Source of the DNA: Salinicoccus sp. Bachu38
GTDB taxonomy: Bacteria; Bacillota; Bacilli; Staphylococcales; Salinicoccaceae
Reading direction: 5' to 3'
Assembly (NCBI RefSeq): GCF_038561955.2
Contig: NZ_CP138333.2
Coordinates: 2,356,001 to 2,420,000 of the forward strand
DNA length: 64,000 bases
Positions 1 through 64,000 of the stretch are shown piece after piece. The first letter of the stretch is position 1; each line of letters opens with the position of its first letter. The position numbers and the translations under genes are program-made. The notes beneath the pieces are model-generated. The model saw only the letters and a list, made by a program, of their open reading frames with translations. It was not told the origin of the DNA and did not search any database.

Positions 1-30
1 ATTTAGATAAGCGGTTACAAAATCCTTCAT
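1..30 (-). CDS. 5' end of a leftward gene, cut by the window edge
   Basis: Reading leftward, an ATG at 30-28 follows a strong GAGGAGG ribosome binding site with a 10-base spacer, and opens a frame of at least ten codons (MKDFVTAYLN) that runs off the window. The product cannot be identified from ten residues. The site and the open frame support a real gene start, but the rest is out of view. Confidence 0.45.
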   Translation of the reverse strand, partial: MKDFVTAYLN

Positions 31-301
31 GCACAAATTTCCTCCTCTTCGCTGGTTGATCACCCGACCTCGTGGTGGCAAGTTCCTTCATATATATTTA
101 TTCAGTTTAGGGTGAACACTTAAATATATTACAATCAAAATTCTGATATGTCTACAAGTTTTGAATTGTTTAACTACTCAACTAAAATGCACATTTTCCG
201 GATATTTATACCAATTACAAATGCTGTATATTGATAAGGAATCGTTAAAATGGGGCTTGAATATCATAAGGGAATCGTATAGAATATGAATGTAGCAATC
301 A
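31..301. other. Intergenic region between the divergent left-edge gene and tRNA-Ala
   Basis: No coding frame with a ribosome binding site is seen apart from the leader of the left-edge gene. The segment is AT-rich. The tRNA promoter lies at its right end. On the leftward strand a leader of roughly 100 bases precedes the left-edge ATG and contains a short GC-rich patch (about 62-82) that could fold, but it does not match a T-box or another riboswitch consensus that I recognise. Confidence 0.5.
257..285 (+). promoter_or_regulatory. Promoter of the tRNA-Ala gene
   Basis: A -35 TTGAAT (257-262), a 17-base spacer and a -10 TAGAAT (280-285) fit a housekeeping sigma-A promoter. The expected start point, about 7 bases downstream, falls roughly ten bases before the tRNA 5' end. 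Confidence 0.6.
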
Positions 302-374
302 GGGGCCATAGCTCAGCTGGGAGAGCGTTGCACTGGCAGTGCAAAGGTCAGGGGTTCGAGCCCCCTTGGTTCCA
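302..374 (+). tRNA. tRNA-Ala(GGC)
   Basis: The 73 bases fold into a full cloverleaf. The acceptor stem pairs GGGGCCA with TGGTTCC, with two G-U wobbles. The D arm contains GCTCAGCTGGGAGAGC. The anticodon stem TTGCA/TGCAA carries the loop CTGGCAG with anticodon GGC, which reads alanine codon GCC. The T arm is AGGGG-TTCGAGC-CCCCT. The CCA end is not encoded: the sequence continues TAAAG after discriminator A374. A promoter lies upstream and a hairpin terminator directly downstream, so it appears to be a single-gene unit. Confidence 0.95.
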
Positions 375-380
375 TAAAGC

Positions 381-416
381 AAACCGCACCTTCAATTATG
401 AAGGTGCGGTTTTTTG
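381..416 (+). terminator. Terminator after tRNA-Ala
   Basis: The arms AACCGCACCTTC and GAAGGTGCGGTT pair around a short AATTAT loop and are followed by a T run. It ends the tRNA unit. The leftward VOC gene stops at 423, so the same hairpin may serve it as well, although its T run on that strand is weaker. Confidence 0.85.
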
Positions 417-422
417 TGCGGG

Positions 423-806
423 CTATCCCCCATTCTCCATCACGGCAAAATAGTTCTCTTCATTATCTGCAAAGTTGAACGTCCTCTCGGATGAGAATGT
501 TTCAATCTCTCCGACCTTCACACCTTTCTCCGAGAGCTTTTCATGCAACCTGTCGAGGTCTTCCGTAAAGAACATGAGCGAAGGTGTGCCAAAGTTCAGT
601 TCCGGCGACAGTTTCTCGATGAGTTTCCTGTCATGCAGGATGATGCTGGTCTCCGCAGTCTCCGTCGGTTTGATTTCAATCCACTTCATATCGGCCCCTT
701 CCTCAGATTCGGAAGCGACTATAAATCCGAATTTCTCCGTCCAGAATTTCCGCGTCGCCTCCTGATCATTCACATAGAGCATGACTTCCCCAATCCTCGT
801 GAACAT
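423..806 (-). CDS. VOC-family (glyoxalase/dioxygenase fold) protein
   Basis: A protein of 127 residues with the single-module VOC pattern: it begins MFTRIGEVMLYVNDQEATRK, continues with FWTEKFGFIV, and ends with the strand FNFADNEENYFAVME that commonly closes the second beta-alpha-beta unit. The frame extends upstream, but the ATG at 806 has a clear AAAGGGGAGAGG site immediately before it, so the shorter form was chosen. VOC proteins of this size are usually small-molecule-binding or resistance-type proteins that act as dimers; the substrate cannot be told from the sequence. It is a single leftward gene ending just short of the tRNA terminator. The family call is fairly secure, the role open. 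Confidence 0.75.
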   Translation of the reverse strand: MFTRIGEVMLYVNDQEATRKFWTEKFGFIVASESEEGADMKWIEIKPTETAETSIILHDRKLIEKLSPELNFGTPSLMFFTEDLDRLHEKLSEKGVKVGEIETFSSERTFNFADNEENYFAVMENGG

Positions 807-996
807 CTGCCTCTCCCCTTTTGTTAGTGATTTGAAATGCCCCCATACTGCTCTGCCACCGCTTCCCATCACTTCTATATTACCCATGCGCCACTCAAAT
901 CATTCCCACACCTGAACGGAATTATCAGGCAAGTTAGAAATTTCATCCGATATACTATATAATTCTAACCATCCTAAAAATCGGAGCTGATAGCCA

Positions 997-2430
997 TTGG
1001 GTTGGTATATATTCTATTTCGTCCTCTATTTCATATTCATGCTGGGTATCGCAGCATTCTATTTCAGAAGAATTACAACGTATGAAGACTATCTGATCAG
1101 CAGCTGGAACACCGGCTTCTGGAAGATCACCGGCACCATCATCAGTACATTCTGCGGGGCGGCGGTCTTCATCGGCTGGGTCGGCCTCGGCTTCACGGTC
1201 GGGCTGTCGGGCTATTGGAAGTTCGCTTTCGTCGCCATCGTCTTCTCGCTGATCCTGATCCTTGTTTTCGCAAAACCGCTCAGACGCCAGCGCCTGATTA
1301 CGATGGCAGACCTCTTCACGGTCCGCTTCGGCGGCAAGGCGGGCATCGTCCCTTCCATACTGTCCGCCTTCATCTATTCCGTGCCGACGACGGCACTCCA
1401 GATGGTCGGCATGTCGACGGTATTCAATATCACGATGGGCGTCAGCCTGCCGATGGGCATATTCATTTCATTCGTCGTCATCCTCATATTCACCGTCATC
1501 GGCGGACTGCCGGCGACGATTCTGACGGATGCCATCCAGTCCATCATCATCATCATCGGTGTCGTTGTCCTCGCCATCGTCACTGTGGCACATGTCGGCG
1601 GATTCGGCGCCCTGTTTGAAGCGAGTGCACCGGAGTATCTGAGCATCGCGGGTCCTGAAGGCTACGGGGAAATTCTGCTCTACGCCTTGTCGGTCGGTCC
1701 ATTCTATCTGGTATGGCAGTCGACATGGCAGCGCATATTCGCAGCGAAGGATGAGACGGTCGCTGTCGGCGCCAATACGCTCGGCTTCGTCATCGCCGGA
1801 CTGATCTCCTTCCTGCCCTTCCTGATCGGCCTCGCTGCACGCCAGTTTGTGCCGCTCGACATGGATCCGGATCTTGTATTTTCATATGTGACGGACTTCC
1901 TGCTGGCAAGTCCGATCGGTGGACTGGTCTTCCTCGGACTGCTTGCTGCACTCATGACCGGTGCCACATCGTTCATCCTGCAGGGATCGAGCAACCTGAC
2001 GGTCGACTTCTACAGGAATTTCATCAATAAAAATGCCGGCGGCAAGCGTATGCTGTTCTTCTCGCGTGTATCCGTCCTGATCATCACGAGCCTCGCGTGC
2101 CTGTTCGCCTATACGGTGGAGGACATCGCAACGACCTACCAGTGGGCGCTGCGCCTGACGGCGACCGTCATCGTATTCCCCTTCCTTGCCGTCATGTTCT
2201 GGAAGCGCGTCACGAAGATGGGCGTATTCGTCAGCATGCTCGGCACCGCACTGCTCGTCCTTGCCTATCCGTTCCTGCCGATCGGCATGGATCACGCACT
2301 GTTCGGCTTCACTGTATCGATCGTACTGCTTGTCGGCGTGAGCCTCATGACGAAGCATGCACCATCGGAAACGGTACAGGCCGCCTATTTCGAAAAACTG
2401 CACAACCCTACATTGGAGGATAGACGATGA
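997..2430 (+). CDS. Sodium:solute symporter family transporter
   Basis: A 477-residue, strongly hydrophobic protein with the layout of the SSS family (PutP/PanF type): a first helix at the very N-terminus, then the FRRITTYEDYLISSWNTGFW segment, and about 13 predicted membrane spans. It should import a small solute with sodium. The start is TTG at 997, ten bases after a GGAG site; an internal ATG would delete the first helix. The stop overlaps the amidohydrolase start by four bases (ATGA), so the two are translationally coupled. The substrate is unknown, though the partner enzyme suggests an amide or related amino compound. A possible -10 (TATAAT, 958-963) lies upstream without a convincing -35. 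Confidence 0.85.
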   Translation: MGWYIFYFVLYFIFMLGIAAFYFRRITTYEDYLISSWNTGFWKITGTIISTFCGAAVFIGWVGLGFTVGLSGYWKFAFVAIVFSLILILVFAKPLRRQRLITMADLFTVRFGGKAGIVPSILSAFIYSVPTTALQMVGMSTVFNITMGVSLPMGIFISFVVILIFTVIGGLPATILTDAIQSIIIIIGVVVLAIVTVAHVGGFGALFEASAPEYLSIAGPEGYGEILLYALSVGPFYLVWQSTWQRIFAAKDETVAVGANTLGFVIAGLISFLPFLIGLAARQFVPLDMDPDLVFSYVTDFLLASPIGGLVFLGLLAALMTGATSFILQGSSNLTVDFYRNFINKNAGGKRMLFFSRVSVLIITSLACLFAYTVEDIATTYQWALRLTATVIVFPFLAVMFWKRVTKMGVFVSMLGTALLVLAYPFLPIGMDHALFGFTVSIVLLVGVSLMTKHAPSETVQAAYFEKLHNPTLEDRR

Positions 2431-4031
2431 ATACACTATTGATTAAAAATGCAAACATCATCGATATGGTGTTCGACACCCCATACTTCGGGGACATTCT
2501 GATCGAAGACGGAAAGATCGTGCATATCGATGAGGAGATCGCCGCGGGCGAGGAGGATGTGCTGGATGCAGAAGGCCGCTTCGTCCTGCCCGGCTTCATC
2601 GATACACACAGCCACCTGCTGCTTTACGGACTGTATAAATCGCTTGTCGACCTGACACCCGAGGCGGTGAAGAATGTATCGGACATACAGGCGGCGCTCA
2701 AAGCCCGTGTGGCGGAGACGTCAGCCGGCGAATGGGTCGTCGGCCATGGCTACAGCGAAATTGAGCTCGAGGAGGATCGCCATATTACGATAGAAGAGCT
2801 CGATGCGGTCTCCACGGAGCATCCGATCTATATCCGGCACAGTTCCGCCCATATGGGGGTCGCGAACTCCAGAGCCTTGGAAATTGCAGGCATCACAAAG
2901 GATACGCCGGATCCCGCCGGCGGTTATTTCGCACGGACGGATGGAAAGCTGAACGGCCTCCTATTCGAGCTGCCTGCAGTGGAGGTACTCCTCCCCCACC
3001 TGCCGAAGCCCACAAAGGAAGAAATGATCCGGGCGCTCGAGGCGGCGGAAGCGGACTACATCGAACGGGGCATCACCACCGCAACCGAAGCATGCGTCGG
3101 CCTCGCCCATGGGGCGGACGACTATGATGCCTTCACCGCCTACATCCGGCAGGACAACGAGCTGAAGCTCCGGCTGATGATCGACTATCATCTGCTGATG
3201 GACTCGGAGGCGCTCAAGGGACTTTCATTTTCGGAATTAAAGGAAAGGATAGAGGCACTGTCTGGTGGCCAGTGTACACTGGATAGCGCGAAGTTCTTCC
3301 AGGACGGTTCCATCCAGATCAACACCGCTGCACTGACCAGGGACTATCATAATGTGGCGGACAAAAGCCACATCATCATTCCCCAGGAGAAGCTCGAAGC
3401 ACTGTACCTGGATTTCGCCGGGCGGGGCTATCCGCTCACGACCCACGGCAATGGGGACGCGGCGATCAAATCCATCATCGAAGCCTACAGCAAGGTCGAT
3501 GCATTGCCGGAGTACGGTGCGGTGAAACGCATAGAACATATCCAGACAGGGGAATATGGGGATATAGAGGCGATGAAGGCGCATAACATCGACGGTTCAT
3601 TCTTCACGAACCACATCTACTATTTCGGAGACAAGCACTACGAGCAGTTCCTTGGACCGGAACGTGCCGAGAAAATGGACCCGGCACGCTGGGCGGAAGA
3701 TCTCGGCGTGCTCTATACACTCCACTCCGACTGTCCGGTGACGCCGATCTCACCGCTCGACACCATACGCATCGCGTGTGACCGCGAGACGAAGAGCGGC
3801 AGGGTACTCGGTGAGGACATGAAGCTGACGCGCTTCGAGGCACTGAAGGCCATGACCGTCAGCGGTGCGAAGCTCAACCGCACGGAGGACCGGAATGGCA
3901 CCATCGATATCGGCAAGGATGCCGACCTCATCATACTCGATGAAAACCCGTTGGATACGGATATCGTGCTGACAGACCAGCTCATCCATTACACATTCAT
4001 CGATGGCCGGATGGTCTACAGAAAATCATAG
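2427..4031 (+). CDS. Amidohydrolase, YtcJ/NfdA-like
   Basis: A 534-residue metal-dependent hydrolase of the amidohydrolase superfamily. An N-terminal beta domain (to about residue 50) leads into LPGFIDTHSHLL, which carries the first metal-binding HxH. Further motifs are YIRHSSAHMGVANS, LTTHGNGDAAIKS, the late LHSDCPVTPISPLDT containing the catalytic Asp region, and the C-terminal ADLIILDENPL strand typical of the family. Length and motif order match YtcJ and N-substituted formamide deformylase. It probably hydrolyses a C-N bond in a compound brought in by the upstream symporter. The start follows GGAGG with 7 bases of spacing and overlaps the symporter stop. The exact substrate is not predictable. 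Confidence 0.85.
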   Translation: MNTLLIKNANIIDMVFDTPYFGDILIEDGKIVHIDEEIAAGEEDVLDAEGRFVLPGFIDTHSHLLLYGLYKSLVDLTPEAVKNVSDIQAALKARVAETSAGEWVVGHGYSEIELEEDRHITIEELDAVSTEHPIYIRHSSAHMGVANSRALEIAGITKDTPDPAGGYFARTDGKLNGLLFELPAVEVLLPHLPKPTKEEMIRALEAAEADYIERGITTATEACVGLAHGADDYDAFTAYIRQDNELKLRLMIDYHLLMDSEALKGLSFSELKERIEALSGGQCTLDSAKFFQDGSIQINTAALTRDYHNVADKSHIIIPQEKLEALYLDFAGRGYPLTTHGNGDAAIKSIIEAYSKVDALPEYGAVKRIEHIQTGEYGDIEAMKAHNIDGSFFTNHIYYFGDKHYEQFLGPERAEKMDPARWAEDLGVLYTLHSDCPVTPISPLDTIRIACDRETKSGRVLGEDMKLTRFEALKAMTVSGAKLNRTEDRNGTIDIGKDADLIILDENPLDTDIVLTDQLIHYTFIDGRMVYRKS

Positions 4032-4069
4032 GATGTACTATAGGGAAATAGAACAAGGGGGATTTATAC

Positions 4070-5281
4070 ATGGACACATTGATTTCACCTGACGAGACGT
4101 GGCTGTTATGGGCATTTCTCGTTGGTTGGGCAGCAGCGTCGATCTACCTGGAACAGCGCTTCGAATGGGCTTCCAAACTCTCCGGAGCCATCGTCGCACT
4201 GGTCGGGGCGATGATCCTGGCGAACACCGGTGTCATCCCCATCGAGTCACCGGTCTATGATGCGGTATGGAGCTATGTCGTGCCCCTCTCCATCCCGCTG
4301 CTCCTGTTCCAGTCGAACATACTTAAGATCTGGCATGAGAGCGGCCGGCTGCTGATCATCTTCCTGATCAGCGCCATCGGTACCGTCGCCGGTGCCATCG
4401 TTTCATTTACATTATTGAAGGATCTGATTCCCGGACTGCCGCATATCGCAGCGATGATTTCAGGATCATACACCGGCGGCAGCGTGAACTTTGCCGCCTT
4501 GGCGACGCGGTTCGATGTACCCGGCGAGACGGTATCCTCTGCAGTCGTTGCAGACAACCTGCTGATGGCCGTCTATTTCCTCGTACTCATCGCCCTCCCG
4601 GCTTTCGGATTCTTCAGGAAAAGATTCGGGACGCCGCACATCGATGAAGTCGAATCCCGGGATGAAGTGGACAAGACGGCCGCCGCTTCCTACTGGAAGC
4701 GCAAGGAGATTTCATTGAACGATATCGCGCTCGCTGTCGGAACTTCATTCGTCATCGTCGCGGTATCCTTCAAGCTCGCCGAGACCTTCAGCAACCTGAT
4801 CCCGGAGGATGCGAACATCTTCCTGACGATCCTCCGGGCGATCATCGGGGACAACTACCTGATGCTGACGACATTGACACTGCTGCTCGTCACACTCATA
4901 CCGAAGTATTTCGAACGGATCAACGGTGCACAGGAAATCGGTACATTCCTGATCTACATCTTCTTCGTCGTCATCGGGGTGCCCGCTTCCATTCCATTGA
5001 TCATCCAGAACGCACCCCTCATCCTTCTGTTTGCGGCCATCATCGTATTCATCAACATGCTTGTGTCGTTCTCGCTCGGGAAACTGTTCAAGTTCGATCT
5101 CGAAGAAATCATCCTCTCCAGCAACGCCAATATCGGCGGTCCGACGACGGCCGCCGCCATGGCCATCTCCCGGGGTTGGACGAAACTTGTCGGTCCGATC
5201 CTGATCGTCGGTACACTCGGATATATCATCGGCAACTATATCGGGACCGCACTCGGCTTCTGGTTCAGCAGCATGATATAG
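4070..5281 (+). CDS. DUF819 (YjcL-like) integral membrane protein
   Basis: A 403-residue membrane protein with about ten hydrophobic spans. Recognisable DUF819 stretches include PLSIPLLLFQSNILKIWHES, MISGSYTGGSVNFAAL and SSNANIGGPTTAAAMA. The two-fold GG-containing segments resemble those in secondary transporters, and some DUF819 members are discussed as carriers. It has its own RBS (AAGGGGGATTTATAC before ATG) 38 bases after the amidohydrolase, and there is no terminator between them, so it is the third gene of the operon. It may export a reaction product or provide a second import route; that is inference from position only. Confidence 0.85.
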   Translation: MDTLISPDETWLLWAFLVGWAAASIYLEQRFEWASKLSGAIVALVGAMILANTGVIPIESPVYDAVWSYVVPLSIPLLLFQSNILKIWHESGRLLIIFLISAIGTVAGAIVSFTLLKDLIPGLPHIAAMISGSYTGGSVNFAALATRFDVPGETVSSAVVADNLLMAVYFLVLIALPAFGFFRKRFGTPHIDEVESRDEVDKTAAASYWKRKEISLNDIALAVGTSFVIVAVSFKLAETFSNLIPEDANIFLTILRAIIGDNYLMLTTLTLLLVTLIPKYFERINGAQEIGTFLIYIFFVVIGVPASIPLIIQNAPLILLFAAIIVFINMLVSFSLGKLFKFDLEEIILSSNANIGGPTTAAAMAISRGWTKLVGPILIVGTLGYIIGNYIGTALGFWFSSMI

Positions 5282-5349
5282 GGGAAGTTGGGCGGTTTGA
5301 TTGTCACTCGTGACATCAGCCAGTGACGATTAACCTGATAAAACAGACA

Positions 5350-5388
5350 AGAGGTGGGAAATCATCATCGATTTCCCACCTTCTTTTT
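5350..5388. terminator. Bidirectional terminator between convergent genes
   Basis: AGGTGGGAAAT (5352-5362) pairs with ATTTCCCACCT (5371-5381). The rightward strand continues TCTTTTTAT. It ends the DUF819 operon and lies against the stop of the leftward MetE-like gene. Confidence 0.85.
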
Positions 5389-6529
5389 ATTTGTCCCAGA
5401 CTTCTTCTGCGACTTCACGCACGAGGCGCAGTTTATTCCACTGCTCTTCTTCGGTCAGGAGGTTGCCCTCTTCGGTAGAGGCGAATCCGCATTGCGGGCT
5501 GACGCATAGCCGTTCGATCGGCACGTACTTGGAGGCTTCCTCTATGCGCGCCTTGATTTCTTCTTTGTCTTCGAGCTCTGCGACTTTGGAGGAGAAGAGG
5601 CCGAGGACCACGTGTTTGTCTTCGCTGACATTAACCAGCGACTCGAAACCGCCCGAACGCTCGGTATCGAATTCCAGATAGTAGGCGTCCACTTTCTCAT
5701 CGCCGAAAAGGATTTCAGCCACAGTATCATAGGCACCGGAAGAGGCCCATGTGGAATGGTAGTTCCCGCGGCACACATGTGTCGTGATGGCGAGGTCTTC
5801 CGGATGCCCTTCGATTGCCTTGTTGTTGAGGGAGACGTAAAGTCTGCTCAGGCTTTCCACCGTTTCATCCGTATTCTTGCTTGCCCAGTCCCAGTAGCCT
5901 TCATCCACCAGCATGCCCCACGTGCAGTCATCAAGCTGGACGCTGCGGCAACCGGCTTCATACAGTTCACTGATGACTGTCTGATAGGCTGAGGCAATAT
6001 CTTCAATCAATTCATCCGCATCCGCATAGATCGCTTTCGTCGTTTCTACATTTTCCGGGCGCTGCAGTTCGGCAAAGAACTGTGCCGGTGCCGGAAGGGT
6101 CTGTCTCGCGATTACCTCCTCATCCGCAAACTGCTGGATGAACTTGAAATGCTCGACGAATGGATGGTTCCCGCCGCTGATTTTCCCTGTCAGCCGGGCG
6201 GATTCTGCACGTGTCTCTTCGTGTTCGAATTTATATCCATTATCCACATCCACCTTCTCCGCGCCGTTCAGGCCCCACATGAAATCGAGGTGCCACCAGG
6301 AACGGCGGAATTCACCGTCTGTGATCGCCTTGAGCCCGAGCTTCTTCTGCTTTTCCACAAGATCGTGGATTGCTTCGTCTTCAATCAGAGTCAATTCCTC
6401 GCGTGTGAGCCTGTCCTCCTGATACGCTTTCCGTGCCACTTTCAATGTCGCCGGTCTCAGGAAACTGCCTACATTATCAAACCTGAAAGGTGTTTCCTTA
6501 CGTGTGCCCACTTTATTGATTACTGCCAT
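5387..6529 (-). CDS. MetE-like methyltransferase (YxjG/YxjH type)
   Basis: A 380-residue protein corresponding to the catalytic C-terminal half of cobalamin-independent methionine synthase, as in the stand-alone YxjG/YxjH proteins. It starts MAVINKVGTRKETPFRFDNV, contains RPATLK, and carries the zinc motif THVCRGNYHSTW (His and Cys) with a distal Cys in SPQCGFAS. The family transfers a methyl group to homocysteine or a related thiol to form methionine. The long N-terminal folate domain of MetE is absent. The ATG at 6529 is preceded by AGGGAG with 9 bases of spacing; a longer frame upstream lacks such a site. A palindrome resembling the Firmicute MET-box lies at 6619-6635. Confidence 0.85.
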   Translation of the reverse strand: MAVINKVGTRKETPFRFDNVGSFLRPATLKVARKAYQEDRLTREELTLIEDEAIHDLVEKQKKLGLKAITDGEFRRSWWHLDFMWGLNGAEKVDVDNGYKFEHEETRAESARLTGKISGGNHPFVEHFKFIQQFADEEVIARQTLPAPAQFFAELQRPENVETTKAIYADADELIEDIASAYQTVISELYEAGCRSVQLDDCTWGMLVDEGYWDWASKNTDETVESLSRLYVSLNNKAIEGHPEDLAITTHVCRGNYHSTWASSGAYDTVAEILFGDEKVDAYYLEFDTERSGGFESLVNVSEDKHVVLGLFSSKVAELEDKEEIKARIEEASKYVPIERLCVSPQCGFASTEEGNLLTEEEQWNKLRLVREVAEEVWDK

Positions 6530-6618
6530 CCTCAACCACTCCCTGATACGTTTATTTGATAGCTTCATGTTAGCATGACGGAGCTGATATAAGATAACTG
6601 ATAATTTTCATGGTTGGC

Positions 6619-6635
6619 TATAGCTTTTGGCTATG
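6619..6635. promoter_or_regulatory. Possible MET-box-like LysR operator
   Basis: TATAG (6619-6623), seven bases, then CTATG (6631-6635) give a 17-base imperfect palindrome. The MtaR/CmbR MET-box described in streptococci has TATAG and CTATA arms with the same 7-base spacing. It lies 89 bases upstream of the MetE-like start. The match covers 9 of 10 arm positions; function is inferred. Confidence 0.35.
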
Positions 6636-6707
6636 CACGCTTCAAATTTTCTCCCCCTCCTCCCAGCTTTGGAAGAGATGGCCTATTCTTCATATCCTGC
6701 TTCACCA

Positions 6708-6750
6708 TAAAAAAATGCGGTGGATGACTTCTTCAGTCATCCACCGCATT
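6708..6750 (-). terminator. Terminator of rocA
   Basis: AATGCGGTGGATGACT (6714-6729) pairs perfectly with AGTCATCCACCGCATT (6735-6750) around a 5-base loop. On the leftward strand it is followed by a run of seven T. It lies 24 bases after the rocA stop. Confidence 0.9.
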
Positions 6751-6773
6751 AAAATTCCATTCGCATCAATATT

Positions 6774-8318
6774 CTAGAACATCTCTGATACGACTTTCTG
6801 TTCGAGGAAATTCAGAAGATAGTCCGGGCTGCCGGTCTTCTGGTCGGAACCAGACATCTTGAAGCCGCCGAACGGGTGATAGCCGACTACAGCCGCGGTA
6901 CAGCCGCGGTTCAGATACAGGTTGCCGACGTTGAACTTGCGGCACGCCAGATTCCAGTGTTCACGTGTATTCGTGATGACTGCACCTGTCAGTCCATACT
7001 CGGTGTTGTTGGCAATCTTCAGCATCTCATCGAAGTCTTCCGCTTTTGCGAATGCCACGACCGGCCCGAATATCTCTTCCTGCATGATACGTGCTTGCGG
7101 GTCCAGGTCTGCAAATATCGTCGGGTTGATGAAGTACCCTTTGGAGTCGTCGGTTTCTCCTCCAATTTTCAATTCGCCTTCCTCTTTGCCGATTTCGATA
7201 TAGTCCTTGATCATGTCGAACTGCTTCTGGCTGATCACCGGCCCCATGTAGGTTTCATCTACAGGGTCCCCGATTGTCAGTTCCTTCGTCAGTTCAATGG
7301 ATTTTTCCAGCACTTCATCGTAGACATCCTTGTGGATGACTGCACGGGAGCCGGCGGAACATTTCTGACCTGAGAATCCGAAAGCGGAATTGACGATTGC
7401 ATCTGCTGCGAGATCGAGGTCCGCATCCTTATCAACGATGATCGTGTCCTTGCCGCCCATTTCCGTGATGACCCTTTTAAGGAACGTCTGGCCTTCCTGG
7501 ACTTCAGCTGCCCGTTTGTTGATGCGTAGGCCGGTCGCTTTGGAGCCGGTGAACGTAATGAAGTGGGTCTTATGGTGATCGACCATATAATCCCCGATGA
7601 CACCTGCATCACCTGTAACGAAGTTGACGACACCTTTCGGCACGCCTGCTTCCTCAAGCACTTCCATCAGCTTATAGGCAATCAGTGGTGTGCCTTCCGC
7701 CGGTTTCAGCAGTACGGTGTTCCCTGCAATGATCGGTGCCACAGTGGTTCCCGTCATGATCGCAAATGGGAAGTTCCATGGTGTAATCGTGACACCCGGC
7801 CCCATCGGCTGGTAGAAGTATTTGTTCTGCTCGCCTTCACGGTCAAGTGTCGGTTTGCCGTCTGCCAATTCCATCATGGATCTGGCATAGTATTCGATGA
7901 AGTCGATGCCTTCATTGGTATCGCCATCGGCCTCGTTCCATGGTTTACCCGCTTCATATACCATCAGTGCCGAGAACTCATGCTTCCTGCGCCTGATGAT
8001 GGCCGCCACTCTGATGAGCAGCTCTGCACGGTCTTTCGGGTCCCATGCACTCCATGATTCGAATGCTTCTTCCGCAGCTTCCATCGCCTGATCGATATGC
8101 TCGGTCGTCGCTTTTGAAACATGTCCGACGACCTCGTCCTTATTCGACGGATTGTACGAAGTGATCTGGTCCTCCGTCTCTATATGTTCACCGCCGATGA
8201 TGAGCGGACGTTTGACACCAAAATCATTTTTGACCTGTTCCAGGGCATCCCTGAACGCCTTCTTATTCTCTTCTTTTGTAAAGTCTGTAGCTGGTTCTGC
8301 ACGATACGGTTGTACCAT
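6774..8318 (-). CDS. rocA: L-glutamate gamma-semialdehyde (1-pyrroline-5-carboxylate) dehydrogenase
   Basis: A 514-residue aldehyde dehydrogenase of the RocA/PruA group, the final step of proline and arginine breakdown: glutamate semialdehyde plus NAD gives glutamate. Family features are the N-terminal [49 protein letters not shown], the general-base region [14 protein letters not shown], and the catalytic cysteine in [13 protein letters not shown]. Length equals the usual 515 residues. The RBS is a GAAGGAGGAAG-type site just before the ATG. It stands alone between its own terminator and a 400-base leader that contains a cre-like site. No proline dehydrogenase or arginase is in the window. 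Confidence 0.93.
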
Positions 8319-8746
8319 TGAATACTTCCTCCTTCATTTCACTTAATTGGATATTGAGATGATCACACTCCAAAAAAACGCTTTCATATGGAAGCGTCAG
8401 GAATACGATCAGAGTAGTGACCCTTCATAATGAATTTTATCTTATTTTTCAGGCAATTTAAAGCCTGACGGTCTATCAGCCCTTTTCCCCGGATTCCTCC
8501 TCCTAAAACTTACAAGTCAGCTCCATTCAACATGACCATTCGTATATTCAGATCCTCCATGAAAACAGGATGAATTTGAAAGGCATCCCGCTTCTGCACT
8601 TTCAAAAGCTCACTTACGTGATGCAAGCGGCTTGGAATAAATACTATTCACTTCTGCAAAAACGGTGACACTTTGGAAATATCCATTGATTTTGGAATTT
8701 TTTTGAAGTACGTTGGAATCCAACAAACTAAAGGAGATGTATTTTG
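8319..8746. other. 428-base divergent intergenic region, rocA / secreted-protein gene
   Basis: No supported gene is seen. It holds the cre/hairpin at 8373-8398; a perfect inverted repeat TCAGGC-N8-GCCTGA at 8449-8468; a weak leftward promoter candidate beside it; and four direct copies of TTGGAA at 8632, 8673, 8692 and 8713, spaced 41, 19 and 21 bases, leading into the rightward gene. No convincing -35/-10 pair is visible for the rightward gene. Confidence 0.5.
8373..8398 (-). promoter_or_regulatory. cre-like site overlapping a hairpin with a T run in the rocA leader
   Basis: Read leftward, TGAAAGCGTTTTTT matches the CcpA cre consensus at 12 of 14 positions; only the final CA is missing. The same bases form arms ACGCTT (8379-8384) and AAGCGT (8393-8398), and the leftward strand continues with seven T, so it could equally be a weak intrinsic terminator about 55 bases before the rocA start. 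Confidence 0.4.
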
Positions 8747-9325
8747 ATGAGTTTAAGAAAAGTTGTATTTGTCATGATGAGCCTGCTCATGTTCTCATCC
8801 CTGTTTTTCGAACCTGTAAAGACTTTCGCGACCACCAAAAGTTTCTCAAGCCCTCCCCAGACCATCAGCCATAGCGATGAAAAGGAACGCGCTCTGGACC
8901 AGAGCATCTATATCGACCTCGAGAATAGGACGGCTTCACTCGATAGGGCAAAAGCACTCCAAGGCTATGCGTTTACGGAGAAGGAACTTCAGATTGTTGA
9001 AGACAGACTGGGCAGCCTGACTGACGAAGAAGTACAACTGATGATTGAAGAAGCAAGTCCGGTCAGTGAAGACGAAGTGACAACCATGGTAGCACCGGTA
9101 ATCGTATGGGGTGGTGTCGCCATACTCGGGATATTTACAGGCGCCGCACTTTATTTCTCATCAAAATACATGACACATGTGGAAAAACAGAACTTGATCA
9201 ACAGATGCTATGATATGGGTGGCACACCATCATTGGATAGCGGTGACACTGGCGGCATGGGCGGTGCACCTAAGAAGGCCTGGTGGAAAATCTCCAATAC
9301 GTATACATTTGAATGTGTAAAATAG
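8747..9325 (+). CDS. Unrecognised secreted or membrane-anchored two-cysteine protein
   Basis: I do not recognise this 192-residue protein. It has a Sec signal peptide (hydrophobic residues 6-21, likely cleavage after A28 in KTFA-TT). A charged, acidic middle follows (about 45-112, with YIDLENRTASLDRAKA and LTDEEVQLMIEE). One strong hydrophobic segment lies at about 113-138 (VAPVIVWGGVAILGIFTGAA), and the C-terminal tail of about 50 residues contains the only two cysteines, C154 and C190, which could form a disulfide. The layout of leader, acidic pro-region and hydrophobic C-terminal part recalls precursors of secreted peptide toxins such as SdpC, but no homology is claimed. The ATG at 8747 follows AAGGAG; a TTG three bases earlier is also possible. 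A 30-codon membrane peptide gene follows after 20 bases. Confidence 0.7.
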   Translation: MSLRKVVFVMMSLLMFSSLFFEPVKTFATTKSFSSPPQTISHSDEKERALDQSIYIDLENRTASLDRAKALQGYAFTEKELQIVEDRLGSLTDEEVQLMIEEASPVSEDEVTTMVAPVIVWGGVAILGIFTGAALYFSSKYMTHVEKQNLINRCYDMGGTPSLDSGDTGGMGGAPKKAWWKISNTYTFECVK

Positions 9326-9345
9326 AAGAATGAAGAGGTGATATA

Positions 9346-9438
9346 ATGGATCTGCTCGATATATTCATGTGGGTCATAATACTCGTCATCGTCGTCAGCA
9401 TCGGCATGATGGTCTATTCGACGGTAAAAGGAAAATAA
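9346..9438 (+). CDS. 30-residue single-span membrane peptide
   Basis: A short gene with a good GAGGTG site seven bases before its ATG. The product begins MDLLDIFMWVIILVIV, is almost entirely one hydrophobic helix (about residues 6-24), and ends in a basic tail (STVKGK). It lies 20 bases after the secreted-protein gene and before a strong terminator, so the two form one transcript. Small hydrophobic partners of this kind can be immunity peptides, regulators or toxins; nothing in the sequence decides between these. It is too short for routine gene callers. Confidence 0.6.
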   Translation: MDLLDIFMWVIILVIVVSIGMMVYSTVKGK

Positions 9439-9443
9439 CGATG

Positions 9444-9480
9444 AAAGGGAGCATACCAGTCTGGTATGCTCCCTTCTTCA
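9444..9480 (+). terminator. Terminator of the secreted-protein operon
   Basis: AGGGAGCATACCA (9446-9458) pairs with TGGTATGCTCCCT (9462-9474) around a 3-base loop, followed by TCTTC. The stem is strong; the T run is short. Confidence 0.8.
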
Positions 9481-9604
9481 CTCCGTCGTCTATCCGGCCT
9501 GAAAACTCAGGAAAATATATAGCATTCTACAAAAATGCCTGCATGATTCCAGTCCTCTCTCCTTGACTGGATCATCGAAAGGCCAGAGGGAAGGAGTATT
9601 CTTC

Positions 9605-10696
9605 TTACTCGGCAATCCTAACGACTGGTTTAATCGTGTCACCAACCTTTGAATCTTCGAATGCCTGGTTGATATCTTCGAAATCATAGAACTTCACCAA
9701 TTTATCAAACGGGAATTTTCCTTCTTTGTAGTATTGCACAAGGCGTGGAATGTGAATTTGTGGTACCGAGTCGCCTTGCACTGTTCCAACTACATGTTTT
9801 CCCTCCATCAAGATATCATCTGTGAAGTTGATCGTAACGTCGCCACCCATGCCGACAACCGATACCGTGCCAGATACCCGTAACGCATGAATGGATTGTT
9901 TGATGACTGGTGTCGCTCCAGTTGTCTCGATGGCATAGTGGACACCGCCATCCGTAATTTCTTTAATCTCTTTTACTACGTCCACTTCTTTTCCGTTCAA
10001 CGTATGTGTTGCACCCAATTCTTTTGCCAGCTCCAATCGGCTTTCATGAAGATCCACAACGATGATGTGTTTCAGCCCCATGATTTTAGCCGCCATGACC
10101 GCACTTAAACCAACTGCACCGCCGCCATAGATGGCAATCGATGTGCCCGGTTCAGGACGCAAGCTGTTCATGACAGTTCCACTGCCTGTCTGGATGCCGC
10201 AGCCTAATGGACCCAATAATGCCAAATCAACCTCTTTGTCCACTTTGACGACATTGTTTTTATTGGCAACAGAGTATGTTGCGAAAGACGATTGCCCAAA
10301 GAATGTGGAAACCGGGTCTTCATGTTGATGAATCCGATTGGAACCATCTTTTGCCTTCCCGCCAAAGTTAAGTTCCACTGTCCGTTCACATAAATTCTGA
10401 TGGCCAGTCAAACATTGGCTGCATTCGCCACAATACGAATACGACAGAACCACATGATCACCCGGTTCAACATTTGTTACACTGGCGCCCACTTTTTCAA
10501 TGATTCCTGCACCTTCGTGTCCTAAAACTGCCGGGAATGGAGCGCCTCTTCCATTGATTGATTCCGCGTCAGTATGGCATACACCTGTCGCTACGATCTT
10601 AATCAATACTTCATCGGCTTTCGGCTCCATCAATTCCACTTCTTCGAGCTGTAATGCTTCCTTGGTTTCATGTGCAACTGCTGCTGTAATCTTCAT
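9605..10696 (-). CDS. Zinc-dependent NAD(P) alcohol dehydrogenase (aryl-alcohol dehydrogenase type)
   Basis: A 363-residue medium-chain dehydrogenase. Catalytic zinc ligands are C40 in TGVCHTD and H60/E61 in LGHEGAG, with a third Cys in LLGPLGCGIQTG. The structural zinc lobe is complete (C89, C92, C95, C103 in CGECSQCLTGHQNLC). The nucleotide-binding turn is YGGGAVGLSAVMAAK. The SGTVMNSLRPEPGTS segment resembles aryl or benzyl alcohol dehydrogenases. It would oxidise an alcohol to an aldehyde; the substrate is uncertain. It is a single leftward gene with an RBS close before its ATG. Its codon use looks more AT-rich than the flanking operons, as does the rest of 9.6-13.2 kb. Confidence 0.85.
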   Translation of the reverse strand: MKITAAVAHETKEALQLEEVELMEPKADEVLIKIVATGVCHTDAESINGRGAPFPAVLGHEGAGIIEKVGASVTNVEPGDHVVLSYSYCGECSQCLTGHQNLCERTVELNFGGKAKDGSNRIHQHEDPVSTFFGQSSFATYSVANKNNVVKVDKEVDLALLGPLGCGIQTGSGTVMNSLRPEPGTSIAIYGGGAVGLSAVMAAKIMGLKHIIVVDLHESRLELAKELGATHTLNGKEVDVVKEIKEITDGGVHYAIETTGATPVIKQSIHALRVSGTVSVVGMGGDVTINFTDDILMEGKHVVGTVQGDSVPQIHIPRLVQYYKEGKFPFDKLVKFYDFEDINQAFEDSKVGDTIKPVVRIAE

Positions 10697-10818
10697 AAAA
10701 ACCCTCCTATAAAATTAGAACATTTTAAAACTGCAACTGGTTCATCCCGGTTTCATTGTAATTGCATCTCCATTATTTCCACTTGGCCGTGAAAGTGTCT
10801 GGACACTTCAACTCTCCT

Positions 10819-11106
10819 CTAGCGTTTGTTTCTTTCGTCCACGTAACCTTTTTTGACAATCAATGGATTTTCTACGAAATGAATCCTTTTCATTATTTTT
10901 TTGATGACTATCGGGAAAAAGTAGGCACCAAAAAACGCACAGAAGAATGCTTGCAGCCAAGTTTTTCCCCATACATATACAAATTTTCCTGTATAGCCTG
11001 TACTCAGCGAGACTAATATAAAGGTGATGAAAACTGACATGGATAACGCCATTAGAAAGGCGAAAATGATATTTCGGTATTTGATGTCAACCTTTATTGA
11101 GAGCAC
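10819..11106 (-). CDS. DUF2798-like small membrane protein
   Basis: A 95-residue protein with two hydrophobic helices: IIFAFLMALSMSVFITFILV (about residues 13-32) and AFFCAFFGAYFFPIVIKKIM (about 53-72). The pattern of two spans with an intervening WLQAF segment fits DUF2798. The function of the family is unknown. The start appears to be GTG at 11106, directly after GGAGGGGGAGG; no ATG is available nearby. It is divergent from the LysR gene, with which it shares a 140-base AT-rich promoter region. Confidence 0.65.
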   Translation of the reverse strand: MLSIKVDIKYRNIIFAFLMALSMSVFITFILVSLSTGYTGKFVYVWGKTWLQAFFCAFFGAYFFPIVIKKIMKRIHFVENPLIVKKGYVDERNKR

Positions 11107-11250
11107 CTCCCCCTCCGGTTGTCAGACAGTTTCTTATCCGACAACGACTTTGCTTTATATAGTATTCTATTTTAACATCAGTATATAAATAAATATAAGG
11201 AATGTTTATAATAGTACTATAAGTAATCCTAATGAAAGAGGATGAAAACA

Positions 11251-12117
11251 ATGAATTCTTATCACGCCTTCATCAAAGCCCTCGAAACAGGGAGCTTTAC
11301 AAAAGCAGCGGATGAGCTGGGCTACACTCAATCGGCTATAAGCCAGATGATAAATTCCTTGGAAAAAGAACTATCAACAACCCTCATTTTGCGTTCTCGC
11401 AAAGGAATTACATTAACACCTGACGGCAAAGAATTTTTGCCTTATATTAGAAGTATTTATAATTCCCAGCGTGAACTTGCGGAAAAATCGAAAGAAATGG
11501 AGGGATTACAGGAGCGTCTTATTCGAATCGGCGCTTTTTCAAGTGTATCTTGCCACTGGCTCCCCCCTCTGATTAAGGAGTTTAAACAGCAGTACCCGAC
11601 TGTCCGTTTCGAATTGAAACAGGGGAACTACACGGAAAATGCCGAATGGATCAAGGAAGGCGTGGTGGATTTCGGTTTTACGGATTTCCAATCCATGCCA
11701 AACCTGACGTCCATTCCTCTGCAAGAAGACGAAATGCTCGTCATATTGCCACCAACACACCCGTTGAGCAAAGAGGAGCGCGTCCCGATGGAAAAACTGG
11801 CAAAAGAACCCTACATCCTTTTGGATGAAGGCACTGCCGGCAATCTTTTATCGGCCTTTCAAAGGAGCAACTTTGAGCCTGATATTGAATACCGGGTGTT
11901 TGACCCCTATACAATCATTTCCATGGTAGAGCAAGGGCTGGGCATATCAATCCTGCCCAAGCTTCTTTTGACGAATAATCCATATGATGTTTCAGCCAGA
12001 AAAATCTCTCCATCCTTTGTTCGGACAATCAGCCTGTCCTATAAAGACAAAAGGGTCCTTCCAATAGCGAGCAGATATTTCATTGATTTCATCATTGAAA
12101 GATACAGGGATATTTGA
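11251..12117 (+). CDS. LysR-family transcriptional regulator
   Basis: A 288-residue regulator. The N-terminal winged helix-turn-helix is clear (SFTKAADELGYTQSAISQMI, about residues 15-34, then LEKELSTTLILRSRKGITLT). The remainder is a periplasmic-binding-type effector domain with PLSKEERVPMEKLAKEPYI. The second of two close ATGs (11251) was chosen because AAAGAGG lies nine bases before it. It is divergent from the DUF2798 gene and upstream, on the same strand, of the quinone-oxidoreductase-like gene, so it may control either side. The inducer is unknown. A TAGTACTA palindrome lies in the promoter region. Confidence 0.88.
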   Translation: MNSYHAFIKALETGSFTKAADELGYTQSAISQMINSLEKELSTTLILRSRKGITLTPDGKEFLPYIRSIYNSQRELAEKSKEMEGLQERLIRIGAFSSVSCHWLPPLIKEFKQQYPTVRFELKQGNYTENAEWIKEGVVDFGFTDFQSMPNLTSIPLQEDEMLVILPPTHPLSKEERVPMEKLAKEPYILLDEGTAGNLLSAFQRSNFEPDIEYRVFDPYTIISMVEQGLGISILPKLLLTNNPYDVSARKISPSFVRTISLSYKDKRVLPIASRYFIDFIIERYRDI

Positions 12118-12203
12118 GGAAGTTTATAGATTCGGGAGCGCTCTATTGAGTACGATGACGATGTGGATATTTTCGAATCCCACAATTGAGGAGGACGTTC
12201 AAT

Positions 12204-13175
12204 ATGAAAGCAGTTGTACTGGAAAACCCCTGCTCAGCGCAGGAGTTGCACATCAGTGAGATACCTGTACCGAAGGTCAGACCAGGCTGGGTGCTCGTTA
12301 AAATAAAAGCATTTGGCATTAACCGGTCTGAAATATTCACCAGGCAAGGGGATTCTCCCTCTGTCAGACTTCCCCGGATTATAGGAATAGAATGTGTTGG
12401 AGAAATTGCCGATCCATCTGACAGCTTCTTTTTAGAAGGACAACGGGTAGTTTCTTTGATGGGCGGCCTGGGCCGTGAATTTGATGGCAGTTACGCAGAG
12501 TATGCGCTGATTCCCGCTACCCAAGTTTATCCTGTGAAAAATGATATGGACTGGGAGACTTTAGCAGCTGTACCTGAAATGTATTACACGGCTTATGCAT
12601 CGACGATCGACGTCCTGGATTTAAAAGAAGATGACGTCCTATTGATACGTGGGGGCACAAGTTCAGTGGGACTGGCTGCACTACAGCTCGCAAAAAGCAT
12701 AGGAGCAACCGTTGTTTCCACTTCCCGAAGCAAAAGTAAATTTGATTTGCTTAAGCAACATGGTGCTGATTTTGTAGTGACGGACGATGAACATATAAAT
12801 GCTCAGCTTCATTCCATTTTTCCCAACGGTGTGGATAAAGTGTTGGAACTGGTTGGCACAGCCACTTTGAAGAGTTCCTTAAGCATGCTGGCTGAAAAGG
12901 GAATTCTATGCATGACTGGAATATTGGGCGGGGAATGGGTGATGGAAAACTTCGAACCTATGGTAGACATTCCTTCAGGAAGATATTTCACACAGTTTGA
13001 TAGCGGGGCGAACTTCAAGGAAAGACTGCTTACAGATTTATTTGATCACATTGCTCGATATGATATTGAAGTCCCTATTGCCCAGGTGTTTACACTCAAT
13101 GACATTCGCCAGGCCCATCTACTAATGGAGAGCAATCGTGCAAATGGAAAAATTGTTGTCATCAATCCGGAATAG
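12204..13175 (+). CDS. Zinc-less medium-chain dehydrogenase (quinone oxidoreductase-like)
   Basis: A 323-residue MDR protein that lacks the zinc-binding Cys/His set. It begins MKAVVLENPCSAQELHISEI, has GINRSEIFTRQGDSPSVRLP and RIIGIECVGEI in place of the zinc site, and the NADPH-binding segment RGGTSSVGLAALQLAKSIGA, as in NADPH:quinone oxidoreductases. It reduces a quinone, enone or similar acceptor. The ATG at 12204 follows GAGGAGG with 9 bases of spacing; an upstream TTG in frame lies before this site and was rejected. It sits 86 bases after the LysR gene and is plausibly its target. Confidence 0.85.
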   Translation: MKAVVLENPCSAQELHISEIPVPKVRPGWVLVKIKAFGINRSEIFTRQGDSPSVRLPRIIGIECVGEIADPSDSFFLEGQRVVSLMGGLGREFDGSYAEYALIPATQVYPVKNDMDWETLAAVPEMYYTAYASTIDVLDLKEDDVLLIRGGTSSVGLAALQLAKSIGATVVSTSRSKSKFDLLKQHGADFVVTDDEHINAQLHSIFPNGVDKVLELVGTATLKSSLSMLAEKGILCMTGILGGEWVMENFEPMVDIPSGRYFTQFDSGANFKERLLTDLFDHIARYDIEVPIAQVFTLNDIRQAHLLMESNRANGKIVVINPE

Positions 13176-13236
13176 AAGCTAAGGCTCAGATGATGGAAAA
13201 GATAGTGGATAGGCATTCATGAACTTCAAGGGAAAA

Positions 13237-13282
13237 TAAACAAAGCGTGAGAACGGCCATATGCCTGTTCTCACGCTTTGTG
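13237..13282 (-). terminator. Terminator of the leftward MOSC gene
   Basis: CAAAGCGTGAGAAC (13241-13254) pairs perfectly with GTTCTCACGCTTTG (13267-13280) around a 12-base loop. The leftward strand then reads TTTATTTTC. It may also stop rightward transcription from the dehydrogenase gene. Confidence 0.8.
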
Positions 13283-13283
13283 G

Positions 13284-13988
13284 CTACCTGTTCGGTCCGA
13301 ACACGCGCGGCTCACTGCTGCCTTCCCTGCCCTGCAGACGCTTGTTGAGCGTCTTTTTCCAGTTGTCGGCAAGATATCTGCACTCGCTGAGACTTTCGGC
13401 GAGGCCGATGTTGCCGGTCTGGTTGTACATGACTTCGTTGCAGGCCTCGATTGTCCATCCTGGGCATGGGTGGTCGACCATCTCGAATGCATCCCCCGCC
13501 TGGACATGCCCTTCCTTGAGCACTCTGAAGTACCAGCCGGTACGCCCGGTCTTCTGGATCCTCAGGGCAAGGTCGATGACCTTGTGGCGGCGGGCGGGTT
13601 TCCAGCATGGCCGTCTCGGCTGGGAGACCTGGACGATTGCTTCTCCGATCTTGAATGTATCCCCGAGACATATATTGGATTCATCCATACCCAGGACGGC
13701 GAAGTTCTCCCCGTTTCCACCGACTGGAATGTCTGCATGGAGTTCACGCTTCCATTCTTCATAATGTCTGACCGGATAGACGAAAACCGCCTTCTCGGGT
13801 CCGCCATGGTTCTTCCTGTCGGCCACTTCGTCGCCTTTAAAGCCCGTCTTGGTCAGATAGACGGAACCTTCCGCCGGCTCCTTGAAGATGCCACTCTCCC
13901 ATTCCTGATCCATCTTGTTCTCCGCATCACTGTGTCCAGCCTTTTTGACTTTGCCGGTGAACAGCCTATATATTTTCCGATGTTCCAT
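13284..13988 (-). CDS. MOSC-domain protein (YiiM-like)
   Basis: A 234-residue protein with the MOSC fold associated with molybdenum-cofactor sulfur handling and reductase systems. Visible motifs are KTGFKGDEVADRKNHGGPEK near residue 50, IPVGGNGENFAVLGMDE, and the conserved cysteine in QPRRPCWKPARRH (about residue 128), typical of the YiiM group, followed by a C-terminal three-helix extension. YiiM proteins reduce N-hydroxylated compounds such as 6-hydroxylaminopurine using Moco. It lies 17 bases downstream of the small unknown gene at 14006-14242, so the two may be co-transcribed. Confidence 0.85.
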   Translation of the reverse strand: MEHRKIYRLFTGKVKKAGHSDAENKMDQEWESGIFKEPAEGSVYLTKTGFKGDEVADRKNHGGPEKAVFVYPVRHYEEWKRELHADIPVGGNGENFAVLGMDESNICLGDTFKIGEAIVQVSQPRRPCWKPARRHKVIDLALRIQKTGRTGWYFRVLKEGHVQAGDAFEMVDHPCPGWTIEACNEVMYNQTGNIGLAESLSECRYLADNWKKTLNKRLQGREGSSEPRVFGPNR

Positions 13989-14005
13989 CTGACTCCCCCT
14001 CGTTT

Positions 14006-14242
14006 CTATTCGGTCTTCAACCGCCCAGCTTTAATATGCACGTCGATGATGGCATCGATATCGATCATTCTGACGATGCTGGTCAAATCCAGATGCATAT
14101 AGATCCCGTCATACATGCTTTCAAACAGCAGTCCATTTTCATAAAGATTCTTGCTTGGCTCCGTAGATGCCCAAAACGGAAATGAATCTTCCTTCATCTT
14201 ATGGATTAGCTGCTGTTCCGCTTCATTCAGGACAGACGCCAT
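14006..14242 (-). CDS. Unrecognised 78-residue protein, possibly the 3' part of a frameshifted gene
   Basis: The product is soluble and mixed in charge, beginning MASVLNEAEQQLIHKMKEDS and ending in DAIIDVHIKAGRLKTE; I do not recognise a family. Its ATG has no good ribosome binding site. It overlaps the end of a 36-codon frame (14227-14337) that does have one. Reading backward from the ATG, the bases spell KVAA, so that a one-base shift would join LKDKEK to VAAMASVLNEAEQQL as a continuous amphipathic helix. This may therefore be translationally coupled to the short frame, or be the rest of one gene of about 110 residues. Confidence 0.5.
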   Translation of the reverse strand: MASVLNEAEQQLIHKMKEDSFPFWASTEPSKNLYENGLLFESMYDGIYMHLDLTSIVRMIDIDAIIDVHIKAGRLKTE

Positions 14243-14337
14243 CGCTGCAACTTTTCCTTGTCCTTCAGATTCGCGACATGCATTTTTTCAATGTCTTTGT
14301 TTTCCATAAACATGCGATAAAACTTGTCGATGTTCAT
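14227..14337 (-). CDS. 36-residue frame overlapping the next gene, possible 5' part of it
   Basis: ATG at 14337 with a modest GAGTGA site encodes a charged peptide starting MNIDKFYRMFMENKDIEK and ending KDKEKLQRWRLS. The last 16 bases overlap the following frame in another register. It looks either like a small leader gene coupled to the downstream product or like the N-terminal part of a single protein split by a one-base change near 14245-14250. Confidence 0.4.
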   Translation of the reverse strand: MNIDKFYRMFMENKDIEKMHVANLKDKEKLQRWRLS

Positions 14338-14452
14338 TGAATCACTCTATTCATTAAGAAAGTTGGTCTTTGAACTCCGTCAGCGTCCGGGCTTTCCAGG
14401 TCATTACTCTCCTTTTATAATATCACTTACTTCAATAAATCAAAGTGATATT

Positions 14453-15859
14453 CTACCAATAGAGAAATAGTGAAAGTATCGCTATGCCTGTCATGATCAG
14501 ACTTGCACAAAGACCGATAAAGAATTGATCTTTGCTGCTCACCACTCCAGTTTGAAATGCGAGATAAACAGTAGGCGTATGGATGGGGAGGATGAGCATA
14601 CTCCCTATAATCACAAATACCAGCAGCGAAAGCTGAAGGTCACCAACCCCAATCAGATCAGCATATGAAATTACTATAGGAAAAATAACAATGATTGCAG
14701 AGGAAGGCACGATAAAGAAAAATCTGAGTATGAAGATGATTAAAGAAAATAATATGACTTTGATTAAAATGCTTGTGTCTTCAGGTACTGCAAGCATCAA
14801 TACTCTGGCCATGGCATCAGCTGTTCCATTTTCAGCCAGTAATATCCCCAATGAAAAAGACGTGCCGAGAAGCAGGAAATTTTCCCAGTCGAAACCCCGG
14901 ATCATTTCGCTGGTTACAAGATTCAATTTGGGTAATGAAAAAACGACAATCAGCAGCAGGGGTGGAAGCAGTAACGGTACGGTGTCCTGATCAAACAGGA
15001 TCCAAGCCAGAATCATCATGGCAAAACCAATCAATACAGCCCAAAACCTTTTTGTATATTCCACCTCTATGGTTTCAACCTTGTCATTTTTGCTCAAGTC
15101 AGTTGAAACCCTGTCTTTCCCGGCATGTTTCAAATAAGCCAACATCATCATGATAATTAAAATCGATCCTATCCAGATTGGGGGGACAAGCAGCAGGAAC
15201 CATTCTGACCAGCCTATGTCCACAACGTCAAAGTCTCTTAAAAGCTGCACAGTGAGTACTGAAAATCCTCCCCCTGTAATCACAACCATCGTTCCTATCT
15301 GGTTTATCATGCCTATGACGAACATGCTGTATTTATGATATGTGCTATCATAAGAGAAGCCATACAACCTATTCAGACTGTCGACTAGAGGCTGAAGCAT
15401 TTTAAACCTCGCTATGGCCGAAGGAAGTATAATCGGCAACAGTAGAATGAGTATTGGCAATCCTATGATACTTTTGACTATGCTATCTTTGCTGAACTTC
15501 TTTATCATCCCGGCAATCGACTGATCCACACCCACTTTAACAAAAACTTTACTCAATATGGAAAGTGCGAATATAAAATAGAGGGCTGAAGAAAGAAACC
15601 CTTGAAATGCCTCTTCAACTGTTCCCACCAGACCAAAGGCGATCATTAAAGCAAGTATGAGCAGACTTCCGGCTCCCACAGGGAGGGGAGCCATTATCCA
15701 TATATACACAGCGACCATCAATAATACCAAGGTGAGTTGCTGCTGTTTTGTAAAAAAGGTCCCTCCCCCCGTATCAATAAACAATACGAGAGAAAGGACA
15801 CCAGCAATAATTATTAAAGGAATCACATTTTTTAGATGATTGGAGTAAATATCTTTCAT
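14453..15859 (-). CDS. SLC13/DASS-type permease
   Basis: A 468-residue, very hydrophobic protein with about twelve spans, including a PLPVGAGSLLILALMIAFGL segment and late SFSLGILLAENGTADA and FIVPSSAIIVIFPIVISYAD, resembling the two-fold Ser/Asn-rich motifs of divalent-anion:sodium symporters. Its likely cargo is a di- or tricarboxylate. It is the last gene of the leftward tricarboxylate locus, 3 bases after TctA. The RBS is AGAAGG before the ATG. A 10-base inverted repeat (14419-14428 / 14443-14452) directly after the stop may end transcription but lacks a good T run. Confidence 0.82.
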   Translation of the reverse strand: MKDIYSNHLKNVIPLIIIAGVLSLVLFIDTGGGTFFTKQQQLTLVLLMVAVYIWIMAPLPVGAGSLLILALMIAFGLVGTVEEAFQGFLSSALYFIFALSILSKVFVKVGVDQSIAGMIKKFSKDSIVKSIIGLPILILLLPIILPSAIARFKMLQPLVDSLNRLYGFSYDSTYHKYSMFVIGMINQIGTMVVITGGGFSVLTVQLLRDFDVVDIGWSEWFLLLVPPIWIGSILIIMMMLAYLKHAGKDRVSTDLSKNDKVETIEVEYTKRFWAVLIGFAMMILAWILFDQDTVPLLLPPLLLIVVFSLPKLNLVTSEMIRGFDWENFLLLGTSFSLGILLAENGTADAMARVLMLAVPEDTSILIKVILFSLIIFILRFFFIVPSSAIIVIFPIVISYADLIGVGDLQLSLLVFVIIGSMLILPIHTPTVYLAFQTGVVSSKDQFFIGLCASLIMTGIAILSLFLYW

Positions 15860-15862
15860 AAA

Positions 15863-17347
15863 TTATGCCTTCTTTTTCCTTAATTTTAACAGCGGGAAGA
15901 TAAAGGAAAGCACAGATAAAATAATCAACGTCAATGAAATCGGACTTTCCAAAAATATCATGAAGTTTCCATTTGAAATGGATAGGGACTGCCTGAACGA
16001 CTGTTCCAGCATCCCTCCCAGTATGAATGCCAATATGAAAGGGGGGGCTGGAAAAGCGAACAGTCTCATCAGAAATCCAAGAACGCCAAACAGTACCAGC
16101 ATATACAAGTCGAAAGTACTGAAACTGATAGCGTAGACACCGATCATACTGAACATGATGACCAAAGCAATCAGAAGCGGTCTGGGTATGTTCAATATTT
16201 TGGATATGTACGGAATCAGGGGCAGATTGAGCACAAGCAGAACAATGTTGCCCAGATACATGCTCGCAATGATACCCCAGAAAATTTCAGGACGTTCTAC
16301 CATCAGCAATGGCCCCGGTTGTACACCCAATACCAGAAATGCACCAAGCAGGACAGCTGTTGTACCTGATCCTGGAATCCCTAAGCTGAGCAGCGGAACG
16401 AAAGCACCGCTTGTCGCAGCGTTATTCGCTGTCTCTGGTGCTGCCAAGCCTTTGACGGACCCTTTTCCAAATTCTTCAGGCTTTTTGGCAATCTTCTTTT
16501 CCATGATGTATCCGATAAAAGATGCAATGGTTGCGCCTGCACCTGGAAGTACACCAAGAAAGAATCCGACAAACGATTGCCGACTCATCGGACCGCGCAT
16601 ATCTTTGAATTCTTCTTTTGTAATTCTAAGTGAGCCAACATTTTGCTTTTCGCTTAATGAATCATCATGTCTTGCTATGATCAGTTTGCCTACTTCCGCT
16701 ATTGCAAATAACCCAAGTGCGATGACAAGAAAATCTATACCTTCAAACAAATTAGCATTTCCAAAAGTAAACCTCTGTGTCCCTGTCTGTGGGTCAATTC
16801 CTATGGTCACTGCCATAAACCCGACTACGGCAGATATCAAGGCCTTTGTAGTAGAACCTTCAGACAGACTGGCTATAGCTGTCAACCCCAAGAGCATCAG
16901 TCCAAAGTAGGCGGGTGGACCAAAGGATATCGCCACACTTGCCAATGCAGGCGCCATAATCATAAGCAGGACCACACTTACTGTACCGCCGGTAAAGGAT
17001 GCGATGGCTGCAATTGCCAGAGCCTTACCCGCTTTTCCCTGCTGCGCCATCGGATAGCCATCGAAAGATGTCGCTACCGTTCCTGATATCCCAGGTGCAT
17101 TTAGCAGAATCGAAGACGTAGACCCACCAAATACTGCACCATAGTAAACCCCAGCCATCATGATAAGACCAGTGGAGGGATCCATACCGAATGTAATCGG
17201 AATCATTACTGCAATTGCACTGATCGGCCCCAATCCGGGTAGCATCCCGATGAACGTTCCGACCAATACACCAATCATGACAAACATGATTCCTTCCAAG
17301 CTGAAAGCTGTTTGGAAACCGGTCATAATTCCTTCTATTGAACCCAT
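15863..17347 (-). CDS. tctA: Tripartite tricarboxylate transporter, large permease TctA
   Basis: A 494-residue membrane protein with the hallmark TctA stretches GMLPGLGPISAIAVMIPITF near residue 35, GSTSSILLNAPGISGTVATS, GVLPGAGATIASFIGYIMEK and VPLLSLGIPGSGTTAVLLGA; the repeated GLG/GIPGS motifs are diagnostic. With TctB and TctC it imports citrate-like tricarboxylates or related acids using a membrane ion gradient. RBS AAGGAGGG. It lies 11 bases after TctB and 3 bases before the SLC13 gene. Confidence 0.93.
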   Translation of the reverse strand: MGSIEGIMTGFQTAFSLEGIMFVMIGVLVGTFIGMLPGLGPISAIAVMIPITFGMDPSTGLIMMAGVYYGAVFGGSTSSILLNAPGISGTVATSFDGYPMAQQGKAGKALAIAAIASFTGGTVSVVLLMIMAPALASVAISFGPPAYFGLMLLGLTAIASLSEGSTTKALISAVVGFMAVTIGIDPQTGTQRFTFGNANLFEGIDFLVIALGLFAIAEVGKLIIARHDDSLSEKQNVGSLRITKEEFKDMRGPMSRQSFVGFFLGVLPGAGATIASFIGYIMEKKIAKKPEEFGKGSVKGLAAPETANNAATSGAFVPLLSLGIPGSGTTAVLLGAFLVLGVQPGPLLMVERPEIFWGIIASMYLGNIVLLVLNLPLIPYISKILNIPRPLLIALVIMFSMIGVYAISFSTFDLYMLVLFGVLGFLMRLFAFPAPPFILAFILGGMLEQSFRQSLSISNGNFMIFLESPISLTLIILSVLSFIFPLLKLRKKKA

Positions 17348-17358
17348 TCAAACCCTCC

Positions 17359-17817
17359 TTAAAATGGCAATATTCCTTGTGGTAATTCTATGCGTAGAAA
17401 TTGCGTAAACAACATGTACAGTACTACTGGAAAAACTATGGATACTATCGCATTCGTAATGAACTTCTTATATCCAAGAAACCAGGAGCAGAAGAATACG
17501 AAGAGAGCAGTTACTGCGACAAAGCCGAGTATTTCCAGTAAAAAGATGTATAGCAGTATCATCCCTGTGACTGCAAGCAACGTGATGATTTCCTTTTTGG
17601 GAATATTGCGCCTCTCCCTCTGTTCCTCCGTCTCAGAGTCTTTGATAAAAAATAGTACTACGGAAAAGAAGACCAGAAGCCATCCTAGACCTTTCGGTAC
17701 CATATCCGCATCAATTTCTGTATATGTATACGAAGGCAGATTATATGTCATAATTAAATAAAATGCCGCTAATGCAAGTAATATAAGACTGATTTTTCTA
17801 TTCATTGTTCCCAGCAT
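17359..17817 (-). CDS. tctB: Tripartite tricarboxylate transporter, small subunit TctB
   Basis: A 152-residue protein with four hydrophobic helices, beginning MLGTMNRKISLILLALAAF and containing the YTEIDADMVPKGLGWLLVF segment between the first two helices, as in TctB/DUF1468 proteins. It is the small membrane partner of TctA and stabilises the TctA-TctC interaction. RBS GAGGTGG before the first ATG; a second ATG four codons later is possible. Gene order TctC-TctB-TctA is the standard one. Confidence 0.88.
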   Translation of the reverse strand: MLGTMNRKISLILLALAAFYLIMTYNLPSYTYTEIDADMVPKGLGWLLVFFSVVLFFIKDSETEEQRERRNIPKKEIITLLAVTGMILLYIFLLEILGFVAVTALFVFFCSWFLGYKKFITNAIVSIVFPVVLYMLFTQFLRIELPQGILPF

Positions 17818-17893
17818 TCAGACACCACCTCTAGTTTAAATCCCTCTATGGGCCATTAGTGAATTAAGCTGGGCTTAACCCAGCTTAATATCC

Positions 17894-18952
17894 TTACTCA
17901 GCCTGACCGAGTCCCAGCTCATCAAGGATGCTTTGGAATTCTTCATTCTGTGCATCCAGGTATTCCTGGTATTCTTCAGGAGCCATGTACATTTCATTCC
18001 ACCCGAACTGGGCTCTTACATCTGCGAAACCTTCAGAGTTGCTCAATTCCTCAAATTTTTCCACGTAGTAGTCAACTGCTGCCTGATCCATATCCGGCGG
18101 TCCAAAGAAACCTCTCCAGTTGACCAGTTCAGCATCAATCCCCTGCTCTTGTACCGTCGGGAATTGTCCAAGCGTCTCGCCTTCCAACCTCTCTTCAGAA
18201 GTGACACCGAGCACTCTCATATTACCCGCACGTGCCTGCTCTGCAGTTTCTGCTATACCAGTTGAGAAAACGTCAGCACTACCATTCAGAATCTGCGTTA
18301 CACCTTCACCGTCCTGGGCAGAGACATACTTGATCTGTGTAATATCCACTCCGGCAGCTTTAGCCACATATGCGAATGCAATATGGTCCATACTGCCTGG
18401 GGAAGATGTACCCACTACGGTTACGCTGGATGGGTCTTCTTTCATATCTTCAAATAGTTCGTTAAGATCATTCCATTCTGCATCCTCTGCTACTGCAAAA
18501 GCTGGATAGTCAGCAATCATGTTCGCAATTGGTGTGAAATCTTCGTAGTTGTATTCCGATTGGCCGTTCAACGGCACCAACAGGAATGGTGGAGATGTCA
18601 CGAAGAGATGATGGTTGCTGCCTGCCTGGTCTGCTATGTACGACCAACCTACAGCGCCGCCGCCACCAACTTTGTTGGTAACACCCATATCTTCTTCAAT
18701 GATGCCTTCTTCACTGAATGTCTGCATCGCCATTCTGGCAGTAGTGTCATACCCGCCACCTGCGCCTGCTGGCGCTACGATTTCGATAGGCTCAGAAGGT
18801 TCCCAGCTTTCAGCCGATTCTTCTCCTCCACTACCTTCACCAGAATCAGCGGATTCACTCTCAGTTGATTCCTCCGAGCCACCTTCGCCCGAACAAGCAA
18901 CAGCAAATAGCGCAACAACAGCAAGTAACAATAGACTTAAAAACTTCTTCAT
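17894..18952 (-). CDS. tctC: Tripartite tricarboxylate transporter, binding lipoprotein TctC (Bug family)
   Basis: A 352-residue lipoprotein: signal sequence MKKFLSLLLLAVVALFAVAC with the lipobox cysteine at residue 20, then a Ser/Glu-rich linker (about 21-50), and a Bug-type binding domain starting EPIEIVAPAGAGGGYDTTAR. The AGGGYD loop and the later VVGTSSPGSMDHIAF region contact the carboxylate ligand in this family. It is anchored to the outer face of the membrane and hands substrate to TctAB. RBS AAGGGGGAA. It follows the RraA gene by 37 bases. Confidence 0.92.
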   Translation of the reverse strand: MKKFLSLLLLAVVALFAVACSGEGGSEESTESESADSGEGSGGEESAESWEPSEPIEIVAPAGAGGGYDTTARMAMQTFSEEGIIEEDMGVTNKVGGGGAVGWSYIADQAGSNHHLFVTSPPFLLVPLNGQSEYNYEDFTPIANMIADYPAFAVAEDAEWNDLNELFEDMKEDPSSVTVVGTSSPGSMDHIAFAYVAKAAGVDITQIKYVSAQDGEGVTQILNGSADVFSTGIAETAEQARAGNMRVLGVTSEERLEGETLGQFPTVQEQGIDAELVNWRGFFGPPDMDQAAVDYYVEKFEELSNSEGFADVRAQFGWNEMYMAPEEYQEYLDAQNEEFQSILDELGLGQAE

Positions 18953-18989
18953 GCTAATTTCCCCCTTGAATTAATGGATTTTCTATATT

Positions 18990-19604
18990 TCAACTCGTCA
19001 TCGAGTCTATATAGCGATGGATTTCTTCGATACTGTTTCCAACTCTTTCATCACGCGCTTCATCTTTTTCTATTTTTTGCTTTGCTTTTTCCAAAACTGC
19101 TTCCGCTTCTTCTTTCGGGACAACGACAACACCATCTGCATCGCCAAGGACTATGTCGCCATCTGTTACAGCAACACCCCCGCAACTGATTGGTCGATCC
19201 AATACGCCCGGTTCCGCCTTGAATCCGGCATCACATGTAGTCCCTAATGCAAAGACTGGATAGTCCAGCGCTTGTATGCCTTCAATATCCCTGATGACGC
19301 CGTCTACGACGATACCTTGTATCCCCAACGTCCTGGCCATGCCGACTACGAAATCCCCAGCAATCGCTCTTCTGGTGTCTCCCTCCGCATCCACGACTAT
19401 GACATCATTTTCATTTGCTTCCTTCAGGGCTTTCAGAAAATCCTTATTCTGCCCTTTGGTTATCTTGACTGTAAAAGCTCTTCCTGCAACTCTCTGTGAT
19501 GTTAAAGGCTTTATGCGATAGTCCATCGTAGTCTGCCCCTTCAAAGCATCCGAAGCGCTCGTTGTAGGAATATCCGAGAACTCATCAACTAGTCTGTCTG
19601 TCAT
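18990..19604 (-). CDS. RraA-family aldolase/decarboxylase
   Basis: A 204-residue protein of the RraA/HMG-aldolase fold. Conserved pieces are TTSASDALKG, NDVIVVDAEGDTRRAIAGD, GIVVDGVIRDIEGIQ (the Arg and Asp used for substrate and metal), and PISCGGVAVTDGDIVLGDAD. Many members cleave 4-hydroxy-4-methyl- or 4-carboxy-4-hydroxy-2-oxo acids, or decarboxylate oxaloacetate, with a divalent metal; the RNase-E inhibitor role belongs to Gammaproteobacteria. Its setting between a tricarboxylate transporter and an aconitase supports an enzymatic role on a branched carboxylate. Its ATG overlaps the upstream LysR stop by four bases. RBS AAGGAGGAAGG. Confidence 0.85.
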   Translation of the reverse strand: MTDRLVDEFSDIPTTSASDALKGQTTMDYRIKPLTSQRVAGRAFTVKITKGQNKDFLKALKEANENDVIVVDAEGDTRRAIAGDFVVGMARTLGIQGIVVDGVIRDIEGIQALDYPVFALGTTCDAGFKAEPGVLDRPISCGGVAVTDGDIVLGDADGVVVVPKEEAEAVLEKAKQKIEKDEARDERVGNSIEEIHRYIDSMTS

Positions 19605-20473
19605 TGACCTTCCTCCTTGTACTTGTTTTTTACAAACTCAACAAACTCTGCAATGATTTTATTTTCCAGTAATGACTCTGTGTAATACATCCATGTACTT
19701 GCAACCAGCGGTGTCTGGTCATCGAGCATAAGCCGTTCTTTATATAGGGAATCTTCATCTGCCATAATGGACTCAGGAAGTATTCCATAGCCGAATCCAT
19801 TCATCACCATTTCCTTGCACCCCTCAACGTTATCCACTTGCATGCCTACAGCAGGAGGCACTTCAAAGTGTAAAGCCCACCAGTTTTCAATCATCGCTTT
19901 TGTAGTACTGCCAGTCTGGTATTCTATTTTGGACAATGCAGGCAAATCCTTTTTGGAAATCGGTTCCCTGTAGACCAGACATACGGGATCTTCACCCAAT
20001 TTATCTTTGCAGCCGTTCCAATCATATTCGGCTCTTATAAAACCCAGATGGATATTCTGTGTATTCATCAACTTGTATATTTCTTTGCCGTATCCACTGT
20101 GAATATTATATTCAACCAATGGATAATGTTCCCGGAAAGCACTCAGTATTTCCGGCAACTGATATTTTGCAATGTGATTGCTTACACCGATATTGAGCTT
20201 ACCGACTGTCTGGTGGCTCATACTTCTGACATCTCTTTTGACCTGGTCCATTTCATTCGATATTTCCCTGGCTTTTCTGGCCAGATATTGGCCTTCAGCT
20301 GTAAATTCTATTCCCTTGCTTTTTCGTGTATAGATCGTAATGTTGAATTTCTCTTCAATCTTTTTCAACTTTTTTGTAATTGTTGGTTGTGATATATACA
20401 ATGTTTCAGCGGTTCTGGTGACATTTTTACTACTATAAAGTTCACTTACAACCAACCAATCTATATCATCCAT
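19601..20473 (-). CDS. LysR-family regulator inside the tricarboxylate operon
   Basis: A 290-residue LysR protein. The helix-turn-helix is NVTRTAETLYISQPTITKKL (about residues 17-36) and is followed by IYTRKSKGIEFTAEG and an effector domain containing NIHLGFIRAEYDW. It closely resembles the second LysR at 23283-24158 in domain length and in many positions (both begin with a D-W pair and end the DNA-binding domain with similar text), so the two look like paralogues flanking the aconitase gene. It starts 22 bases after acnA and overlaps the RraA start, so it is translated within the operon. Confidence 0.88.
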   Translation of the reverse strand: MDDIDWLVVSELYSSKNVTRTAETLYISQPTITKKLKKIEEKFNITIYTRKSKGIEFTAEGQYLARKAREISNEMDQVKRDVRSMSHQTVGKLNIGVSNHIAKYQLPEILSAFREHYPLVEYNIHSGYGKEIYKLMNTQNIHLGFIRAEYDWNGCKDKLGEDPVCLVYREPISKKDLPALSKIEYQTGSTTKAMIENWWALHFEVPPAVGMQVDNVEGCKEMVMNGFGYGILPESIMADEDSLYKERLMLDDQTPLVASTWMYYTESLLENKIIAEFVEFVKNKYKEEGQ

Positions 20474-20495
20474 TCGATATCACTTCCATCGTCAT

Positions 20496-23177
20496 CTATT
20501 CGGACATCATTGTATTGGCTATATACGGCAATATCCCCCCATGCTTGTAGTAGGTCACCTCAGCGTGATTGTCGAGCCGAACTTTGACTCTAAAAGATTC
20601 AACCGTATCTTCGCGTTTCATTTTTACCGTAATCACTTTGCCTGGATGAAGCGCTTCCAATTCATTCTCGAAATAGAATGTTTCATCACCTGCGATATTT
20701 AAAGTCTCCTGGGTTTTACCATCCTGGAATTGAAGTGGGAGTACTCCCATGCATATAAGGTTGCTTCTGTGAATCCTCTCAAAGCTTTCAGCAATGACTG
20801 TCTTTACCCCAAGCAGCATGGTACCCTTGGCAGCCCAATCCCTGGAACTTCCCGTTCCATACTCCTTGCCAGCAATGATTGTCAAAGGCGTATCATCCTG
20901 CGCGTACCTTTTTGCCGCTTCAAAAATCTCCATGGTTTCACCTGTAGGCAGATACTTTGTGAAGCCACCCTCTCTATCCGGAACAAGTCTGTTGCGGACA
21001 CGTACATTGGCAAATGCAGCACGCTCCATGACCAGATAATTCCCTCGTCTTGATGGATAGGAATTGAATTCTCTCGGGCTGATTCCTTTTTCAATCAAGT
21101 GTCTGCCAGCTGAACCATCGACTTTTATCCGACCGGAAGGGGAGATATGATCAGTTGTCACAGAATCCCCCAACATCAATAATATTTTAGACTCTTCCAA
21201 TGACTCGGCTTTCAGATCTTCATCCAGGAACGGCGGCTTCTGTATATAAGTGGATTCCGGATCCCATGAATAGGTATTGCTATCTACTGGAGTCAAGCTG
21301 TTCCACCGTTCATTCCGCGTCATTATATCACCATAGCTCTTTAAGAACATTTCAGGGTCAATGGCACTTTTCTTTATTTGCTCCACTTCCTTGGAAGTCG
21401 CCCAGAGGTCTCTTAAATATATTTCTTTCCCCCCTGGCTCCACACCAATCGGTTCACTTTCAAAATCAATGTCTATTTTTCCTGCAAGCGCATAAGCGAC
21501 AACCAAAGGAGGAGAAGCCAGATAGTTAGCCTTTATTTTAGGATGCACCCGGCCTTCAAAATTACGATTGCCCGACAGTATGGAGGACACTACAAGATCT
21601 TCTTCATCCACTATCCGATCTGGCTCAGGCAGGAGATCTCCAGAATTGCCTATGCATGTCGCACATCCATACCCGGCAATATCGAAACCCAAAGCGTTCA
21701 TTGATTCCTGCAACCCCGATTTTTTCATATACTCAGTAACGACCTTTGACCCTGGCGTAAATGAGGTCTTGATGTAGGAAGGAACCTCCAATCCTTTTTC
21801 GAATGCTTTTTTTGCCAGAATACCAGCACTTATGAGCACATCCGGATTGGATGTATTTGTGCAGCTCGTAATGGAGGCAAGTACTATGCTGCCGGTCTCC
21901 AAGTGTTCCTTATCAGATGAAGGGATGGCCACTTTCCTATCCAATTGTGATTGATCGAGACCATATCCGCCTTCTCCAACCGGGGCTTTTACCAAATGGT
22001 TGAAATCATCTTTGACTTCTTTGATATCGACTTTATCCTGTGGTCGTTTTGGGCCTGATATGGACGAAGTTATATCACTCAGGTCCAACTCTACCAGTTC
22101 GGAATATATGGGAGTTTCTGCCCCTGCTTGTCTGAAAAGACCTTGTTCACAATAGTAATTTCTTATGAACTCAATGGTCTCTTTGTCTTTGCCGATGGTT
22201 TCAAGATACTCCAAAGTCTCTTCATCGACAGGGAAATAAGACATTGTCGCACCGTATTCGGGGGCCATATTCGATATTGTAGAGCGATCGAAAACAGTAA
22301 GGGAGTCGACTCCCTCCCCGAAAAACTCGACGATCTTTCCAACCACATCATGCTTTCTCAAAAGGTGGGTAACCGTAAGGGCCAGGTCTGTTGCGGTGGA
22401 ACCTTCCGGCAACTTTCCGGCCAATTTGACTCCAACCACTTTAGGATCTCCCAGATACAGGGATTCACCGAGCATTGCTGCCTCTGCTTCTATCCCCCCA
22501 ACTCCATATCCGACAATACCGAGCCCGTTGATCATTGTCGTATGGGAATCGGCACCTACCAAGGAATCCGGATATACGATTGACTTATCCTCTTCTTTTT
22601 GGATTCTCACTACTTCTGATATGTACTCCAAGTTGATCTGATGCATGATGCCGGAAGAAGGAGGGAACACTCTGAAGTTATCAAAATTATTCTGAGCCCA
22701 TTTTAAGAACTGAAAGCGTTCCTTGTTCCTCTCAAACTCTCTAGTTTCATTCATTTCAATCGCCAGTTGATTAGCTGAAGCATCAACAATCAGTGAATGG
22801 TCGATAACCAGGTCTATGGGAATGACTGGATTGACCCTATCCGTATCCGTCCCATGGTCTTTTGCATAATCTCTTAAAAGGGCCATATCGACAAGCGCAG
22901 GTACACCCGTTGTGTCATGAAATAATATGCGATGGGGTTTGAATGCGATCTCTTCGATCTTTTCCTCTCCAGTCCCCCACCCCGCCAAAGGCTCAATATG
23001 CTTTTCTGTTATCTTATGATCATCGAAGTTCCGGATGCTTGACTCCAATATCACTCTCAAAGAATAGGGAAGGTATTTCATATTACCGCCATGATCTTGT
23101 ACCAATTCTTCCAGTGAATAATAATAATAATCCTGTCCACCGGATGAGAATGATTTCAAATAAATTTTTTTATCCAT
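20496..23177 (-). CDS. acnA: Aconitate hydratase (AcnA type)
   Basis: An 893-residue protein with full-length AcnA architecture. The [4Fe-4S] ligands are Cys at about 437 (ITSCTNTSNPDV) and Cys at about 504 and 507 (GYGCATCIGNSGDL). Other family motifs are DSLVGADSHTTMINGLGI, GATMSYFPVDEET, GDSVTTDHISPSG and the C-terminal swivel-domain segment GSSRDWAAKGT. It isomerises citrate to isocitrate through cis-aconitate, or acts on a related tricarboxylate. Placement at the head of an uptake operon, rather than alone as is usual for the TCA enzyme, suggests a pathway-dedicated copy; whether a second aconitase exists cannot be seen here. RBS GGGAGTG. A cre and an inverted repeat lie just upstream. 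Confidence 0.92.
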   Translation of the reverse strand: MDKKIYLKSFSSGGQDYYYYSLEELVQDHGGNMKYLPYSLRVILESSIRNFDDHKITEKHIEPLAGWGTGEEKIEEIAFKPHRILFHDTTGVPALVDMALLRDYAKDHGTDTDRVNPVIPIDLVIDHSLIVDASANQLAIEMNETREFERNKERFQFLKWAQNNFDNFRVFPPSSGIMHQINLEYISEVVRIQKEEDKSIVYPDSLVGADSHTTMINGLGIVGYGVGGIEAEAAMLGESLYLGDPKVVGVKLAGKLPEGSTATDLALTVTHLLRKHDVVGKIVEFFGEGVDSLTVFDRSTISNMAPEYGATMSYFPVDEETLEYLETIGKDKETIEFIRNYYCEQGLFRQAGAETPIYSELVELDLSDITSSISGPKRPQDKVDIKEVKDDFNHLVKAPVGEGGYGLDQSQLDRKVAIPSSDKEHLETGSIVLASITSCTNTSNPDVLISAGILAKKAFEKGLEVPSYIKTSFTPGSKVVTEYMKKSGLQESMNALGFDIAGYGCATCIGNSGDLLPEPDRIVDEEDLVVSSILSGNRNFEGRVHPKIKANYLASPPLVVAYALAGKIDIDFESEPIGVEPGGKEIYLRDLWATSKEVEQIKKSAIDPEMFLKSYGDIMTRNERWNSLTPVDSNTYSWDPESTYIQKPPFLDEDLKAESLEESKILLMLGDSVTTDHISPSGRIKVDGSAGRHLIEKGISPREFNSYPSRRGNYLVMERAAFANVRVRNRLVPDREGGFTKYLPTGETMEIFEAAKRYAQDDTPLTIIAGKEYGTGSSRDWAAKGTMLLGVKTVIAESFERIHRSNLICMGVLPLQFQDGKTQETLNIAGDETFYFENELEALHPGKVITVKMKREDTVESFRVKVRLDNHAEVTYYKHGGILPYIANTMMSE

Positions 23178-23214
23178 AGATTACACTCCCGAACTTTGCT
23201 TACTTTTCAGTATA

Positions 23215-23229
23215 TTGAAAGCGCAATCA
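23215..23229 (+). promoter_or_regulatory. cre site upstream of acnA
   Basis: TTGAAAGCGCAATCA fits the staphylococcal cre pattern WTGNAANCGNWNNCW at every position. It lies 38 bases upstream of the acnA start, where bound CcpA would block transcription, consistent with carbon-catabolite control of a carboxylate operon. Confidence 0.5.
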
Positions 23230-23236
23230 TAAAGGA

Positions 23237-23270
23237 AATAGGTATTATTTATCAAAGTCTATAACCTATT
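23237..23270. promoter_or_regulatory. Wide inverted repeat upstream of acnA
   Basis: AATAGGT (23237-23243) and ACCTATT (23264-23270) are perfect inverted arms separated by 20 bases, within the 105-base gap between the LysR gene and acnA. Position and spacing suit a LysR-type activation region. Function is inferred. Confidence 0.4.
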
Positions 23271-23282
23271 GGAATATCACTA

Positions 23283-24158
23283 TCAACCGTCGTTTTTACT
23301 GAAGTCAATTGCACTCAGATACTCAATGAATGTTTTCATAACTTTGATATTTTCCGTTCTTTTGGAATAGAACATCCAGGAGTGCCTGACTATCAACTGA
23401 TTGTCTTCATCAAAGATATCATTGATGTGCATGCCGGGGACATCTTCCACCACGAACTTTGGCAGTATGGCATACCCTAAACCGGAGGCCACCATCTCTC
23501 TGCATATATCCGTTCTGGACACAACAATTGATATGTTGGGGGCTTGGCTGTAATTCTGCATCCACCATCTGTCTATCAGTTCATGCAGTTTATAATCAGT
23601 ACGATAGTCGACCCGTTCAGCTTCAGGAAGCTTTTCCAAATCCAAAGGCTTCATCGAAGCAATACACATCGGTTCCTCGAATAGCAGGTGTTTTCCTTCC
23701 CGCCATGTGTAGTCCCCCCGGACAAATGCTATATCCACTTCGTCGTTCTGCAGCTTCTTCAGCATATCCTGACTCCACCCCGTTTCGACTTTGAATTCGA
23801 CTTTGGGGTACTTCTCCTTGAAATCCGATAGGACTGCAGGCAATCTGTATCTCATCATAAAATTGGAAGCACTGATTTTTATTGTTCCTGATAACGATTC
23901 ATTCATCCTTTGAATACCATTTTCAATGCTTTCTACTTTCTTGATTATCTTTGAAGCTTTATTCGCCAGAAATTCTCCTTGTGGCGTCAGCTGGGAACCT
24001 CTATTTGTCCTATAGAGTATATTGACATCCAGCTCTTTTTCCAATTGCTGTATCCTTTTGGTAACTGCCGGCTGGGTCAGATATATCTTTTTGGAAGCAC
24101 GTGATATATTGCCTTCTTTACTGATTGTTTCCAGAATTACCCAATCTTTAAAATTCAT
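23283..24158 (-). CDS. LysR-family regulator upstream of acnA
   Basis: A 291-residue LysR protein, with helix-turn-helix NISRASKKIYLTQPAVTKRI (about residues 16-35) then LYRTNRGSQLTPQGEFLANK. The effector domain contains VDIAFVRGDYTW, parallel to LGFIRAEYDW in the LysR at 19601-20473. It is the last gene before acnA and lies on the same strand, 12 bases after the pRiA4b-ORF3-like gene, so it may be read from the upstream hexonate operon as well as from a local promoter. The likely role is control of the acnA-to-SLC13 operon in response to its tricarboxylate substrate. Confidence 0.88.
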   Translation of the reverse strand: MNFKDWVILETISKEGNISRASKKIYLTQPAVTKRIQQLEKELDVNILYRTNRGSQLTPQGEFLANKASKIIKKVESIENGIQRMNESLSGTIKISASNFMMRYRLPAVLSDFKEKYPKVEFKVETGWSQDMLKKLQNDEVDIAFVRGDYTWREGKHLLFEEPMCIASMKPLDLEKLPEAERVDYRTDYKLHELIDRWWMQNYSQAPNISIVVSRTDICREMVASGLGYAILPKFVVEDVPGMHINDIFDEDNQLIVRHSWMFYSKRTENIKVMKTFIEYLSAIDFSKNDG

Positions 24159-24170
24159 ATCCGCACTCCT

Positions 24171-25604
24171 CTATACTTCCATTCCGTCCATGTTGAACTC
24201 CGTCAGCGGATGGGATTTTGCGAACAGCTTCTCGAGCTGATGGTTGATTGCGGTGATGGGATAGCGCTCCCGGTAGTTCGTCGCCCTGACCTTCTCATAT
24301 GTCGGGACGTAGTCGGGATGCTTCGGATCCGCCAGGATTTCGAGCACGTCCGGCAGACGTGCAGCACCCCCGATATTCTCGATCGGTGCAGGTCCTTCGT
24401 AGTTCCGGATGGCGGGAATCGCCCGATGGATGTTCGCCGTCTCCCGGAGGGCAGCCGCCACCCGGTAGGAATCGCCATATACATATTCAAGCGGGTTGAA
24501 CTGGTCGAATACGGCGTCGACCTGGGTGAAGCTTGCGGCCATCTGCATGTGTCCCGGATCCGCTTCATTCATCTGATTCAACGTTTCGAATATCGTGATG
24601 TCTCCTGTCCTGAACTCTGCGTCATGCTTTCGCTGCCAGCCCATGGCCTTCTGGATGACGAGGTGCAGCTCGAAAAAGTTGATGCCTGCCGGGACGATGA
24701 TCTCCCGACTGATCGGAAAATCGATATCCTTGACGGTGAGCGTCATGACATAGGCATTATAGTCCCCACCCTGCCTCTGGCGATTGGTCGTTTTCGGACT
24801 GCGCCGGTGCCGGTCTTCGACCGTCTTGAAATTGACCTGCGCGAGCGCCTGGCGCACCGCTTCATGCATGACGTAGTAGTCGGCATGGACTTTGACGAGC
24901 AGGCCGACCTCCTTTGCCGTCTCCCACCTCGAGCTTGCTTCATAGACATTGAATCCTTTTTCGACATTCTCCCTGATGAGCGTGTACTCTTCAAAACCAA
25001 GCTGAAGCAGGATCCCTTCCAGATACTTCGGATGGGTGACGACGGACGTGATGTGCCGCAGGTAGTCCTCCTTCTGATGGCCGTCGGGTTCGACATTGAG
25101 CCGTTTCAGTGTTGCACGCAACGTACGCCACGTCAGATTGTCATACAGCCAGTAGATCGGTCCCCCGTATATGCGGTCAAGCTGCCGAACCTCCTCCGGA
25201 TCCAGCGGTTCGTCCTTATGGATGTACATCGGATGGCCTGGAAGGATGCCGCTCTCCTTCAATATGGCATGGAGACCCTGGATGATGTCATGATGGATGA
25301 CACCCGCCCCGTCGCCCGCCTCGAGTATGTACTGGTAGTCGATCAGGACGGGATAGCTGGCGACGTCATATGCCACATAATGCAGATGATCGCCGCTCTC
25401 GATGTCCACGAGATGGCTGATGAGCTCGACTTCCGTCATCGACAGCATGCCGGTCACGGGTGACCAGCCATCGAGTCCGCCGACTTCCGCCTCCTTGTAC
25501 TCTACGAGTGCTTCGATCGACTCGAAGGACCGGTCATTGATCAGATTGGCGCGTACGAGTTCATTCTCCTGCAGAAAATGAATGAAAAACTGATGCAGAT
25601 CCAT
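24171..25604 (-). CDS. Plasmid pRiA4b ORF-3-like protein
   Basis: A 477-residue soluble protein. The C-terminal part (about 265-380) matches the pRiA4b ORF-3 / IS1096 TnpR-like domain: AYVMTLTVKDIDFPISREII, then FFELHLVIQKAMGWQRKHDA, with the usual HLVIQKAMGW helix. The first 260 residues are unfamiliar, with many acidic and aromatic residues and no membrane span. Such proteins are widespread accessory genes of unknown function, and the link with transposons is only historical. It sits 12 bases after gntK and 12 bases before a LysR gene, so it is embedded in a transcription unit without obvious metabolic relation. Confidence 0.7.
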   Translation of the reverse strand: MDLHQFFIHFLQENELVRANLINDRSFESIEALVEYKEAEVGGLDGWSPVTGMLSMTEVELISHLVDIESGDHLHYVAYDVASYPVLIDYQYILEAGDGAGVIHHDIIQGLHAILKESGILPGHPMYIHKDEPLDPEEVRQLDRIYGGPIYWLYDNLTWRTLRATLKRLNVEPDGHQKEDYLRHITSVVTHPKYLEGILLQLGFEEYTLIRENVEKGFNVYEASSRWETAKEVGLLVKVHADYYVMHEAVRQALAQVNFKTVEDRHRRSPKTTNRQRQGGDYNAYVMTLTVKDIDFPISREIIVPAGINFFELHLVIQKAMGWQRKHDAEFRTGDITIFETLNQMNEADPGHMQMAASFTQVDAVFDQFNPLEYVYGDSYRVAAALRETANIHRAIPAIRNYEGPAPIENIGGAARLPDVLEILADPKHPDYVPTYEKVRATNYRERYPITAINHQLEKLFAKSHPLTEFNMDGMEV

Positions 25605-25616
25605 TGTACCGCCTCC

Positions 25617-27131
25617 TCATCTGATCTCGTCCATCCGGTTGTAGAATGGCTCCAGTGCCCGGCCGAGTTCGATATATACGCTCATGATCTCCTGGTACTT
25701 CATATATACCGCCTCATCCGGAACATATGCATCACTTTCGCCGACAAAATCTCCGGCCTCGTCCAGATCCTTCATTTCTCCGATGGCATACAATCCGAGC
25801 AGACAGGCGCCGAAGGCGCTGGATTCATATGATTTCGGTACGGTCAGCTGTTCGCCGAACACATCGGCCATGAGCTGCTTCCACATCTCGCTTCTGGCGA
25901 AACCGCCGCTTGCCTTGATGCTGCCCACGCTGTCCATCTGCTCCCGGAGTGCCAGATACACACTGTAGAGGTTGTAGACGACGCCTTCCATCGCGGCACG
26001 GATCATGTGCTTCCGTTCATGCGACAGTGTCAGACCGTAGAAGGAGCCGACCGCCTTGGCATTCCAGAGCGGCGCGCGTTCCCCTGCGAGATACGGGTGG
26101 AAGATGAGGCCATTGCTTCCCGGGCCGACATCCCTTGCTGCCTGTGTCATCACTTCATACGGGTCCTTGCCGGAGGACTCCGCTTCGCCGACTTCCTCCG
26201 TGCACAGTTCATCCCGGATCCACCGCAGGATGACACCGCCGTTGTTCACCGGCCCGCCGATGACATAGTGGCTATCCGTCAGATGGTAGCAGAACGTCCG
26301 CATCTTCACATCCGTCTTCGGCGCATCAATGACCGTACGGATGGCACCGCTTGTACCGATTGTGATCGCAATGTCCCCCTTCTGGATGGCATTGACACCG
26401 AGGTTCGCCAGCACGCCGTCACTCGCGCCGGCGATGATCTTCGTCTTCTCGGCGAGGCCGAGGTTCTGATGCATTTTATTCAGTGATGGATACACTTTCG
26501 TCGTATCGACGATATCCGGCAGCTGGGCTGTGTCCAGACCAAGGATTTCAAGCACTTCCGTGTCCCAGCGGGACGTTTCCAAGTTCATCATGCCCATGCT
26601 GCTGGCGACGGACTTGTCGACTTCATAGACACCGGTCAGGTGGTGCAGCACATATTCCTTGATGCCGACGACCTTGCCGATCCGGCTGTACATTTCGGGA
26701 TGCGCCGCCTTGAAATAAAGCAGCTTGATGAATGGGCTCATCGGGTGGACCGGTGTGCCGGTCCGCCTGTATATCCCGACGCCGCGTTCAGTATTCCATG
26801 CTTCCGCCACATCTTCACTGCGGCGGTCGGCCCAGGTGATGCATTCGGTCAGCCGGCTGCCTGACTTGTCGAGCAGGATCAGGCTGTGCATGGCGGATGA
26901 GCAGGATATGAACTCGATGCTGTTGCTGCAGCGGTTGCGCGCGACGAGTGCCTTGATCGCCTCCATCGACTTCTCCAGGATCTCATCCGGGTCCTGCTCC
27001 GCAATATGTACATTCGGGGTATGGAGCGGGTAGTGCTGCGTTTCCTTGTCTATGTATTCACCCGTTGTATTGAACAGCACCGCTTTTACTGCGGTCGTCC
27101 CCAGATCCAGACCCATCATATATTTCTTCAT
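25617..27131 (-). CDS. gntK: Gluconokinase (FGGY family)
   Basis: A 504-residue FGGY carbohydrate kinase. It starts MKKYMMGLDLGTTAVKAVLF, the phosphate-1 loop of the actin-like ATPase fold. TECITWADRRSEDVAEAWN is the substrate-side segment characteristic of gluconate and xylulose kinases, and IKASGGFARSEMWKQLMADV is the C-terminal adenosine motif. It phosphorylates gluconate to 6-phosphogluconate. An in-frame extension upstream lacks an RBS, whereas GGGGGAG lies five bases before the ATG at 27131. It stands downstream of the gluconate permease. Assignment over xylulokinase rests largely on this context. Confidence 0.85.
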   Translation of the reverse strand: MKKYMMGLDLGTTAVKAVLFNTTGEYIDKETQHYPLHTPNVHIAEQDPDEILEKSMEAIKALVARNRCSNSIEFISCSSAMHSLILLDKSGSRLTECITWADRRSEDVAEAWNTERGVGIYRRTGTPVHPMSPFIKLLYFKAAHPEMYSRIGKVVGIKEYVLHHLTGVYEVDKSVASSMGMMNLETSRWDTEVLEILGLDTAQLPDIVDTTKVYPSLNKMHQNLGLAEKTKIIAGASDGVLANLGVNAIQKGDIAITIGTSGAIRTVIDAPKTDVKMRTFCYHLTDSHYVIGGPVNNGGVILRWIRDELCTEEVGEAESSGKDPYEVMTQAARDVGPGSNGLIFHPYLAGERAPLWNAKAVGSFYGLTLSHERKHMIRAAMEGVVYNLYSVYLALREQMDSVGSIKASGGFARSEMWKQLMADVFGEQLTVPKSYESSAFGACLLGLYAIGEMKDLDEAGDFVGESDAYVPDEAVYMKYQEIMSVYIELGRALEPFYNRMDEIR

Positions 27132-27200
27132 GTCGACTCCCCCTTCATATTTTCCTATTGCTTCTATTATATGGCTTTTTGGCTGTGTATACAAAACACT

Positions 27201-27246
27201 AAGATTAGTACCACAGCGCCTGGTGGGGTCCTGTGGTACTAATCTT
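27201..27246. repeat. Long perfect hairpin between gntP and gntK
   Basis: AAGATTAGTACCACAG (27201-27216) is repeated in inverted orientation as CTGTGGTACTAATCTT (27231-27246), a perfect 16-base stem around a 14-base loop. No T run follows on the leftward strand, so it is not a classical terminator for gntP. It may be an RNA-stabilising element, a repeat-family copy or a protein site. Confidence 0.65.
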
Positions 27247-27273
27247 AAGAAAACCCCATGCTCAGCATGGGGT
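27247..27273 (-). terminator. Terminator after gntP
   Basis: ACCCCATG and CATGGGGT (27253-27273) pair around a 5-base loop; leftward the stem runs into GGGGTTTTCTT. It lies 14 bases after the gntP stop and may give partial termination before gntK. Confidence 0.65.
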
Positions 27274-27286
27274 GGAAAATTTTATT

Positions 27287-28648
27287 CTATATGAAAATGC
27301 TGATGATGAATACGACGACAAAGCCGGTCAGACCGATGATGGTCTCCATGACCGTCCACGATTTCAGCGTCTCCCCGGTGGTCATGCCGAAGAAGCGGTT
27401 GACCAGCCAGAAACCGGAGTCGTTGACGTGGGAGAGCACAGTCGCACCACTCGCAATGGCGATCGCAATCAGACCGAGTTCCGGCTGGCTGACCGGACTG
27501 ATGGAGATGATTGGTGCCATGAGGCCGGCACCTGTGACCATCGCAACCGTTGCAGACCCTTGGGCGACACGGACGAATGTCGTGATGACGAATGCCGCAA
27601 CCACAAGCGGCAGACCGGCACCGACAACGAGGTTGCCCATGACGTCACCGACACCACTCTGGATGAGGACTTCCTTGAAGACCCCACCGGCACCTGTGAT
27701 CAGGATGATGATCCCCGCAGGTTCGAGCGCTTTCGTCGCAATCTCCTGCACTTCGTCCCGAGTATAGCCGCGGCGTGTGCCGAGCAGCATGAACGTCAGG
27801 ACGACCGTGATGATCAGTGCAACGAATGGGTGACCGACGAACTGGATGCTTTCAGCGAACAGGTTCGTTGAATCTTCACCAACGATCGCACCTGTCACCG
27901 TGTTGGCCAGGATGAGCACAAGCGGAATCAGGATGAGTGAGAATACGAGCTTGAAGCTTGGCATGTCGCGCTCTTCACGCATCGCACTGACTTCATCATC
28001 CAGCTTCTGATAATCCGGAATGTCCAGATGGATCTTGCTCCCGATGAATTTACCGAAGACGGGACCCGCAAGGATCATGGCCGGGATACCAGCTGCGATA
28101 CCAAAGAGGATGACCCAGCCCAGGTCGACCCCGAGCATGGCTGCCACCGTCATCGGACCTGGTGTCGGCGGCACGAAACTGTGCGCCACCGCGAGACCGG
28201 CGAGCAGTGGAATACCGTAGTACAGCAGTGATTTCTTCGTCTTCATCGCGAGGGAGTAGACGATTGGAATCAGGATGACCAGCGCCACATCCAGGAAGAC
28301 CGGGATGGAGACGAGGAAGCCTGTAAAGCCGAGCGCCCACTGCGAGCGGCTCTCGCCGAACTTATCGATCAGTGTGAGGGCCAGGCGTTCGGCACCTCCG
28401 GATACTTTCAGTACTTCACCGAACATGGCGCCGAGTCCGACGACGACGGCGATGAAGCCGAGTGTGCCGCCCATGCCGGTTTCAATGACATCGATGATGT
28501 CCATCGGACTCATGCCTGTGGCCAGGCCGATGAAGAGTGATGCTATAAGTAGAGAAACGAATGCGTGAAGCTTGACCTTCATGATCAGAAACAGCAGTAA
28601 AGCGATTCCAAGGACGGTCGCAATGACCAGCCACATTTCATTAGACAT
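27287..28648 (-). CDS. gntP: Gluconate:H+ symporter (GntP family)
   Basis: A 453-residue permease with about twelve to fourteen spans. GntP landmarks are MGGTLGFIAVVVGLGAMFGE near residue 60, IPVFLDVALVILIPIVYSLA, VPPTPGPMTVAAMLGVDLG and the late SHVNDSGFWLVNRFFGMTTG. It imports gluconate or a related hexonate with protons. RBS AAAGGAGT. It follows the dehydratase gene by 20 bases and precedes gntK, separated from it by two hairpins. The decayed gene at the right end of the window belongs to the same family. Confidence 0.92.
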   Translation of the reverse strand: MSNEMWLVIATVLGIALLLFLIMKVKLHAFVSLLIASLFIGLATGMSPMDIIDVIETGMGGTLGFIAVVVGLGAMFGEVLKVSGGAERLALTLIDKFGESRSQWALGFTGFLVSIPVFLDVALVILIPIVYSLAMKTKKSLLYYGIPLLAGLAVAHSFVPPTPGPMTVAAMLGVDLGWVILFGIAAGIPAMILAGPVFGKFIGSKIHLDIPDYQKLDDEVSAMREERDMPSFKLVFSLILIPLVLILANTVTGAIVGEDSTNLFAESIQFVGHPFVALIITVVLTFMLLGTRRGYTRDEVQEIATKALEPAGIIILITGAGGVFKEVLIQSGVGDVMGNLVVGAGLPLVVAAFVITTFVRVAQGSATVAMVTGAGLMAPIISISPVSQPELGLIAIAIASGATVLSHVNDSGFWLVNRFFGMTTGETLKSWTVMETIIGLTGFVVVFIISIFI

Positions 28649-28668
28649 ATTCTATACTCCTTTCAGTT

Positions 28669-29817
28669 TTACCATTCTGCGATGCTGCCATCCTTGTGCG
28701 TCCATACCGGGTTTTTCCAGTTGTGCCCGGTCAGGCTGCGTTCCCTGACATAGTCTTCATCGATCTCGATGCCAAGCCCCGGCTTCTCCAGCACTTCGAC
28801 ATGTCCATCCGTATATTCGAAGACGGAAGCGTCGGTTACATAGTCCAGGATGTCGTTCCCCTTGTTGTAATGGATGCCGAGACTCTGCTCCTGGATGATG
28901 GCGTTGTGGCATGTCGCATCGACCTGGATGCATGCCGCAAGCGCAATCGGACCGAGTGGACAGTGTGGTGCAGCCGCCACATCATGGGCTTCCGCCATGG
29001 AGATGATCTTCTTGCACTCGGTGATGCCGCCGGCATGTGAGAGATCCGGCTGGATGATGTCGGCATATCCATCCTTGAGCAGCGTCTTGAACTGCCATTT
29101 TGAGAACATACGCTCTCCTGTAGCGATCGGGATGGATGTATGCATTGCAATATCCCTCAGATTCTCATTGTTTTCGGGCAGGGCCGGTTCCTCTATGAAC
29201 ATCGGCCGGAACTGTTCCAGTTCCTTCGCCAGCACTTTTGCCATCGGCTTATGTACACGGCCATGGAAGTCGATGCCGATGCCGAAGTCCTTGCCGCACA
29301 TCTCGCGGATGGATGCGACACGCTCGAGCACATCGTCGACCTTGCTGTAGCTGTCGATGTACTGCAGCTCTTCAGTGGCATTCATCTTCACGGCCGTAAT
29401 GCCCTGATCCTTCAGTTCGAGGGATGCCGCTCCGACGTCCAGCGGGCGGTCGCCGCCGACCCAGGAGTAGATCTTGATCCGCTCACGCGCCTTGCCGCCG
29501 AGCAGCTGATGGATCGGCGCATTGTAGTACTTCCCTTTGATATCCCACAGCGCCTGGTCGATACCGGCCAGGGCGCTCATCAGGATCGGGCCGCCCCGAT
29601 AGAAGCCGGCGCGGTACAGTTCATTCCATATGCCTTCGATATTCATCGGATCCTTGCCGATGATCGTATCCATCAGTTCGTGAACGGCCGCCTTGACCGT
29701 CGCTGCCTTGCCTTCGATGACCGGCTCACCCCAGCCGACGAGACCATCGTCCGTTTCGACTTTGAGGAAGAGCCATCTGGGCGGTACCGTAAACAGTTCA
29801 TAGCTTTTTATTTTCAT
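28669..29817 (-). CDS. dgoD: Galactonate dehydratase-like enzyme (enolase superfamily)
   Basis: A 382-residue protein of the mandelate racemase/galactonate dehydratase group. The N-terminal capping domain begins [20 protein letters not shown]. The barrel supplies metal ligands Asp in [14 protein letters not shown], Glu in [12 protein letters not shown] and Glu in PIATGERMF; the bases are the His in HGRVHKP and the His in [10 protein letters not shown]. This set is characteristic of DgoD, which dehydrates D-galactonate to 2-keto-3-deoxygalactonate, though gluconate or other hexonates cannot be excluded. It starts one base after the aldolase stop and uses GAGGTG at the end of that gene as its RBS. 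Confidence 0.88.
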
Positions 29818-29818
29818 C

Positions 29819-30445
29819 CTAATTCACCTCGGCTTTCAGTTTCTGTACACGTTCACCGATTTCTGCAAGAAGTGCATCATCGACCGTACGTTTCGACGGC
29901 ACCAGGGCGGAATTGATGCCGACCGCCTGGGCGCCTGCATCAAAGTAGGTCCTGATGTTGTCCGTATTCACTCCGCCTGTCGGGAGCAGCACCAGGTCAT
30001 CCATCGGTGCAAGCACATCCTTGATATAGCCTGCCCCCAGCTGTCCGGCAGGGAACACTTTAATCATCTTAGCGCCGGCCAGGTAGGCCTCATAGATCTC
30101 CGTTGGCGTGTAGCAGCCTGGAATATAGAGGATGCCACGGGCTTTGGCGTATTGGAGCACACGTTCACCGTATGCCGGCGCGAGCAGAAATTGGACACCG
30201 ATGTCCACACAGGCCTTCGCAGCCTCCACCGTCAGCACCGTTCCGGCACCAAGGATGATTTCATCACCAAATTTTTCTTTGAGCACCTTGAGGGTCTCCT
30301 TCGCATTCGGGGAGTTGAGCGCCACTTCGATGACCCTGAAATTATTCTTTACAAGGGTATCGACGATCTTCACCGCCTCCTCCGTATCATATCCGCGCAG
30401 TATGCCAATCATCTTATGGTCCTTTATCCTGCCAAGTACTGTCAT
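29819..30445 (-). CDS. 2-dehydro-3-deoxy-phosphogluconate/galactonate aldolase
   Basis: A 208-residue class I aldolase of the KDPG family. Visible catalytic residues are E40 in [11 protein letters not shown] and the Schiff-base K129 in [25 protein letters not shown] and [11 protein letters not shown] are the flanking conserved loops. It splits 2-keto-3-deoxy-6-phospho-hexonates into pyruvate and glyceraldehyde 3-phosphate. Together with the kinase upstream and the dehydratase downstream it completes a hexonate route to central metabolism. RBS AGGTGGG. It is 11 bases after kdgK. Confidence 0.9.
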
Positions 30446-30456
30446 TGATATCCCAC

Positions 30457-31404
30457 CTATCTTTTTACTTTTTCATCCTCATTTGCGTCAAGCATTGCTT
30501 CTATCGTCCCTCTTGAAGGAAAGCCCTGGTAATCCCCGACGAACTGGGTGATGTAGCCGCCGAGGAAGCAGGCGGTCCGGATCATTTCGCGGGGCGGCGT
30601 GTCCTCGAGTATGCCAGAGACCACGCCGGCTGCGAATGCATCGCCTGCGCCGACCGGGTCTATTTCGTCAAACTGTTTCGGATTGTCTACCTTGCCGCGC
30701 TTTCCATCGATATCGTACAGTGCCCCCGACTTGCCAAGCTTGATGATGGTGTTGCCACAACCGAGGCTCCTGAACTTCTCCATGGCTTCATCGAAATCCT
30801 GATGCCCAAGCAGTATTTCGATCTCCTGCTTTCCAGCAATGAGATAGTCCACATGAGGGAGGAATTCGAGGATCGTCGCGCGTGCCGCTGATTCAGACCA
30901 CATCTTGAGCCGGATATTCGGATCGAACACGACCTTCACTTCCTCATCGAGCGCCCGCACCACATTGAAAAGCATTTCTTTCGTCTGTGCGCTCAATGAA
31001 AGTGTGATGCCGGTCAGATAGAGCACCTTCGCCCGGTTGATCGCATCCATGTCGATATGATTCATCGTCATGCGGCTTGCCGCAGAGTTTTCACGGTAAT
31101 ATGTGACATCCACCGATCCGTCGGGTGAAATCTGCTTGAAAAATACACCTGTGCGGTCATCCGTCATGCTGACGGACGTCGTATCCACCTGCTCCGCGCG
31201 CACCTTGTGCAGTATGAACTCTCCGAGCTCGTCGGTGCCGAGCGCCGATATCCACGACGTCTTATGCCCCAGGCGGCTGAGTCCGACCAGCGTGTTCGTC
31301 TCCGCCCCGGCGACGAATGGTTTGAACCCATCCGCATGCCGTATGTAGCCCGAGGGTTCATTGACCAGTGCCACCATCGATTCTCCAATTGCGACTACAT
31401 CCAT
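30457..31404 (-). CDS. kdgK: 2-dehydro-3-deoxygluconokinase (PfkB family)
   Basis: A 315-residue ribokinase-type sugar kinase. It starts MDVVAIGESMVALVNEPSGY, has the VAGAETNTLVGLSRLGHKTSW segment (PfkB signature 1 region, here with AET), and ends with DPVGAGDAFAAGVVSG, which carries the catalytic Asp and anion hole. It phosphorylates 2-keto-3-deoxy-hexonates. A long in-frame extension upstream overlaps the IclR gene and lacks an RBS; the ATG at 31404 has AGGAGGTG at proper distance and overlaps the IclR stop by ten bases. Confidence 0.9.
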   Translation of the reverse strand: MDVVAIGESMVALVNEPSGYIRHADGFKPFVAGAETNTLVGLSRLGHKTSWISALGTDELGEFILHKVRAEQVDTTSVSMTDDRTGVFFKQISPDGSVDVTYYRENSAASRMTMNHIDMDAINRAKVLYLTGITLSLSAQTKEMLFNVVRALDEEVKVVFDPNIRLKMWSESAARATILEFLPHVDYLIAGKQEIEILLGHQDFDEAMEKFRSLGCGNTIIKLGKSGALYDIDGKRGKVDNPKQFDEIDPVGAGDAFAAGVVSGILEDTPPREMIRTACFLGGYITQFVGDYQGFPSRGTIEAMLDANEDEKVKR

Positions 31405-32162
31405 TTTTCCACACCTCCTGTAAATCCTTGGGTTTCTGATATTTCCTTTGCTGCCTGTGTCACGATGCCCACAATTTTTTCTCTTTTTCCAAGCATCCTC
31501 GGCTTTGACCCTGCGCAGCTGATCGCTGCCGTCATTCCGCCTTGTTCCCCATATATGGGCGCGGAGATGCAATAGACGCCGAGATCATTCTCCTCATCAT
31601 CAATGGCATACCCCTGTTCGCGGTACTCCGCCGTCTCTTTTTTGAGTGCTTCCCGGTCCGTGATGGTCTTTTCAGTGTAGGCATCCAGCGAAATCATTTC
31701 GAGCAGCGAGGTTCTGATGTCACCGCTTTCAAAAGAAAGGAAAGCTTTGCCAAGGCCCGTGCAGTGCAGCGGCTTGCGCATGCCCGGCTGGGCGGTGGTG
31801 CGTGCAGAATCTTCACTGTCCACTTTGGCCAGGTAGATGATTTCATCCGCCGAACGTATCGCAAGGAATACCGTTTCACCCGTCTTCATCGCCGCATCCC
31901 TCAGAATCTCGATGCTCGCGCTATAGATGTCGTTGCTCGTGCGTGCCTTGTTGCCCGCGATGATCAGCTTGTGTCCGAGTTTGTAGATGTTGCCTTCCGA
32001 CTTGTTCAGATAGCCTTTATTGACCATCGTCAGAAGCAGCTGAGACATGCTGCTCTTCGGAATCTCCAGTTCCTTGGAGAGCGCCATCAGAGAAACGCCA
32101 CCTTCAATCTTTGTCAGATATTCGATGATATCCAGTACCCTTTCCGCCGACTTGACCGACAT
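31395..32162 (-). CDS. IclR-family regulator of the hexonate operon
   Basis: A 255-residue IclR protein. The N-terminal winged helix (VLDIIEYLTKIEGGVSLMAL, then LEIPKSSMSQLLLTMVNKGY) occupies about residues 8-60, and the effector domain contains GMRKPLHCTGLGKAFLSF and LGVYCISAPIYGEQGGMTAA, typical of KdgR-like regulators that sense KDG-type sugars acids. As first gene of the operon, with an inverted repeat between its promoter and start, it is probably autoregulated. RBS GAGGAGGTG. Confidence 0.9.
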   Translation of the reverse strand: MSVKSAERVLDIIEYLTKIEGGVSLMALSKELEIPKSSMSQLLLTMVNKGYLNKSEGNIYKLGHKLIIAGNKARTSNDIYSASIEILRDAAMKTGETVFLAIRSADEIIYLAKVDSEDSARTTAQPGMRKPLHCTGLGKAFLSFESGDIRTSLLEMISLDAYTEKTITDREALKKETAEYREQGYAIDDEENDLGVYCISAPIYGEQGGMTAAISCAGSKPRMLGKREKIVGIVTQAAKEISETQGFTGGVEKWM

Positions 32163-32188
32163 GGCGTCACCTCCTCGTCATTATAGTT

Positions 32189-32219
32189 TTCATATGTAAA
32201 CGGTGTTCCTGTATATGAA
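32189..32219. promoter_or_regulatory. Candidate IclR operator
   Basis: TTCATAT (32189-32195) and ATATGAA (32213-32219) are perfect inverted arms 17 bases apart, lying between the promoter and the IclR start, where a bound regulator could block transcription. Confidence 0.4.
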
Positions 32220-32228
32220 CTTAATGCT

Positions 32229-32257
32229 AATATAATACTTGATATTCCTTCTGTCAA
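32229..32257 (-). promoter_or_regulatory. Promoter of the IclR-kdgK-aldolase-dgoD-gntP operon
   Basis: Leftward strand: consensus -35 TTGACA (32257-32252), a 17-base spacer and -10 TATATT (32234-32229). It is 67 bases upstream of the IclR ATG and is the best promoter in the middle of the window. Confidence 0.75.
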
Positions 32258-32289
32258 TGAAAAATGTAAGGGCTTGCATCATTTTTTCA

Positions 32290-32330
32290 GAATGCAAACA
32301 GCACCTGTTCCGGAATCGAACAGGTGCTGC
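32290..32330 (-). terminator. Terminator of the symporter operon
   Basis: CAGCACCTGTTC (32299-32310) pairs with GAACAGGTGCTG (32318-32329). The leftward strand continues TTTGCATT. The stem is strong, the T run short. Confidence 0.7.
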
Positions 32331-32414
32331 CAATTTGAATGGATATGACGTTGATATATGGGTAACTGTACTTCGCTCCGTGCGCCACTGAGGGGTGTAG
32401 CACGCCTGCTCTCC

Positions 32415-33920
32415 CTACCTCACTGACTGGGTGGCTTCCTGGCCATCGACCTGGGCTACTGCATCCTTTGCCGGGGCAGTACCGAAAGCGAAACTGCCGG
32501 CGACATAGATGATCAGATTGATGATGAGCCCCCATACACCGCTGAAGATGCCAAGTGGCGTCAGGCCAGCAAATGTGAATATCGCCGCAACGAGTGCACC
32601 GGTGAGCATGCCGGCAAACACGGATTTTGCATGGCTCCGTTCCCAGTAGAGGCCCAGTATGATGGCCGGTGCCACCTGGACGAGAATCTCAAGCTTAAGG
32701 ACAAAAACCTGATACAGTGTGCCAGGTGGATTCCATGCGATCATCAGCAGGAATGCGACCGCGATGACCCCGACGATTTTGCCGACGAGGATCTTCCTGT
32801 TGTCGGAAGCCTCCCTATTGATGTAGCGTCCGTATATATCCTTCGATACGATGGATGAGAATGTCAGCAGTACGGAATCGGCGGTGGAGACGATGGCTGC
32901 AATGATGCCGCCGAACAGGAGCACCATCGCGATGTAGAAGATGATGTGCTCATTGGCGATGGCACTGGCCATCATGCCGACGATCTGTTCGGATTCCTCC
33001 ACACTGAGGTCCGGGAAGGCGGTATAGGCAAGGATTCCGATGACGAATACGACTCCGGCCGTTACAAATGGCATCCATGCCATCTGCGTAAGGGACCGCT
33101 TGAGTGCCCGTTCACTTTTGGCGGAGAAGATCCGCTGTATGGCATTCGGGTAGACTGCCGCCCCGATGCCGACCAGGATGAGGAAGTTGCTCCACCGGAC
33201 CAGTCCGCCGCCCTCCGGCACCCCGAGGTTCTCAGGGGAGTATGTGCGGATGTAGTCTCCGGCCGCCGGCAGACCGCCGAAGTAGACGATCGTACCGATC
33301 AGCAGCATGAATACGCCGACGAGCAGTGCGATGCCCTGCATCGTATCGGTATAGGCTACGGAACGCATGCCGCCGAGCCAGCCGTATACCACCATGATGA
33401 CGATGAAGAAGATGACGCCTGCCTGGTACGGCACCGTGCCGCCTGTCAGCCCTGCGACACCCTGGCCGATTGCGATCAGCTGCTCGAGCAGGAAGTTGCC
33501 GAGGGCATACAGCATGATGATTGCAGCGAGTATGGAGACCGCCTTGGAATTGAACTTCATTTCCAGCCAGTCCACCGGTGTCACGATGTTGTGCTTCTTG
33601 CTCAGTTTGTACATCCTCGGCGCAAACAGCAGATAGACGAGAATGATCATGATGAAGAACGGGATGCTCACGAGGTTTGCATACCCGACGCGGTACGCCT
33701 CTGCTGAATAGCCGATGACGGTATTTCCGCTGTATTGGGTGGCAAAGAAAGTGAAGAACAGGACCATCGTCCCGAGTCCCCTGCCTCCGAGATAATATTC
33801 TTCCAGACTGCTATGTACGTTCCTGTTCCTCATATACGTCCCGACACCGATCAGCAGCATGATGATGCCGTAGAAAAGCATGATCAGAATGCCGGATGTC
33901 CCTGAAAAGGCCAGTTCCAT
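32415..33920 (-). CDS. Sodium:solute symporter family transporter
   Basis: A 501-residue SSS protein with about thirteen spans: SLEEYYLGGRGLGTMVLFFT after the first helix, GWLGGMRSVAYTDTMQGIAL near residue 190 (the SSS signature region) and VSTADSVLLTFSSIVSKDIY near residue 345, which contains residues lining the sodium site in this family. The substrate is unknown; the position before the hexonate operon and a cre upstream suggest a sugar acid or other carbon source. Its ATG directly abuts the stop of the 80-residue partner gene (TAGATG). Confidence 0.88.
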   Translation of the reverse strand: MELAFSGTSGILIMLFYGIIMLLIGVGTYMRNRNVHSSLEEYYLGGRGLGTMVLFFTFFATQYSGNTVIGYSAEAYRVGYANLVSIPFFIMIILVYLLFAPRMYKLSKKHNIVTPVDWLEMKFNSKAVSILAAIIMLYALGNFLLEQLIAIGQGVAGLTGGTVPYQAGVIFFIVIMVVYGWLGGMRSVAYTDTMQGIALLVGVFMLLIGTIVYFGGLPAAGDYIRTYSPENLGVPEGGGLVRWSNFLILVGIGAAVYPNAIQRIFSAKSERALKRSLTQMAWMPFVTAGVVFVIGILAYTAFPDLSVEESEQIVGMMASAIANEHIIFYIAMVLLFGGIIAAIVSTADSVLLTFSSIVSKDIYGRYINREASDNRKILVGKIVGVIAVAFLLMIAWNPPGTLYQVFVLKLEILVQVAPAIILGLYWERSHAKSVFAGMLTGALVAAIFTFAGLTPLGIFSGVWGLIINLIIYVAGSFAFGTAPAKDAVAQVDGQEATQSVR

Positions 33921-34163
33921 CTACTTCTCCTCCTCTCCTGATTCTTCTTCGTCCTCGACATCCCAATGATACCGGATGACATACGTGATATAGAGCGACA
34001 GTACGACCGTCACTCCCATGATCACCAGTGCCCAGAGCGGCACACCATAGACCAGCACTGGGTCTCCGGACGGAAAATACCAGGGATTCAACAGGATGAA
34101 AATGATGAGGAACCCAATCCATATCCTGTAGTTCATAATCGGTTCCCGTGTTTTCTGTTTCAT
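33921..34163 (-). CDS. Small membrane partner of the symporter (DUF3311-like)
   Basis: An 80-residue protein with two hydrophobic helices: WIGFLIIFILLNPWYFPSG and VPLWALVIMGVTVVLSLYIT, and an acidic tail (VEDEEESGEEEK). Genes of this size and layout (DUF3311, YhdT-type) stand directly before SSS transporters in many bacteria and are taken as accessory subunits. The ATG at 34163 was chosen because AAGGAAGGTGAG lies before it. The family name is suggested by layout and position rather than by a secure sequence match. Confidence 0.65.
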   Translation of the reverse strand: MKQKTREPIMNYRIWIGFLIIFILLNPWYFPSGDPVLVYGVPLWALVIMGVTVVLSLYITYVIRYHWDVEDEEESGEEEK

Positions 34164-34280
34164 CTGCTCACCTTCCTTATGATTGGTTCGAGGCCCGCCC
34201 CAGAGCGGATGCCAAGATATAATTACCGATACATTAACACTTCCACACAAAATATTCTACATTTTCTGAATTTTTATCTA

Positions 34281-34295
34281 ATGAAATCGTTTTCA
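34281..34295 (+). promoter_or_regulatory. cre site upstream of the symporter operon
   Basis: ATGAAATCGTTTTCA matches the staphylococcal cre pattern at all positions. It lies about 120 bases before the start of the small partner gene and 17 bases from the terminator of the next leftward gene. Confidence 0.55.
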
Positions 34296-34303
34296 TAAAG
34301 GAA

Positions 34304-34332
34304 AATAAAAAACCCGGCTGACTGAGCCGGGT
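34304..34332 (-). terminator. Terminator of the NAD(P)-binding protein gene
   Basis: ACCCGGCT (34312-34319) pairs with AGCCGGGT (34325-34332) around a 5-base loop; leftward it is followed by TTTTTTATTTT. Confidence 0.88.
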
Positions 34333-34349
34333 CGATCATCGATATGATT

Positions 34350-34979
34350 CTATAGGATTTCAGCTACAGGGGTATCCCCGCTGATGAGATAGTAGAGTTT
34401 ATTTTCAGGTTTCGCATTGATGATTTCGATCAGAACGCTTGCGACATCCTCGCGCGGCACCTCACCGTAGCGCGTTTCGCCTTCATATTCATAGAAGTCC
34501 ACCGAGCCTTTGCCGGCATCATTCGTCAGCCGTCCGGGACGGAGGATGGTATAAGGGACGCCGGATGCTTTGAGGTGTTCATCCGCGCGGAATTTCGCAT
34601 GCATGTATGGACGCATGGTATCGTCCGCCTCCCTGGCCTTTTCGACGCCCATGCCACTGACCATCACAAAGTGCTTCACACCATGTTCTTTGGCGAGATC
34701 AATCGATTCCATCGCGCCTTCCTGGTCGATCAGAATCGTCTTGTCCGCACCCGTCTTCGCGCCGGAACCAGCCGTGAACAACACCAGGTCGATATCTTCA
34801 AAAGCGTGCGAGAAATCCTGCTCCAGGTCGCCGATGACGGTCTTTATTCCCTGTTCGTGCAGCGCCTCCGCCTGTGCTTCCTTGCGTACCATCGCAACCG
34901 GGTCATGCTCGCTCTCCTTCAGCTTCTCCACGACCATTTTGCCAATCTGGCCATTTGCGCCAATTACCAATATTCTCAT
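34350..34979 (-). CDS. NAD(P)-binding atypical SDR protein
   Basis: A 209-residue protein of the atypical short-chain dehydrogenase type (YwnB/YtfG-like). The nucleotide-binding turn is at the N-terminus (MRILVIGANGQIGKMVVEKL), and LVLFTAGSGAKTGADKTILI and VSGMGVEKAREAD follow. No Tyr-x-x-x-Lys catalytic pair is evident, so it may be a redox sensor or quinone reductase-like enzyme. RBS GAGGAGG, ten bases before the ATG. Single gene with its own terminator, divergent from the SDR at 35136. Confidence 0.85.
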   Translation of the reverse strand: MRILVIGANGQIGKMVVEKLKESEHDPVAMVRKEAQAEALHEQGIKTVIGDLEQDFSHAFEDIDLVLFTAGSGAKTGADKTILIDQEGAMESIDLAKEHGVKHFVMVSGMGVEKAREADDTMRPYMHAKFRADEHLKASGVPYTILRPGRLTNDAGKGSVDFYEYEGETRYGEVPREDVASVLIEIINAKPENKLYYLISGDTPVAEIL

Positions 34980-35074
34980 TATATGTTCGCCTCCTCAAAT
35001 GTCTATGGTTCCATGGTGCGCTTCAATCGGAAACAAATCAAATGGAATGCTTGAAAGGTCATCAGGCATAAACA

Positions 35075-35103
35075 TTGTGTTGTGAAAACGCTTTCTATAT
35101 ATT
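35075..35103 (+). promoter_or_regulatory. Promoter with overlapping cre, SDR gene
   Basis: -35 TTGTGT (35075-35080), 17-base spacer, -10 TATATT (35098-35103). A cre-like TGAAAACGCTTTCT (35083-35096) fills the spacer, so CcpA binding would exclude RNA polymerase. The -35 is weak (3 of 6). Confidence 0.5.
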
Positions 35104-35135
35104 GGGAATATACAGAAAATATTAGGAGGCATAGT

Positions 35136-35894
35136 ATGAAGGATAAGATTATTTTAATTACTGGAGGCGCTGGTGGTATCGGCCAGGCTTCTGCCAAGGA
35201 ATTTTTGGACCACGGTGCAAAAGTCATACTCGTTGACCTTAACGAAGAAGCATTGAAAAATGCAAAATCAAATCTTGGAGATGAAAACATACATCTGATT
35301 AAAGCTGATGTAACAAATGAAGAGGATGTTGAGAATTACGTTAGAGAAACTGTAGATCGCTTTGGAAAAATTGACATCTTCTTCAACAATGCCGGCATAA
35401 ATGGACCCTTCAAAGAAATTAAGGATCTTTCAAAGAAAGAGTTCGACTTGGTGATGAGTATCAATACAACCGGTGTCTTTCTTGGGATGAAACATGTTAT
35501 CCAACAAATGGAGAAGCAGGAGCACGGTACTATTGTAAATACGGCTTCTAACGCAGCCTACATCGGTTCAGCAGGCATGCCTGCATACATTGCTTCAAAA
35601 CATGCAGTGGCGGGCCTCACAAAGACTGCTGCACTTGAAGCTGCAGACAGTAATATTAGAGTCAATGCTGTTGCACCTGCCGCTATCGATACGGATATGC
35701 TATCGGACATCCAAAACAACCTTACACCGGGAGAACCTGAGAAATCTGGAGAGGCCATCAAGGCGGGGATACCATTCGGACGTTTTGGTACTCCTGAGGA
35801 AGTCGCTAAAGTCGTCTATTTCCTTGCTTCCGACAATGCCTCCTTTGTGACCGGATCAATGTACAATGTAGACGGAGGTATGCAGGCTGATTAA
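35136..35894 (+). CDS. Short-chain dehydrogenase/reductase (classical SDR)
   Basis: A 252-residue classical SDR: cofactor motif TGGAGGIGQASAKEF near residue 8, NNAGINGP near 87, catalytic Ser in NTASNAAYIGSAGMP, the YIASK catalytic pair (about residues 155-159) and the closing ASFVTGSMYNVDGGMQAD. It interconverts an alcohol and a ketone with NAD(P). The substrate cannot be predicted; the family includes sugar-acid, acetoin and hydroxy-acid enzymes. The ATG at 35136 is preceded by AGGAGG; an upstream in-frame GTG lies within the promoter and was rejected. Confidence 0.88.
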   Translation: MKDKIILITGGAGGIGQASAKEFLDHGAKVILVDLNEEALKNAKSNLGDENIHLIKADVTNEEDVENYVRETVDRFGKIDIFFNNAGINGPFKEIKDLSKKEFDLVMSINTTGVFLGMKHVIQQMEKQEHGTIVNTASNAAYIGSAGMPAYIASKHAVAGLTKTAALEAADSNIRVNAVAPAAIDTDMLSDIQNNLTPGEPEKSGEAIKAGIPFGRFGTPEEVAKVVYFLASDNASFVTGSMYNVDGGMQAD

Positions 35895-35921
35895 AGGTTC
35901 TCTATACAGAATGCATAAATT

Positions 35922-35956
35922 TTTAAAACCTGCTCAGTTCTGAGCAGGTTTTACTG
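35922..35956. terminator. Bidirectional terminator
   Basis: AAAACCTGCTCA (35925-35936) pairs with TGAGCAGGTTTT (35941-35952) around GTTC. A and T tracts on both sides suit both the SDR gene and the convergent FAH gene. Confidence 0.85.
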
Positions 35957-36025
35957 TTCTACACTATTCTTTTCTTCAAATGAAATCTTGAACCACACTA
36001 AAATTCTTCCAATATTAATAATCTT

Positions 36026-36877
36026 CTACTCCGCTTCCATATATGTGACAAGCCTGCCCAACTGCTCGATTTCGACGGCGACTTCATCGCCGGGCTTGAG
36101 CCATGGTCGGCTGCCTTCTTCATAGCCCATCGCCACACCTTCCGGTGTGCCTGTCAGAATGACATCTCCCGGTTTCAGCGTCATATAGTGTGAAATATAA
36201 CTGACTAGCTTCTCACATTTGAAAATCATATCGTTCGTATTGGAGTCCTGCCGGACTTCACCGTTGACCCTGCAGCTGATCCGCAGTTTATTCGGATCCT
36301 CGATTTCATCCTGTGTGACGAGGTATGGGCCTAAGGGACAGAAACCATCCAGGTTCTTGCCGAGCAGCCACTGGCCACTTCTGAATTGGAATCCCCGTTC
36401 GGACAGGTCATTCGAGGCACTGTAGCCGAATATGTAATCTTCGGCATCTTCCTCACTGATTTCCTTGGCCTCCCTGCCGATGATGATGGCAAGTTCGGCT
36501 TCATAATCCACTTGGGAGGCTTCAGATGGGATGCCGACCGTCTCCCCGCTCCCCGACAGGCTGTTCCTATACTTGCTGAAGAGAATCGGATAGTCGGGCA
36601 CCGGCATGTTGGATTCATCTGCATGTTTCCTGTAGTTCAGCCCCACACAGATGATTTTTTCAGAACAGTCGATTGCCGGCCCGAGATCGATCTTATGCGG
36701 ATCCACGAAGAAGTCGCATTCCTCCTCGTACGCAAATTGCAGAAATTCTTCCAACCCTTTATAGCGTTTAATCGCCTCGATCATTGTCGGATAGGAACCT
36801 GAAATATCCAGGACACCTTTTTTCGTCAGCACACCTGGTTTGAGCTTTCCATCACTATAAAAAGTCAAAAGTTTCAT
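36026..36877 (-). CDS. Fumarylacetoacetate hydrolase family protein
   Basis: A 283-residue FAH-fold enzyme: N-terminal lid region (MKLLTFYSDGKLKPGVLTKK), then IICVGLNYRKHADE, the metal-site segment SQVDYEAELAIIIGR (Glu/Glu), FGYSASNDLSERGFQF, and PGDVILTGTPEGVAMG. The family cleaves or isomerises C-C bonds in oxo-diacids such as fumarylpyruvate, acylpyruvates and ureidoglycolate. It differs in type from HpaG1/HpaG2 (46021-47567) and could in principle serve aromatic degradation, but is separated from that cluster. The ATG at 36877 follows GGAGGG; five upstream residues in frame lack a site. Confidence 0.82.
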   Translation of the reverse strand: MKLLTFYSDGKLKPGVLTKKGVLDISGSYPTMIEAIKRYKGLEEFLQFAYEEECDFFVDPHKIDLGPAIDCSEKIICVGLNYRKHADESNMPVPDYPILFSKYRNSLSGSGETVGIPSEASQVDYEAELAIIIGREAKEISEEDAEDYIFGYSASNDLSERGFQFRSGQWLLGKNLDGFCPLGPYLVTQDEIEDPNKLRISCRVNGEVRQDSNTNDMIFKCEKLVSYISHYMTLKPGDVILTGTPEGVAMGYEEGSRPWLKPGDEVAVEIEQLGRLVTYMEAE

Positions 36878-37031
36878 ACCTATTCCCTCCATCAGTATAT
36901 GTCGTTTCCAAAAGATTATATCACAATTTTGCGAAAATACACGATTTGACCATTATATTTTCATTAATGACAAGTATCCTTTCCATAACGACAAATTTAA
37001 TATATATTACTATCAAGAGGTGATGAGGAAT

Positions 37032-37235
37032 ATGAAAACACGCCTGAAAGAGCTGCGTGCCAGGGAAGGATTTAACCAAACAGAGCTTGCGAATTGTGCC
37101 AAGATCTCCAGGCAGACCGTCAGTCTGATCGAACGGGAGGAATATATTCCTTCTTTGCTGATTGCCAAGCGCTTTGCGAAGATTTTCAACGAACCCATAG
37201 AAAATATCTTCATATTCGATGAGGAGGAACTTTAG
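37032..37235 (+). CDS. XRE-type helix-turn-helix regulator (small)
   Basis: A 67-residue one-domain regulator: MKTRLKELRAREGFNQTELA, then CAKISRQTVSLIEREEYIPS (recognition helix) and LLIAKRFAKIFNEPIENIF. Such small Cro/XRE proteins often pair with a neighbouring small membrane protein; here a decayed candidate follows at once. The ATG at 37032 was preferred over GTG 37020 and ATG 37023, which sit on top of the AGAGGTG site. Confidence 0.82.
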   Translation: MKTRLKELRAREGFNQTELANCAKISRQTVSLIEREEYIPSLLIAKRFAKIFNEPIENIFIFDEEEL

Positions 37236-37378
37236 ATGAAGCATATTTTCCAATTGATGCTTTACGCCGCAATAGGATTCATGTCACCTATCTGGTGCCC
37301 AGCTCCATGGGCACAGGGAATATTCAGGTGCTCTGCATGCTACTCATAGCCGGCATACTTCTGGTTACAAAATCGTAA
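37236..37378 (+). pseudogene. Frameshifted small membrane-protein gene beside the XRE regulator
   Basis: An ATG directly after the regulator stop, with GAGGAGG upstream, opens MKHIFQLMLYAAIGFMSPI, then the frame degrades and stops at TAG after 37 codons. Another register continues VPSSMGTGNIQVLCMLLI and AGILLVTKS to a TAA at 37376. Joined by one frameshift near 37284-37292 these give a two-helix membrane protein of about 46 residues, the usual partner of such regulators. I infer an inactivated gene, though sequencing error could explain it. Confidence 0.5.
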
Positions 37379-37404
37379 TATATTCTGTCATTCAGGAAAA
37401 AGAG

Positions 37405-37440
37405 GCAGAAAAACCAGTATCTTCCGATACTGGTTTTTCA
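37405..37440. terminator. Bidirectional terminator
   Basis: AAAAACCAGTATC (37409-37421) pairs with GATACTGGTTTTT (37426-37438) around TTCC, with T runs on either strand. It ends the XRE unit and the leftward TRAP operon. Confidence 0.88.
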
Positions 37441-37494
37441 TTAGCTTTACTCATATTAGAATATGCACTTATTGAGCTATATTTCATTTGCTGG

Positions 37495-38799
37495 TTATTT
37501 CATCATATCTGGCAAGACCGTCACAAGTTCCGGGAATATGATCAGAATGATGACACAGATGACCATTGCAACAATCATCGGTACAATACCTTTGAAAATT
37601 GTTTGAAGTGGCACATCTTTTGCCACCCCTTTGATGACGTAGACACTGATTCCTAAAGGTGGTGTCAGGGCACCGATGTTAATTACCATGATCATGATGA
37701 CACCAAACCAGATTCCATTGAAACCGAGCTCTGTAATGATTGGATATAGTATAGGCAATGTAATCACAATCAAGGCCAGACTTTCAACAAAGCATCCCAA
37801 TATGAGCAGTACAAGCAGGATGACGCCGAGAATAATATATGCATTCATCTCGAGTCCGCCGATATAGCTTGTCAGCATTACCGGAATTCTGCTGATCGCC
37901 AAAAATTGTCCAAAAAGGTTCGCCCCGATAATCAGCAGAAAGATGAAAGCAGTCAGACGGATTGTCTCTTCCAGAGATCCACCAAGCATCTTCCAGTTGA
38001 ATTTTCTTGAAATGACAGCAAAGAATAGTGCACCGAACGCGCCGATGCCAGCAGCTTCTGTAGGAGTGAAAACGCCCAAGTAGATACCGCCGATCGTCAC
38101 CAGGAACAAGCCGATGAACGGCCATATATTCTTTAGTGTATGTAACCTCTCTGAGGCACCTGCCTTTCCTTCCCTCTGTGGAGCAAGATCAGAATCTCTT
38201 CGTACAAGTACATAAACGGTAATCATGAAAAGCAGAATCTGGAGGATTCCAGGAATTATGCCCGCTATCAGCAGTGCGCCAATCGGTTCACGTGTCAGTA
38301 TCCCATATAGGATGAGTATGACACTTGGAGGAATCAGTATACCGAGTGTACCACCGGCAGCTACACTCGCTGTAGAAAGACTGGATTTGTAGTTATATTT
38401 ATCCATCTCAGGCAATGCGATTTTAGCCACGGTGGCTGTAGTTGCGTTCAATGATCCAGAAATGGAGGAAAAGATGGCTGCAGTCCCTATCGTAGCAGTT
38501 GCTAGACCTCCTTTAAGGTGACCAACGAAACTGTCCACCATCCTATAAAGATCCCTGCCGATGCCAGTGTTGGATAGCACCATCCCCATTAATATAAACA
38601 GGGGGATGACACTCAATGAATAGTTGCTGGAAGTGTCAAAGGGCGTCCTCCCCAATTGGGCAAATGCCACTTCGAATCCTCTGATGGCCGTCGTCCCGAG
38701 GAGACTGACAATAATCAAGGCGATCGCTACAGGCACTTTGGCAAAAAACAGAAGCAATATTGCCAATATTCCAATGAGGCCTATTAATTCTGGAGTCAT
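37495..38799 (-). CDS. dctM: TRAP transporter large permease (DctM)
   Basis: A 434-residue membrane protein with about twelve spans, with family segments LFFAKVPVAIALIIVSLLG near the start, SVIPLFILMGMVLSNTGIG, SSISGSLNATTATVAKIALP and GTLGILIPPSVILILYGILT. It forms the sodium-driven translocation unit for carboxylate import. Its ATG overlaps the DctQ stop by four bases. Its position behind the aromatic cluster suggests arylacetate cargo (inference). Confidence 0.92.
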   Translation of the reverse strand: MTPELIGLIGILAILLLFFAKVPVAIALIIVSLLGTTAIRGFEVAFAQLGRTPFDTSSNYSLSVIPLFILMGMVLSNTGIGRDLYRMVDSFVGHLKGGLATATIGTAAIFSSISGSLNATTATVAKIALPEMDKYNYKSSLSTASVAAGGTLGILIPPSVILILYGILTREPIGALLIAGIIPGILQILLFMITVYVLVRRDSDLAPQREGKAGASERLHTLKNIWPFIGLFLVTIGGIYLGVFTPTEAAGIGAFGALFFAVISRKFNWKMLGGSLEETIRLTAFIFLLIIGANLFGQFLAISRIPVMLTSYIGGLEMNAYIILGVILLVLLILGCFVESLALIVITLPILYPIITELGFNGIWFGVIMIMVINIGALTPPLGISVYVIKGVAKDVPLQTIFKGIVPMIVAMVICVIILIIFPELVTVLPDMMK

Positions 38800-39275
38800 A
38801 CTTGGCCCACCTTCCCAAAATACTTTATTGCAAGATGCAGACTGGTCAATGCAAAGACAAGAGAACCAGCTACGGTAATAAGGGCCATTATGTAAATGGG
38901 GATTCCCAGATCACCAGTGATTGTGCCCGAATCATACAGCCTGCTTACATACCACATTAGGCTGCCTGCTATCAATATCATCAACAACGTGATGACTGCA
39001 TTGATGATTCCATCAATGAAATACCGAACCTTCTTCGGCAACTTTTCTACAAGAAAATCGATGGAAATATGCTCTTCATATAAATGCGTGTAGCCTATGC
39101 TCAAAAATATGACCATGGACAAACCAAACCCGATCAATTCCACAGAACCGGTAATAGGTTGGTTGAAAATCCATCTGCCAAGGACATCCAGTGTTATAAG
39201 CAATACCATGAGCATAGTGATTCCTTTTGCAACATAAACCAGGCCTTCATTCAATTTGATGACTAGTTTCTCCAT
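38796..39275 (-). CDS. dctQ: TRAP transporter small permease (DctQ)
   Basis: A 159-residue protein with four hydrophobic helices beginning MEKLVIKLNEGLVYVAKGIT. It has the RWIFNQPITGSVELIGFGLS segment and HISIDFLVEKLPKKVR typical of DctQ. It is the small membrane partner of DctM. The ATG at 39275 follows GGAAAGGGAG and lies four bases after the DctP stop; an earlier in-frame start would overlap DctP and lacks a site. Confidence 0.9.
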   Translation of the reverse strand: MEKLVIKLNEGLVYVAKGITMLMVLLITLDVLGRWIFNQPITGSVELIGFGLSMVIFLSIGYTHLYEEHISIDFLVEKLPKKVRYFIDGIINAVITLLMILIAGSLMWYVSRLYDSGTITGDLGIPIYIMALITVAGSLVFALTSLHLAIKYFGKVGQV

Positions 39276-39279
39276 GGCG

Positions 39280-40338
39280 TTACTCCCTTTCCTTAACATT
39301 TATCTCATCATTCAATTCCATGGCACGGTCATATATCTCCTGGGCTGGATACCCTTGTGCCGATGTCTCCTGAATCCACTGTTCCACCATCGGTTCCAAT
39401 GCTTTCTTCCATTCCTTCAGCTGAGTATCATCCAGTTCAATTATTTCTGCACCATTTTCCTTTGCGGTATCGAGTCCCTTTTGACCATCCTTATCGTAGA
39501 TACTGCCTGCTTTTCTCGCCAGCTCTTTTCCAGTCAGATCATCAAGCACCTGCTGGTCATGATCGCTGAAGCCGTCATAGGTCTTTTTATTCATCACACT
39601 GAAAAATGGTGTTGCTGAAAAGTTGCCTATGGTCACGTAGTTCGTCACTTCATGAAAGCTGTAGTTGAGGAGTGTCTCCAACGGTACCATGGCAGCGTCT
39701 ATCACACCTCGCTCAAGTGATTCATATACGTCACCCATTGGCATGGAAATGGGCGTTGCACCCAGTTCACTGATGATGTCATTTGCCATGGCCGACGGTG
39801 ACCTCACCCTGAGCCCCTTTAAGTCTTCTGGTGTCTCTATTTTATGGCTGTTGCTGATGATCTGTGCGGGCTCTGCAGAAAAAAGGAATAAAGGATGCAC
39901 ATCCGCATGCTCCTCCTGCATCTCTGGAAACTCATCGTAGAGTGTTGAGAGAATCTCAGATGATTGCGCTGCACTTTCAGCCAGGAACGGCAGTTCCATG
40001 ACCGTCACCAACGGAAAACGACCTGTGGAATAGCCGTAGACACTCAAACCAATATCAGCTTCACCTGTGACCGCCATATCATAATGAGCACTTGCATCCC
40101 CCAGTGAATTGGATGGATAAAAATCCATGTCAATTTGGGCTTCTGTCCCTTCATTCAAATCTTCCTCAAAATTTGTTAATATTTCATTTTGGATCGGATG
40201 GTTGCCTGGCTGGAAATGTGAAACGACAAGATTATGTGATTCAAGCTCCTCACCTGAAACATTTGTCCCTCCACATGATGCCAGCAGGAACGTCATGGCA
40301 ATGACCAGAAGTCCCATCTCTTTTTTCCCCTTCATCAT
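39280..40338 (-). CDS. dctP: TRAP transporter substrate-binding lipoprotein (DctP)
   Basis: A 352-residue solute-binding protein. The signal sequence ends in LLASC with lipobox Cys at residue 22 (21 if the second ATG is used; AGGAGG fits either). The mature part shows DctP features: VVSHFQPGNHPIQNEILTNF, DLKGLRVRSPSAMANDIISE with the Arg that binds the ligand carboxylate, and YESLERGVIDAAMVPLETLL. It captures an organic acid outside the membrane. A cre and an AT-rich palindrome lie upstream, and a terminator separates it from hpaB, so the TRAP genes have their own promoter. Confidence 0.92.
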   Translation of the reverse strand: MMKGKKEMGLLVIAMTFLLASCGGTNVSGEELESHNLVVSHFQPGNHPIQNEILTNFEEDLNEGTEAQIDMDFYPSNSLGDASAHYDMAVTGEADIGLSVYGYSTGRFPLVTVMELPFLAESAAQSSEILSTLYDEFPEMQEEHADVHPLFLFSAEPAQIISNSHKIETPEDLKGLRVRSPSAMANDIISELGATPISMPMGDVYESLERGVIDAAMVPLETLLNYSFHEVTNYVTIGNFSATPFFSVMNKKTYDGFSDHDQQVLDDLTGKELARKAGSIYDKDGQKGLDTAKENGAEIIELDDTQLKEWKKALEPMVEQWIQETSAQGYPAQEIYDRAMELNDEINVKERE

Positions 40339-40374
40339 ATTCCTCCTGTATTATATATTCACTTATGGCTCTTT

Positions 40375-40389
40375 ATGCAACCGCTTACA
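40375..40389. promoter_or_regulatory. cre site upstream of the TRAP operon
   Basis: ATGCAACCGCTTACA matches WTGNAANCGNWNNCW at every position, and the reverse strand matches too. It lies about 40 bases before dctP. Confidence 0.55.
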
Positions 40390-40403
40390 AAGTATATGAG
40401 TAA

Positions 40404-40415
40404 ATTATATATAAT
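40404..40415. promoter_or_regulatory. 12-base palindrome upstream of dctP, related to the boxes before hpaE
   Basis: ATTATATATAAT is a perfect palindrome of the same form as the ATCATATATGAT-like boxes at 51189-51212 and 55066-55077. The region is AT-rich, so chance is possible. Confidence 0.3.
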
Positions 40416-40465
40416 ATAATATATAAAATCAACACAATGATAGAATTTTTAGAAAAAACAGAAAT

Positions 40466-40505
40466 AAAAGGTATGTCTGCATATTGCAGAAAAAGCATAC
40501 CTTTT
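40466..40505 (-). terminator. Terminator after the first hpaB gene
   Basis: AAAAGGTATG (40466-40475) pairs with CATACCTTTT (40496-40505), and TCTGCA/TGCAGA pair inside. Leftward it is followed by ATTTCTG after a TTTT stem end. It separates hpaB from dctP. Confidence 0.7.
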
Positions 40506-40570
40506 AAAACATTTGCCTTCTATTGCATAGCCTTTCAATCCTCATTAAAGATGAGGAAAAATGTGCCTGT

Positions 40571-42091
40571 TTAGAAAACGGGAATGGAGCCTTTGCTGGC
40601 AGAAGCGTTCACCCATGTGTCGTTCGTCCAGCCATCCAGGTTGTAGTCGTCCATCGCCTGTTCTACAAATGCTTTGTACTGATCGGCCTGACCAGAGTTT
40701 TGGGCCATTTTGAGTGCATCCAGTCGAATGCCTTCATTGTTGCCCGCATAATTTATTTCATAGAGTTCATTGCGTCCACCGAATTCACTACCTGTTGCAT
40801 CCCAGACCATCTTCAGAAGCTTGACCCTCTCTTCAGCTGTCGTGCCTGTCCCTTTGTAATACTGATCGATATATGGTCTCAGCTCTGGATTCTTGAAGTC
40901 ATTTGCACTGGATGGCAGCGAGATGAGTCCGCCGGCCACAATTTCATTGAATGTATTCTTGACTTTCGGCCATACTGATGGCGCAAACGTTCTATATGCA
41001 GTCGCATAAGTGGAGTTCGGCAGTTTCACACCATTTGGGCCATCCTCCGGATCCAGAGCCATTGATGTTGAAATCGACCAGAACATATTCCTATAGGAAA
41101 TCAGTTCACCGATCCTTGCCTGTACACCCCTGAAATTATCCGTACCTGCCACTTCTGTGGATTTCAGCAGAAGACCTACCATGAAATCCAGCTTCACTGC
41201 AAAACGTGTACAGCCCTGGAATGTGTACCTGTTCAGCCATCCCGTCTTTGGACGGAAGCCGTTCGCTATTTCCACATTCTTATAGGCGAGTACATCCTCC
41301 CAAGGGATGAAGACGTTATCAAGAACTATAATCGCATCATTTTCATCAAAACGGCTTGAAAGCGGATAGTCGAAAGGACTGCCTGTCTTGGAAGCCGCTT
41401 CCTCATAGGATTGGCGGCTGATCACCTTGACACCTGGTGCATTCATTGGCACAAAGAATATCAGGGCATGACTCTGATCACCCTCTCCCAAATCTTGCGG
41501 AGAATAATTCGCCACGAAATTATAGTTCGTCAATGCTGCGGAGGTACCTACCATTTTAGCTCCACTGACTATGATGCCATCATCCTTTTCATCTACTGCA
41601 CGTACAAAGACATCCTTGTTCTCATGGAGTGGCTTATGCCTGTCGATCTGCGGGTTCACTATAGTATGGTTGCAGAACGGCACTTCCTCCTGGCCTTTTT
41701 TATACCATCTTTTGGCGTTTTCTTCGAAACCTTCGTAAAAATCATAGTACGGGCCAAGTGAGCCTAGAAATGCTGCTTTATAGTCGGGCGTCCGGCCCAT
41801 GAACCCATAGCTCATTTTCGTCCATTCAGCCATCGCATCCCTTGCTTCAAGCAATTCTTCCGCACTTTTGGAAGCTTTGAAGAATTTATGTGTATCGAAA
41901 TCTCCAACATCCGATTTCGTCGTCAGTATATCTTTCGTTTTCGGGTCATGCATTGCGTCATATAATTGGGCAACTGACCTGATCGAGTTCTGATATGCAG
42001 GATGCGTCGTTACATCTTCGATGCGCTCCCCATTTAGATATACTTCACGTCCATCTTTCAAACTCTCTATATATTCTTTTCCATCCATCAT
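40571..42091 (-). CDS. HpaB-family flavin-dependent aromatic hydroxylase (copy 1)
   Basis: A 506-residue FADH2-dependent monooxygenase of the 4-hydroxyphenylacetate 3-hydroxylase family, large component. It has GREVYLNGERIEDVTTHPAY, EWTKMSYGFMGRTPDYKAAF, NHTIVNPQIDRHKP, the active-site stretch SSRFDENDAIIVLDNVFIPW and GGLISLPSSANDF. It adds an ortho hydroxyl to a phenol using reduced flavin from HpaC. It differs clearly from copy 2 (53413-54900), so the two probably act on different phenols or are differently regulated. It lies downstream of the PucR-type sensor. ATG at 42091 follows GGGGGT with 7 bases of spacing. Confidence 0.87.
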   Translation of the reverse strand: MMDGKEYIESLKDGREVYLNGERIEDVTTHPAYQNSIRSVAQLYDAMHDPKTKDILTTKSDVGDFDTHKFFKASKSAEELLEARDAMAEWTKMSYGFMGRTPDYKAAFLGSLGPYYDFYEGFEENAKRWYKKGQEEVPFCNHTIVNPQIDRHKPLHENKDVFVRAVDEKDDGIIVSGAKMVGTSAALTNYNFVANYSPQDLGEGDQSHALIFFVPMNAPGVKVISRQSYEEAASKTGSPFDYPLSSRFDENDAIIVLDNVFIPWEDVLAYKNVEIANGFRPKTGWLNRYTFQGCTRFAVKLDFMVGLLLKSTEVAGTDNFRGVQARIGELISYRNMFWSISTSMALDPEDGPNGVKLPNSTYATAYRTFAPSVWPKVKNTFNEIVAGGLISLPSSANDFKNPELRPYIDQYYKGTGTTAEERVKLLKMVWDATGSEFGGRNELYEINYAGNNEGIRLDALKMAQNSGQADQYKAFVEQAMDDYNLDGWTNDTWVNASASKGSIPVF

Positions 42092-42258
42092 AATACATAC
42101 CCCCATTAATAATCTAAAAATTATAAATATTGTACTCTAAGATTATCAGATGAATTCGTATAATTATAGAACACTAAATGTTGTTTATATTATTTGATAC
42201 TGACACTTTTTGTTCATCAATAGTAATCTGTAGAAATACTCGACTCCGCATCGTTGTT

Positions 42259-44124
42259 TTAAAAAGAGATTAGGCCCTCTGCTTCCATCACCTGCAAAGT
42301 CAAGAGAAGTTCATAACCGGTTTGAGGATCTCTGAGGTCCCTGCCGATCAATTCCTGTATCCGCTTCACCCTATAGCGTAGACCACTTAAGGAAAGGGAG
42401 AGGTCCTGTGAAGATTTCTCCAGGTTTCCACCATTTGAAAGAAAGACATACAGAGTGTGGAGGAATTCGTCATTATCTTTATAGAGTGGGCCCAGCACCT
42501 GCTTCGTCTTCTGTCTGATGACACTTTTATTTTTAGTATGGATCAGAAGCCCGGGCACACTGATATCCCCGAATTCCAAAAACTTTTTATTGGTTCCGTC
42601 CAGCATTTTAAGAGCGGTGAGTGCTTCTTCATAAGCATCGTGCGCATCTCCGATATCAGTGGTCAGAGTACTTATGCCCATCTGGAACTTTTCCTCCGGG
42701 AATCTTTCCTTGAGATAGCCCCTTGTACGTTCTGCCACCGATATTATCCGGCTCTGCTTCTCATGCTGCTGAACCATCATCACTATATTTCCTGAGCGTT
42801 GGCCGACGAGTATGTTTGAAGCATTCTTGCAGTAGTTCTGCAAAGACTTCAATACATCGTCGTAAAATAGAAGAGAGTCGTCATGACTTCTGTTTGCATC
42901 GTCATATTTCAAGGTCATCATATGGTAGGGCTTATTCAGGTCGGCCTGTATATAACGGCTCTGCTTCAGCAGTTCCTCTTCCGAAAGTTCCTTCCCCTCT
43001 ATCAACCGATCAAGGAAATGCCCCTTTATCCTTTCCAGCGCTTCGAATGTCGTCTTTTCATTTAGAATATAGAGGGAACATATATCAGCAAGCCGTTCCA
43101 AGTTCATATTGTCGACTCTGGTGAATTCATATTCGGTCCCAACTATGAAGGAGCAGAAACCATAGCATTTCTTCTGGAGAATGATGGGTGTCGTTATATA
43201 ATTATGGCCCCCAACATTCCCCACGGTTGTTTCCCTGCGGGAACACAGATCCGTATCCTTCATTTCCTTCCGCCCGTTGTAGACCTCCATCAAAGCTTCC
43301 TGATCCAGCCCCTCACTTGCCTGGTGTTTGAACCTTTCGTCTTCAATCAGAACCGGCAGTCCTGTTTCTTCAAAGATGGTACGTACAATGGACTGCATAT
43401 CCTTACCATCCACAAATACGGAAGTCAGTTTCTCATGCACCTTGAATGTCCTGCTCAACGCATCCCTTTCCTCAAGGAGTTTGTCATAAGTCATTTCCAG
43501 TTCCCTGAGGATCGTGTCATCTTCATAATATTTCAATTCACTGCCTATAGTGTCATCCCAATCAGAGAGGGTTTTGCCCACATAATAGCATTCGTCATGC
43601 CCTCCTGCTTTGCATTTTTCCTCTTTGAAGATGATTTTCTTTTTACATATCTCAGAGTAGTAGCCGCTTGCATAGCCAACAAGCGTATGGCACACACTGC
43701 CTTCAGCCTTTCCAGTCTGCTCAAGAAATGCTTCCGCCTCATAGGACCCCGTCCATATCCCTTCGACATGAATGTGATCTATTTCATTCTGTTGTCCATA
43801 TTCAATCTGGAGTCCTACACGCTTGGCTTTTGTGTAGCCCCTCATCATATGTAGTGCAGGTCCCTGTTTAAGAAGCTCCTCAATGGATGCCCGATTCTTC
43901 TTCAATACATTTTTCGCATCATTTTTCCCCAGATTCCAACCATACCTTATGAGAAAACCTTTCATCCTCTCATAGGATATGTTCTCTTCCAGTTCTTTGC
44001 GCAGTATTCCAAAGACGGAAGGAGAGGTCATGATCACACGTTCACCATCCAGATATATCCTTCCATCCTTATCGCTGACTTCTTGCCCCTGGTACACTCT
44101 TCCACCTTCTCTCAGTTCTTCCAC
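42259..44124 (-). CDS. Aromatic-sensing regulator: XylR_N + V4R domains with PucR-type C-terminus
   Basis: A 621-residue hybrid. Residues 20-110 resemble the XylR/DmpR sensor start (DGRIYLDGERVIMTSPSVFG, ILRKELEENISYERM). Residues 120-185 form a V4R domain with candidate zinc cysteines C145, C160, C171 and C179 (KCKAGGHDECYYVG). A GAF-like middle follows (about 235-365), then a CdaR/GGDEF-like region (about 380-540), and a C-terminal PucR helix-turn-helix (about 570-610, SQDLSLSLSGLRYRVKRIQE). No sigma-54 AAA+ domain is present, unlike XylR/DmpR. It probably senses a phenol or arylacetate and activates hpa genes. The start is uncertain: GTG 44124 follows a terminator hairpin; GTG 44097 has a better AAGGTGG site. 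Confidence 0.85.
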   Translation of the reverse strand: MEELREGGRVYQGQEVSDKDGRIYLDGERVIMTSPSVFGILRKELEENISYERMKGFLIRYGWNLGKNDAKNVLKKNRASIEELLKQGPALHMMRGYTKAKRVGLQIEYGQQNEIDHIHVEGIWTGSYEAEAFLEQTGKAEGSVCHTLVGYASGYYSEICKKKIIFKEEKCKAGGHDECYYVGKTLSDWDDTIGSELKYYEDDTILRELEMTYDKLLEERDALSRTFKVHEKLTSVFVDGKDMQSIVRTIFEETGLPVLIEDERFKHQASEGLDQEALMEVYNGRKEMKDTDLCSRRETTVGNVGGHNYITTPIILQKKCYGFCSFIVGTEYEFTRVDNMNLERLADICSLYILNEKTTFEALERIKGHFLDRLIEGKELSEEELLKQSRYIQADLNKPYHMMTLKYDDANRSHDDSLLFYDDVLKSLQNYCKNASNILVGQRSGNIVMMVQQHEKQSRIISVAERTRGYLKERFPEEKFQMGISTLTTDIGDAHDAYEEALTALKMLDGTNKKFLEFGDISVPGLLIHTKNKSVIRQKTKQVLGPLYKDNDEFLHTLYVFLSNGGNLEKSSQDLSLSLSGLRYRVKRIQELIGRDLRDPQTGYELLLTLQVMEAEGLISF

Positions 44125-44127
44125 GAT

Positions 44128-44152
44128 GAAAAAGAGCCGGGAAGGCTCCTTT
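44128..44152 (-). terminator. Terminator after the aldehyde dehydrogenase gene
   Basis: GAGCC (44134-44138) pairs with GGCTC (44144-44148) and the leftward strand runs into TTTTT. It is a short but clear hairpin ending the main hpa transcript just before the PucR-type gene. Confidence 0.65.
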
Positions 44153-44159
44153 TCAACTT

Positions 44160-45581
44160 CTATTCAAAATTCAAGGAAATGTACTTCGTTTCCAGGTAAT
44201 CCTCTATACCATAATAGCCGCCTTCTCTTCCAAGGCCACTTTCCTTGAACCCACCGAATGGTGCCTGTGGTGTCGACGGTCCTCCGTCATTCAGTCCAAT
44301 GATGCCATATTCCAACGCTTCACTGATCCTGATCGCTTCGCCGATTTTCTCTGTGAATACATAGGCGGCCAATCCGTATGGAGAATTATTAGCGCGCTCA
44401 ATCACTTCTTCCTCCTCATGGAATACGGTGATTGGCAGCAATGGTCCGAATGTCTCTTCATGCATGCAGAGCATCTCATCAGAAACACCGGTAACAACAG
44501 TCGGCTGATAGAATAGCCCTTCGCCCCGGCCGCCCCCACACACAACGGTACCTCCTCTGTCTACTGCATCCTTCACCTGATTATCTACTGTCTCCACTGC
44601 AGAATTATCGATCAATGGGCCGATATCCGTACCGGATTCAAGTCCATTGCCCATATTCAACCCGGAGACTGTTTCTCTGAGCTTTTCGTTGAAAGCCTCC
44701 TCTACCGAAGCATGTACATATACTCGATTGGTACAGACACATGTCTGGCCGGCATTGCGGAATTTCGACATGACCACACCACTTACCGCTTTATCCAAAT
44801 CAGCATCTTTTGTGATGATGAAAGGTGCGTGTCCTCCGAGTTCAAGTGATATCTTTTTCATGGTATCCGCGGAATCCTTCATCAGCTGCTTGCCGACTCC
44901 TGTAGATCCTGTAAAAGTGAGCTTCCTGACCCGGCTATCCTGGGTCCATACCTCTCCAATCTGACGGGAGCTTCCAGTGATGATGTTGATGACGCCTTTT
45001 GGCACACCGGCAGCTTCTGCCAATTCGACCAGCTTGAAAGCAGTCAGCGGGGTCTGGGAGGCTGGTTTCACGACCACGGTACATCCCGCAGCCATTGCCG
45101 GCCCCACCTTACGCGTAATCATGGCAGCCGGAAAATTCCATGGTGTGATTGCTGCAACTACACCAACCGGCTGTTTTGTTACGAATAGACGCTTATTTCT
45201 GTGGGAAGCCGGTATGATGTCCCCGTAGATCCTTTTGCCTTCCTCTGCATACCAGGATATATAGCCATTGGCATAATCCACCTCGCCGATTGCTTCCTTC
45301 AAAGGTTTCCCCTGTTCTTCAGTCATGATCCTGCCAATTTCTTCCCTATGTTCATGGATCAGCTGATGCCATCTGAAAAGGTAGGCACTGCGTTCCTCAG
45401 CCGTAAGCGCCCGCCATTCCTTCAATGCTGCAGCCGCTGCATCTACAGCAGCTTTGGCTTCACCGCTTCCTCCCTTAGGGACGGAAGCGATCGTTTCGCC
45501 CGTGGCTGGATTGGTGACATCCATCTGTTCGAGTTCTTTCCCAGTCCATTCGCCATTGATATACATTTCAACATTTGCCAT
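44160..45581 (-). CDS. Succinate-semialdehyde dehydrogenase-like aldehyde dehydrogenase
   Basis: A 473-residue ALDH close to GabD. TPWNFPAAMITRKVGPAMAA is the substrate-tunnel region, LTFTGSTGVGKQLM the cofactor region, SLELGGHAPFIITKDA holds the general-base Glu, and FRNAGQTCVCTNRVYVHA the catalytic Cys with the second Cys two residues on, as in redox-switched SSADHs. In this cluster it would oxidise succinic semialdehyde, an end product of homoprotocatechuate degradation, to succinate. It follows HpaF by 23 bases. RBS GGAGG. Confidence 0.85.
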   Translation of the reverse strand: MANVEMYINGEWTGKELEQMDVTNPATGETIASVPKGGSGEAKAAVDAAAAALKEWRALTAEERSAYLFRWHQLIHEHREEIGRIMTEEQGKPLKEAIGEVDYANGYISWYAEEGKRIYGDIIPASHRNKRLFVTKQPVGVVAAITPWNFPAAMITRKVGPAMAAGCTVVVKPASQTPLTAFKLVELAEAAGVPKGVINIITGSSRQIGEVWTQDSRVRKLTFTGSTGVGKQLMKDSADTMKKISLELGGHAPFIITKDADLDKAVSGVVMSKFRNAGQTCVCTNRVYVHASVEEAFNEKLRETVSGLNMGNGLESGTDIGPLIDNSAVETVDNQVKDAVDRGGTVVCGGGRGEGLFYQPTVVTGVSDEMLCMHEETFGPLLPITVFHEEEEVIERANNSPYGLAAYVFTEKIGEAIRISEALEYGIIGLNDGGPSTPQAPFGGFKESGLGREGGYYGIEDYLETKYISLNFE

Positions 45582-45604
45582 TAATACGCCTCCACAACCT
45601 GCTG

Positions 45605-45988
45605 TTATTTTTTATATCTTCCGTGAATATTATTCTTCTTGTAAGTTGGGTTGGTAAATTCGTACAACTCCATTGAGAGGGCAAGATACCTTTTTTGGTA
45701 TATTGGTTCAAAGTAATCTGTAATGACACTGAAGAGATTGTCACACAGTTCTTTCTTGACCGCTTCAGAGCGTCCACCGCCAAGTTTTAATGTAATGTGC
45801 ACAAACGCATCATCTTCTGTGCCATCTGCAACACGGTAATCCTCAATTTCAATCGCCCTTGTACGCAATCCCCCAATTGGAATGACATCCGAATGGGAGA
45901 GCAGGGAGGCATTTGCCTGTTCGAGAAGTTCATCCACCTCGAACGCACCCTTCAGGTTGGATGTGTATTCTATATAGAGATGTGGCAT
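45605..45988 (-). CDS. hpaF: 5-carboxymethyl-2-hydroxymuconate isomerase (HpaF)
   Basis: A 127-residue tautomerase-superfamily protein beginning MPHLYIEYTSNLK. Removal of Met exposes the catalytic Pro, and the start is nearly identical in known HpaF/CHMI proteins. GLRTRAIEIEDYRVADGTED and FVHITLKLGGGRSEAVK are further CHMI segments. It ketonises 5-carboxymethyl-2-hydroxymuconate after the HpaE step. RBS AAGGAGGAA. It is 32 bases after HpaG2 and 23 before the SSADH gene. Confidence 0.92.
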   Translation of the reverse strand: MPHLYIEYTSNLKGAFEVDELLEQANASLLSHSDVIPIGGLRTRAIEIEDYRVADGTEDDAFVHITLKLGGGRSEAVKKELCDNLFSVITDYFEPIYQKRYLALSMELYEFTNPTYKKNNIHGRYKK

Positions 45989-46020
45989 CTACAGTTCCTC
46001 CTTGAATCATGTTGGATGAT

Positions 46021-46782
46021 CTACTGCTTGATATCCGCCTCTTCCCCTACGATGGTATTGACGAGACGACCAACACCTTCAACCTCAGTAATCACTTCAT
46101 CCCCGACTTTAGTATCAACAGACCCTTTAGGTGTACCGGTAAGGATGATATCGCCTTTGTTCAAGGTCATGAAGCTGCTCAGGTACTCTATGAGATCAGG
46201 GACTGAAAAAATCATATCTGCTGTGGTCCCTTCCTGTACGACCTCTCCATTCACCAAGGTACGCAACTTGAGGTTCATCGGTTCCTCCACATCTTCCTTA
46301 TCTACAAACCATGGGCCGATTGGTGTGCACGTATCACGATTTTTAACTCTGAGGTTGGGACGATAATAGTTTTCAAGATAGTCCCGCAGGGCATAATCAT
46401 TTGCTACTGTATAGCCGCTTACATAATCATAGGCATCTTCCTTGGAGATGTTCTTCCCGGCTTTTCCAATCACTACAGCAAGCTCACATTCATAGTGCAT
46501 AAATGTCACATCTGCAGGGCGGTATGTCTTCCCCCGGTGGCCTATGAAAGTATTCGGCCCCTTCAGGAATACAAGCGGTTCCTTGGGCGCTTCCTTAAAG
46601 GACAGCTCAGCTGCATGGTCTGCATAGTTGAGACCAAGGGTGAAGACCGTCTGAGGTTCGACCGGAGGCAGCCAGATCACATCATGCTCCTGGACAGTTC
46701 TGCCATTTTCGAGCTTTATACCTGAGTCCGTCTCCACGCCATTATGAATCAAACCATCTACTGCGATTCTTGCATGCTTCAT
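46021..46782 (-). CDS. hpaG2: HpaG2: C-terminal-half homologue of the HpaG isomerase/decarboxylase
   Basis: A 253-residue FAH-fold enzyme corresponding to the second half of enterobacterial HpaG: VFTLGLNYADHAAELSFKEA, PLVFLKGPNTFIGHRG, TFMHYECELAVVIGKAGKNI (metal Glu residues), YALRDYLENYYRPNLRVKNR and GTPKGSVDTKVGDEVITEVE. Together with HpaG1 it decarboxylates 5-oxopent-3-ene-1,2,5-tricarboxylate and isomerises the product. Its start overlaps the HpaG1 stop by four bases. Confidence 0.9.
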   Translation of the reverse strand: MKHARIAVDGLIHNGVETDSGIKLENGRTVQEHDVIWLPPVEPQTVFTLGLNYADHAAELSFKEAPKEPLVFLKGPNTFIGHRGKTYRPADVTFMHYECELAVVIGKAGKNISKEDAYDYVSGYTVANDYALRDYLENYYRPNLRVKNRDTCTPIGPWFVDKEDVEEPMNLKLRTLVNGEVVQEGTTADMIFSVPDLIEYLSSFMTLNKGDIILTGTPKGSVDTKVGDEVITEVEGVGRLVNTIVGEEADIKQ

Positions 46783-47567
46783 TTTCTTTTGCCTCCTGCC
46801 ACTTGATTCTCATCCATCACTTCGTTCTCCAGAACACCGATGCCTTCCACTTCCACTTTGACCGTGTCCCCGGCCCTAAGCAATGGCATGTTTTCGGGTA
46901 CACCGACCAGCAGAACATCCCCTTCGTAAAGCGTCATGAACTCAGTGACGTCCGTCAGAAGTTCTTCCACTGAACGGATGAGATTGGATGTGTTATTTTC
47001 AGCCTTGAGCTCTCCGTTTACATACACGGAGATTTTCAAAGCGTTTGGATCATCGACAGAATCCCTTTCTGTTATCCATGGACCGATCGGACAGAAACCA
47101 TCCCTTGCCTTTTCCTTGTAGGCAGGCCTGTAGATACTTTCATGCGGAATGCTGATGTCATTGACGATCGTATAACCCGCTACATGATCGAGGGCATTTG
47201 GTTTTTCAAGTCTGGTGGCCGTCTTTCCGATCACCACTGCCAGAGCGGCCCCTGCTGAAAGCGCCTCTTCACTTTGCGGCAATGGTACAGCTTCCCCGTC
47301 CCCGATATATGTATTGATCGGTTTGATATAGAGTATGGGTGCTTTTGGAGGTGCTTTGTAGGGGTCTTCATTCAATTGCCCCTCATACTGCTCGTAGGCT
47401 CCCTTGTAATTGAGAAGTGTGCCATAGACCGTCCCGGTAATCGGGACATCAAATTTGAAATCCGAAATATTATGCTGTTCTGCATCAAGCGTCACTCTAT
47501 CTGGTCCTTCAAACAGACCTTCCTGCATCAACTGTATGCCTTGATGCTTGAATTTGATGTTTACCAT
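46779..47567 (-). CDS. hpaG1: HpaG1: N-terminal-half homologue of the HpaG isomerase/decarboxylase
   Basis: A 262-residue FAH-fold protein matching the first half of HpaG: DPYKAPPKAPILYIKPINTY, AGAALAVVIGKTATRLEKPN, NDISIPHESIYRPAYKEKAR and DGFCPIGPW. HpaG is a fused tandem in Escherichia coli; here the halves are separate, overlapping genes, as in several Gram-positives. About 30 extra N-terminal residues precede the usual start. RBS AAAGGAG, 11 bases before the ATG. Confidence 0.88.
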   Translation of the reverse strand: MVNIKFKHQGIQLMQEGLFEGPDRVTLDAEQHNISDFKFDVPITGTVYGTLLNYKGAYEQYEGQLNEDPYKAPPKAPILYIKPINTYIGDGEAVPLPQSEEALSAGAALAVVIGKTATRLEKPNALDHVAGYTIVNDISIPHESIYRPAYKEKARDGFCPIGPWITERDSVDDPNALKISVYVNGELKAENNTSNLIRSVEELLTDVTEFMTLYEGDVLLVGVPENMPLLRAGDTVKVEVEGIGVLENEVMDENQVAGGKRK

Positions 47568-47650
47568 ATTCCTGCATTCTCCTTTAGTCAGTTTGTAAAA
47601 AGAGAAAGAGACCAGCGTGTACTGGTCCTATCCTTCCCCTCCTGGTTGGA

Positions 47651-48574
47651 TTATGAATTTTGTTTTGCCAACTTACCGTATTCCACCAATGTTTCCTTGA
47701 TTTCCTCCTGCAGTTCCTCAGAAGGCAGTCCCATAGGCATCCTGAGAACAGGTTCTATCATGCCCATCATGCCGAGTGCCGCTTTAACAGGCGCTGGGTT
47801 GGTATCCTTGAAGAGCACATCATTCAGGTTCATCAGTTCGAAATGAAGATCCTGCGCCCTTTTGATATCGCCGGCTTCCCATGCATCATGCATTTCAGCC
47901 ACTTTGGCAGGTTCCACGTTCGCTGTTGCACTGATGGAACCAGCTCCTCCGATTGCAAGCATTGGATAGCAAAGCAGTTCGATTCCTGAATAGAGAAGGA
48001 AATCCCTGCCGCAATGGAGCATTACGCGGTTTACATGTTCGAAGTCCTTGTTGGACTCTTTTGCACCGACGATGTTCGGGCAGTCCCTGACAAGTCTCGC
48101 CATCGTCTGTACTGTCATATTCTGCGCAGTACGTCCAGGGATGTTATAGATGATGATCGGAAGGTCTACAGAATCCGCCACTGTCTTGAAGTGCTGATAC
48201 AGCGCTTCCTGGTTCGGCTTGTTGTAGTAGGGAACGATCACCATCGCGGCATCAGCACCCATCTCCTCAGCCTTTTTGGTGAGGTACATGGTCTCATCGT
48301 GGTTTACGGAACCCGTACCTGGGGCAAACGGCACACGTCCATCAATGGCCTTCATTGCATTTTCCATCACCTGTACCCGCTCTTCTGTAGTCAAAGAGCT
48401 CGGCTCTCCTGATGTACCTGTTACAGAAATGGCATGTGTGCCATTTTCCAGCTGATATTCGATCAGTTCAGCCTGCTTCTCCAGGTCAAGATCTCCGTTG
48501 GCCTTGAAAGGTGTGATGACCGGACAGATTGATCCTCTTAGTCTCTGTTTGATATCTTCATATTGATTACTCAT
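47651..48574 (-). CDS. DapA-family aldolase in the hpa cluster
   Basis: A 307-residue class I aldolase of the dihydrodipicolinate synthase/N-acetylneuraminate lyase family. Schiff-base K172 in IVGAKESNKDF, Tyr143 in IIIYNIPGRT, and the carboxylate-binding loop TGTSGEPSSLT (about 52-62). Since no HpaI-type class II aldolase is in the cluster, it is a candidate for cleaving 4-hydroxy-2-oxoheptanedioate to pyruvate and succinic semialdehyde. A true lysine-pathway DapA would be expected among lysine genes. RBS AGGAGG; 55 bases after hpaD. Confidence 0.83.
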   Translation of the reverse strand: MSNQYEDIKQRLRGSICPVITPFKANGDLDLEKQAELIEYQLENGTHAISVTGTSGEPSSLTTEERVQVMENAMKAIDGRVPFAPGTGSVNHDETMYLTKKAEEMGADAAMVIVPYYNKPNQEALYQHFKTVADSVDLPIIIYNIPGRTAQNMTVQTMARLVRDCPNIVGAKESNKDFEHVNRVMLHCGRDFLLYSGIELLCYPMLAIGGAGSISATANVEPAKVAEMHDAWEAGDIKRAQDLHFELMNLNDVLFKDTNPAPVKAALGMMGMIEPVLRMPMGLPSEELQEEIKETLVEYGKLAKQNS

Positions 48575-48629
48575 TTATAATGAACCTCCTGATATTATTA
48601 TTAAACGCCACTTCCATATCTTTTTTGGA

Positions 48630-49613
48630 TCAGATGATCGTATTCGGCTTTCTCTTATCGAGCTTCGGCTGTTCGGTTTCCACTTTTTCCCCTGTATAGA
48701 CGTTCAGGAATGTGGAAGCTTCCTCAAACCAGCTATCCGGTGCTTCATGCCCCCAGAAAGTCTGGCGTTGCGGATCGTCGAGATCCCATTCCACCGGATC
48801 AAAGTCGGAATCCCCTGTGTAATAGTCTCCATTGTACAATTCGATGCGGTGGCCGTCCGGATCCCTCAAGTACAGGAAGAACGCATTGGAGAGCCCGTGC
48901 CTGCCCGGCCCCCTCTCGATGGTCGGTGCAAAGCCTTTTGCTGCAAGGTAGTCACAGCCATCGATCAGACTCATCGGATCCTTCAGCCAGAAGCCGATAT
49001 GATGCAGTCTCGGTCCGATGCTGTTCATGAACGCAGTATCATGGACGCCTGGCTTGCGGTGCAGCCATGCTGCCCACACTTCGTCGCTGCCTTTTGTCGT
49101 CGTATATTCTGAGCACGCAAATCCAAGCTTGTCTATATAGTAGTCATAGGCTTTTTGGACATCTGGCACTGCACAGTTGAAATGGTCGATCCTCTGTACT
49201 TTTGCTCCCACATGAATATCAAAGCGCTGTAGCATGCGCTCCACCTTATCCATTTCACAGTAGTATTCGCAAGGAATCCCTGAAACATCCTGTACACGCA
49301 GCGTACGCCCAATTGCAGGCTGCATGCCTTTTTCCATCCAGATCACTTCTGTGCCTTCAGCTTCAAAGAAATCAGCAAGCTTATCCAGATCCTCTTCTGA
49401 ATCCACTCTGTAACTGATTACTTCAACTGCCGCTTCAGGCATTTTCCTAAGCCACAGACAATGGTGGTTATGGTCTTCTATTGCTCTATAGAAGACGTTC
49501 TCATCATCCGACTCCGTCTCAATGAGTCCCAATGATTCATAGAATTCCTTGGATTTTTCCAGATCAGTCACATGCAATACAGCCCGGCCAGTACGTTTGA
49601 TATCAAAATTCAT
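48630..49613 (-). CDS. hpaD: 3,4-dihydroxyphenylacetate 2,3-dioxygenase (HpaD)
   Basis: A 327-residue extradiol ring-cleavage dioxygenase with two VOC modules, as in Brevibacterium and Arthrobacter homoprotocatechuate dioxygenases. The metal ligands are likely H144 (RIDHFNCAVP), H204 or H205 (PRLHHIGFW) and E258 (DGHRIELYNGDYY), with H191 (GVHDTAF) as the second-sphere acid/base. It opens the catechol ring to 5-carboxymethyl-2-hydroxymuconate semialdehyde using Fe or Mn. The ATG at 49613 follows GAGGGG; eight upstream residues in frame have no site. Confidence 0.93.
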   Translation of the reverse strand: MNFDIKRTGRAVLHVTDLEKSKEFYESLGLIETESDDENVFYRAIEDHNHHCLWLRKMPEAAVEVISYRVDSEEDLDKLADFFEAEGTEVIWMEKGMQPAIGRTLRVQDVSGIPCEYYCEMDKVERMLQRFDIHVGAKVQRIDHFNCAVPDVQKAYDYYIDKLGFACSEYTTTKGSDEVWAAWLHRKPGVHDTAFMNSIGPRLHHIGFWLKDPMSLIDGCDYLAAKGFAPTIERGPGRHGLSNAFFLYLRDPDGHRIELYNGDYYTGDSDFDPVEWDLDDPQRQTFWGHEAPDSWFEEASTFLNVYTGEKVETEQPKLDKRKPNTII

Positions 49614-49646
49614 ATGTTTTCCCCTCTCATATTTCAAGCACTATAT

Positions 49647-51167
49647 TTAAATTCCGAATTGTGGAATATGGTGGTCTCCAATTGCTACATGGATGATTTT
49701 CTGTTCTGTATAGAATTCAAAAGCGTAGTACCCGCCTTCACGTCCGATACCGCTGTTCTTGGACCCGCCAAACGGTGTCCTCAAATCACGGACATTCTGG
49801 GCATTTACCCAAAGCATACCGGATTCGACAGCGTGCGCGACGCGGTGTCCACGTTTGATATCATTGGTCCATACATATCCGGCCAGGCCATACTCGACAT
49901 CATTCGCCTTTTCAATGACTTCTTCTTCATCTTTGAAAGTCATGACAGCAATGACAGGACCAAATATTTCTTCCTGTACCACCCTCATATCATTTTCGGC
50001 ATTCAGCAGCATTGTTGGTGCTACATAATTCCCACGGCTCAACTCCTCAGGAATATGCCCGCTCACGACCTCACAGCCTTCTTCTTTCGCTATTTCAATG
50101 TAGCTCTTCACATTTTCATAATGCTCGGTCTTGATGAGCGGCCCAACTTGTGTGGATTCATCCAGTGGATCGCCCACCCTGATGTTTTCAACACGCTGCT
50201 TCAGCTTTGCAACGAAATCTTCCGCGATATCTTCATGCAGATAAAGTCTGGAGTTCGCTGTGCATCGCTCCCCGTTGAATGAGAAGACACCCCATGTTGC
50301 TGCATCGAGCGCGCGGTCCAAGTCGGCATCCGAGAAGACGATGATCGGGGATTTGCCTCCAAGTTCCATGGAAAAACGCTTCAGCGTGTCAGCACCATTT
50401 TTCATGATGGTGGAACCTGTAGTTGTTTCTCCTGTAAAGGAAATGAGTTTTACGTCTTTGTGTTTGACCAATGCATCTCCTGCTGTTTCACCAAAACCAT
50501 GTACTATATTGAATACACCATCCGGCAAGCCGGCCTGATCGATGATTTCTGCCATGCGGTTTGCAGTCAGCGGCGACCACTCTGCCGGCTTCAATACAAC
50601 TGTATTGCCAGTAGCGAGAGCAGGGGCGATCTTCCATGTTTCAAGCATGAATGGCGCATTCCAAGGAGTGATGAGTCCAGCCACACCTACAGGCGTACGC
50701 ACAGTATAATTGACGAACTCGTCATCAACCTGATATGTTTCACCGTACATTTGGCTTTTTACAGTATCAGCATAGAACCTGAAGTTGTTCGCGGAGCGAG
50801 AAACCTGCTTCTTTGTCTGGCTTAATGGCAGTCCGGTATCCAGCGCCTCAAGCAATGCTATCTCTTCTACATGCTCTTCAATCAGGTCGCCGATCTTGTA
50901 GACATAATCCAGGCGCTCCGACTGTTTCATCTTGCCCCATTCCCCTTTGAATGCTTTATGCGCTGCTTTGACAGCCTTGTCAATATCTGCAGCCTGTCCT
51001 GAGGCGATATTGTTCATCGTTTCGTTCGTGAAAGGACTGATATTTTCAAAGGTGCCATTATCTTCAGCGTCTACAAACTTTCCATCGATGTATAGCTTCA
51101 CATCCTGAAGCTCCTTGGCGAGTTTCGTATGTTGATCTGCTACTGATTGTGTTTGTTGGTTTGCCAC
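49647..51167 (-). CDS. hpaE: 5-carboxymethyl-2-hydroxymuconate-semialdehyde dehydrogenase (HpaE)
   Basis: A 506-residue ALDH. GLITPWNAPFMLETWKIAPA, the general-base FSMELGGKSPIIVFSDADLD, the catalytic Cys in FSFNGERCTANSRLYLHEDI and the C-terminal RTPFGGSKNSGIGREGGYYA follow the HpaE pattern; GERCTA distinguishes it from the GQTCVC of the other ALDH in the cluster. It oxidises the HpaD product. The start is GTG at 51167 after AAGGAG. Upstream are two tandem palindromic boxes (51189-51212). Confidence 0.92.
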   Translation of the reverse strand: MANQQTQSVADQHTKLAKELQDVKLYIDGKFVDAEDNGTFENISPFTNETMNNIASGQAADIDKAVKAAHKAFKGEWGKMKQSERLDYVYKIGDLIEEHVEEIALLEALDTGLPLSQTKKQVSRSANNFRFYADTVKSQMYGETYQVDDEFVNYTVRTPVGVAGLITPWNAPFMLETWKIAPALATGNTVVLKPAEWSPLTANRMAEIIDQAGLPDGVFNIVHGFGETAGDALVKHKDVKLISFTGETTTGSTIMKNGADTLKRFSMELGGKSPIIVFSDADLDRALDAATWGVFSFNGERCTANSRLYLHEDIAEDFVAKLKQRVENIRVGDPLDESTQVGPLIKTEHYENVKSYIEIAKEEGCEVVSGHIPEELSRGNYVAPTMLLNAENDMRVVQEEIFGPVIAVMTFKDEEEVIEKANDVEYGLAGYVWTNDIKRGHRVAHAVESGMLWVNAQNVRDLRTPFGGSKNSGIGREGGYYAFEFYTEQKIIHVAIGDHHIPQFGI

Positions 51168-51188
51168 AAAATCATCTCCTTAAATTTA

Positions 51189-51212
51189 ATCATATATGAA
51201 ATCATATATAAT
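51189..51212. promoter_or_regulatory. Two tandem palindromic boxes upstream of hpaE
   Basis: ATCATATATGAA (51189-51200) and ATCATATATAAT (51201-51212) are consecutive copies, each one mismatch from the palindrome ATCATATATGAT, in the 110-base gap between the GntR gene and hpaE. They are good candidates for the operator of the neighbouring GntR regulator. Confidence 0.45.
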
Positions 51213-51277
51213 ATTGCGCATAGCTCCGCTGTCTTTCGCTTAGACTCTCTCTTCGTGCTGACCTTCAAAGACTTCCT

Positions 51278-51952
51278 CTAGATGAAAGTTGTACCTCTGG
51301 TTGAATGTTTTTTCTCGTGGAAGGCTTTGATGGTATTAAGTTTGTGCTCTCTGACCGTCATCTCAATTTCCTGAAAATCCCCTTCTCCGCCTATCAATGA
51401 AATTATATGGGCATGTTCGGCGATGGATTGACGGGCTCTTTCAATATTGAGCGTCGAGCCCGAAATCCTTATACTATCCAGTCTTAACCAAGTCTTTTTT
51501 ATTTCCTCCACCAAATAGCGATTTGGGCATACGCTGTAGGTGAGCTCATGAAACGTATGGTTCAACTCTCCATACTTTGAAAAATCCATGGTTTCCAGGG
51601 CAGCCTCCATCTGCCTATTCAAATGTGATAACTCTTCAATCACGTCGCCTGTAATTGCATCTTTGCTTAAAGCTGTTGCATATCCTTCCATGATTGCCAA
51701 GGTTGATAATGTATCTGCATAGGCACTTTCGTCTATGGGTGTGACGACCGGTCCTATATTCTGCTGATATTTAATCAGCCCCTCAGCTTCCAATTGCATA
51801 ACAGCTTCACGGATTGGTATCGCACTCGTTGACAGCTCATTGAGGAGCTGGTTGATGACAATACGTTGTCCTGGAGCGTAGATACCCTCAATTATTCTAA
51901 TCTTGATATACTCATAAGCCTTTTGTTTTTTACTCATTTTTATATTATTCAT
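51278..51952 (-). CDS. GntR-family regulator (FCD type) of the hpa cluster
   Basis: A 224-residue GntR protein: winged helix at about residues 10-75 (KIRIIEGIYAPGQRIVINQL, AIPIREAVMQLEAEGLI), then a helical FCD effector domain with conserved metal-site positions (NHTFHELTY, EHAHIISLI, REHKLNTI). It sits between hpaC and hpaE on the same strand, a typical location for a local regulator. No convincing Shine-Dalgarno precedes the first ATG; an ATG five codons later is possible. Confidence 0.88.
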   Translation of the reverse strand: MNNIKMSKKQKAYEYIKIRIIEGIYAPGQRIVINQLLNELSTSAIPIREAVMQLEAEGLIKYQQNIGPVVTPIDESAYADTLSTLAIMEGYATALSKDAITGDVIEELSHLNRQMEAALETMDFSKYGELNHTFHELTYSVCPNRYLVEEIKKTWLRLDSIRISGSTLNIERARQSIAEHAHIISLIGGEGDFQEIEMTVREHKLNTIKAFHEKKHSTRGTTFI

Positions 51953-52000
51953 GATAATTTACATAATATATTAAAATTTCGGAAAAATCAAAGCTCCATT

Positions 52001-52474
52001 TTATACGTGGATATTTTCCTGATACTTTCCATACCTTCCACAGAAGAATGTGAGTGGTTGGCCCTCCGACAATTTCAAGTCCAGGACTTTTCCGATGAAT
52101 ATCGTATGATCCCCTACAACTATGGACTGGTCGACATCACACACTACAGAGGCGAGGGACCCTCTTATGGTCGGCACACCTTCAATCTCATCAAATTCAA
52201 TCGGATCATCTTTCTTTTTCTGACCTGCAAAATGCATTGAGATGTCCTGTTGCTCATCAGAAAGGAAACTGACTGCAAATTGTCCCGAGGTTTTGATTTT
52301 GTTCAAAATGTTCGCTTTGTTATCTACTGAAATCGTAATCAACTTTGGTTCAAGTGATACGGACATGAATGCATTTGCCGTCATACCATAATTCTCTGTA
52401 CCATCACTCGACGTGATTACAGTTACACCAGTAGCAAACCTGCCCATTGCATTGCGGAATTCTCTGCTATCCAT
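52001..52474 (-). CDS. hpaC: Flavin reductase (HpaC-like)
   Basis: A 157-residue flavin reductase: starts MDSREFRNAMGRFATGVTVI, has GMTANAFMSVSLEPKLITIS (flavin-binding) and DHTIFIGKVLDLKLSEGQPL. It reduces FAD or FMN with NAD(P)H and supplies it to the HpaB oxygenase. GGAGGAG precedes the ATG at 52474. The start overlaps the FAD-synthetase gene by eight bases, so the two are coupled. One reductase seems to serve both HpaB copies. Confidence 0.9.
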   Translation of the reverse strand: MDSREFRNAMGRFATGVTVITSSDGTENYGMTANAFMSVSLEPKLITISVDNKANILNKIKTSGQFAVSFLSDEQQDISMHFAGQKKKDDPIEFDEIEGVPTIRGSLASVVCDVDQSIVVGDHTIFIGKVLDLKLSEGQPLTFFCGRYGKYQENIHV

Positions 52475-53315
52475 ATACAATCTCCTCCATTCTTTCTATC
52501 GTCTTTCCTTTTGCTTTCCGGCTTCTTCCAATGAACATCATTTCATAACCATCTTTACTGTACCCCAATGGGGAAAGTACACTGAGTTCAAACCCTTTTT
52601 CCTCATGTACTTGCAATAGTCCATATCTCATTCCTTGAGGTGTCCTCACTTCTACGTCGTAGATTCCGGAGGCCGGCAGAGTAATTTTCGGATCAGTATG
52701 GACAGTATAATGGCATGAGGTTTTCTGAACACCAATCTTTACCCTAATACTGTAATACTCTCCGAGGCATTCTGGAATCGAAGAAAAGTCGCCTGCCTTC
52801 ACCATACTTCTGAGGCGTGTGGAGCTGATTTTCTCTTCATCACATTTTTTCTTCGGTATGATACTGACTCCCCAGGGTTCATTGGAGCACTCCCGCTTCA
52901 ACAGTTCGGTATTCCCCTGGGCTTTAAATCCAAAAGTAAAGTCAAACCCCACTACAACATGGCATACGTTGATATCCCGGATATACTGCTGTACAAATTC
53001 TGTTGGTTGAAGTGATGCGAAGTTCAGATCGAACTTTGTAATGAACAGTGTGTCGACGCCCAACCTCTCCATCTTTGCAACTTTTTGCGGCAAAGTCATA
53101 AGATACTGGAAGTCGCTGTCTTTTCTGATCACTTCACTGGGATGTGGGCTGAAGGTCATGACAGAAAACTTGCACCCTTTCCTCTCAGCCAGATCCCGCG
53201 CCTCATCCAAGAGTTTCTGATGACCCAGATGGACACCGTCAAAAAAACCGATGGCCATGACATGTTCCTCTTTTATGGTCGGTATTGCTGAATGGTCAAG
53301 ATGGATCACTTCCAT
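52467..53315 (-). CDS. RibF-like FAD synthetase, apparently without riboflavin-kinase motif
   Basis: A 282-residue protein whose first 185 residues are a RibF-type FMN adenylyltransferase domain: AIGFFDGVHLGHQKLLDEAR (the HxGH nucleotidyl-transfer motif), VMTFSPHPSEVI, VVVGFDFTFGFKAQGN and ISSTRLRSMVKAGDF. The C-terminal 95 residues follow the outline of the riboflavin-kinase barrel but I cannot see the G-x-PTAN-type flavin/ATP motif of that domain. RibF is normally a 310-320 residue housekeeping enzyme; this copy sits between hpaB and hpaC and overlaps hpaC, suggesting a dedicated FAD supply for the monooxygenase. RBS GGGAGTGAGG. Confidence 0.8.
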   Translation of the reverse strand: MEVIHLDHSAIPTIKEEHVMAIGFFDGVHLGHQKLLDEARDLAERKGCKFSVMTFSPHPSEVIRKDSDFQYLMTLPQKVAKMERLGVDTLFITKFDLNFASLQPTEFVQQYIRDINVCHVVVGFDFTFGFKAQGNTELLKRECSNEPWGVSIIPKKKCDEEKISSTRLRSMVKAGDFSSIPECLGEYYSIRVKIGVQKTSCHYTVHTDPKITLPASGIYDVEVRTPQGMRYGLLQVHEEKGFELSVLSPLGYSKDGYEMMFIGRSRKAKGKTIERMEEIVYG

Positions 53316-53412
53316 ATTGCCTCACTCCCAGGACAGATTTTGTGTACGCTTTCAATGTATCAAGATATCGAATTTCACACTACATCAATAAATGTCTGAT
53401 AATAATAAAAAT

Positions 53413-54900
53413 TTAGACATGTTGTGTTGCATTGAAGTTCGGGCGTTTTACATCTTGCAGCTTGAGGAATTCGTCTACATCCTTAACTAAGGAATCTTTA
53501 TCATACTTATCGAAGTATGCCATGCCCATCTTGACAGGGTCACCGAAGAAGTAATATTCATAATGCGTCTGACGAGTTCCAAATGAGCTCATTGTCATAT
53601 CCCATGCAAGCCTGAAGAGCTGAACACGTTCAAATCCTTCAACATTTTTGCCCTGCATTGCCCGGTTAAGGATCGGTCCGATTTCATCATTGGAGAAATC
53701 ATCATACGTCGGGATTCCCATTAGTCCGGAAGCCCCGAGGATCCTCAGTATTTCCGTCATACGTGGATAGACGCGCGGGAACCAGTTTCTGGCTGCGTTC
53801 AACGCCTCAAAATCAGGTGTCATCATGCCCCATCTATCGAGCTTCGCATTATGTTCCGCTTTATAAAGGTGGGACTTCATATTCTCAAGTGTCAGCATGA
53901 TTTCCGTACCTTTGTCTTTGACATGCTGGAAGCCGTCGATTCCGATGGAATCCATGAGTTTCAGAGTCACGCCGAGAAGGAATTCAAGTTTTGCCACATC
54001 TTTTGCAATGACCTGGTGGGACATATGGACTACTGCACTTGTATCGGCAAATGCGCGGTTACACAGGTCGGAATCCTCTAGAATGAAGACGCGGTCCCAA
54101 GGCACCAGCACATTATCGAATGAAACGATTGCATCGCCCTCCTCAAACTGGGAACCTACTGGATGATCGTAGCTGTTTTTGCCGTAGTCGAAGGATTCAC
54201 GACTCAAGTATTTGAGTCCTGGTGTATTATTTGGAATTGCAAATGCTAGGGAATATGGATCGTCCTTCGCACCGCTCTTCACAACTGTGGACGGGAAGAC
54301 GAAAATTTCATCCGTGATGCCTGCCTGTGTAGCCAGGAGACGGATTCCACTTACAATCACGCCGTCATCATTTTTCTCTACTACGTGCAGCGCTACGTTG
54401 GCGTCATCCTGGTCCGCCTGCATTTTTGACCGGTTGACCTGAGGATGTATGAGCGTGTGCGTCAGACTGATATCGTTCTCTCTTGCATATTCAGCGTACT
54501 TTCTCGCATTCTCTGCAAATTCCGGGTTGCTCCCCTGGCCGTAGAATTCAAATGCCTTGGCCATCGTCATGACTTCGGAGTTCAGATAGTCAGGCGCACG
54601 ACCCATCAGGCCTTTCGTGACTCCCTGCCATTCCATGATTGCTTCCCGTCTTTCAATGAGCTGTTCAACGGTTTCAGGCACCATGAAGGTTTTACCTACC
54701 TTATCTCCTGTAGTTGGTGATGTATAGAGCATTTTTTCTGGCTTCTCGTACTGCAGATCATATAGTCTGGCCATTGAATTCACTGCGCCTTTGAATGCTG
54801 GATGTGTCGTTACATCCTCTACACGTTCACCGTGTATGTAGACATTGTTCTTTGCTTTTCTAAGATTTTCGATATACTGTGCGCCTGTTTTTGCTGGCAT
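53413..54900 (-). CDS. hpaB: 4-hydroxyphenylacetate 3-monooxygenase, oxygenase component (HpaB, copy 2)
   Basis: A 495-residue FADH2-dependent hydroxylase: GERVEDVTTHPAFKGAVNSM, TKGLMGRAPDYLNSEVMTMA, THTLIHPQVNRSKM, SFDNVLVPWDRVFILEDSDL and ASGLMGIPTYDDFSNDEIGP. It converts 4-hydroxyphenylacetate to 3,4-dihydroxyphenylacetate. Leading the FAD-synthetase and hpaC genes, it is the more likely true HpaB of the two copies. RBS AAAGGGGGAAA. The upstream region shared with a divergent LysR gene contains a cre-like site and inverted repeats. Confidence 0.9.
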   Translation of the reverse strand: MPAKTGAQYIENLRKAKNNVYIHGERVEDVTTHPAFKGAVNSMARLYDLQYEKPEKMLYTSPTTGDKVGKTFMVPETVEQLIERREAIMEWQGVTKGLMGRAPDYLNSEVMTMAKAFEFYGQGSNPEFAENARKYAEYARENDISLTHTLIHPQVNRSKMQADQDDANVALHVVEKNDDGVIVSGIRLLATQAGITDEIFVFPSTVVKSGAKDDPYSLAFAIPNNTPGLKYLSRESFDYGKNSYDHPVGSQFEEGDAIVSFDNVLVPWDRVFILEDSDLCNRAFADTSAVVHMSHQVIAKDVAKLEFLLGVTLKLMDSIGIDGFQHVKDKGTEIMLTLENMKSHLYKAEHNAKLDRWGMMTPDFEALNAARNWFPRVYPRMTEILRILGASGLMGIPTYDDFSNDEIGPILNRAMQGKNVEGFERVQLFRLAWDMTMSSFGTRQTHYEYYFFGDPVKMGMAYFDKYDKDSLVKDVDEFLKLQDVKRPNFNATQHV

Positions 54901-54943
54901 AGTGTTTCCCCCTTTTATTTATCACCCGTAATGCACCTATTAT

Positions 54944-54957
54944 GGAAAGCGGTTACA
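54944..54957 (-). promoter_or_regulatory. cre-like site upstream of hpaB
   Basis: Leftward, TGTAACCGCTTTCC matches the cre pattern at all but the last position. It lies about 45 bases before hpaB. Confidence 0.45.
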
Positions 54958-55000
54958 ATAAGATGAGTTAAAAAAGTTGAATCCCGCTTATGCGTCCAAC

Positions 55001-55021
55001 TTGAATATTCGGAAAATTCAA
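55001..55021. promoter_or_regulatory. Inverted repeat in the hpaB/LysR divergent region
   Basis: TTGAAT (55001-55006), nine bases, ATTCAA (55016-55021). A perfect 6-base dyad in a LysR divergent promoter region is the expected form of a LysR binding site. A further TTGAAT copy lies at 54977-54982. Confidence 0.45.
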
Positions 55022-55065
55022 CCTGGTTATAGAATAGCACCCTTGTTGTTATATTAAAAATATAT

Positions 55066-55077
55066 ATAATATATGAT
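55066..55077. promoter_or_regulatory. ATCATATATGAT-like box before hpaB/LysR
   Basis: ATAATATATGAT (reverse ATCATATATTAT) differs from the palindrome at one position and resembles the tandem boxes before hpaE. AT-richness of the region limits confidence. Confidence 0.35.
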
Positions 55078-55117
55078 AACCATATATTTAAAGTATAGAC
55101 GTAAAGGGAGAATAAAA

Positions 55118-56011
55118 ATGGATATGAAGCATCTCAAATATTTCTATACCATTGCCGCTGAAGGGCAGATTACAAGGGCTGCAAAAAAACTTCATATTGC
55201 CCAGCCCCCTTTGAGCCAGAGCCTGAAAAATCTTGAACGGGATATCGGCACCCCATTGTTTGACCGCAACGGCAGGCGGATGGAATTGACCGAAGCAGGA
55301 AAGACCCTCTATAGCAGATGTGAAACACTCTTTCAACTTTTCGAGGAGACACTACTGGAAGTTCAGGATACTGGCGAAGGCATGAAGGGGAAATTGAATA
55401 TTGGATGTGTAAAATCAGCATTCTCCCACATTCCCGGGAAAATGAAAGAATTCGGAAAAATTTATCCCGATATAACATTCGAGTTGAGGGAGGGAGACTC
55501 CGCCTCCCTGGCCAACGATCTGAAAAACCGCCGGATAGATTTTGCAGTCGTCCGCCTTCCTCTGGAACTCGATGAATTCCACCATAAACGCCTGCCCGTC
55601 GAAGACTATGTAGCCGTGCTTCCAAATGAATGGCTTGTCGAAGGCGATGACAGTACGATAGGGATGGACCTACTATCAGCTTTACCTTTATTGCTGCTCA
55701 GGCGAACCAGCGGCCGTGGGCAATATGAGCTTATCCTCGACCAGCTTAAAAATTTCACTCCTTCCCCAAAAGTCGTCACCATGTGTCCGGATGTCGATAT
55801 GATATTGGAACTGGTAAGCGAAGGCGTCGGAGCTACAATTGTTCCGGAACTTGCCTATCAGAAGCACAACCCCGGGAAAGTGAAGATGATGAAGATAAAA
55901 GAAGATATTCTCCATTCTGAATCAGCCGTAATCTGGTTGAAAGAAAGGTACTTGTCAAAAAGTGCCCAAAAGTTCATAGAACTCTTCGATCAAGAAAATG
56001 AAATGGATTAA
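55118..56011 (+). CDS. LysR-family regulator, divergent from hpaB
   Basis: A 297-residue LysR protein. The helix-turn-helix QITRAAKKLHIAQPPLSQSL (about residues 17-36) with the QPPLSQ motif and LERDIGTPLFDRNGRRMELT are standard; the effector domain includes RRIDFAVVRLPLELDEFHHK. Divergent placement opposite hpaB with a dyad between makes hpaB and its own gene the likely targets. The ATG at 55118 follows AAAGGGAG; an upstream in-frame extension has no site. Confidence 0.9.
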   Translation: MDMKHLKYFYTIAAEGQITRAAKKLHIAQPPLSQSLKNLERDIGTPLFDRNGRRMELTEAGKTLYSRCETLFQLFEETLLEVQDTGEGMKGKLNIGCVKSAFSHIPGKMKEFGKIYPDITFELREGDSASLANDLKNRRIDFAVVRLPLELDEFHHKRLPVEDYVAVLPNEWLVEGDDSTIGMDLLSALPLLLLRRTSGRGQYELILDQLKNFTPSPKVVTMCPDVDMILELVSEGVGATIVPELAYQKHNPGKVKMMKIKEDILHSESAVIWLKERYLSKSAQKFIELFDQENEMD

Positions 56012-56033
56012 ATCTATGGTATATTTGCTATGA

Positions 56034-56762
56034 ATGCATATGGTCACAGCAACACATGAACCCACTATGGACACCCCGGACCAGGGTGAATATCTTCAAT
56101 TTAGAAATGAGCTGATGCAAATGAGCAAGATTGTAAAAGCCGAGTCCCTCCACATACAGGCCTACCATCTGATTAAGGAATCCATTATGAATGGTAAGCT
56201 GAAGCCTGAAGACAGAATCGTCGAAGCGCGGACTGCCAAAGAACTTGGAATAAGCCGTGGGACTGTTAGGGAAGCAGTCCGGATGCTGATCCAGGATGGA
56301 CTGCTCCTCTATAACGATGGACTGGTAAAGGTTTATAACCCGTCGAAGAAGGATATCGTCGATATCTTTGAATGCCGGGAAAGCCTTGAGGTACTGGCAA
56401 TTCGTCTCGCGCTAAAAAATATGGGGGAGGATACACTCAGACGGCTTGCACAGAATATCGAAGAAACCAAAAAACTTGATGCTTCCTCCTCTGAGCTCGG
56501 GACTTACGACCAGGAATTCCATACGATCATCATAGAGAGCTCCGACAACAATCACCTTATTAAGCTGCTCGAAGCAATCAAGGTGAAGATTCACTATATG
56601 AGGAACTGCATGGTCGGAGAACCATTCTATACCTCCTTCATTGAGGAACATCAAAGAATTTACGATGCTCTAAGCGATGGCGACGCACAACGGTCAGAAA
56701 AATTGATGAGCGAACATGTTCAAAAAGCCCTAAAAGGTGTATTGATGCATATTGAAGCCTAA
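56034..56762 (+). CDS. GntR-family regulator (FCD type)
   Basis: A 242-residue GntR protein: winged helix in about residues 38-105 (AYHLIKESIMNGKLKPEDRI, ELGISRGTVREAVRMLIQDG) and an FCD domain with DQEFHTIIIESS, EEHQRIYDALSDGD and EHVQKALKGVL, which carry the metal/ligand residues. It follows the LysR gene by 22 bases and ends in a terminator that overlaps its stop. It may regulate the PheDH-dehydrogenase operon that begins directly after. No good RBS precedes the first ATG; internal starts at about 56116-56122 are possible. Confidence 0.87.
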   Translation: MHMVTATHEPTMDTPDQGEYLQFRNELMQMSKIVKAESLHIQAYHLIKESIMNGKLKPEDRIVEARTAKELGISRGTVREAVRMLIQDGLLLYNDGLVKVYNPSKKDIVDIFECRESLEVLAIRLALKNMGEDTLRRLAQNIEETKKLDASSSELGTYDQEFHTIIIESSDNNHLIKLLEAIKVKIHYMRNCMVGEPFYTSFIEEHQRIYDALSDGDAQRSEKLMSEHVQKALKGVLMHIEA

Positions 56763-56794
56763 TTCAATGACGAATTAGGCTTCAATATTTTTAT
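56753..56794 (+). terminator. Terminator of the LysR-GntR unit
   Basis: TGAAGCCTAATTC (56753-56765) pairs with GAATTAGGCTTCA (56772-56784), followed by ATATTTTTATT. The left arm includes the GntR stop codon. Confidence 0.85.
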
Positions 56795-56800
56795 TTACAG

Positions 56801-56829
56801 TTGACGGTTAACTGTCGGGTGTATATAAT
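56801..56829 (+). promoter_or_regulatory. Promoter of the thioesterase-PheDH-oxoacid dehydrogenase operon
   Basis: -35 TTGACG (56801-56806), 17-base spacer, consensus -10 TATAAT (56824-56829). A dyad CAGTT-N7-AACTG (56798-56814) overlaps the -35 and is a candidate repressor site. A cre follows downstream. Confidence 0.8.
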
Positions 56830-56868
56830 TTAACTATATTTGGAATATTCATAAATTTTTCTCTTGTT

Positions 56869-56883
56869 TTGTAAGCGTTTTCA
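56869..56883 (+). promoter_or_regulatory. cre site in the leader of the PheDH operon
   Basis: TTGTAAGCGTTTTCA fits the cre consensus at every position and is the best such site in the window. Located about 35 bases after the predicted transcription start, it would act as a roadblock. Confidence 0.7.
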
Positions 56884-56906
56884 AAAATGGATAGGTGGTG
56901 AATTTT

Positions 56907-57302
56907 TTGAAGGACAGCATTAGAACAGGCATCACACATACCCTCGAAGTGACAGTAACTGAAGAGATGTTTCCCCAGTTCCATGGAGAAGTCGTACATC
57001 CAGTGTATTCAACCGCTTCCATGGTCTACCATATGGAATGCGCATCTCGCGACCTGCTTCTTCCCTACTTGGACGTCGATGAGGAGAGTGCAGGGGCGGC
57101 CGTATCACTCACCCACTCTGCCCCTTCACCACTCGGGTCCAGGGTGGTGCATGAAGCCAAACTTGTACATCTCACCCCTACACGTGCTACGACGGAAGTG
57201 GTGTCACGTAATGCAGAAGGCATCATCGGCAAGGGGGAGGTCGTCCAGGCGATAATGCCGAAACATACCATGAGAAACAGACTGGCGCATCAGAAGGCAT
57301 GA
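56907..57302 (+). CDS. FlK-like hotdog thioesterase
   Basis: A 131-residue hotdog-fold protein similar in outline to fluoroacetyl-CoA thioesterase FlK: PVYSTASMVYHMECASRDLL (the helix with the Glu contributing to catalysis), SAGAAVSLTHSAPSPLGSRV (with the Thr/His pair of this group), and a closing strand ATTEVVSRNAEG. These enzymes hydrolyse small acyl-CoAs to free acids. As first gene before PheDH and an oxoacid dehydrogenase, it may release arylacetate from arylacetyl-CoA. TTG at 56907 after GGTGGTG is the likely start; GTG at 56895/56898 overlaps the site. Confidence 0.78.
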   Translation: MKDSIRTGITHTLEVTVTEEMFPQFHGEVVHPVYSTASMVYHMECASRDLLLPYLDVDEESAGAAVSLTHSAPSPLGSRVVHEAKLVHLTPTRATTEVVSRNAEGIIGKGEVVQAIMPKHTMRNRLAHQKA

Positions 57303-57323
57303 ATAATTTCAGGAGGGATTACT

Positions 57324-58463
57324 TTGAAACAGATGGAATACAGTAAAACGGAAACGAAAGACATGTTTGAAAAGATAGCAGGCCATGAGCAGGTGCTTTT
57401 CTGCAACGATCCGGTAACGGGACTCCAGGCAATCATTGCCATACATGATACGACCCTCGGGCCCGCCCTGGGCGGCACGCGGATGTATCCATACGAAAGT
57501 GTCGATGCCGCTTTGGATGATGTACTTAAGCTTTCAGAAGGCATGACCTATAAATGTGCCGCTTCCGGCCTCGATTTCGGCGGCGGCAAAGCGGTCATCA
57601 TAGCCGATCCTGCAACCGACAAATCCCCTGCCCTTTTTCGGGCATTCGGTCAGTTCGTCGATTCCTTGAATGGGCGCTTCTATACTGGCACTGATATGGG
57701 GACCACAACCGACGATTTTGTGGAGGCCTTCAAGGAGACGCACTTCATCAATGGCATTCCTGAAGAGTACGGTGGCAGTGGGGATTCATCCATCCCTACT
57801 GCACAGGGCGTCCTCTATGCACTCGAAGCGACCAACGAGCATCTGTTCAACAGCCGGGAGCTCGGCAAGCGCAGCTATGCCATCCAGGGACTTGGTAAAG
57901 TCGGATATAAAGTGGCTGAGCAGTTGCTCGAAGCTGGAGCCAAACTCTTCGTTACAGACATCAATGAGGTAGCGCTCCGCAACATCGGGAATTATGCATC
58001 CAGCACCATCGGTGAGCTGACGATCGTGGCCAGCGATGAAATCTATGGTGTTGAAGCCGACATCTTCGTCCCATGTGCAATGGGAGGAATCATCAATGAA
58101 AATTCCCTGAAGGAACTGCAGGTGAAGGCGGTGGTCGGCTCGGCAAACAATCAGCTTTCTGATAGTTCCATGGCAGAGAAGCTACAGAAATCCGGCATAC
58201 TCTATGCGCCTGACTTCATCGTTAATGCAGGGGGACTGATTCAGGTCGCTGATGAACTGTACGGTCCGAATCCAAAACGGGTCCTTGCCAAAACCAAAAC
58301 CATCTACCAATCGCTTCTGAAGATATACCAGCAGGCGGAAATGGACGCGACAACCACTACCGAAGCTGCCAATCAGAAGGTAACACATGTGCTCGAGGAA
58401 CAGAAGCACAGGAACAATTTCTTCTCCAGAAAACGTCGTCCAAAATGGGAAATAAGGGAGTGA
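57324..58463 (+). CDS. pdh: Phenylalanine dehydrogenase
   Basis: A 379-residue amino-acid dehydrogenase. The sequence is very close to my memory of Bacillus badius/Sporosarcina phenylalanine dehydrogenase, including [51 protein letters not shown] and the C-terminal [14 protein letters not shown], and less like leucine dehydrogenase. Catalytic K77 (GMTYK) and K89 (GGGK), D124 (TGTDMG); NAD turn GLGKVG at 189-194. It deaminates phenylalanine (and often tyrosine) oxidatively to the arylpyruvate. TTG start with AGGAGG seven bases before. It directly precedes E1-alpha (4 bases). Confidence 0.9.
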
Positions 58464-58467
58464 TTTC

Positions 58468-59580
58468 ATGCATACATCAATCAAAAACAGGAGTGCCCAT
58501 CATCAGGATATTACAGAACAGTTCCCTGTGAAGCAGATTATCGATGGCGAAGGCAACCTCGTCGAGGACACATACCGGAATGAGATTACCGTCGAAAATA
58601 CCAGGAAGTTCTATCGTCAGATGCTGTGCATGCGTACCTTCGATCAGAAAGCGATCAACCTGCAGCGCCAAGGCAGAATCGGAACTTATCCCGGCTTCAA
58701 AGGACAGGAAGCGGCCCAGGTCGGCAGTGCAATGGCCCTCCGGGAGGATGACTGGATGTTCCCCACCTACAGGGACCACGCAGCTAGTATCACGTTCGGT
58801 GGCTCCTACGCAATACTTTCCTCATGGAAGGGCCGGGTCGAGGGCAATCGCCCGCCGGAAGGCCGCAACATCGTTCCTCCTTCCGTACCGATTGCAACAC
58901 AGTTGCCGCTGGCCACTGGCGCAGCAATGGCAAGTAAATACAGGCAGTCTTCGCAGGCGGTCATCGCCTACTTCGGTGACGGGGCCACCTCCGAAGGAGA
59001 TTTTCATGAAGGGATGAACTTCGCCAGCGTATTCAGAGCTCCTGTAGTCTTCTTTAATCAGAATAACCGCTATGCAATCTCCGTCCCTGTATGGAAACAG
59101 ATGAATTCGGAAACCATTGCACAGAAAGCTCTCGCCTATGGCATGCCAGGCGCCCGGGTCGATGGCAATGATGTATTCGCTGTCTACCATGAGACCCTGA
59201 AAGCCCTGGAAAGGGCCAGAAGCGGAGATGGACCGACATTGATAGAAGCAGTCACATGGAGATACGGCGCCCACACAACAGCAGATGACCCAACCAAGTA
59301 CAGAGATAATGAAGAAGAGAACAAAAAGCACATTTTGAACGATCCACTATCGAGGCTTGAAGCATTCATGAAAGCAGAAGGTTATTGGGACGTGCAGTGG
59401 GCAGAAGACATCAAAAAGGAGATAAAGGCTGAAATTGACGAAGCTGTAAAGGAAATGGAAACCATGCCGGAACCGGATGTGAACGACATATATGACCATA
59501 TGTTCGACTCAGCCACATGGCCCATCGAAGAGCAGAAGAAAGCATATATGGAATACCTGAAAGGTGGCTCTGAAAAATGA
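58468..59580 (+). CDS. 2-oxoacid dehydrogenase E1 alpha subunit
   Basis: A 370-residue thiamine-diphosphate E1-alpha of the PDH/BCDH type. GRIGTYPGFKGQEAAQVGSA, MFPTYRDHAASITFGGSYA, and the ThDP motif AYFGDGATSEGDFHEGMNFA ending in NQNNRYAIS are present. VTWRYGAHTTADDPTKYR is the phosphorylation-loop equivalent. With E1-beta and E2 it decarboxylates a 2-oxo acid to acyl-CoA. Co-transcription with PheDH points to phenylpyruvate or 4-hydroxyphenylpyruvate, though branched-chain oxoacids or pyruvate cannot be excluded. RBS AGGGAGTG. Confidence 0.9.
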   Translation: MHTSIKNRSAHHQDITEQFPVKQIIDGEGNLVEDTYRNEITVENTRKFYRQMLCMRTFDQKAINLQRQGRIGTYPGFKGQEAAQVGSAMALREDDWMFPTYRDHAASITFGGSYAILSSWKGRVEGNRPPEGRNIVPPSVPIATQLPLATGAAMASKYRQSSQAVIAYFGDGATSEGDFHEGMNFASVFRAPVVFFNQNNRYAISVPVWKQMNSETIAQKALAYGMPGARVDGNDVFAVYHETLKALERARSGDGPTLIEAVTWRYGAHTTADDPTKYRDNEEENKKHILNDPLSRLEAFMKAEGYWDVQWAEDIKKEIKAEIDEAVKEMETMPEPDVNDIYDHMFDSATWPIEEQKKAYMEYLKGGSEK

Positions 59581-60569
59581 CAACAGTGAAGACCAATAGC
59601 ATGACCCCGGTCCAGGCGATCAATGACGGACTTCGCACCATGCTTCACGAACGTGAGGAGATGGTGGTGCTTGGTGAAGATGTAGGCATCAACGGAGGCG
59701 TCTTCCGTGCAACAGACGGCCTCCAGGAAAGTTTTGGGGAAGATCGTGTGTTCGATACGCCTTTGAGCGAATCGGGCATCATCGGCACCTCCATCGGCAT
59801 GGCCATGAACGGCATGCTGCCTGTCGCCGAAATACAATTCTTCGGCTTCGTCTATCCTGCCTATGAACAGGTCATGACGCATGCCACACGAATGCGCTAC
59901 AGGTCGATGGGCGCTTTTACCGTCCCGATGGTCATTCGTGCACCGTATGGGGCTGGAGTCAGAGCACCGGAGATACATTCCGATAGTATGGAGGCGCTAT
60001 TCACCCATATGCCCGGCATAAAAGTAGTATGTCCCTCCAATGCCTATGATGCAAAAGGGCTTCTCATTTCAGCCATCGAGGATCCCGACCCTGTCCTTTT
60101 CCTCGAACCTCTGAAGCTCTACCGTGCATATAAAGACGAAGTGCCCGAGGGCAAATACGAAGTTGAAATCGGCAAGGGGGAACTGTTAAGGGAAGGAGAG
60201 GATGTCACACTGATCGCCTGGGGAGCGATGGTCCCCGTCATAAAAAAAGCGGCACAGCTGGCGGAGGAAAAAGGAATCGGATGCGATGTGATTGACCTGC
60301 GCACCCTCTCGCCCATCGATAAGGACATCATTTCAGAGTCCGTACAAAAGACCAACCGCTGTGTGATCGTGCATGAAGCCCAGACTACAGGCGGCCTCGG
60401 GAATGACATCATCTCCATCATAAACGACACTTCCTTCCTCTATCTGAAATCACCAATCGAAAGAGTGACTGGAGCGGATGTCCACGTGCCATTCTGGGCA
60501 CTGGAGGAGCATTTTCTCCCGACACCGGAACGGACGATGCATGCCATACAGAAAGTAATGGATTTCTAA
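59577..60569 (+). CDS. 2-oxoacid dehydrogenase E1 beta subunit
   Basis: A 330-residue E1-beta: MVVLGEDVGINGGVFRATDG, DTPLSESGIIGTSIGMAMNG (with the Glu that activates ThDP), VRAPYGAGVRAPEIHSDSME, VCPSNAYDAKGLLISAIEDP and the C-terminal VTGADVHVPFWALEEHFLPT. PYGAGVRAPE differs from the SGGxxGxxHHSQ of pyruvate-specific enzymes in some positions, which may reflect substrate choice. Start overlaps the E1-alpha stop by four bases. Confidence 0.9.
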   Translation: MTTVKTNSMTPVQAINDGLRTMLHEREEMVVLGEDVGINGGVFRATDGLQESFGEDRVFDTPLSESGIIGTSIGMAMNGMLPVAEIQFFGFVYPAYEQVMTHATRMRYRSMGAFTVPMVIRAPYGAGVRAPEIHSDSMEALFTHMPGIKVVCPSNAYDAKGLLISAIEDPDPVLFLEPLKLYRAYKDEVPEGKYEVEIGKGELLREGEDVTLIAWGAMVPVIKKAAQLAEEKGIGCDVIDLRTLSPIDKDIISESVQKTNRCVIVHEAQTTGGLGNDIISIINDTSFLYLKSPIERVTGADVHVPFWALEEHFLPTPERTMHAIQKVMDF

Positions 60570-60582
60570 GGAGGGATCAACA

Positions 60583-61812
60583 GTGGTAGAGGTTAAATTG
60601 CATGATATTGGAGAAGGGATGACCGAAGGGGATATCATCACCTACTTCGTCAAAGAAGGGGAAGACGTCAATGAAGACCAGCCCATCATCGAAGTCCAGA
60701 CAGAGAAGATGGTGACTGAATTGACTGCTCCGAAAAGAGGGAAAATCAAGGATATTTTGGTGGAAGAAGGGGCCACCATATCCGTAGGCACCACCATACT
60801 GACCATAGATGCAGAGAATGGATCCAATGAAGAAGATAAGGCATCACCAAAAGATATTTCCGAGACACCCAAATCATCAGAGCCGGTATCAGGTCATGAT
60901 CGGAAACTGGAAGTGAAGGGTCCTGTCAGAATCAAGGCCGCGCCTTACACCAGAAAGATTGCCAGGGAGCTTGAAGTGGATATCGAACAGGTTCAGGGCA
61001 CCGGTAAAGATGGTCGCATTACAGTCGAAGATGTAAAAGACTTCAAGAGCCCGGGAGAAGCTGCAGATAAAGGGGAAAACGTGGTTACTGCCACCAAGAA
61101 AGCCGCCGAAAGCCCGATGGAAGATGAAAATTGGATTCCATTCAAGGGACGACGCAAAAAGATCGCCAAAAAGATGACCCAGTCCATCTACACGATACCG
61201 CACGTCGCCCATATGGAAGAGGTGGATATGACGGAACTCCTCGCCTTCAGGCAGGAACTGAAGCCTGAAGTTTCCATCTCCATAGCAGCATTCTTCATTA
61301 AAACATTGGCAATCGCACTCAAGGATTACCCGATCTTCAATTCTGAATTGGACGAAGAAAATGGTCGGATCCTTCTCAAGGATTCCGTTCACATGGGGAT
61401 TGCCACAGACACTCCTGAGGGACTGATTGTTCCGGTAATCAGAAATACAGAAGGAAAGCCTCTCTCAGATATTCACAAAGAGATGAAATCACTCACTGCA
61501 AAGGCGATGGAAAACAAGCTTACAGGAAAGGAGGCCACAGGCAGCACATTCACCATCAGCAATGTCGGGCCGCTCGGCAGTATTGGGGCGACACCCATCA
61601 TCAACTACCCGGAAGTCGCTCTGATGGCTTTCCACAAGACCAAAAAGATGCCGGTAGTGGATGAGAACGATGAGATTGTCATCCGTTCCATGATGAACAT
61701 CACATTGACATTCGATCATCGCGTTGCCGATGGAGGGGAGGCAATCGCGTTCACTAACAGGTTTAAGTCACTTCTAGAAAATCCGAAATTGCTTTTATTG
61801 GAACTGGTTTGA
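60583..61812 (+). CDS. Dihydrolipoamide acyltransferase (E2)
   Basis: A 409-residue E2: lipoyl domain (1-78) with lipoylated K42 in VQTEKMVTELTAP, linker, peripheral-subunit-binding domain (about 111-150, AAPYTRKIARELEVDIEQVQ), and acyltransferase domain (about 180-405) with H379 and D383 in FDHRVADGGEA. It transfers the acyl group to CoA. GTG start after AGGAGGG. No E3 gene follows; lipoamide dehydrogenase must come from elsewhere. Confidence 0.92.
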   Translation: MVEVKLHDIGEGMTEGDIITYFVKEGEDVNEDQPIIEVQTEKMVTELTAPKRGKIKDILVEEGATISVGTTILTIDAENGSNEEDKASPKDISETPKSSEPVSGHDRKLEVKGPVRIKAAPYTRKIARELEVDIEQVQGTGKDGRITVEDVKDFKSPGEAADKGENVVTATKKAAESPMEDENWIPFKGRRKKIAKKMTQSIYTIPHVAHMEEVDMTELLAFRQELKPEVSISIAAFFIKTLAIALKDYPIFNSELDEENGRILLKDSVHMGIATDTPEGLIVPVIRNTEGKPLSDIHKEMKSLTAKAMENKLTGKEATGSTFTISNVGPLGSIGATPIINYPEVALMAFHKTKKMPVVDENDEIVIRSMMNITLTFDHRVADGGEAIAFTNRFKSLLENPKLLLLELV

Positions 61813-61840
61813 TGAATGATTAAAACAAAGGGGGATTTCC

Positions 61841-63277
61841 ATGTTCCGTATTAAACCTGCACAAACACCATCGTTATTCGAAGCACTTGCCGTCGTAGCC
61901 GCCATTGTGATCATAATCAGTACGAGCATCATCTATTTCGAAACAGTGCCCCATATACCACTGATGCTCTCACTACTTCTGCTGATCCTATATGGAATGG
62001 CAAAGAAGATACCCTACCAGAAGCTGCAGGAAGGCTTTTCGGAAGGGGCAGTCTCAGGGATGGGGGCTGTATTTATCTTCTTCATGATCGGCATGCTCAT
62101 TGCTTCCTGGATCTATAGTGGCACCATACCGACATTGATCTATGGCGGATTCGAACTTGTTACACCGAACTTTTATCTTGCAGTCGTACTCATCGTCACT
62201 TCAATAGTCGGCATATGTGTCGGCAGTTCATTGACGACGGTGGGCACCGTGGGCCTCGCCTTCATTGGCATCTCAGGTGCCCTCGACATATCATTGGCCA
62301 TGACAGCCGGCGCAATTGTATCAGGTGCATTTTTCGGGGATAAGATGTCTCCACTCTCAGACACAACTAACATGGCATCAAGCATACTTAAAGTAGACCT
62401 TTTCGAGCATATCAAAAACATGATGTGGACGACCATTCCGGCATTCCTGATCGCCCTGATCCTGTTTGCCTTCATGTCGCCGAATATCTCCTCGGCCAAC
62501 TTCGGAGAAATGGAAATCTATCAACAGGGATTGATGGAAACCGGGCTTATCAGCTGGTATAACGCCATCATCCCACTTGGAGTACTGCTTGTCTTCTCAC
62601 TGATGCGGGCACCTGCCCTCATCTCACTTACTGCAGGCATCATCAGCGCACTGGTCCTGTCGGTAATGCATACGGCGCCTTCCATAGGCAGTATATTCGG
62701 CATCCTGTTCGGCGGCTTCGTTTCGGAAACCGGTATAGAACAGATTGACCAGCTGCTGTCCAGAGGAGGCATGGAAAGCATGTTCTTCACCATCGGCATC
62801 GTGCTGCTCGCACTGGGCATGGGCGGACTCCTCTTCAAGCTCGGCATCGTTCCGAGACTATTTGCGGCCATAGAAAGGATGCTCAAAAACGTAAAGAGCG
62901 TAATACTCGGTTCCGCACTCAATGCCATTGGCATCAATATACTTATCGGCGAACAATACCTGTCCATACTTCTTACTACAGAGACTTTCCAGAGGCAGTA
63001 CGAAAAGGTTGGCCTTGAAAACAAGAACCTTTCAAGAGTAGCAGAGGATGCAGGTACCGTCATCAATCCACTTGTACCATGGAGCGTCTGCGGTGTCTTC
63101 ATCGCAAGCGTGCTTGGCGTCCCCACCCTGTCTTACCTGCCGTTTGCCTTCTTCTGTCTGCTCTGTCCGATCCTTACCATTTTCTTCGGCATGACAGGAA
63201 AAACTTTAACTTATACAAAGGCACACGTACAGGAACAGGAAAAAGCGAAACCGCTTGTCCAAGGCGAATTCGGTTAA
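61841..63277 (+). CDS. NhaC-family Na+/H+ antiporter
   Basis: A 478-residue membrane protein with about twelve spans: FIFFMIGMLIASWIYSGTIP, SIVGICVGSSLTTVGTVGLA, GAIVSGAFFGDKMSPLSDTT (the characteristic NhaC motif) and late GTVINPLVPWSVCGVFIASV. NhaC members exchange sodium for protons, and some (MleN) exchange sodium-lactate for proton-malate; within this operon it could export acid end products or take up aromatic compounds, which is conjecture. RBS AAAGGGGG. Last gene before a strong terminator. Confidence 0.9.
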   Translation: MFRIKPAQTPSLFEALAVVAAIVIIISTSIIYFETVPHIPLMLSLLLLILYGMAKKIPYQKLQEGFSEGAVSGMGAVFIFFMIGMLIASWIYSGTIPTLIYGGFELVTPNFYLAVVLIVTSIVGICVGSSLTTVGTVGLAFIGISGALDISLAMTAGAIVSGAFFGDKMSPLSDTTNMASSILKVDLFEHIKNMMWTTIPAFLIALILFAFMSPNISSANFGEMEIYQQGLMETGLISWYNAIIPLGVLLVFSLMRAPALISLTAGIISALVLSVMHTAPSIGSIFGILFGGFVSETGIEQIDQLLSRGGMESMFFTIGIVLLALGMGGLLFKLGIVPRLFAAIERMLKNVKSVILGSALNAIGINILIGEQYLSILLTTETFQRQYEKVGLENKNLSRVAEDAGTVINPLVPWSVCGVFIASVLGVPTLSYLPFAFFCLLCPILTIFFGMTGKTLTYTKAHVQEQEKAKPLVQGEFG

Positions 63278-63317
63278 TATGACAGTAGTTCATGGATAAA
63301 TATATAAAACCTAATAA

Positions 63318-63366
63318 AATAAAGACTGCCGGATTAGATAACTTCTAACCCGGCAGTCTTTATTTT
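63318..63366 (+). terminator. Terminator of the PheDH operon
   Basis: AAAGACTGCCGG (63321-63332) pairs with CCGGCAGTCTTT (63350-63361) around a 17-base loop, followed by ATTTTATGG. The right arm touches the end of the decayed GntP-family frame. Confidence 0.85.
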
Positions 63367-64000
63367 ATGGATGATGTAAAGAATGCTGCCAGAGGGTTCT
63401 CCGCAATGAAGAGCTGCGCCACTGTATTGCTCAGTATCAGCACAATCGGTAACGCAATCAGACCGAATGAGAGACTTTAGGTAATCTCTTTTCCATTTGA
63501 CCGCTCCTCTGTTTCTTCAATGATTTCTTCCGTCTTCATCCTTTTACCGATGAACATTCCGTAGCCATACCCACCAACGAGTGTAGCGATGACTGCCACG
63601 AAGATGCCCATCATCAGGAATATACCAAAATCCACCCCGATATTCTCAGCTACTGCGAGGGGGCCTGGGATTGGGATGACCATACTGTGTGAAACAATCA
63701 ACCCCCACGGCTAGAGCGGTTACAAACATGATTTTGGCTATGCCCATTTTTTGGTCACGCTTTTGATCACCTTTTTCAGAATCACAAATGCCGCATCAAA
63801 GAACATGGGGATGGAAACTATGGAACCCGTCAGTGGCAATCCTTCTCGGGATTTTTTACCCCTGTGATGGAAAGGATGCCTTCTGCAATCTTCTCCACTG
63901 CTCCTGATTTTGCCAGGAACTGCCGAAAGACAATCCCCAGACCGATCAGTATGCCGACTTCGGCAATAATCGATGATGCTTCAGCAATCGGTATCTGTAC
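63360..64000 (-). pseudogene. Decayed GntP-family permease gene, cut by the window edge
   Basis: Leftward fragments in several frames together recall a gluconate/hexonate permease: IPIAEASSIIAEVGILIGLG at the right edge, then TGSIVSIPMFFDAAFVILKK after a frameshift, a stop, VSHSMVIPIPGPLAVAENIG (the conserved PPxPGP-like region), a stop near 63477, and LSFGLIALPIVLILSNTVAQ before a TAA at 63362-63360. At least three frameshifts or stops and an apparently missing C-terminal third show it is not functional. Intact gntP lies at 27287-28648. Confidence 0.75.

Follow-up and report, generated by a model that had tools for sequence, protein, structure and literature searches.

A locus in the 64,000-nucleotide stretch of Salinicoccus sp. 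Bachu38 DNA analyzed here (the window) probably encodes an aerobic tyrosine-degradation unit, in which a phenylalanine/tyrosine dehydrogenase (PheDH), its own E1/E2 complex, and a FlK-like thioesterase would feed a homoprotocatechuate meta-cleavage (hpa) operon. The PheDH, of an Asn143 type, would deaminate the amino acid to the arylpyruvate, which a dedicated E1-alpha/E1-beta/E2 complex, using an E3 borrowed from elsewhere, would convert to the arylacetyl-CoA by oxidative decarboxylation. The FlK-like thioesterase would, most likely, release 4-hydroxyphenylacetate, and the divergent hpa operon would carry out hydroxylation and then ring meta-cleavage to yield pyruvate and succinic semialdehyde, the latter being converted to succinate by succinate-semialdehyde dehydrogenase (SSADH). 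Phenylalanine would be taken to phenylacetate only. What our analysis shows directly is which genes are present, how they are linked in other genomes, how residue 143 varies, and that the genome has no PaaA, PaaC, or HPPD match; every catalytic activity, the thioesterase substrate, the transporter cargo, and the regulation are inferred.

Gene content and layout of the locus

The genes FlK-PheDH-E1a-E1b-E2-NhaC lie at 56895-63277 on the plus strand and face the hpa operon, which runs from 54900 to 44160 on the minus strand. Every gene named in a first-pass annotation of this DNA proved to be an intact open reading frame in its place. That annotation had also described two divergent units, and their gene content and facing layout stood, but the plus-strand unit begins elsewhere, with LysR (55073) and GntR/FCD (56034) genes at its head. 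Also on the minus strand are genes for a RibF-like protein, another GntR protein, a regulator of the XylR_N/V4R-PucR type, and another HpaB-like protein. Next to hpa, at 37495-40338, lies a TRAP operon. Genes were called using curated NCBIfam cut-offs and Pfam cut-offs.

56895..57302, plus strand: FlK-like hot-dog thioesterase (PF22636, 96 bits)
57324..58463, plus strand: putative phenylalanine/tyrosine dehydrogenase with G122, N143, and L305 (PF02812 and PF00208 [ELFV] over cut-off)
58468..59580, plus strand: E1-alpha of a predicted arylpyruvate dehydrogenase (PF00676; TIGR03181 over cut-off)
59577..60569, plus strand: E1-beta of the same predicted enzyme (Pfam; separate tree group)
60583..61812, plus strand: E2 acyltransferase (lipoyl, E3-binding, and catalytic domains; DHRVADG motif)
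61841..63277, plus strand: NhaC-family transporter whose cargo may be an aromatic amino acid or arylacetate (TIGR00931 over cut-off)
53413..54900, minus strand: HpaB, 4-hydroxyphenylacetate 3-monooxygenase oxygenase (TIGR02309, 861.3 bits, over cut-off)
52467..53315, minus strand: RibF-like FAD synthetase, possible flavin supply (below RibF cut-offs; present in G030 too)
52001..52480, minus strand: HpaC-like flavin reductase (PF01613 met; HpaC models below cut-off)
51278..51952, minus strand: GntR/FCD regulator inside the hpa unit (Pfam)
49647..51167, minus strand: HpaE (TIGR02299, 852.6 bits, over cut-off)
48630..49637, minus strand: HpaD, homoprotocatechuate 2,3-dioxygenase (TIGR02295, 469.3 bits, over cut-off)
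47651..48574, minus strand: DapA-like 2,4-dihydroxyhept-2-ene-1,7-dioate aldolase (TIGR02313, 561 vs 396.7 bits)
46779..47567, minus strand: HpaG1 (TIGR02305, 283.9 bits, over cut-off)
46021..46782, minus strand: HpaG2 (TIGR02303, 413.2 bits, over cut-off)
45605..45988, minus strand: HpaF-like isomerase (NF011605, 100.7 bits, below the cut-off of 215)
44160..45581, minus strand: SSADH (TIGR01780, 661.5 bits, over cut-off)

FlK (PF22636) and the ELFV, E1_dh, transketolase, and 2-oxoacid_dh/lipoyl/E3-binding domains exceeded their Pfam cut-offs, while the HpaC-like reductase, HpaF, E1-beta (297.8 vs 321 bits), and E2 fell below their NCBIfam cut-offs, and PheDH was over no NCBIfam model (best, ScyB at 343.5 vs 600 bits). 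A profile search recognized no HpaH hydratase in the cluster, leaving the hydratase step without a gene there; homologues matching TIGR02312 (HpaH) elsewhere in the genome scored 274.5, 260.2, 180.7, and 97 bits, all below the cut-off of 351.5. No E3 is present among the open reading frames of the locus. E3-like reading frames lie 3' of E2 in several relatives and also in both other complexes of the window genome, and one E3 can be common to several 2-oxoacid dehydrogenase complexes, so we do not count the lack of a local E3 against the assignment.

Candidate regulatory elements

Two regulator genes and several candidate sites lie between or upstream of the two operons.

55073..56011, plus strand: LysR-family regulator, probably acting on the hpa operon (PF00126/PF03466)
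56034..56762, plus strand: GntR/FCD regulator, probably acting on the FlK-PheDH operon (PF00392/PF07729)
56749..56788, plus strand: intrinsic-terminator-like hairpin of 17 pairs at the GntR end (consensus match only)
56800..56815, plus strand: candidate operator GTTGACGGTTAACTGT, which shares bases with the -35 of the promoter-like site before FlK (sequence comparison)
56801-56829, plus strand: promoter-like site before FlK, 11/12 match (consensus match only)
56869..56884, plus strand: palindromic cre-like (CcpA) site before FlK (0 mismatches, both strands)
54943..54958, plus strand: cre-like site upstream of hpaB (1 mismatch)

The hairpin and promoter-like site, both consensus matches only, would set LysR and GntR apart from the FlK operon. 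The LysR gene adjoins hpaB in G023 even though the PheDH module there is on another contig, and the module is preceded by a GntR/FCD gene in L006, L011, L012, L014, L019, L027, and G030. A GTTGAC-N-GTTAAC core occurs upstream in the window, G030, L006, L027, L011, and L019 and is absent from the upstream stretch of G001, which has no GntR gene. We sought a GntR operator before hpaB and found none, and no operator common to both operons was found. Using the cre consensus, we found 11 cre-like matches at 9 places in the window against 0.68 expected, and through such sites catabolite control may extend to both operons.

Conservation of the junction

Conservation of the two divergent operons had been set beforehand as a check, and the same layout was recovered in G030 and G001, both of the same family, the G001 version having neither GntR nor NhaC. 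Co-occurrence, the lack of which had been named as evidence against the link, extends further: in 11 of 29 PheDH-related loci, PheDH lies inside an hpa operon, between hpaC and hpaG1, and one of these 11 (L028) also carries E1a-E1b-E2-E3-NhaC. This pattern favors the view that the two operons form one functional unit. Linkage has limits. Only 5 of the 33 genomes in the family sample have a PheDH at ≥55% identity, and hpa clusters usually stand alone. Of the 47 class-sample genomes with HpaD, at least 6 among the matches listed carry PheDH or an E1b of >60% identity no more than 20 kb from it, and in a further two (G053 and G073) there is an E1a-E1b pair at 52-56% with no PheDH or E2 match; 13 other hpa neighborhoods have no PheDH, E1, or E2 match.

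PheDH residue 143 varies with the partner pathway

The positions that set Ala/Val specificity in LeuDH are Gly122 and Leu305 in the window PheDH and A and V in the LeuDH of the same genome. We take them to be G124 and L307 of the Bacillus sphaericus PheDH, whose residue 145 is presumably the Asn that sets Tyr/Phe discrimination; G124, L307, and N145 map to G122, L305, and N143 here at a constant offset of 2. A single substitution in the B. sphaericus enzyme reportedly raises discrimination between Phe and Tyr (Seah et al. 2002, by title, as cited in PMC3526519). Use of that PheDH with L-dopa is treated in at least part of PMC11750938. A single-sequence structure prediction of the window PheDH was discarded (mean pLDDT, 32.9).

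Asn occupies residue 143 in 15/15 hpa-only loci and in 0/23 loci with only phenylacetyl-CoA catabolon (paa) genes, the paa label standing for at least two blastp matches to reference genes from L021, L025, and L029, resting on PaaF/G/H/J-like genes only for 12 of the 29 paa-labeled PheDHs (L021 included), and covering some stretches that may be incomplete. When PaaB/C/D was required for the label, Asn143 was found in 0/15 paa-only loci. The residue is V, A, or T in paa-type loci. HpaD occurs in 28/28 Asn143-type genomes, within the locus in 18 and elsewhere in the other 10/10 (one match with an in-frame stop). On the PheDH tree, three changes at residue 143 are needed, and the gene neighborhood differs accordingly at each; because there are only three, the correlation with pathway rests on few events. 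G240 is a counter-example, with hpa and paa both beside a Val143 PheDH. The Asn143-type PheDH is predicted to take tyrosine as well as phenylalanine. NhaC matches occur at 14 of 28 Asn143-type loci (8 at ≥68% identity, the window itself included, and 6 at 35-40%) and at 0 of 36 other loci, and TrpX-like transporter genes at 16 of the 36 non-Asn PheDH loci.

Discussion

The first-pass annotation linked deamination of both phenylalanine and tyrosine to homoprotocatechuate cleavage. This reading was partly supported. For tyrosine the link is favored: given that the genome has no PaaA, PaaC, or HPPD match, hpa is its recognizable exit. For phenylalanine it probably does not hold in full. HpaB requires a 4-hydroxyl on its substrate, and with the same three matches lacking, phenylalanine is probably not fully degraded and is predicted to end at phenylacetate.

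The E1/E2 complex could instead have a general role, acting on pyruvate or branched-chain oxoacids, and be here by chance, which we regard as highly improbable. Its E1-alpha is over the cut-off of TIGR03181, a model titled pyruvate dehydrogenase E1 alpha, and the nearest solved E1-alpha and E1-beta chains carry the same enzyme name. However, two other such operons are present in the genome, one PDH-like (L144) and one LeuDH-linked and putatively BKD-like (L145); the module E1b falls in a tree group of 53 (support, 94; inner group of 46, support, 99) apart from the E1b of both; and 41 of the 45 class-sample genomes have an E1b match no more than 6 kb from PheDH. Of those 41, 32 were mapped, and 22 of the 32 have two or more paa-type genes nearby (PaaB, PaaC, or PaaD in 15 of the 22). 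Because the same E1/E2 type so often adjoins paa genes, arylpyruvate is its likely substrate, in better accord with this context than pyruvate or a branched-chain oxoacid.

Release of arylacetate by FlK, as first proposed, is the weakest step. The family match and the Thr-Glu-His triad T40-E48-H74, which we take to be catalytic and which is intact in 27/27 aligned FlK sequences, hold up, but FlK occurs in only 4/15 hpa-only loci. On the count of 11/15 without it, we rejected FlK as an obligate hpa partner; L028, whose genome also has no PaaA/PaaC match, is among the 11. The family match does not imply fluoroacetyl-CoA specificity. The thioesterase could recycle CoA or sort CoA esters and not feed hpa, with another thioesterase freeing 4-hydroxyphenylacetate where FlK is absent. 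FlK in 10/23 paa-only loci and a 4HBT-family protein that comes after PheDH in loci of the Siminovitchia type (L005 and L007-L010), all without FlK, point that way, yet since the window, G030, and G001 genomes have no PaaA/PaaC match, we know of no other exit for arylacetyl-CoA in them, and we consider this alternative unlikely. We judge it less likely still that the FlK operon serves to turn aromatic amino acids into phenylacetate and 4-hydroxyphenylacetate that NhaC would export, whether for excretion or to balance redox, and that hpa handles only external 4-hydroxyphenylacetate (perhaps via TRAP), the two being neighbors by chance or joint transfer. The solitary habit of most hpa clusters, the scarcity of PheDH in the family, the adjoining TRAP operon, and the thioesterase and NhaC beside PheDH-E1-E2 with no local hpa in L005-L011 and L027 are consistent with such a role; PheDH inside hpa operons, HpaD in all 10 Asn-type genomes lacking local hpa, and the absence of NhaC matches beside the 36 non-Asn PheDHs argue against it.

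Beyond the tyrosine-degradation unit, we tentatively consider, at somewhat below even confidence, that a family of arylpyruvate dehydrogenases stands at a branch between paa (Phe) and hpa (Tyr). The branch would be set by the PheDH residue (Val for Phe and Asn for Tyr), which would have changed on more than one occasion in step with the partner pathway, and by a thioesterase sorting 4-hydroxyphenylacetyl-CoA from phenylacetyl-CoA. In 8/8 genomes that we examined because their hpa operon contains PheDH-E2, E1a-E1b lies among paa-type genes with no E2 in that stretch, a pattern that also counts in favor of the tyrosine-degradation unit; the complex would be split in such genomes, its E1 encoded with paa and its E2 with hpa, one enzyme serving both routes, and the window genome would be a tyrosine-only end state.

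If true, our reading would identify, for these aerobic bacteria, genes that take tyrosine to 4-hydroxyphenylacetate. It would also give a new assignment to a recurring E1/E2 group labeled pyruvate dehydrogenase by family models, and it would supply a natural experiment on an amino acid dehydrogenase of which one specificity residue shifts along with the pathway that the enzyme feeds. The junction is one of known parts newly joined, the single parts being familiar. Among the open-licence PMC papers examined we found none describing a PheDH-to-hpa junction; a Rhodococcus ruber paper (PMC6498646) mentions PheDH and the homoprotocatechuate pathway, but separately in the parts available.

The locus shares with the known hpa meta-cleavage pathway HpaB, HpaD, HpaE, HpaG1, and HpaG2 over their cut-offs, HpaC-like and HpaF-like genes, and an adjacent SSADH; it differs in having a PheDH-E1-E2 module (divergent or embedded), an aldolase of the DapA-like kind (TIGR02313), a split HpaG, and a RibF-like gene, and in lacking a recognized HpaH in the cluster. 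Loci of the paa type, on which we know of no paper describing the PheDH-E1-E2 module, share the PheDH/E1a/E1b/E2 module, often with FlK and E3, but their product is predicted to stay phenylacetyl-CoA, their PheDH has V/A/T at 143, and the paa-only loci carry TrpX-like ABC genes (10/23) and no NhaC (0/23), whereas the window genome has no PaaA/PaaC match. In the LeuDH-bkd operon, of which L145 in the window genome is a putative example, an amino acid dehydrogenase likewise adjoins E1a-E1b-E2; here the dehydrogenase has the PheDH-type G122/L305 in place of Ala/Val, and E1b belongs to a separate group. Indolepyruvate/arylpyruvate:ferredoxin oxidoreductase (IOR), as described in the available part of PMC5109826, also converts arylpyruvate to arylacetyl-CoA by oxidative decarboxylation, but whereas IOR is a ferredoxin enzyme of anaerobes, the present locus would join a lipoyl-dependent E1/E2 to oxygen-dependent ring cleavage.

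Gene content of the locus

The first-pass annotation had placed PheDH, an E1/E2 complex and the hpa genes in one pathway, and its gene list and coordinates were confirmed by ORFs and family scans of the window, part of a single-contig genome of 2,617,944 bases.

Features of the locus (window positions)
44160-54900, minus strand: hpa side, from 54900 downward HpaB, RibF-like, HpaC-like reductase, GntR, HpaE, HpaD, DapA-like aldolase, HpaG1, HpaG2, HpaF-like, SSADH
55073-56011, plus strand: LysR, 5' of the FlK genes
56034-56762, plus strand: GntR/FCD, 5' of the FlK genes
56749-56788: terminator-like hairpin of 17 pairs
56801-56829: promoter match, 11/12
56895-63277, plus strand: FlK, PheDH, E1a, E1b, E2, NhaC (ORFs and family scans)

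Given the hairpin and the promoter match, FlK through NhaC likely form their own operon, apart from LysR and GntR. Cre-like matches numbered 11 at nine places in the window versus 0.68 expected, including 5' of FlK, 5' of hpaB and 5' of the TRAP genes. All six compared genomes with a GntR gene have the element GTTGAC-N-GTTAAC overlapping the -35 region of FlK; it is absent from the FlK upstream stretch of G001, a genome without that gene, and was not found 5' of hpaB. The RibF-like FAD synthetase gene (52467-53315, minus strand), which lies between hpaB and the HpaC-like reductase and also occurs in the related genome G030, is perhaps a dedicated flavin supply.

Beyond 44160 on the minus side are a XylR_N/V4R-PucR regulator, a second HpaB-like gene and a TRAP transporter. 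The second HpaB-like hydroxylase (40571-44124, minus strand) is below the HpaB-2 cut-off and adjoins the regulator, which suggests a separate phenol-sensing hydroxylase unit. The TRAP operon (37495-40338, minus strand), with its cre-like site, borders the hpa region; another mapped locus, L019, has a similar set (59-82% identity) between hpa and the PheDH module.

Linkage of the PheDH module and hpa in other genomes

The junction is real and recurrent. Conservation of the divergent operons in related genomes was borne out, given that G030 and G001 keep the same layout, with the GntR and NhaC genes missing from G001. A PheDH query matched 27/33 genomes of the window's family, with at least 55% identity in only five (G000, G030, G001, G029 and G023); the remaining matches (46-51%) look like LeuDH. 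PheDH lies near paa genes in G029 and G023, and the hpa cluster of G023 is on a different contig. Among 29 loci from a scan for close PheDH relatives, all mapped and chosen by similarity to the window PheDH, 12 carry an hpa cluster, and in 11 of these PheDH sits inside the hpa operon, between hpaC and hpaG1. The locus of Virgibacillus subterraneus (L028) holds PheDH, E1a, E1b, E2, an E3-like gene and NhaC within hpa, and in operons of this type both halves could be on one transcript.

In a class sample of 398 genomes drawn evenly, window-like PheDH was found in 45 (E <=1e-120), HpaD in 47 (E <=1e-60) and an E1b match, other complexes included, in at least 191 (E <=1e-110). E1b was within 6 kb of PheDH in 41 of the 45; the exceptions are G023, G029, G044 and G056, and more distant or split E1b ORFs adjoin PheDH in G023, G029 and G056. 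PheDH and HpaD occur together in 12 genomes and lie within 20 kb of each other in five (window included), where uniform placement would give ~0.16 (binomial p ~3e-7, a figure that ignores shared ancestry). In G318, FlK-E1a-E1b-E2 adjoins hpa and is preceded by a HisC-family aminotransferase gene (L116 10205-11311) at the usual place of PheDH. Even so, linkage of hpa via PheDH or E1b at >60% identity was seen in 6/47 HpaD genomes, among the E1b matches listed, and 13 further hpa neighborhoods gave no PheDH, E1 or E2 match; hpa thus mostly stands alone, and a cluster without the module is the common state. Two genomes (G053, G073; L173-L176) have an E1a-E1b pair at 52-56% identity, within 11 kb of HpaD and downstream of the hpa cluster. 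Two ABC ATPase genes accompany the pair, and these stretches gave no match to PheDH or E2.

Phenylacetyl-CoA neighborhoods and the substrate of the complex

We classified 64 PheDH genes with mapped surroundings (leaving out other class-sample rows, L030, L033 and LeuDH) as hpa only (15), paa-type only (23), both (6) or neither (20), the paa label requiring at least two matches to reference paa genes. PaaB, PaaC or PaaD was near 17 of the 29 paa-labelled genes, and the stretches around the other 12 contained PaaF/G/H/J-like genes alone. The PaaB, PaaC and PaaD references, from L025/L029, exceed curated cut-offs. In the class sample, 32 of the 45 PheDH genomes were mapped, with the paa label in 22 and PaaB/C/D in 15. 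Beside PheDH and the phenylacetyl-CoA pathway, the module would most simply make phenylacetyl-CoA from phenylpyruvate. In the E1b tree, the module proteins form a group of 53 rows (support 94; inner 46 at 99), separate from the E1b of the window genome's other complexes, which we call PDH-like and BKD-like from gene order and identity rather than a family scan. Counting against an arylpyruvate substrate, E1a exceeds the cut-off of TIGR03181, a model titled pyruvate dehydrogenase. The E1 of G029 (L075-L076) and G023 (L077-L078), where an Ala143 PheDH lies near paa genes, groups with the PDH-like E1, apparently a second, independent recruitment.

The complex can also be split. Each of the 11 genomes searched with hpa-linked PheDH carries one E1b match of 64-71% identity, besides others at 41-54%. 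In the eight whose E1b neighborhoods were fetched, paa-type genes surround E1a-E1b (including PaaD in two stretches), no E2 match is in the stretch, and PheDH and E2 are in the hpa operon. Two of these eight carry two PheDHs, one with Val143 in the paa cluster (L148, L151) and one with Asn143 in the hpa operon (L013, L016).

Residue 143 of PheDH

The PheDHs examined have Gly122 and Leu305, which we take to be the PheDH signature versus LeuDH, except L026 (Ile305) and the distant L033 (Ala122, Ile305). Asn143, as in the window PheDH, was present in 15/15 hpa-only genes and 0/23 paa-only genes (20 Val, 2 Ala, 1 Thr), or 0/15 when PaaB/C/D was demanded. Genes with both contexts had 3 Asn and 3 Val, and those with neither had 10 Asn, 9 Val and 1 Ala. 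In G306 and G342, paa-type plus hpa superclusters carry tandem PheDHs, the paa-side copy having Val and the E1a-side copy Asn; G240, with a Val-type PheDH beside hpa and paa, is a misfit. HpaD was found in 28/28 Asn-type genomes, in the locus in 18 and elsewhere in 10/10, one of the latter (G439) with an in-frame stop. In the class sample (residue read in 44/45), HpaD was present in 4/4 Asn-type versus 8/40 other genomes (Fisher p 0.0036, not corrected for ancestry). On a PheDH tree of 68 of 79 rows, built with column 143 removed and leaving out near-copies of one genus and L033, the Asn143 label requires three changes, of which well-supported branches enforce two or more. With LeuDH as outgroup, these read as two gains, each within an hpa-bearing group, plus one loss (L021, near paa-type genes). 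The pattern rests on few independent events.

Neighboring transporter genes were also compared. NhaC matches lie beside 14/28 Asn-type versus 0/36 other PheDH genes, eight (window included) at >=68% identity and six at 35-40%; TrpX-like ABC genes, below the TrpX model cut-off, lie beside 3/28 versus 16/36.

Fate of the products

Given that the window genome has no match to PaaA/PaaC (PF05138; 4/14 control genomes matched) or HPPD (TIGR01263; 8/14 matched), tyrosine-derived arylacetyl-CoA has, to our knowledge, no exit there except hydrolysis to 4-hydroxyphenylacetate, then hpa. The first-pass annotation had assigned this hydrolysis to FlK, which is the natural candidate, its Thr-Glu-His triad being unbroken in 27/27 aligned homologues. 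FlK is, however, present in only 4/15 hpa-only versus 10/23 paa-only loci, counts that point to a possible role in sorting or CoA recycling. The L028 genome, with no PaaA/PaaC match and no FlK in its mapped operon, is evidence against a general need for FlK. In the hpa-linked L013 genome, FlK sits in the paa cluster instead (L148), and five Siminovitchia-type loci that lack FlK encode a 4HBT-family protein after PheDH.

No HpaH was recognised in the window's hpa cluster, and the genome's TIGR02312 homologues lie elsewhere, below cut-off. The missing hydration step could be carried out either by such a homologue or by the DapA-like aldolase (47651-48574, minus strand), doing both hydration and cleavage. 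Some members of this superfamily combine the two, and the gene is present in 12/12 hpa loci from the PheDH scan and 11/13 further hpa neighborhoods; it may encode a combined hydratase-aldolase.

In summary, the simplest reading of the junction is that it routes tyrosine to homoprotocatechuate via a dedicated arylpyruvate dehydrogenase complex. A search of open-licence papers, which leaves out most of the subscription literature, turned up no account of it. Its parts are of known kinds, and their combination is new.
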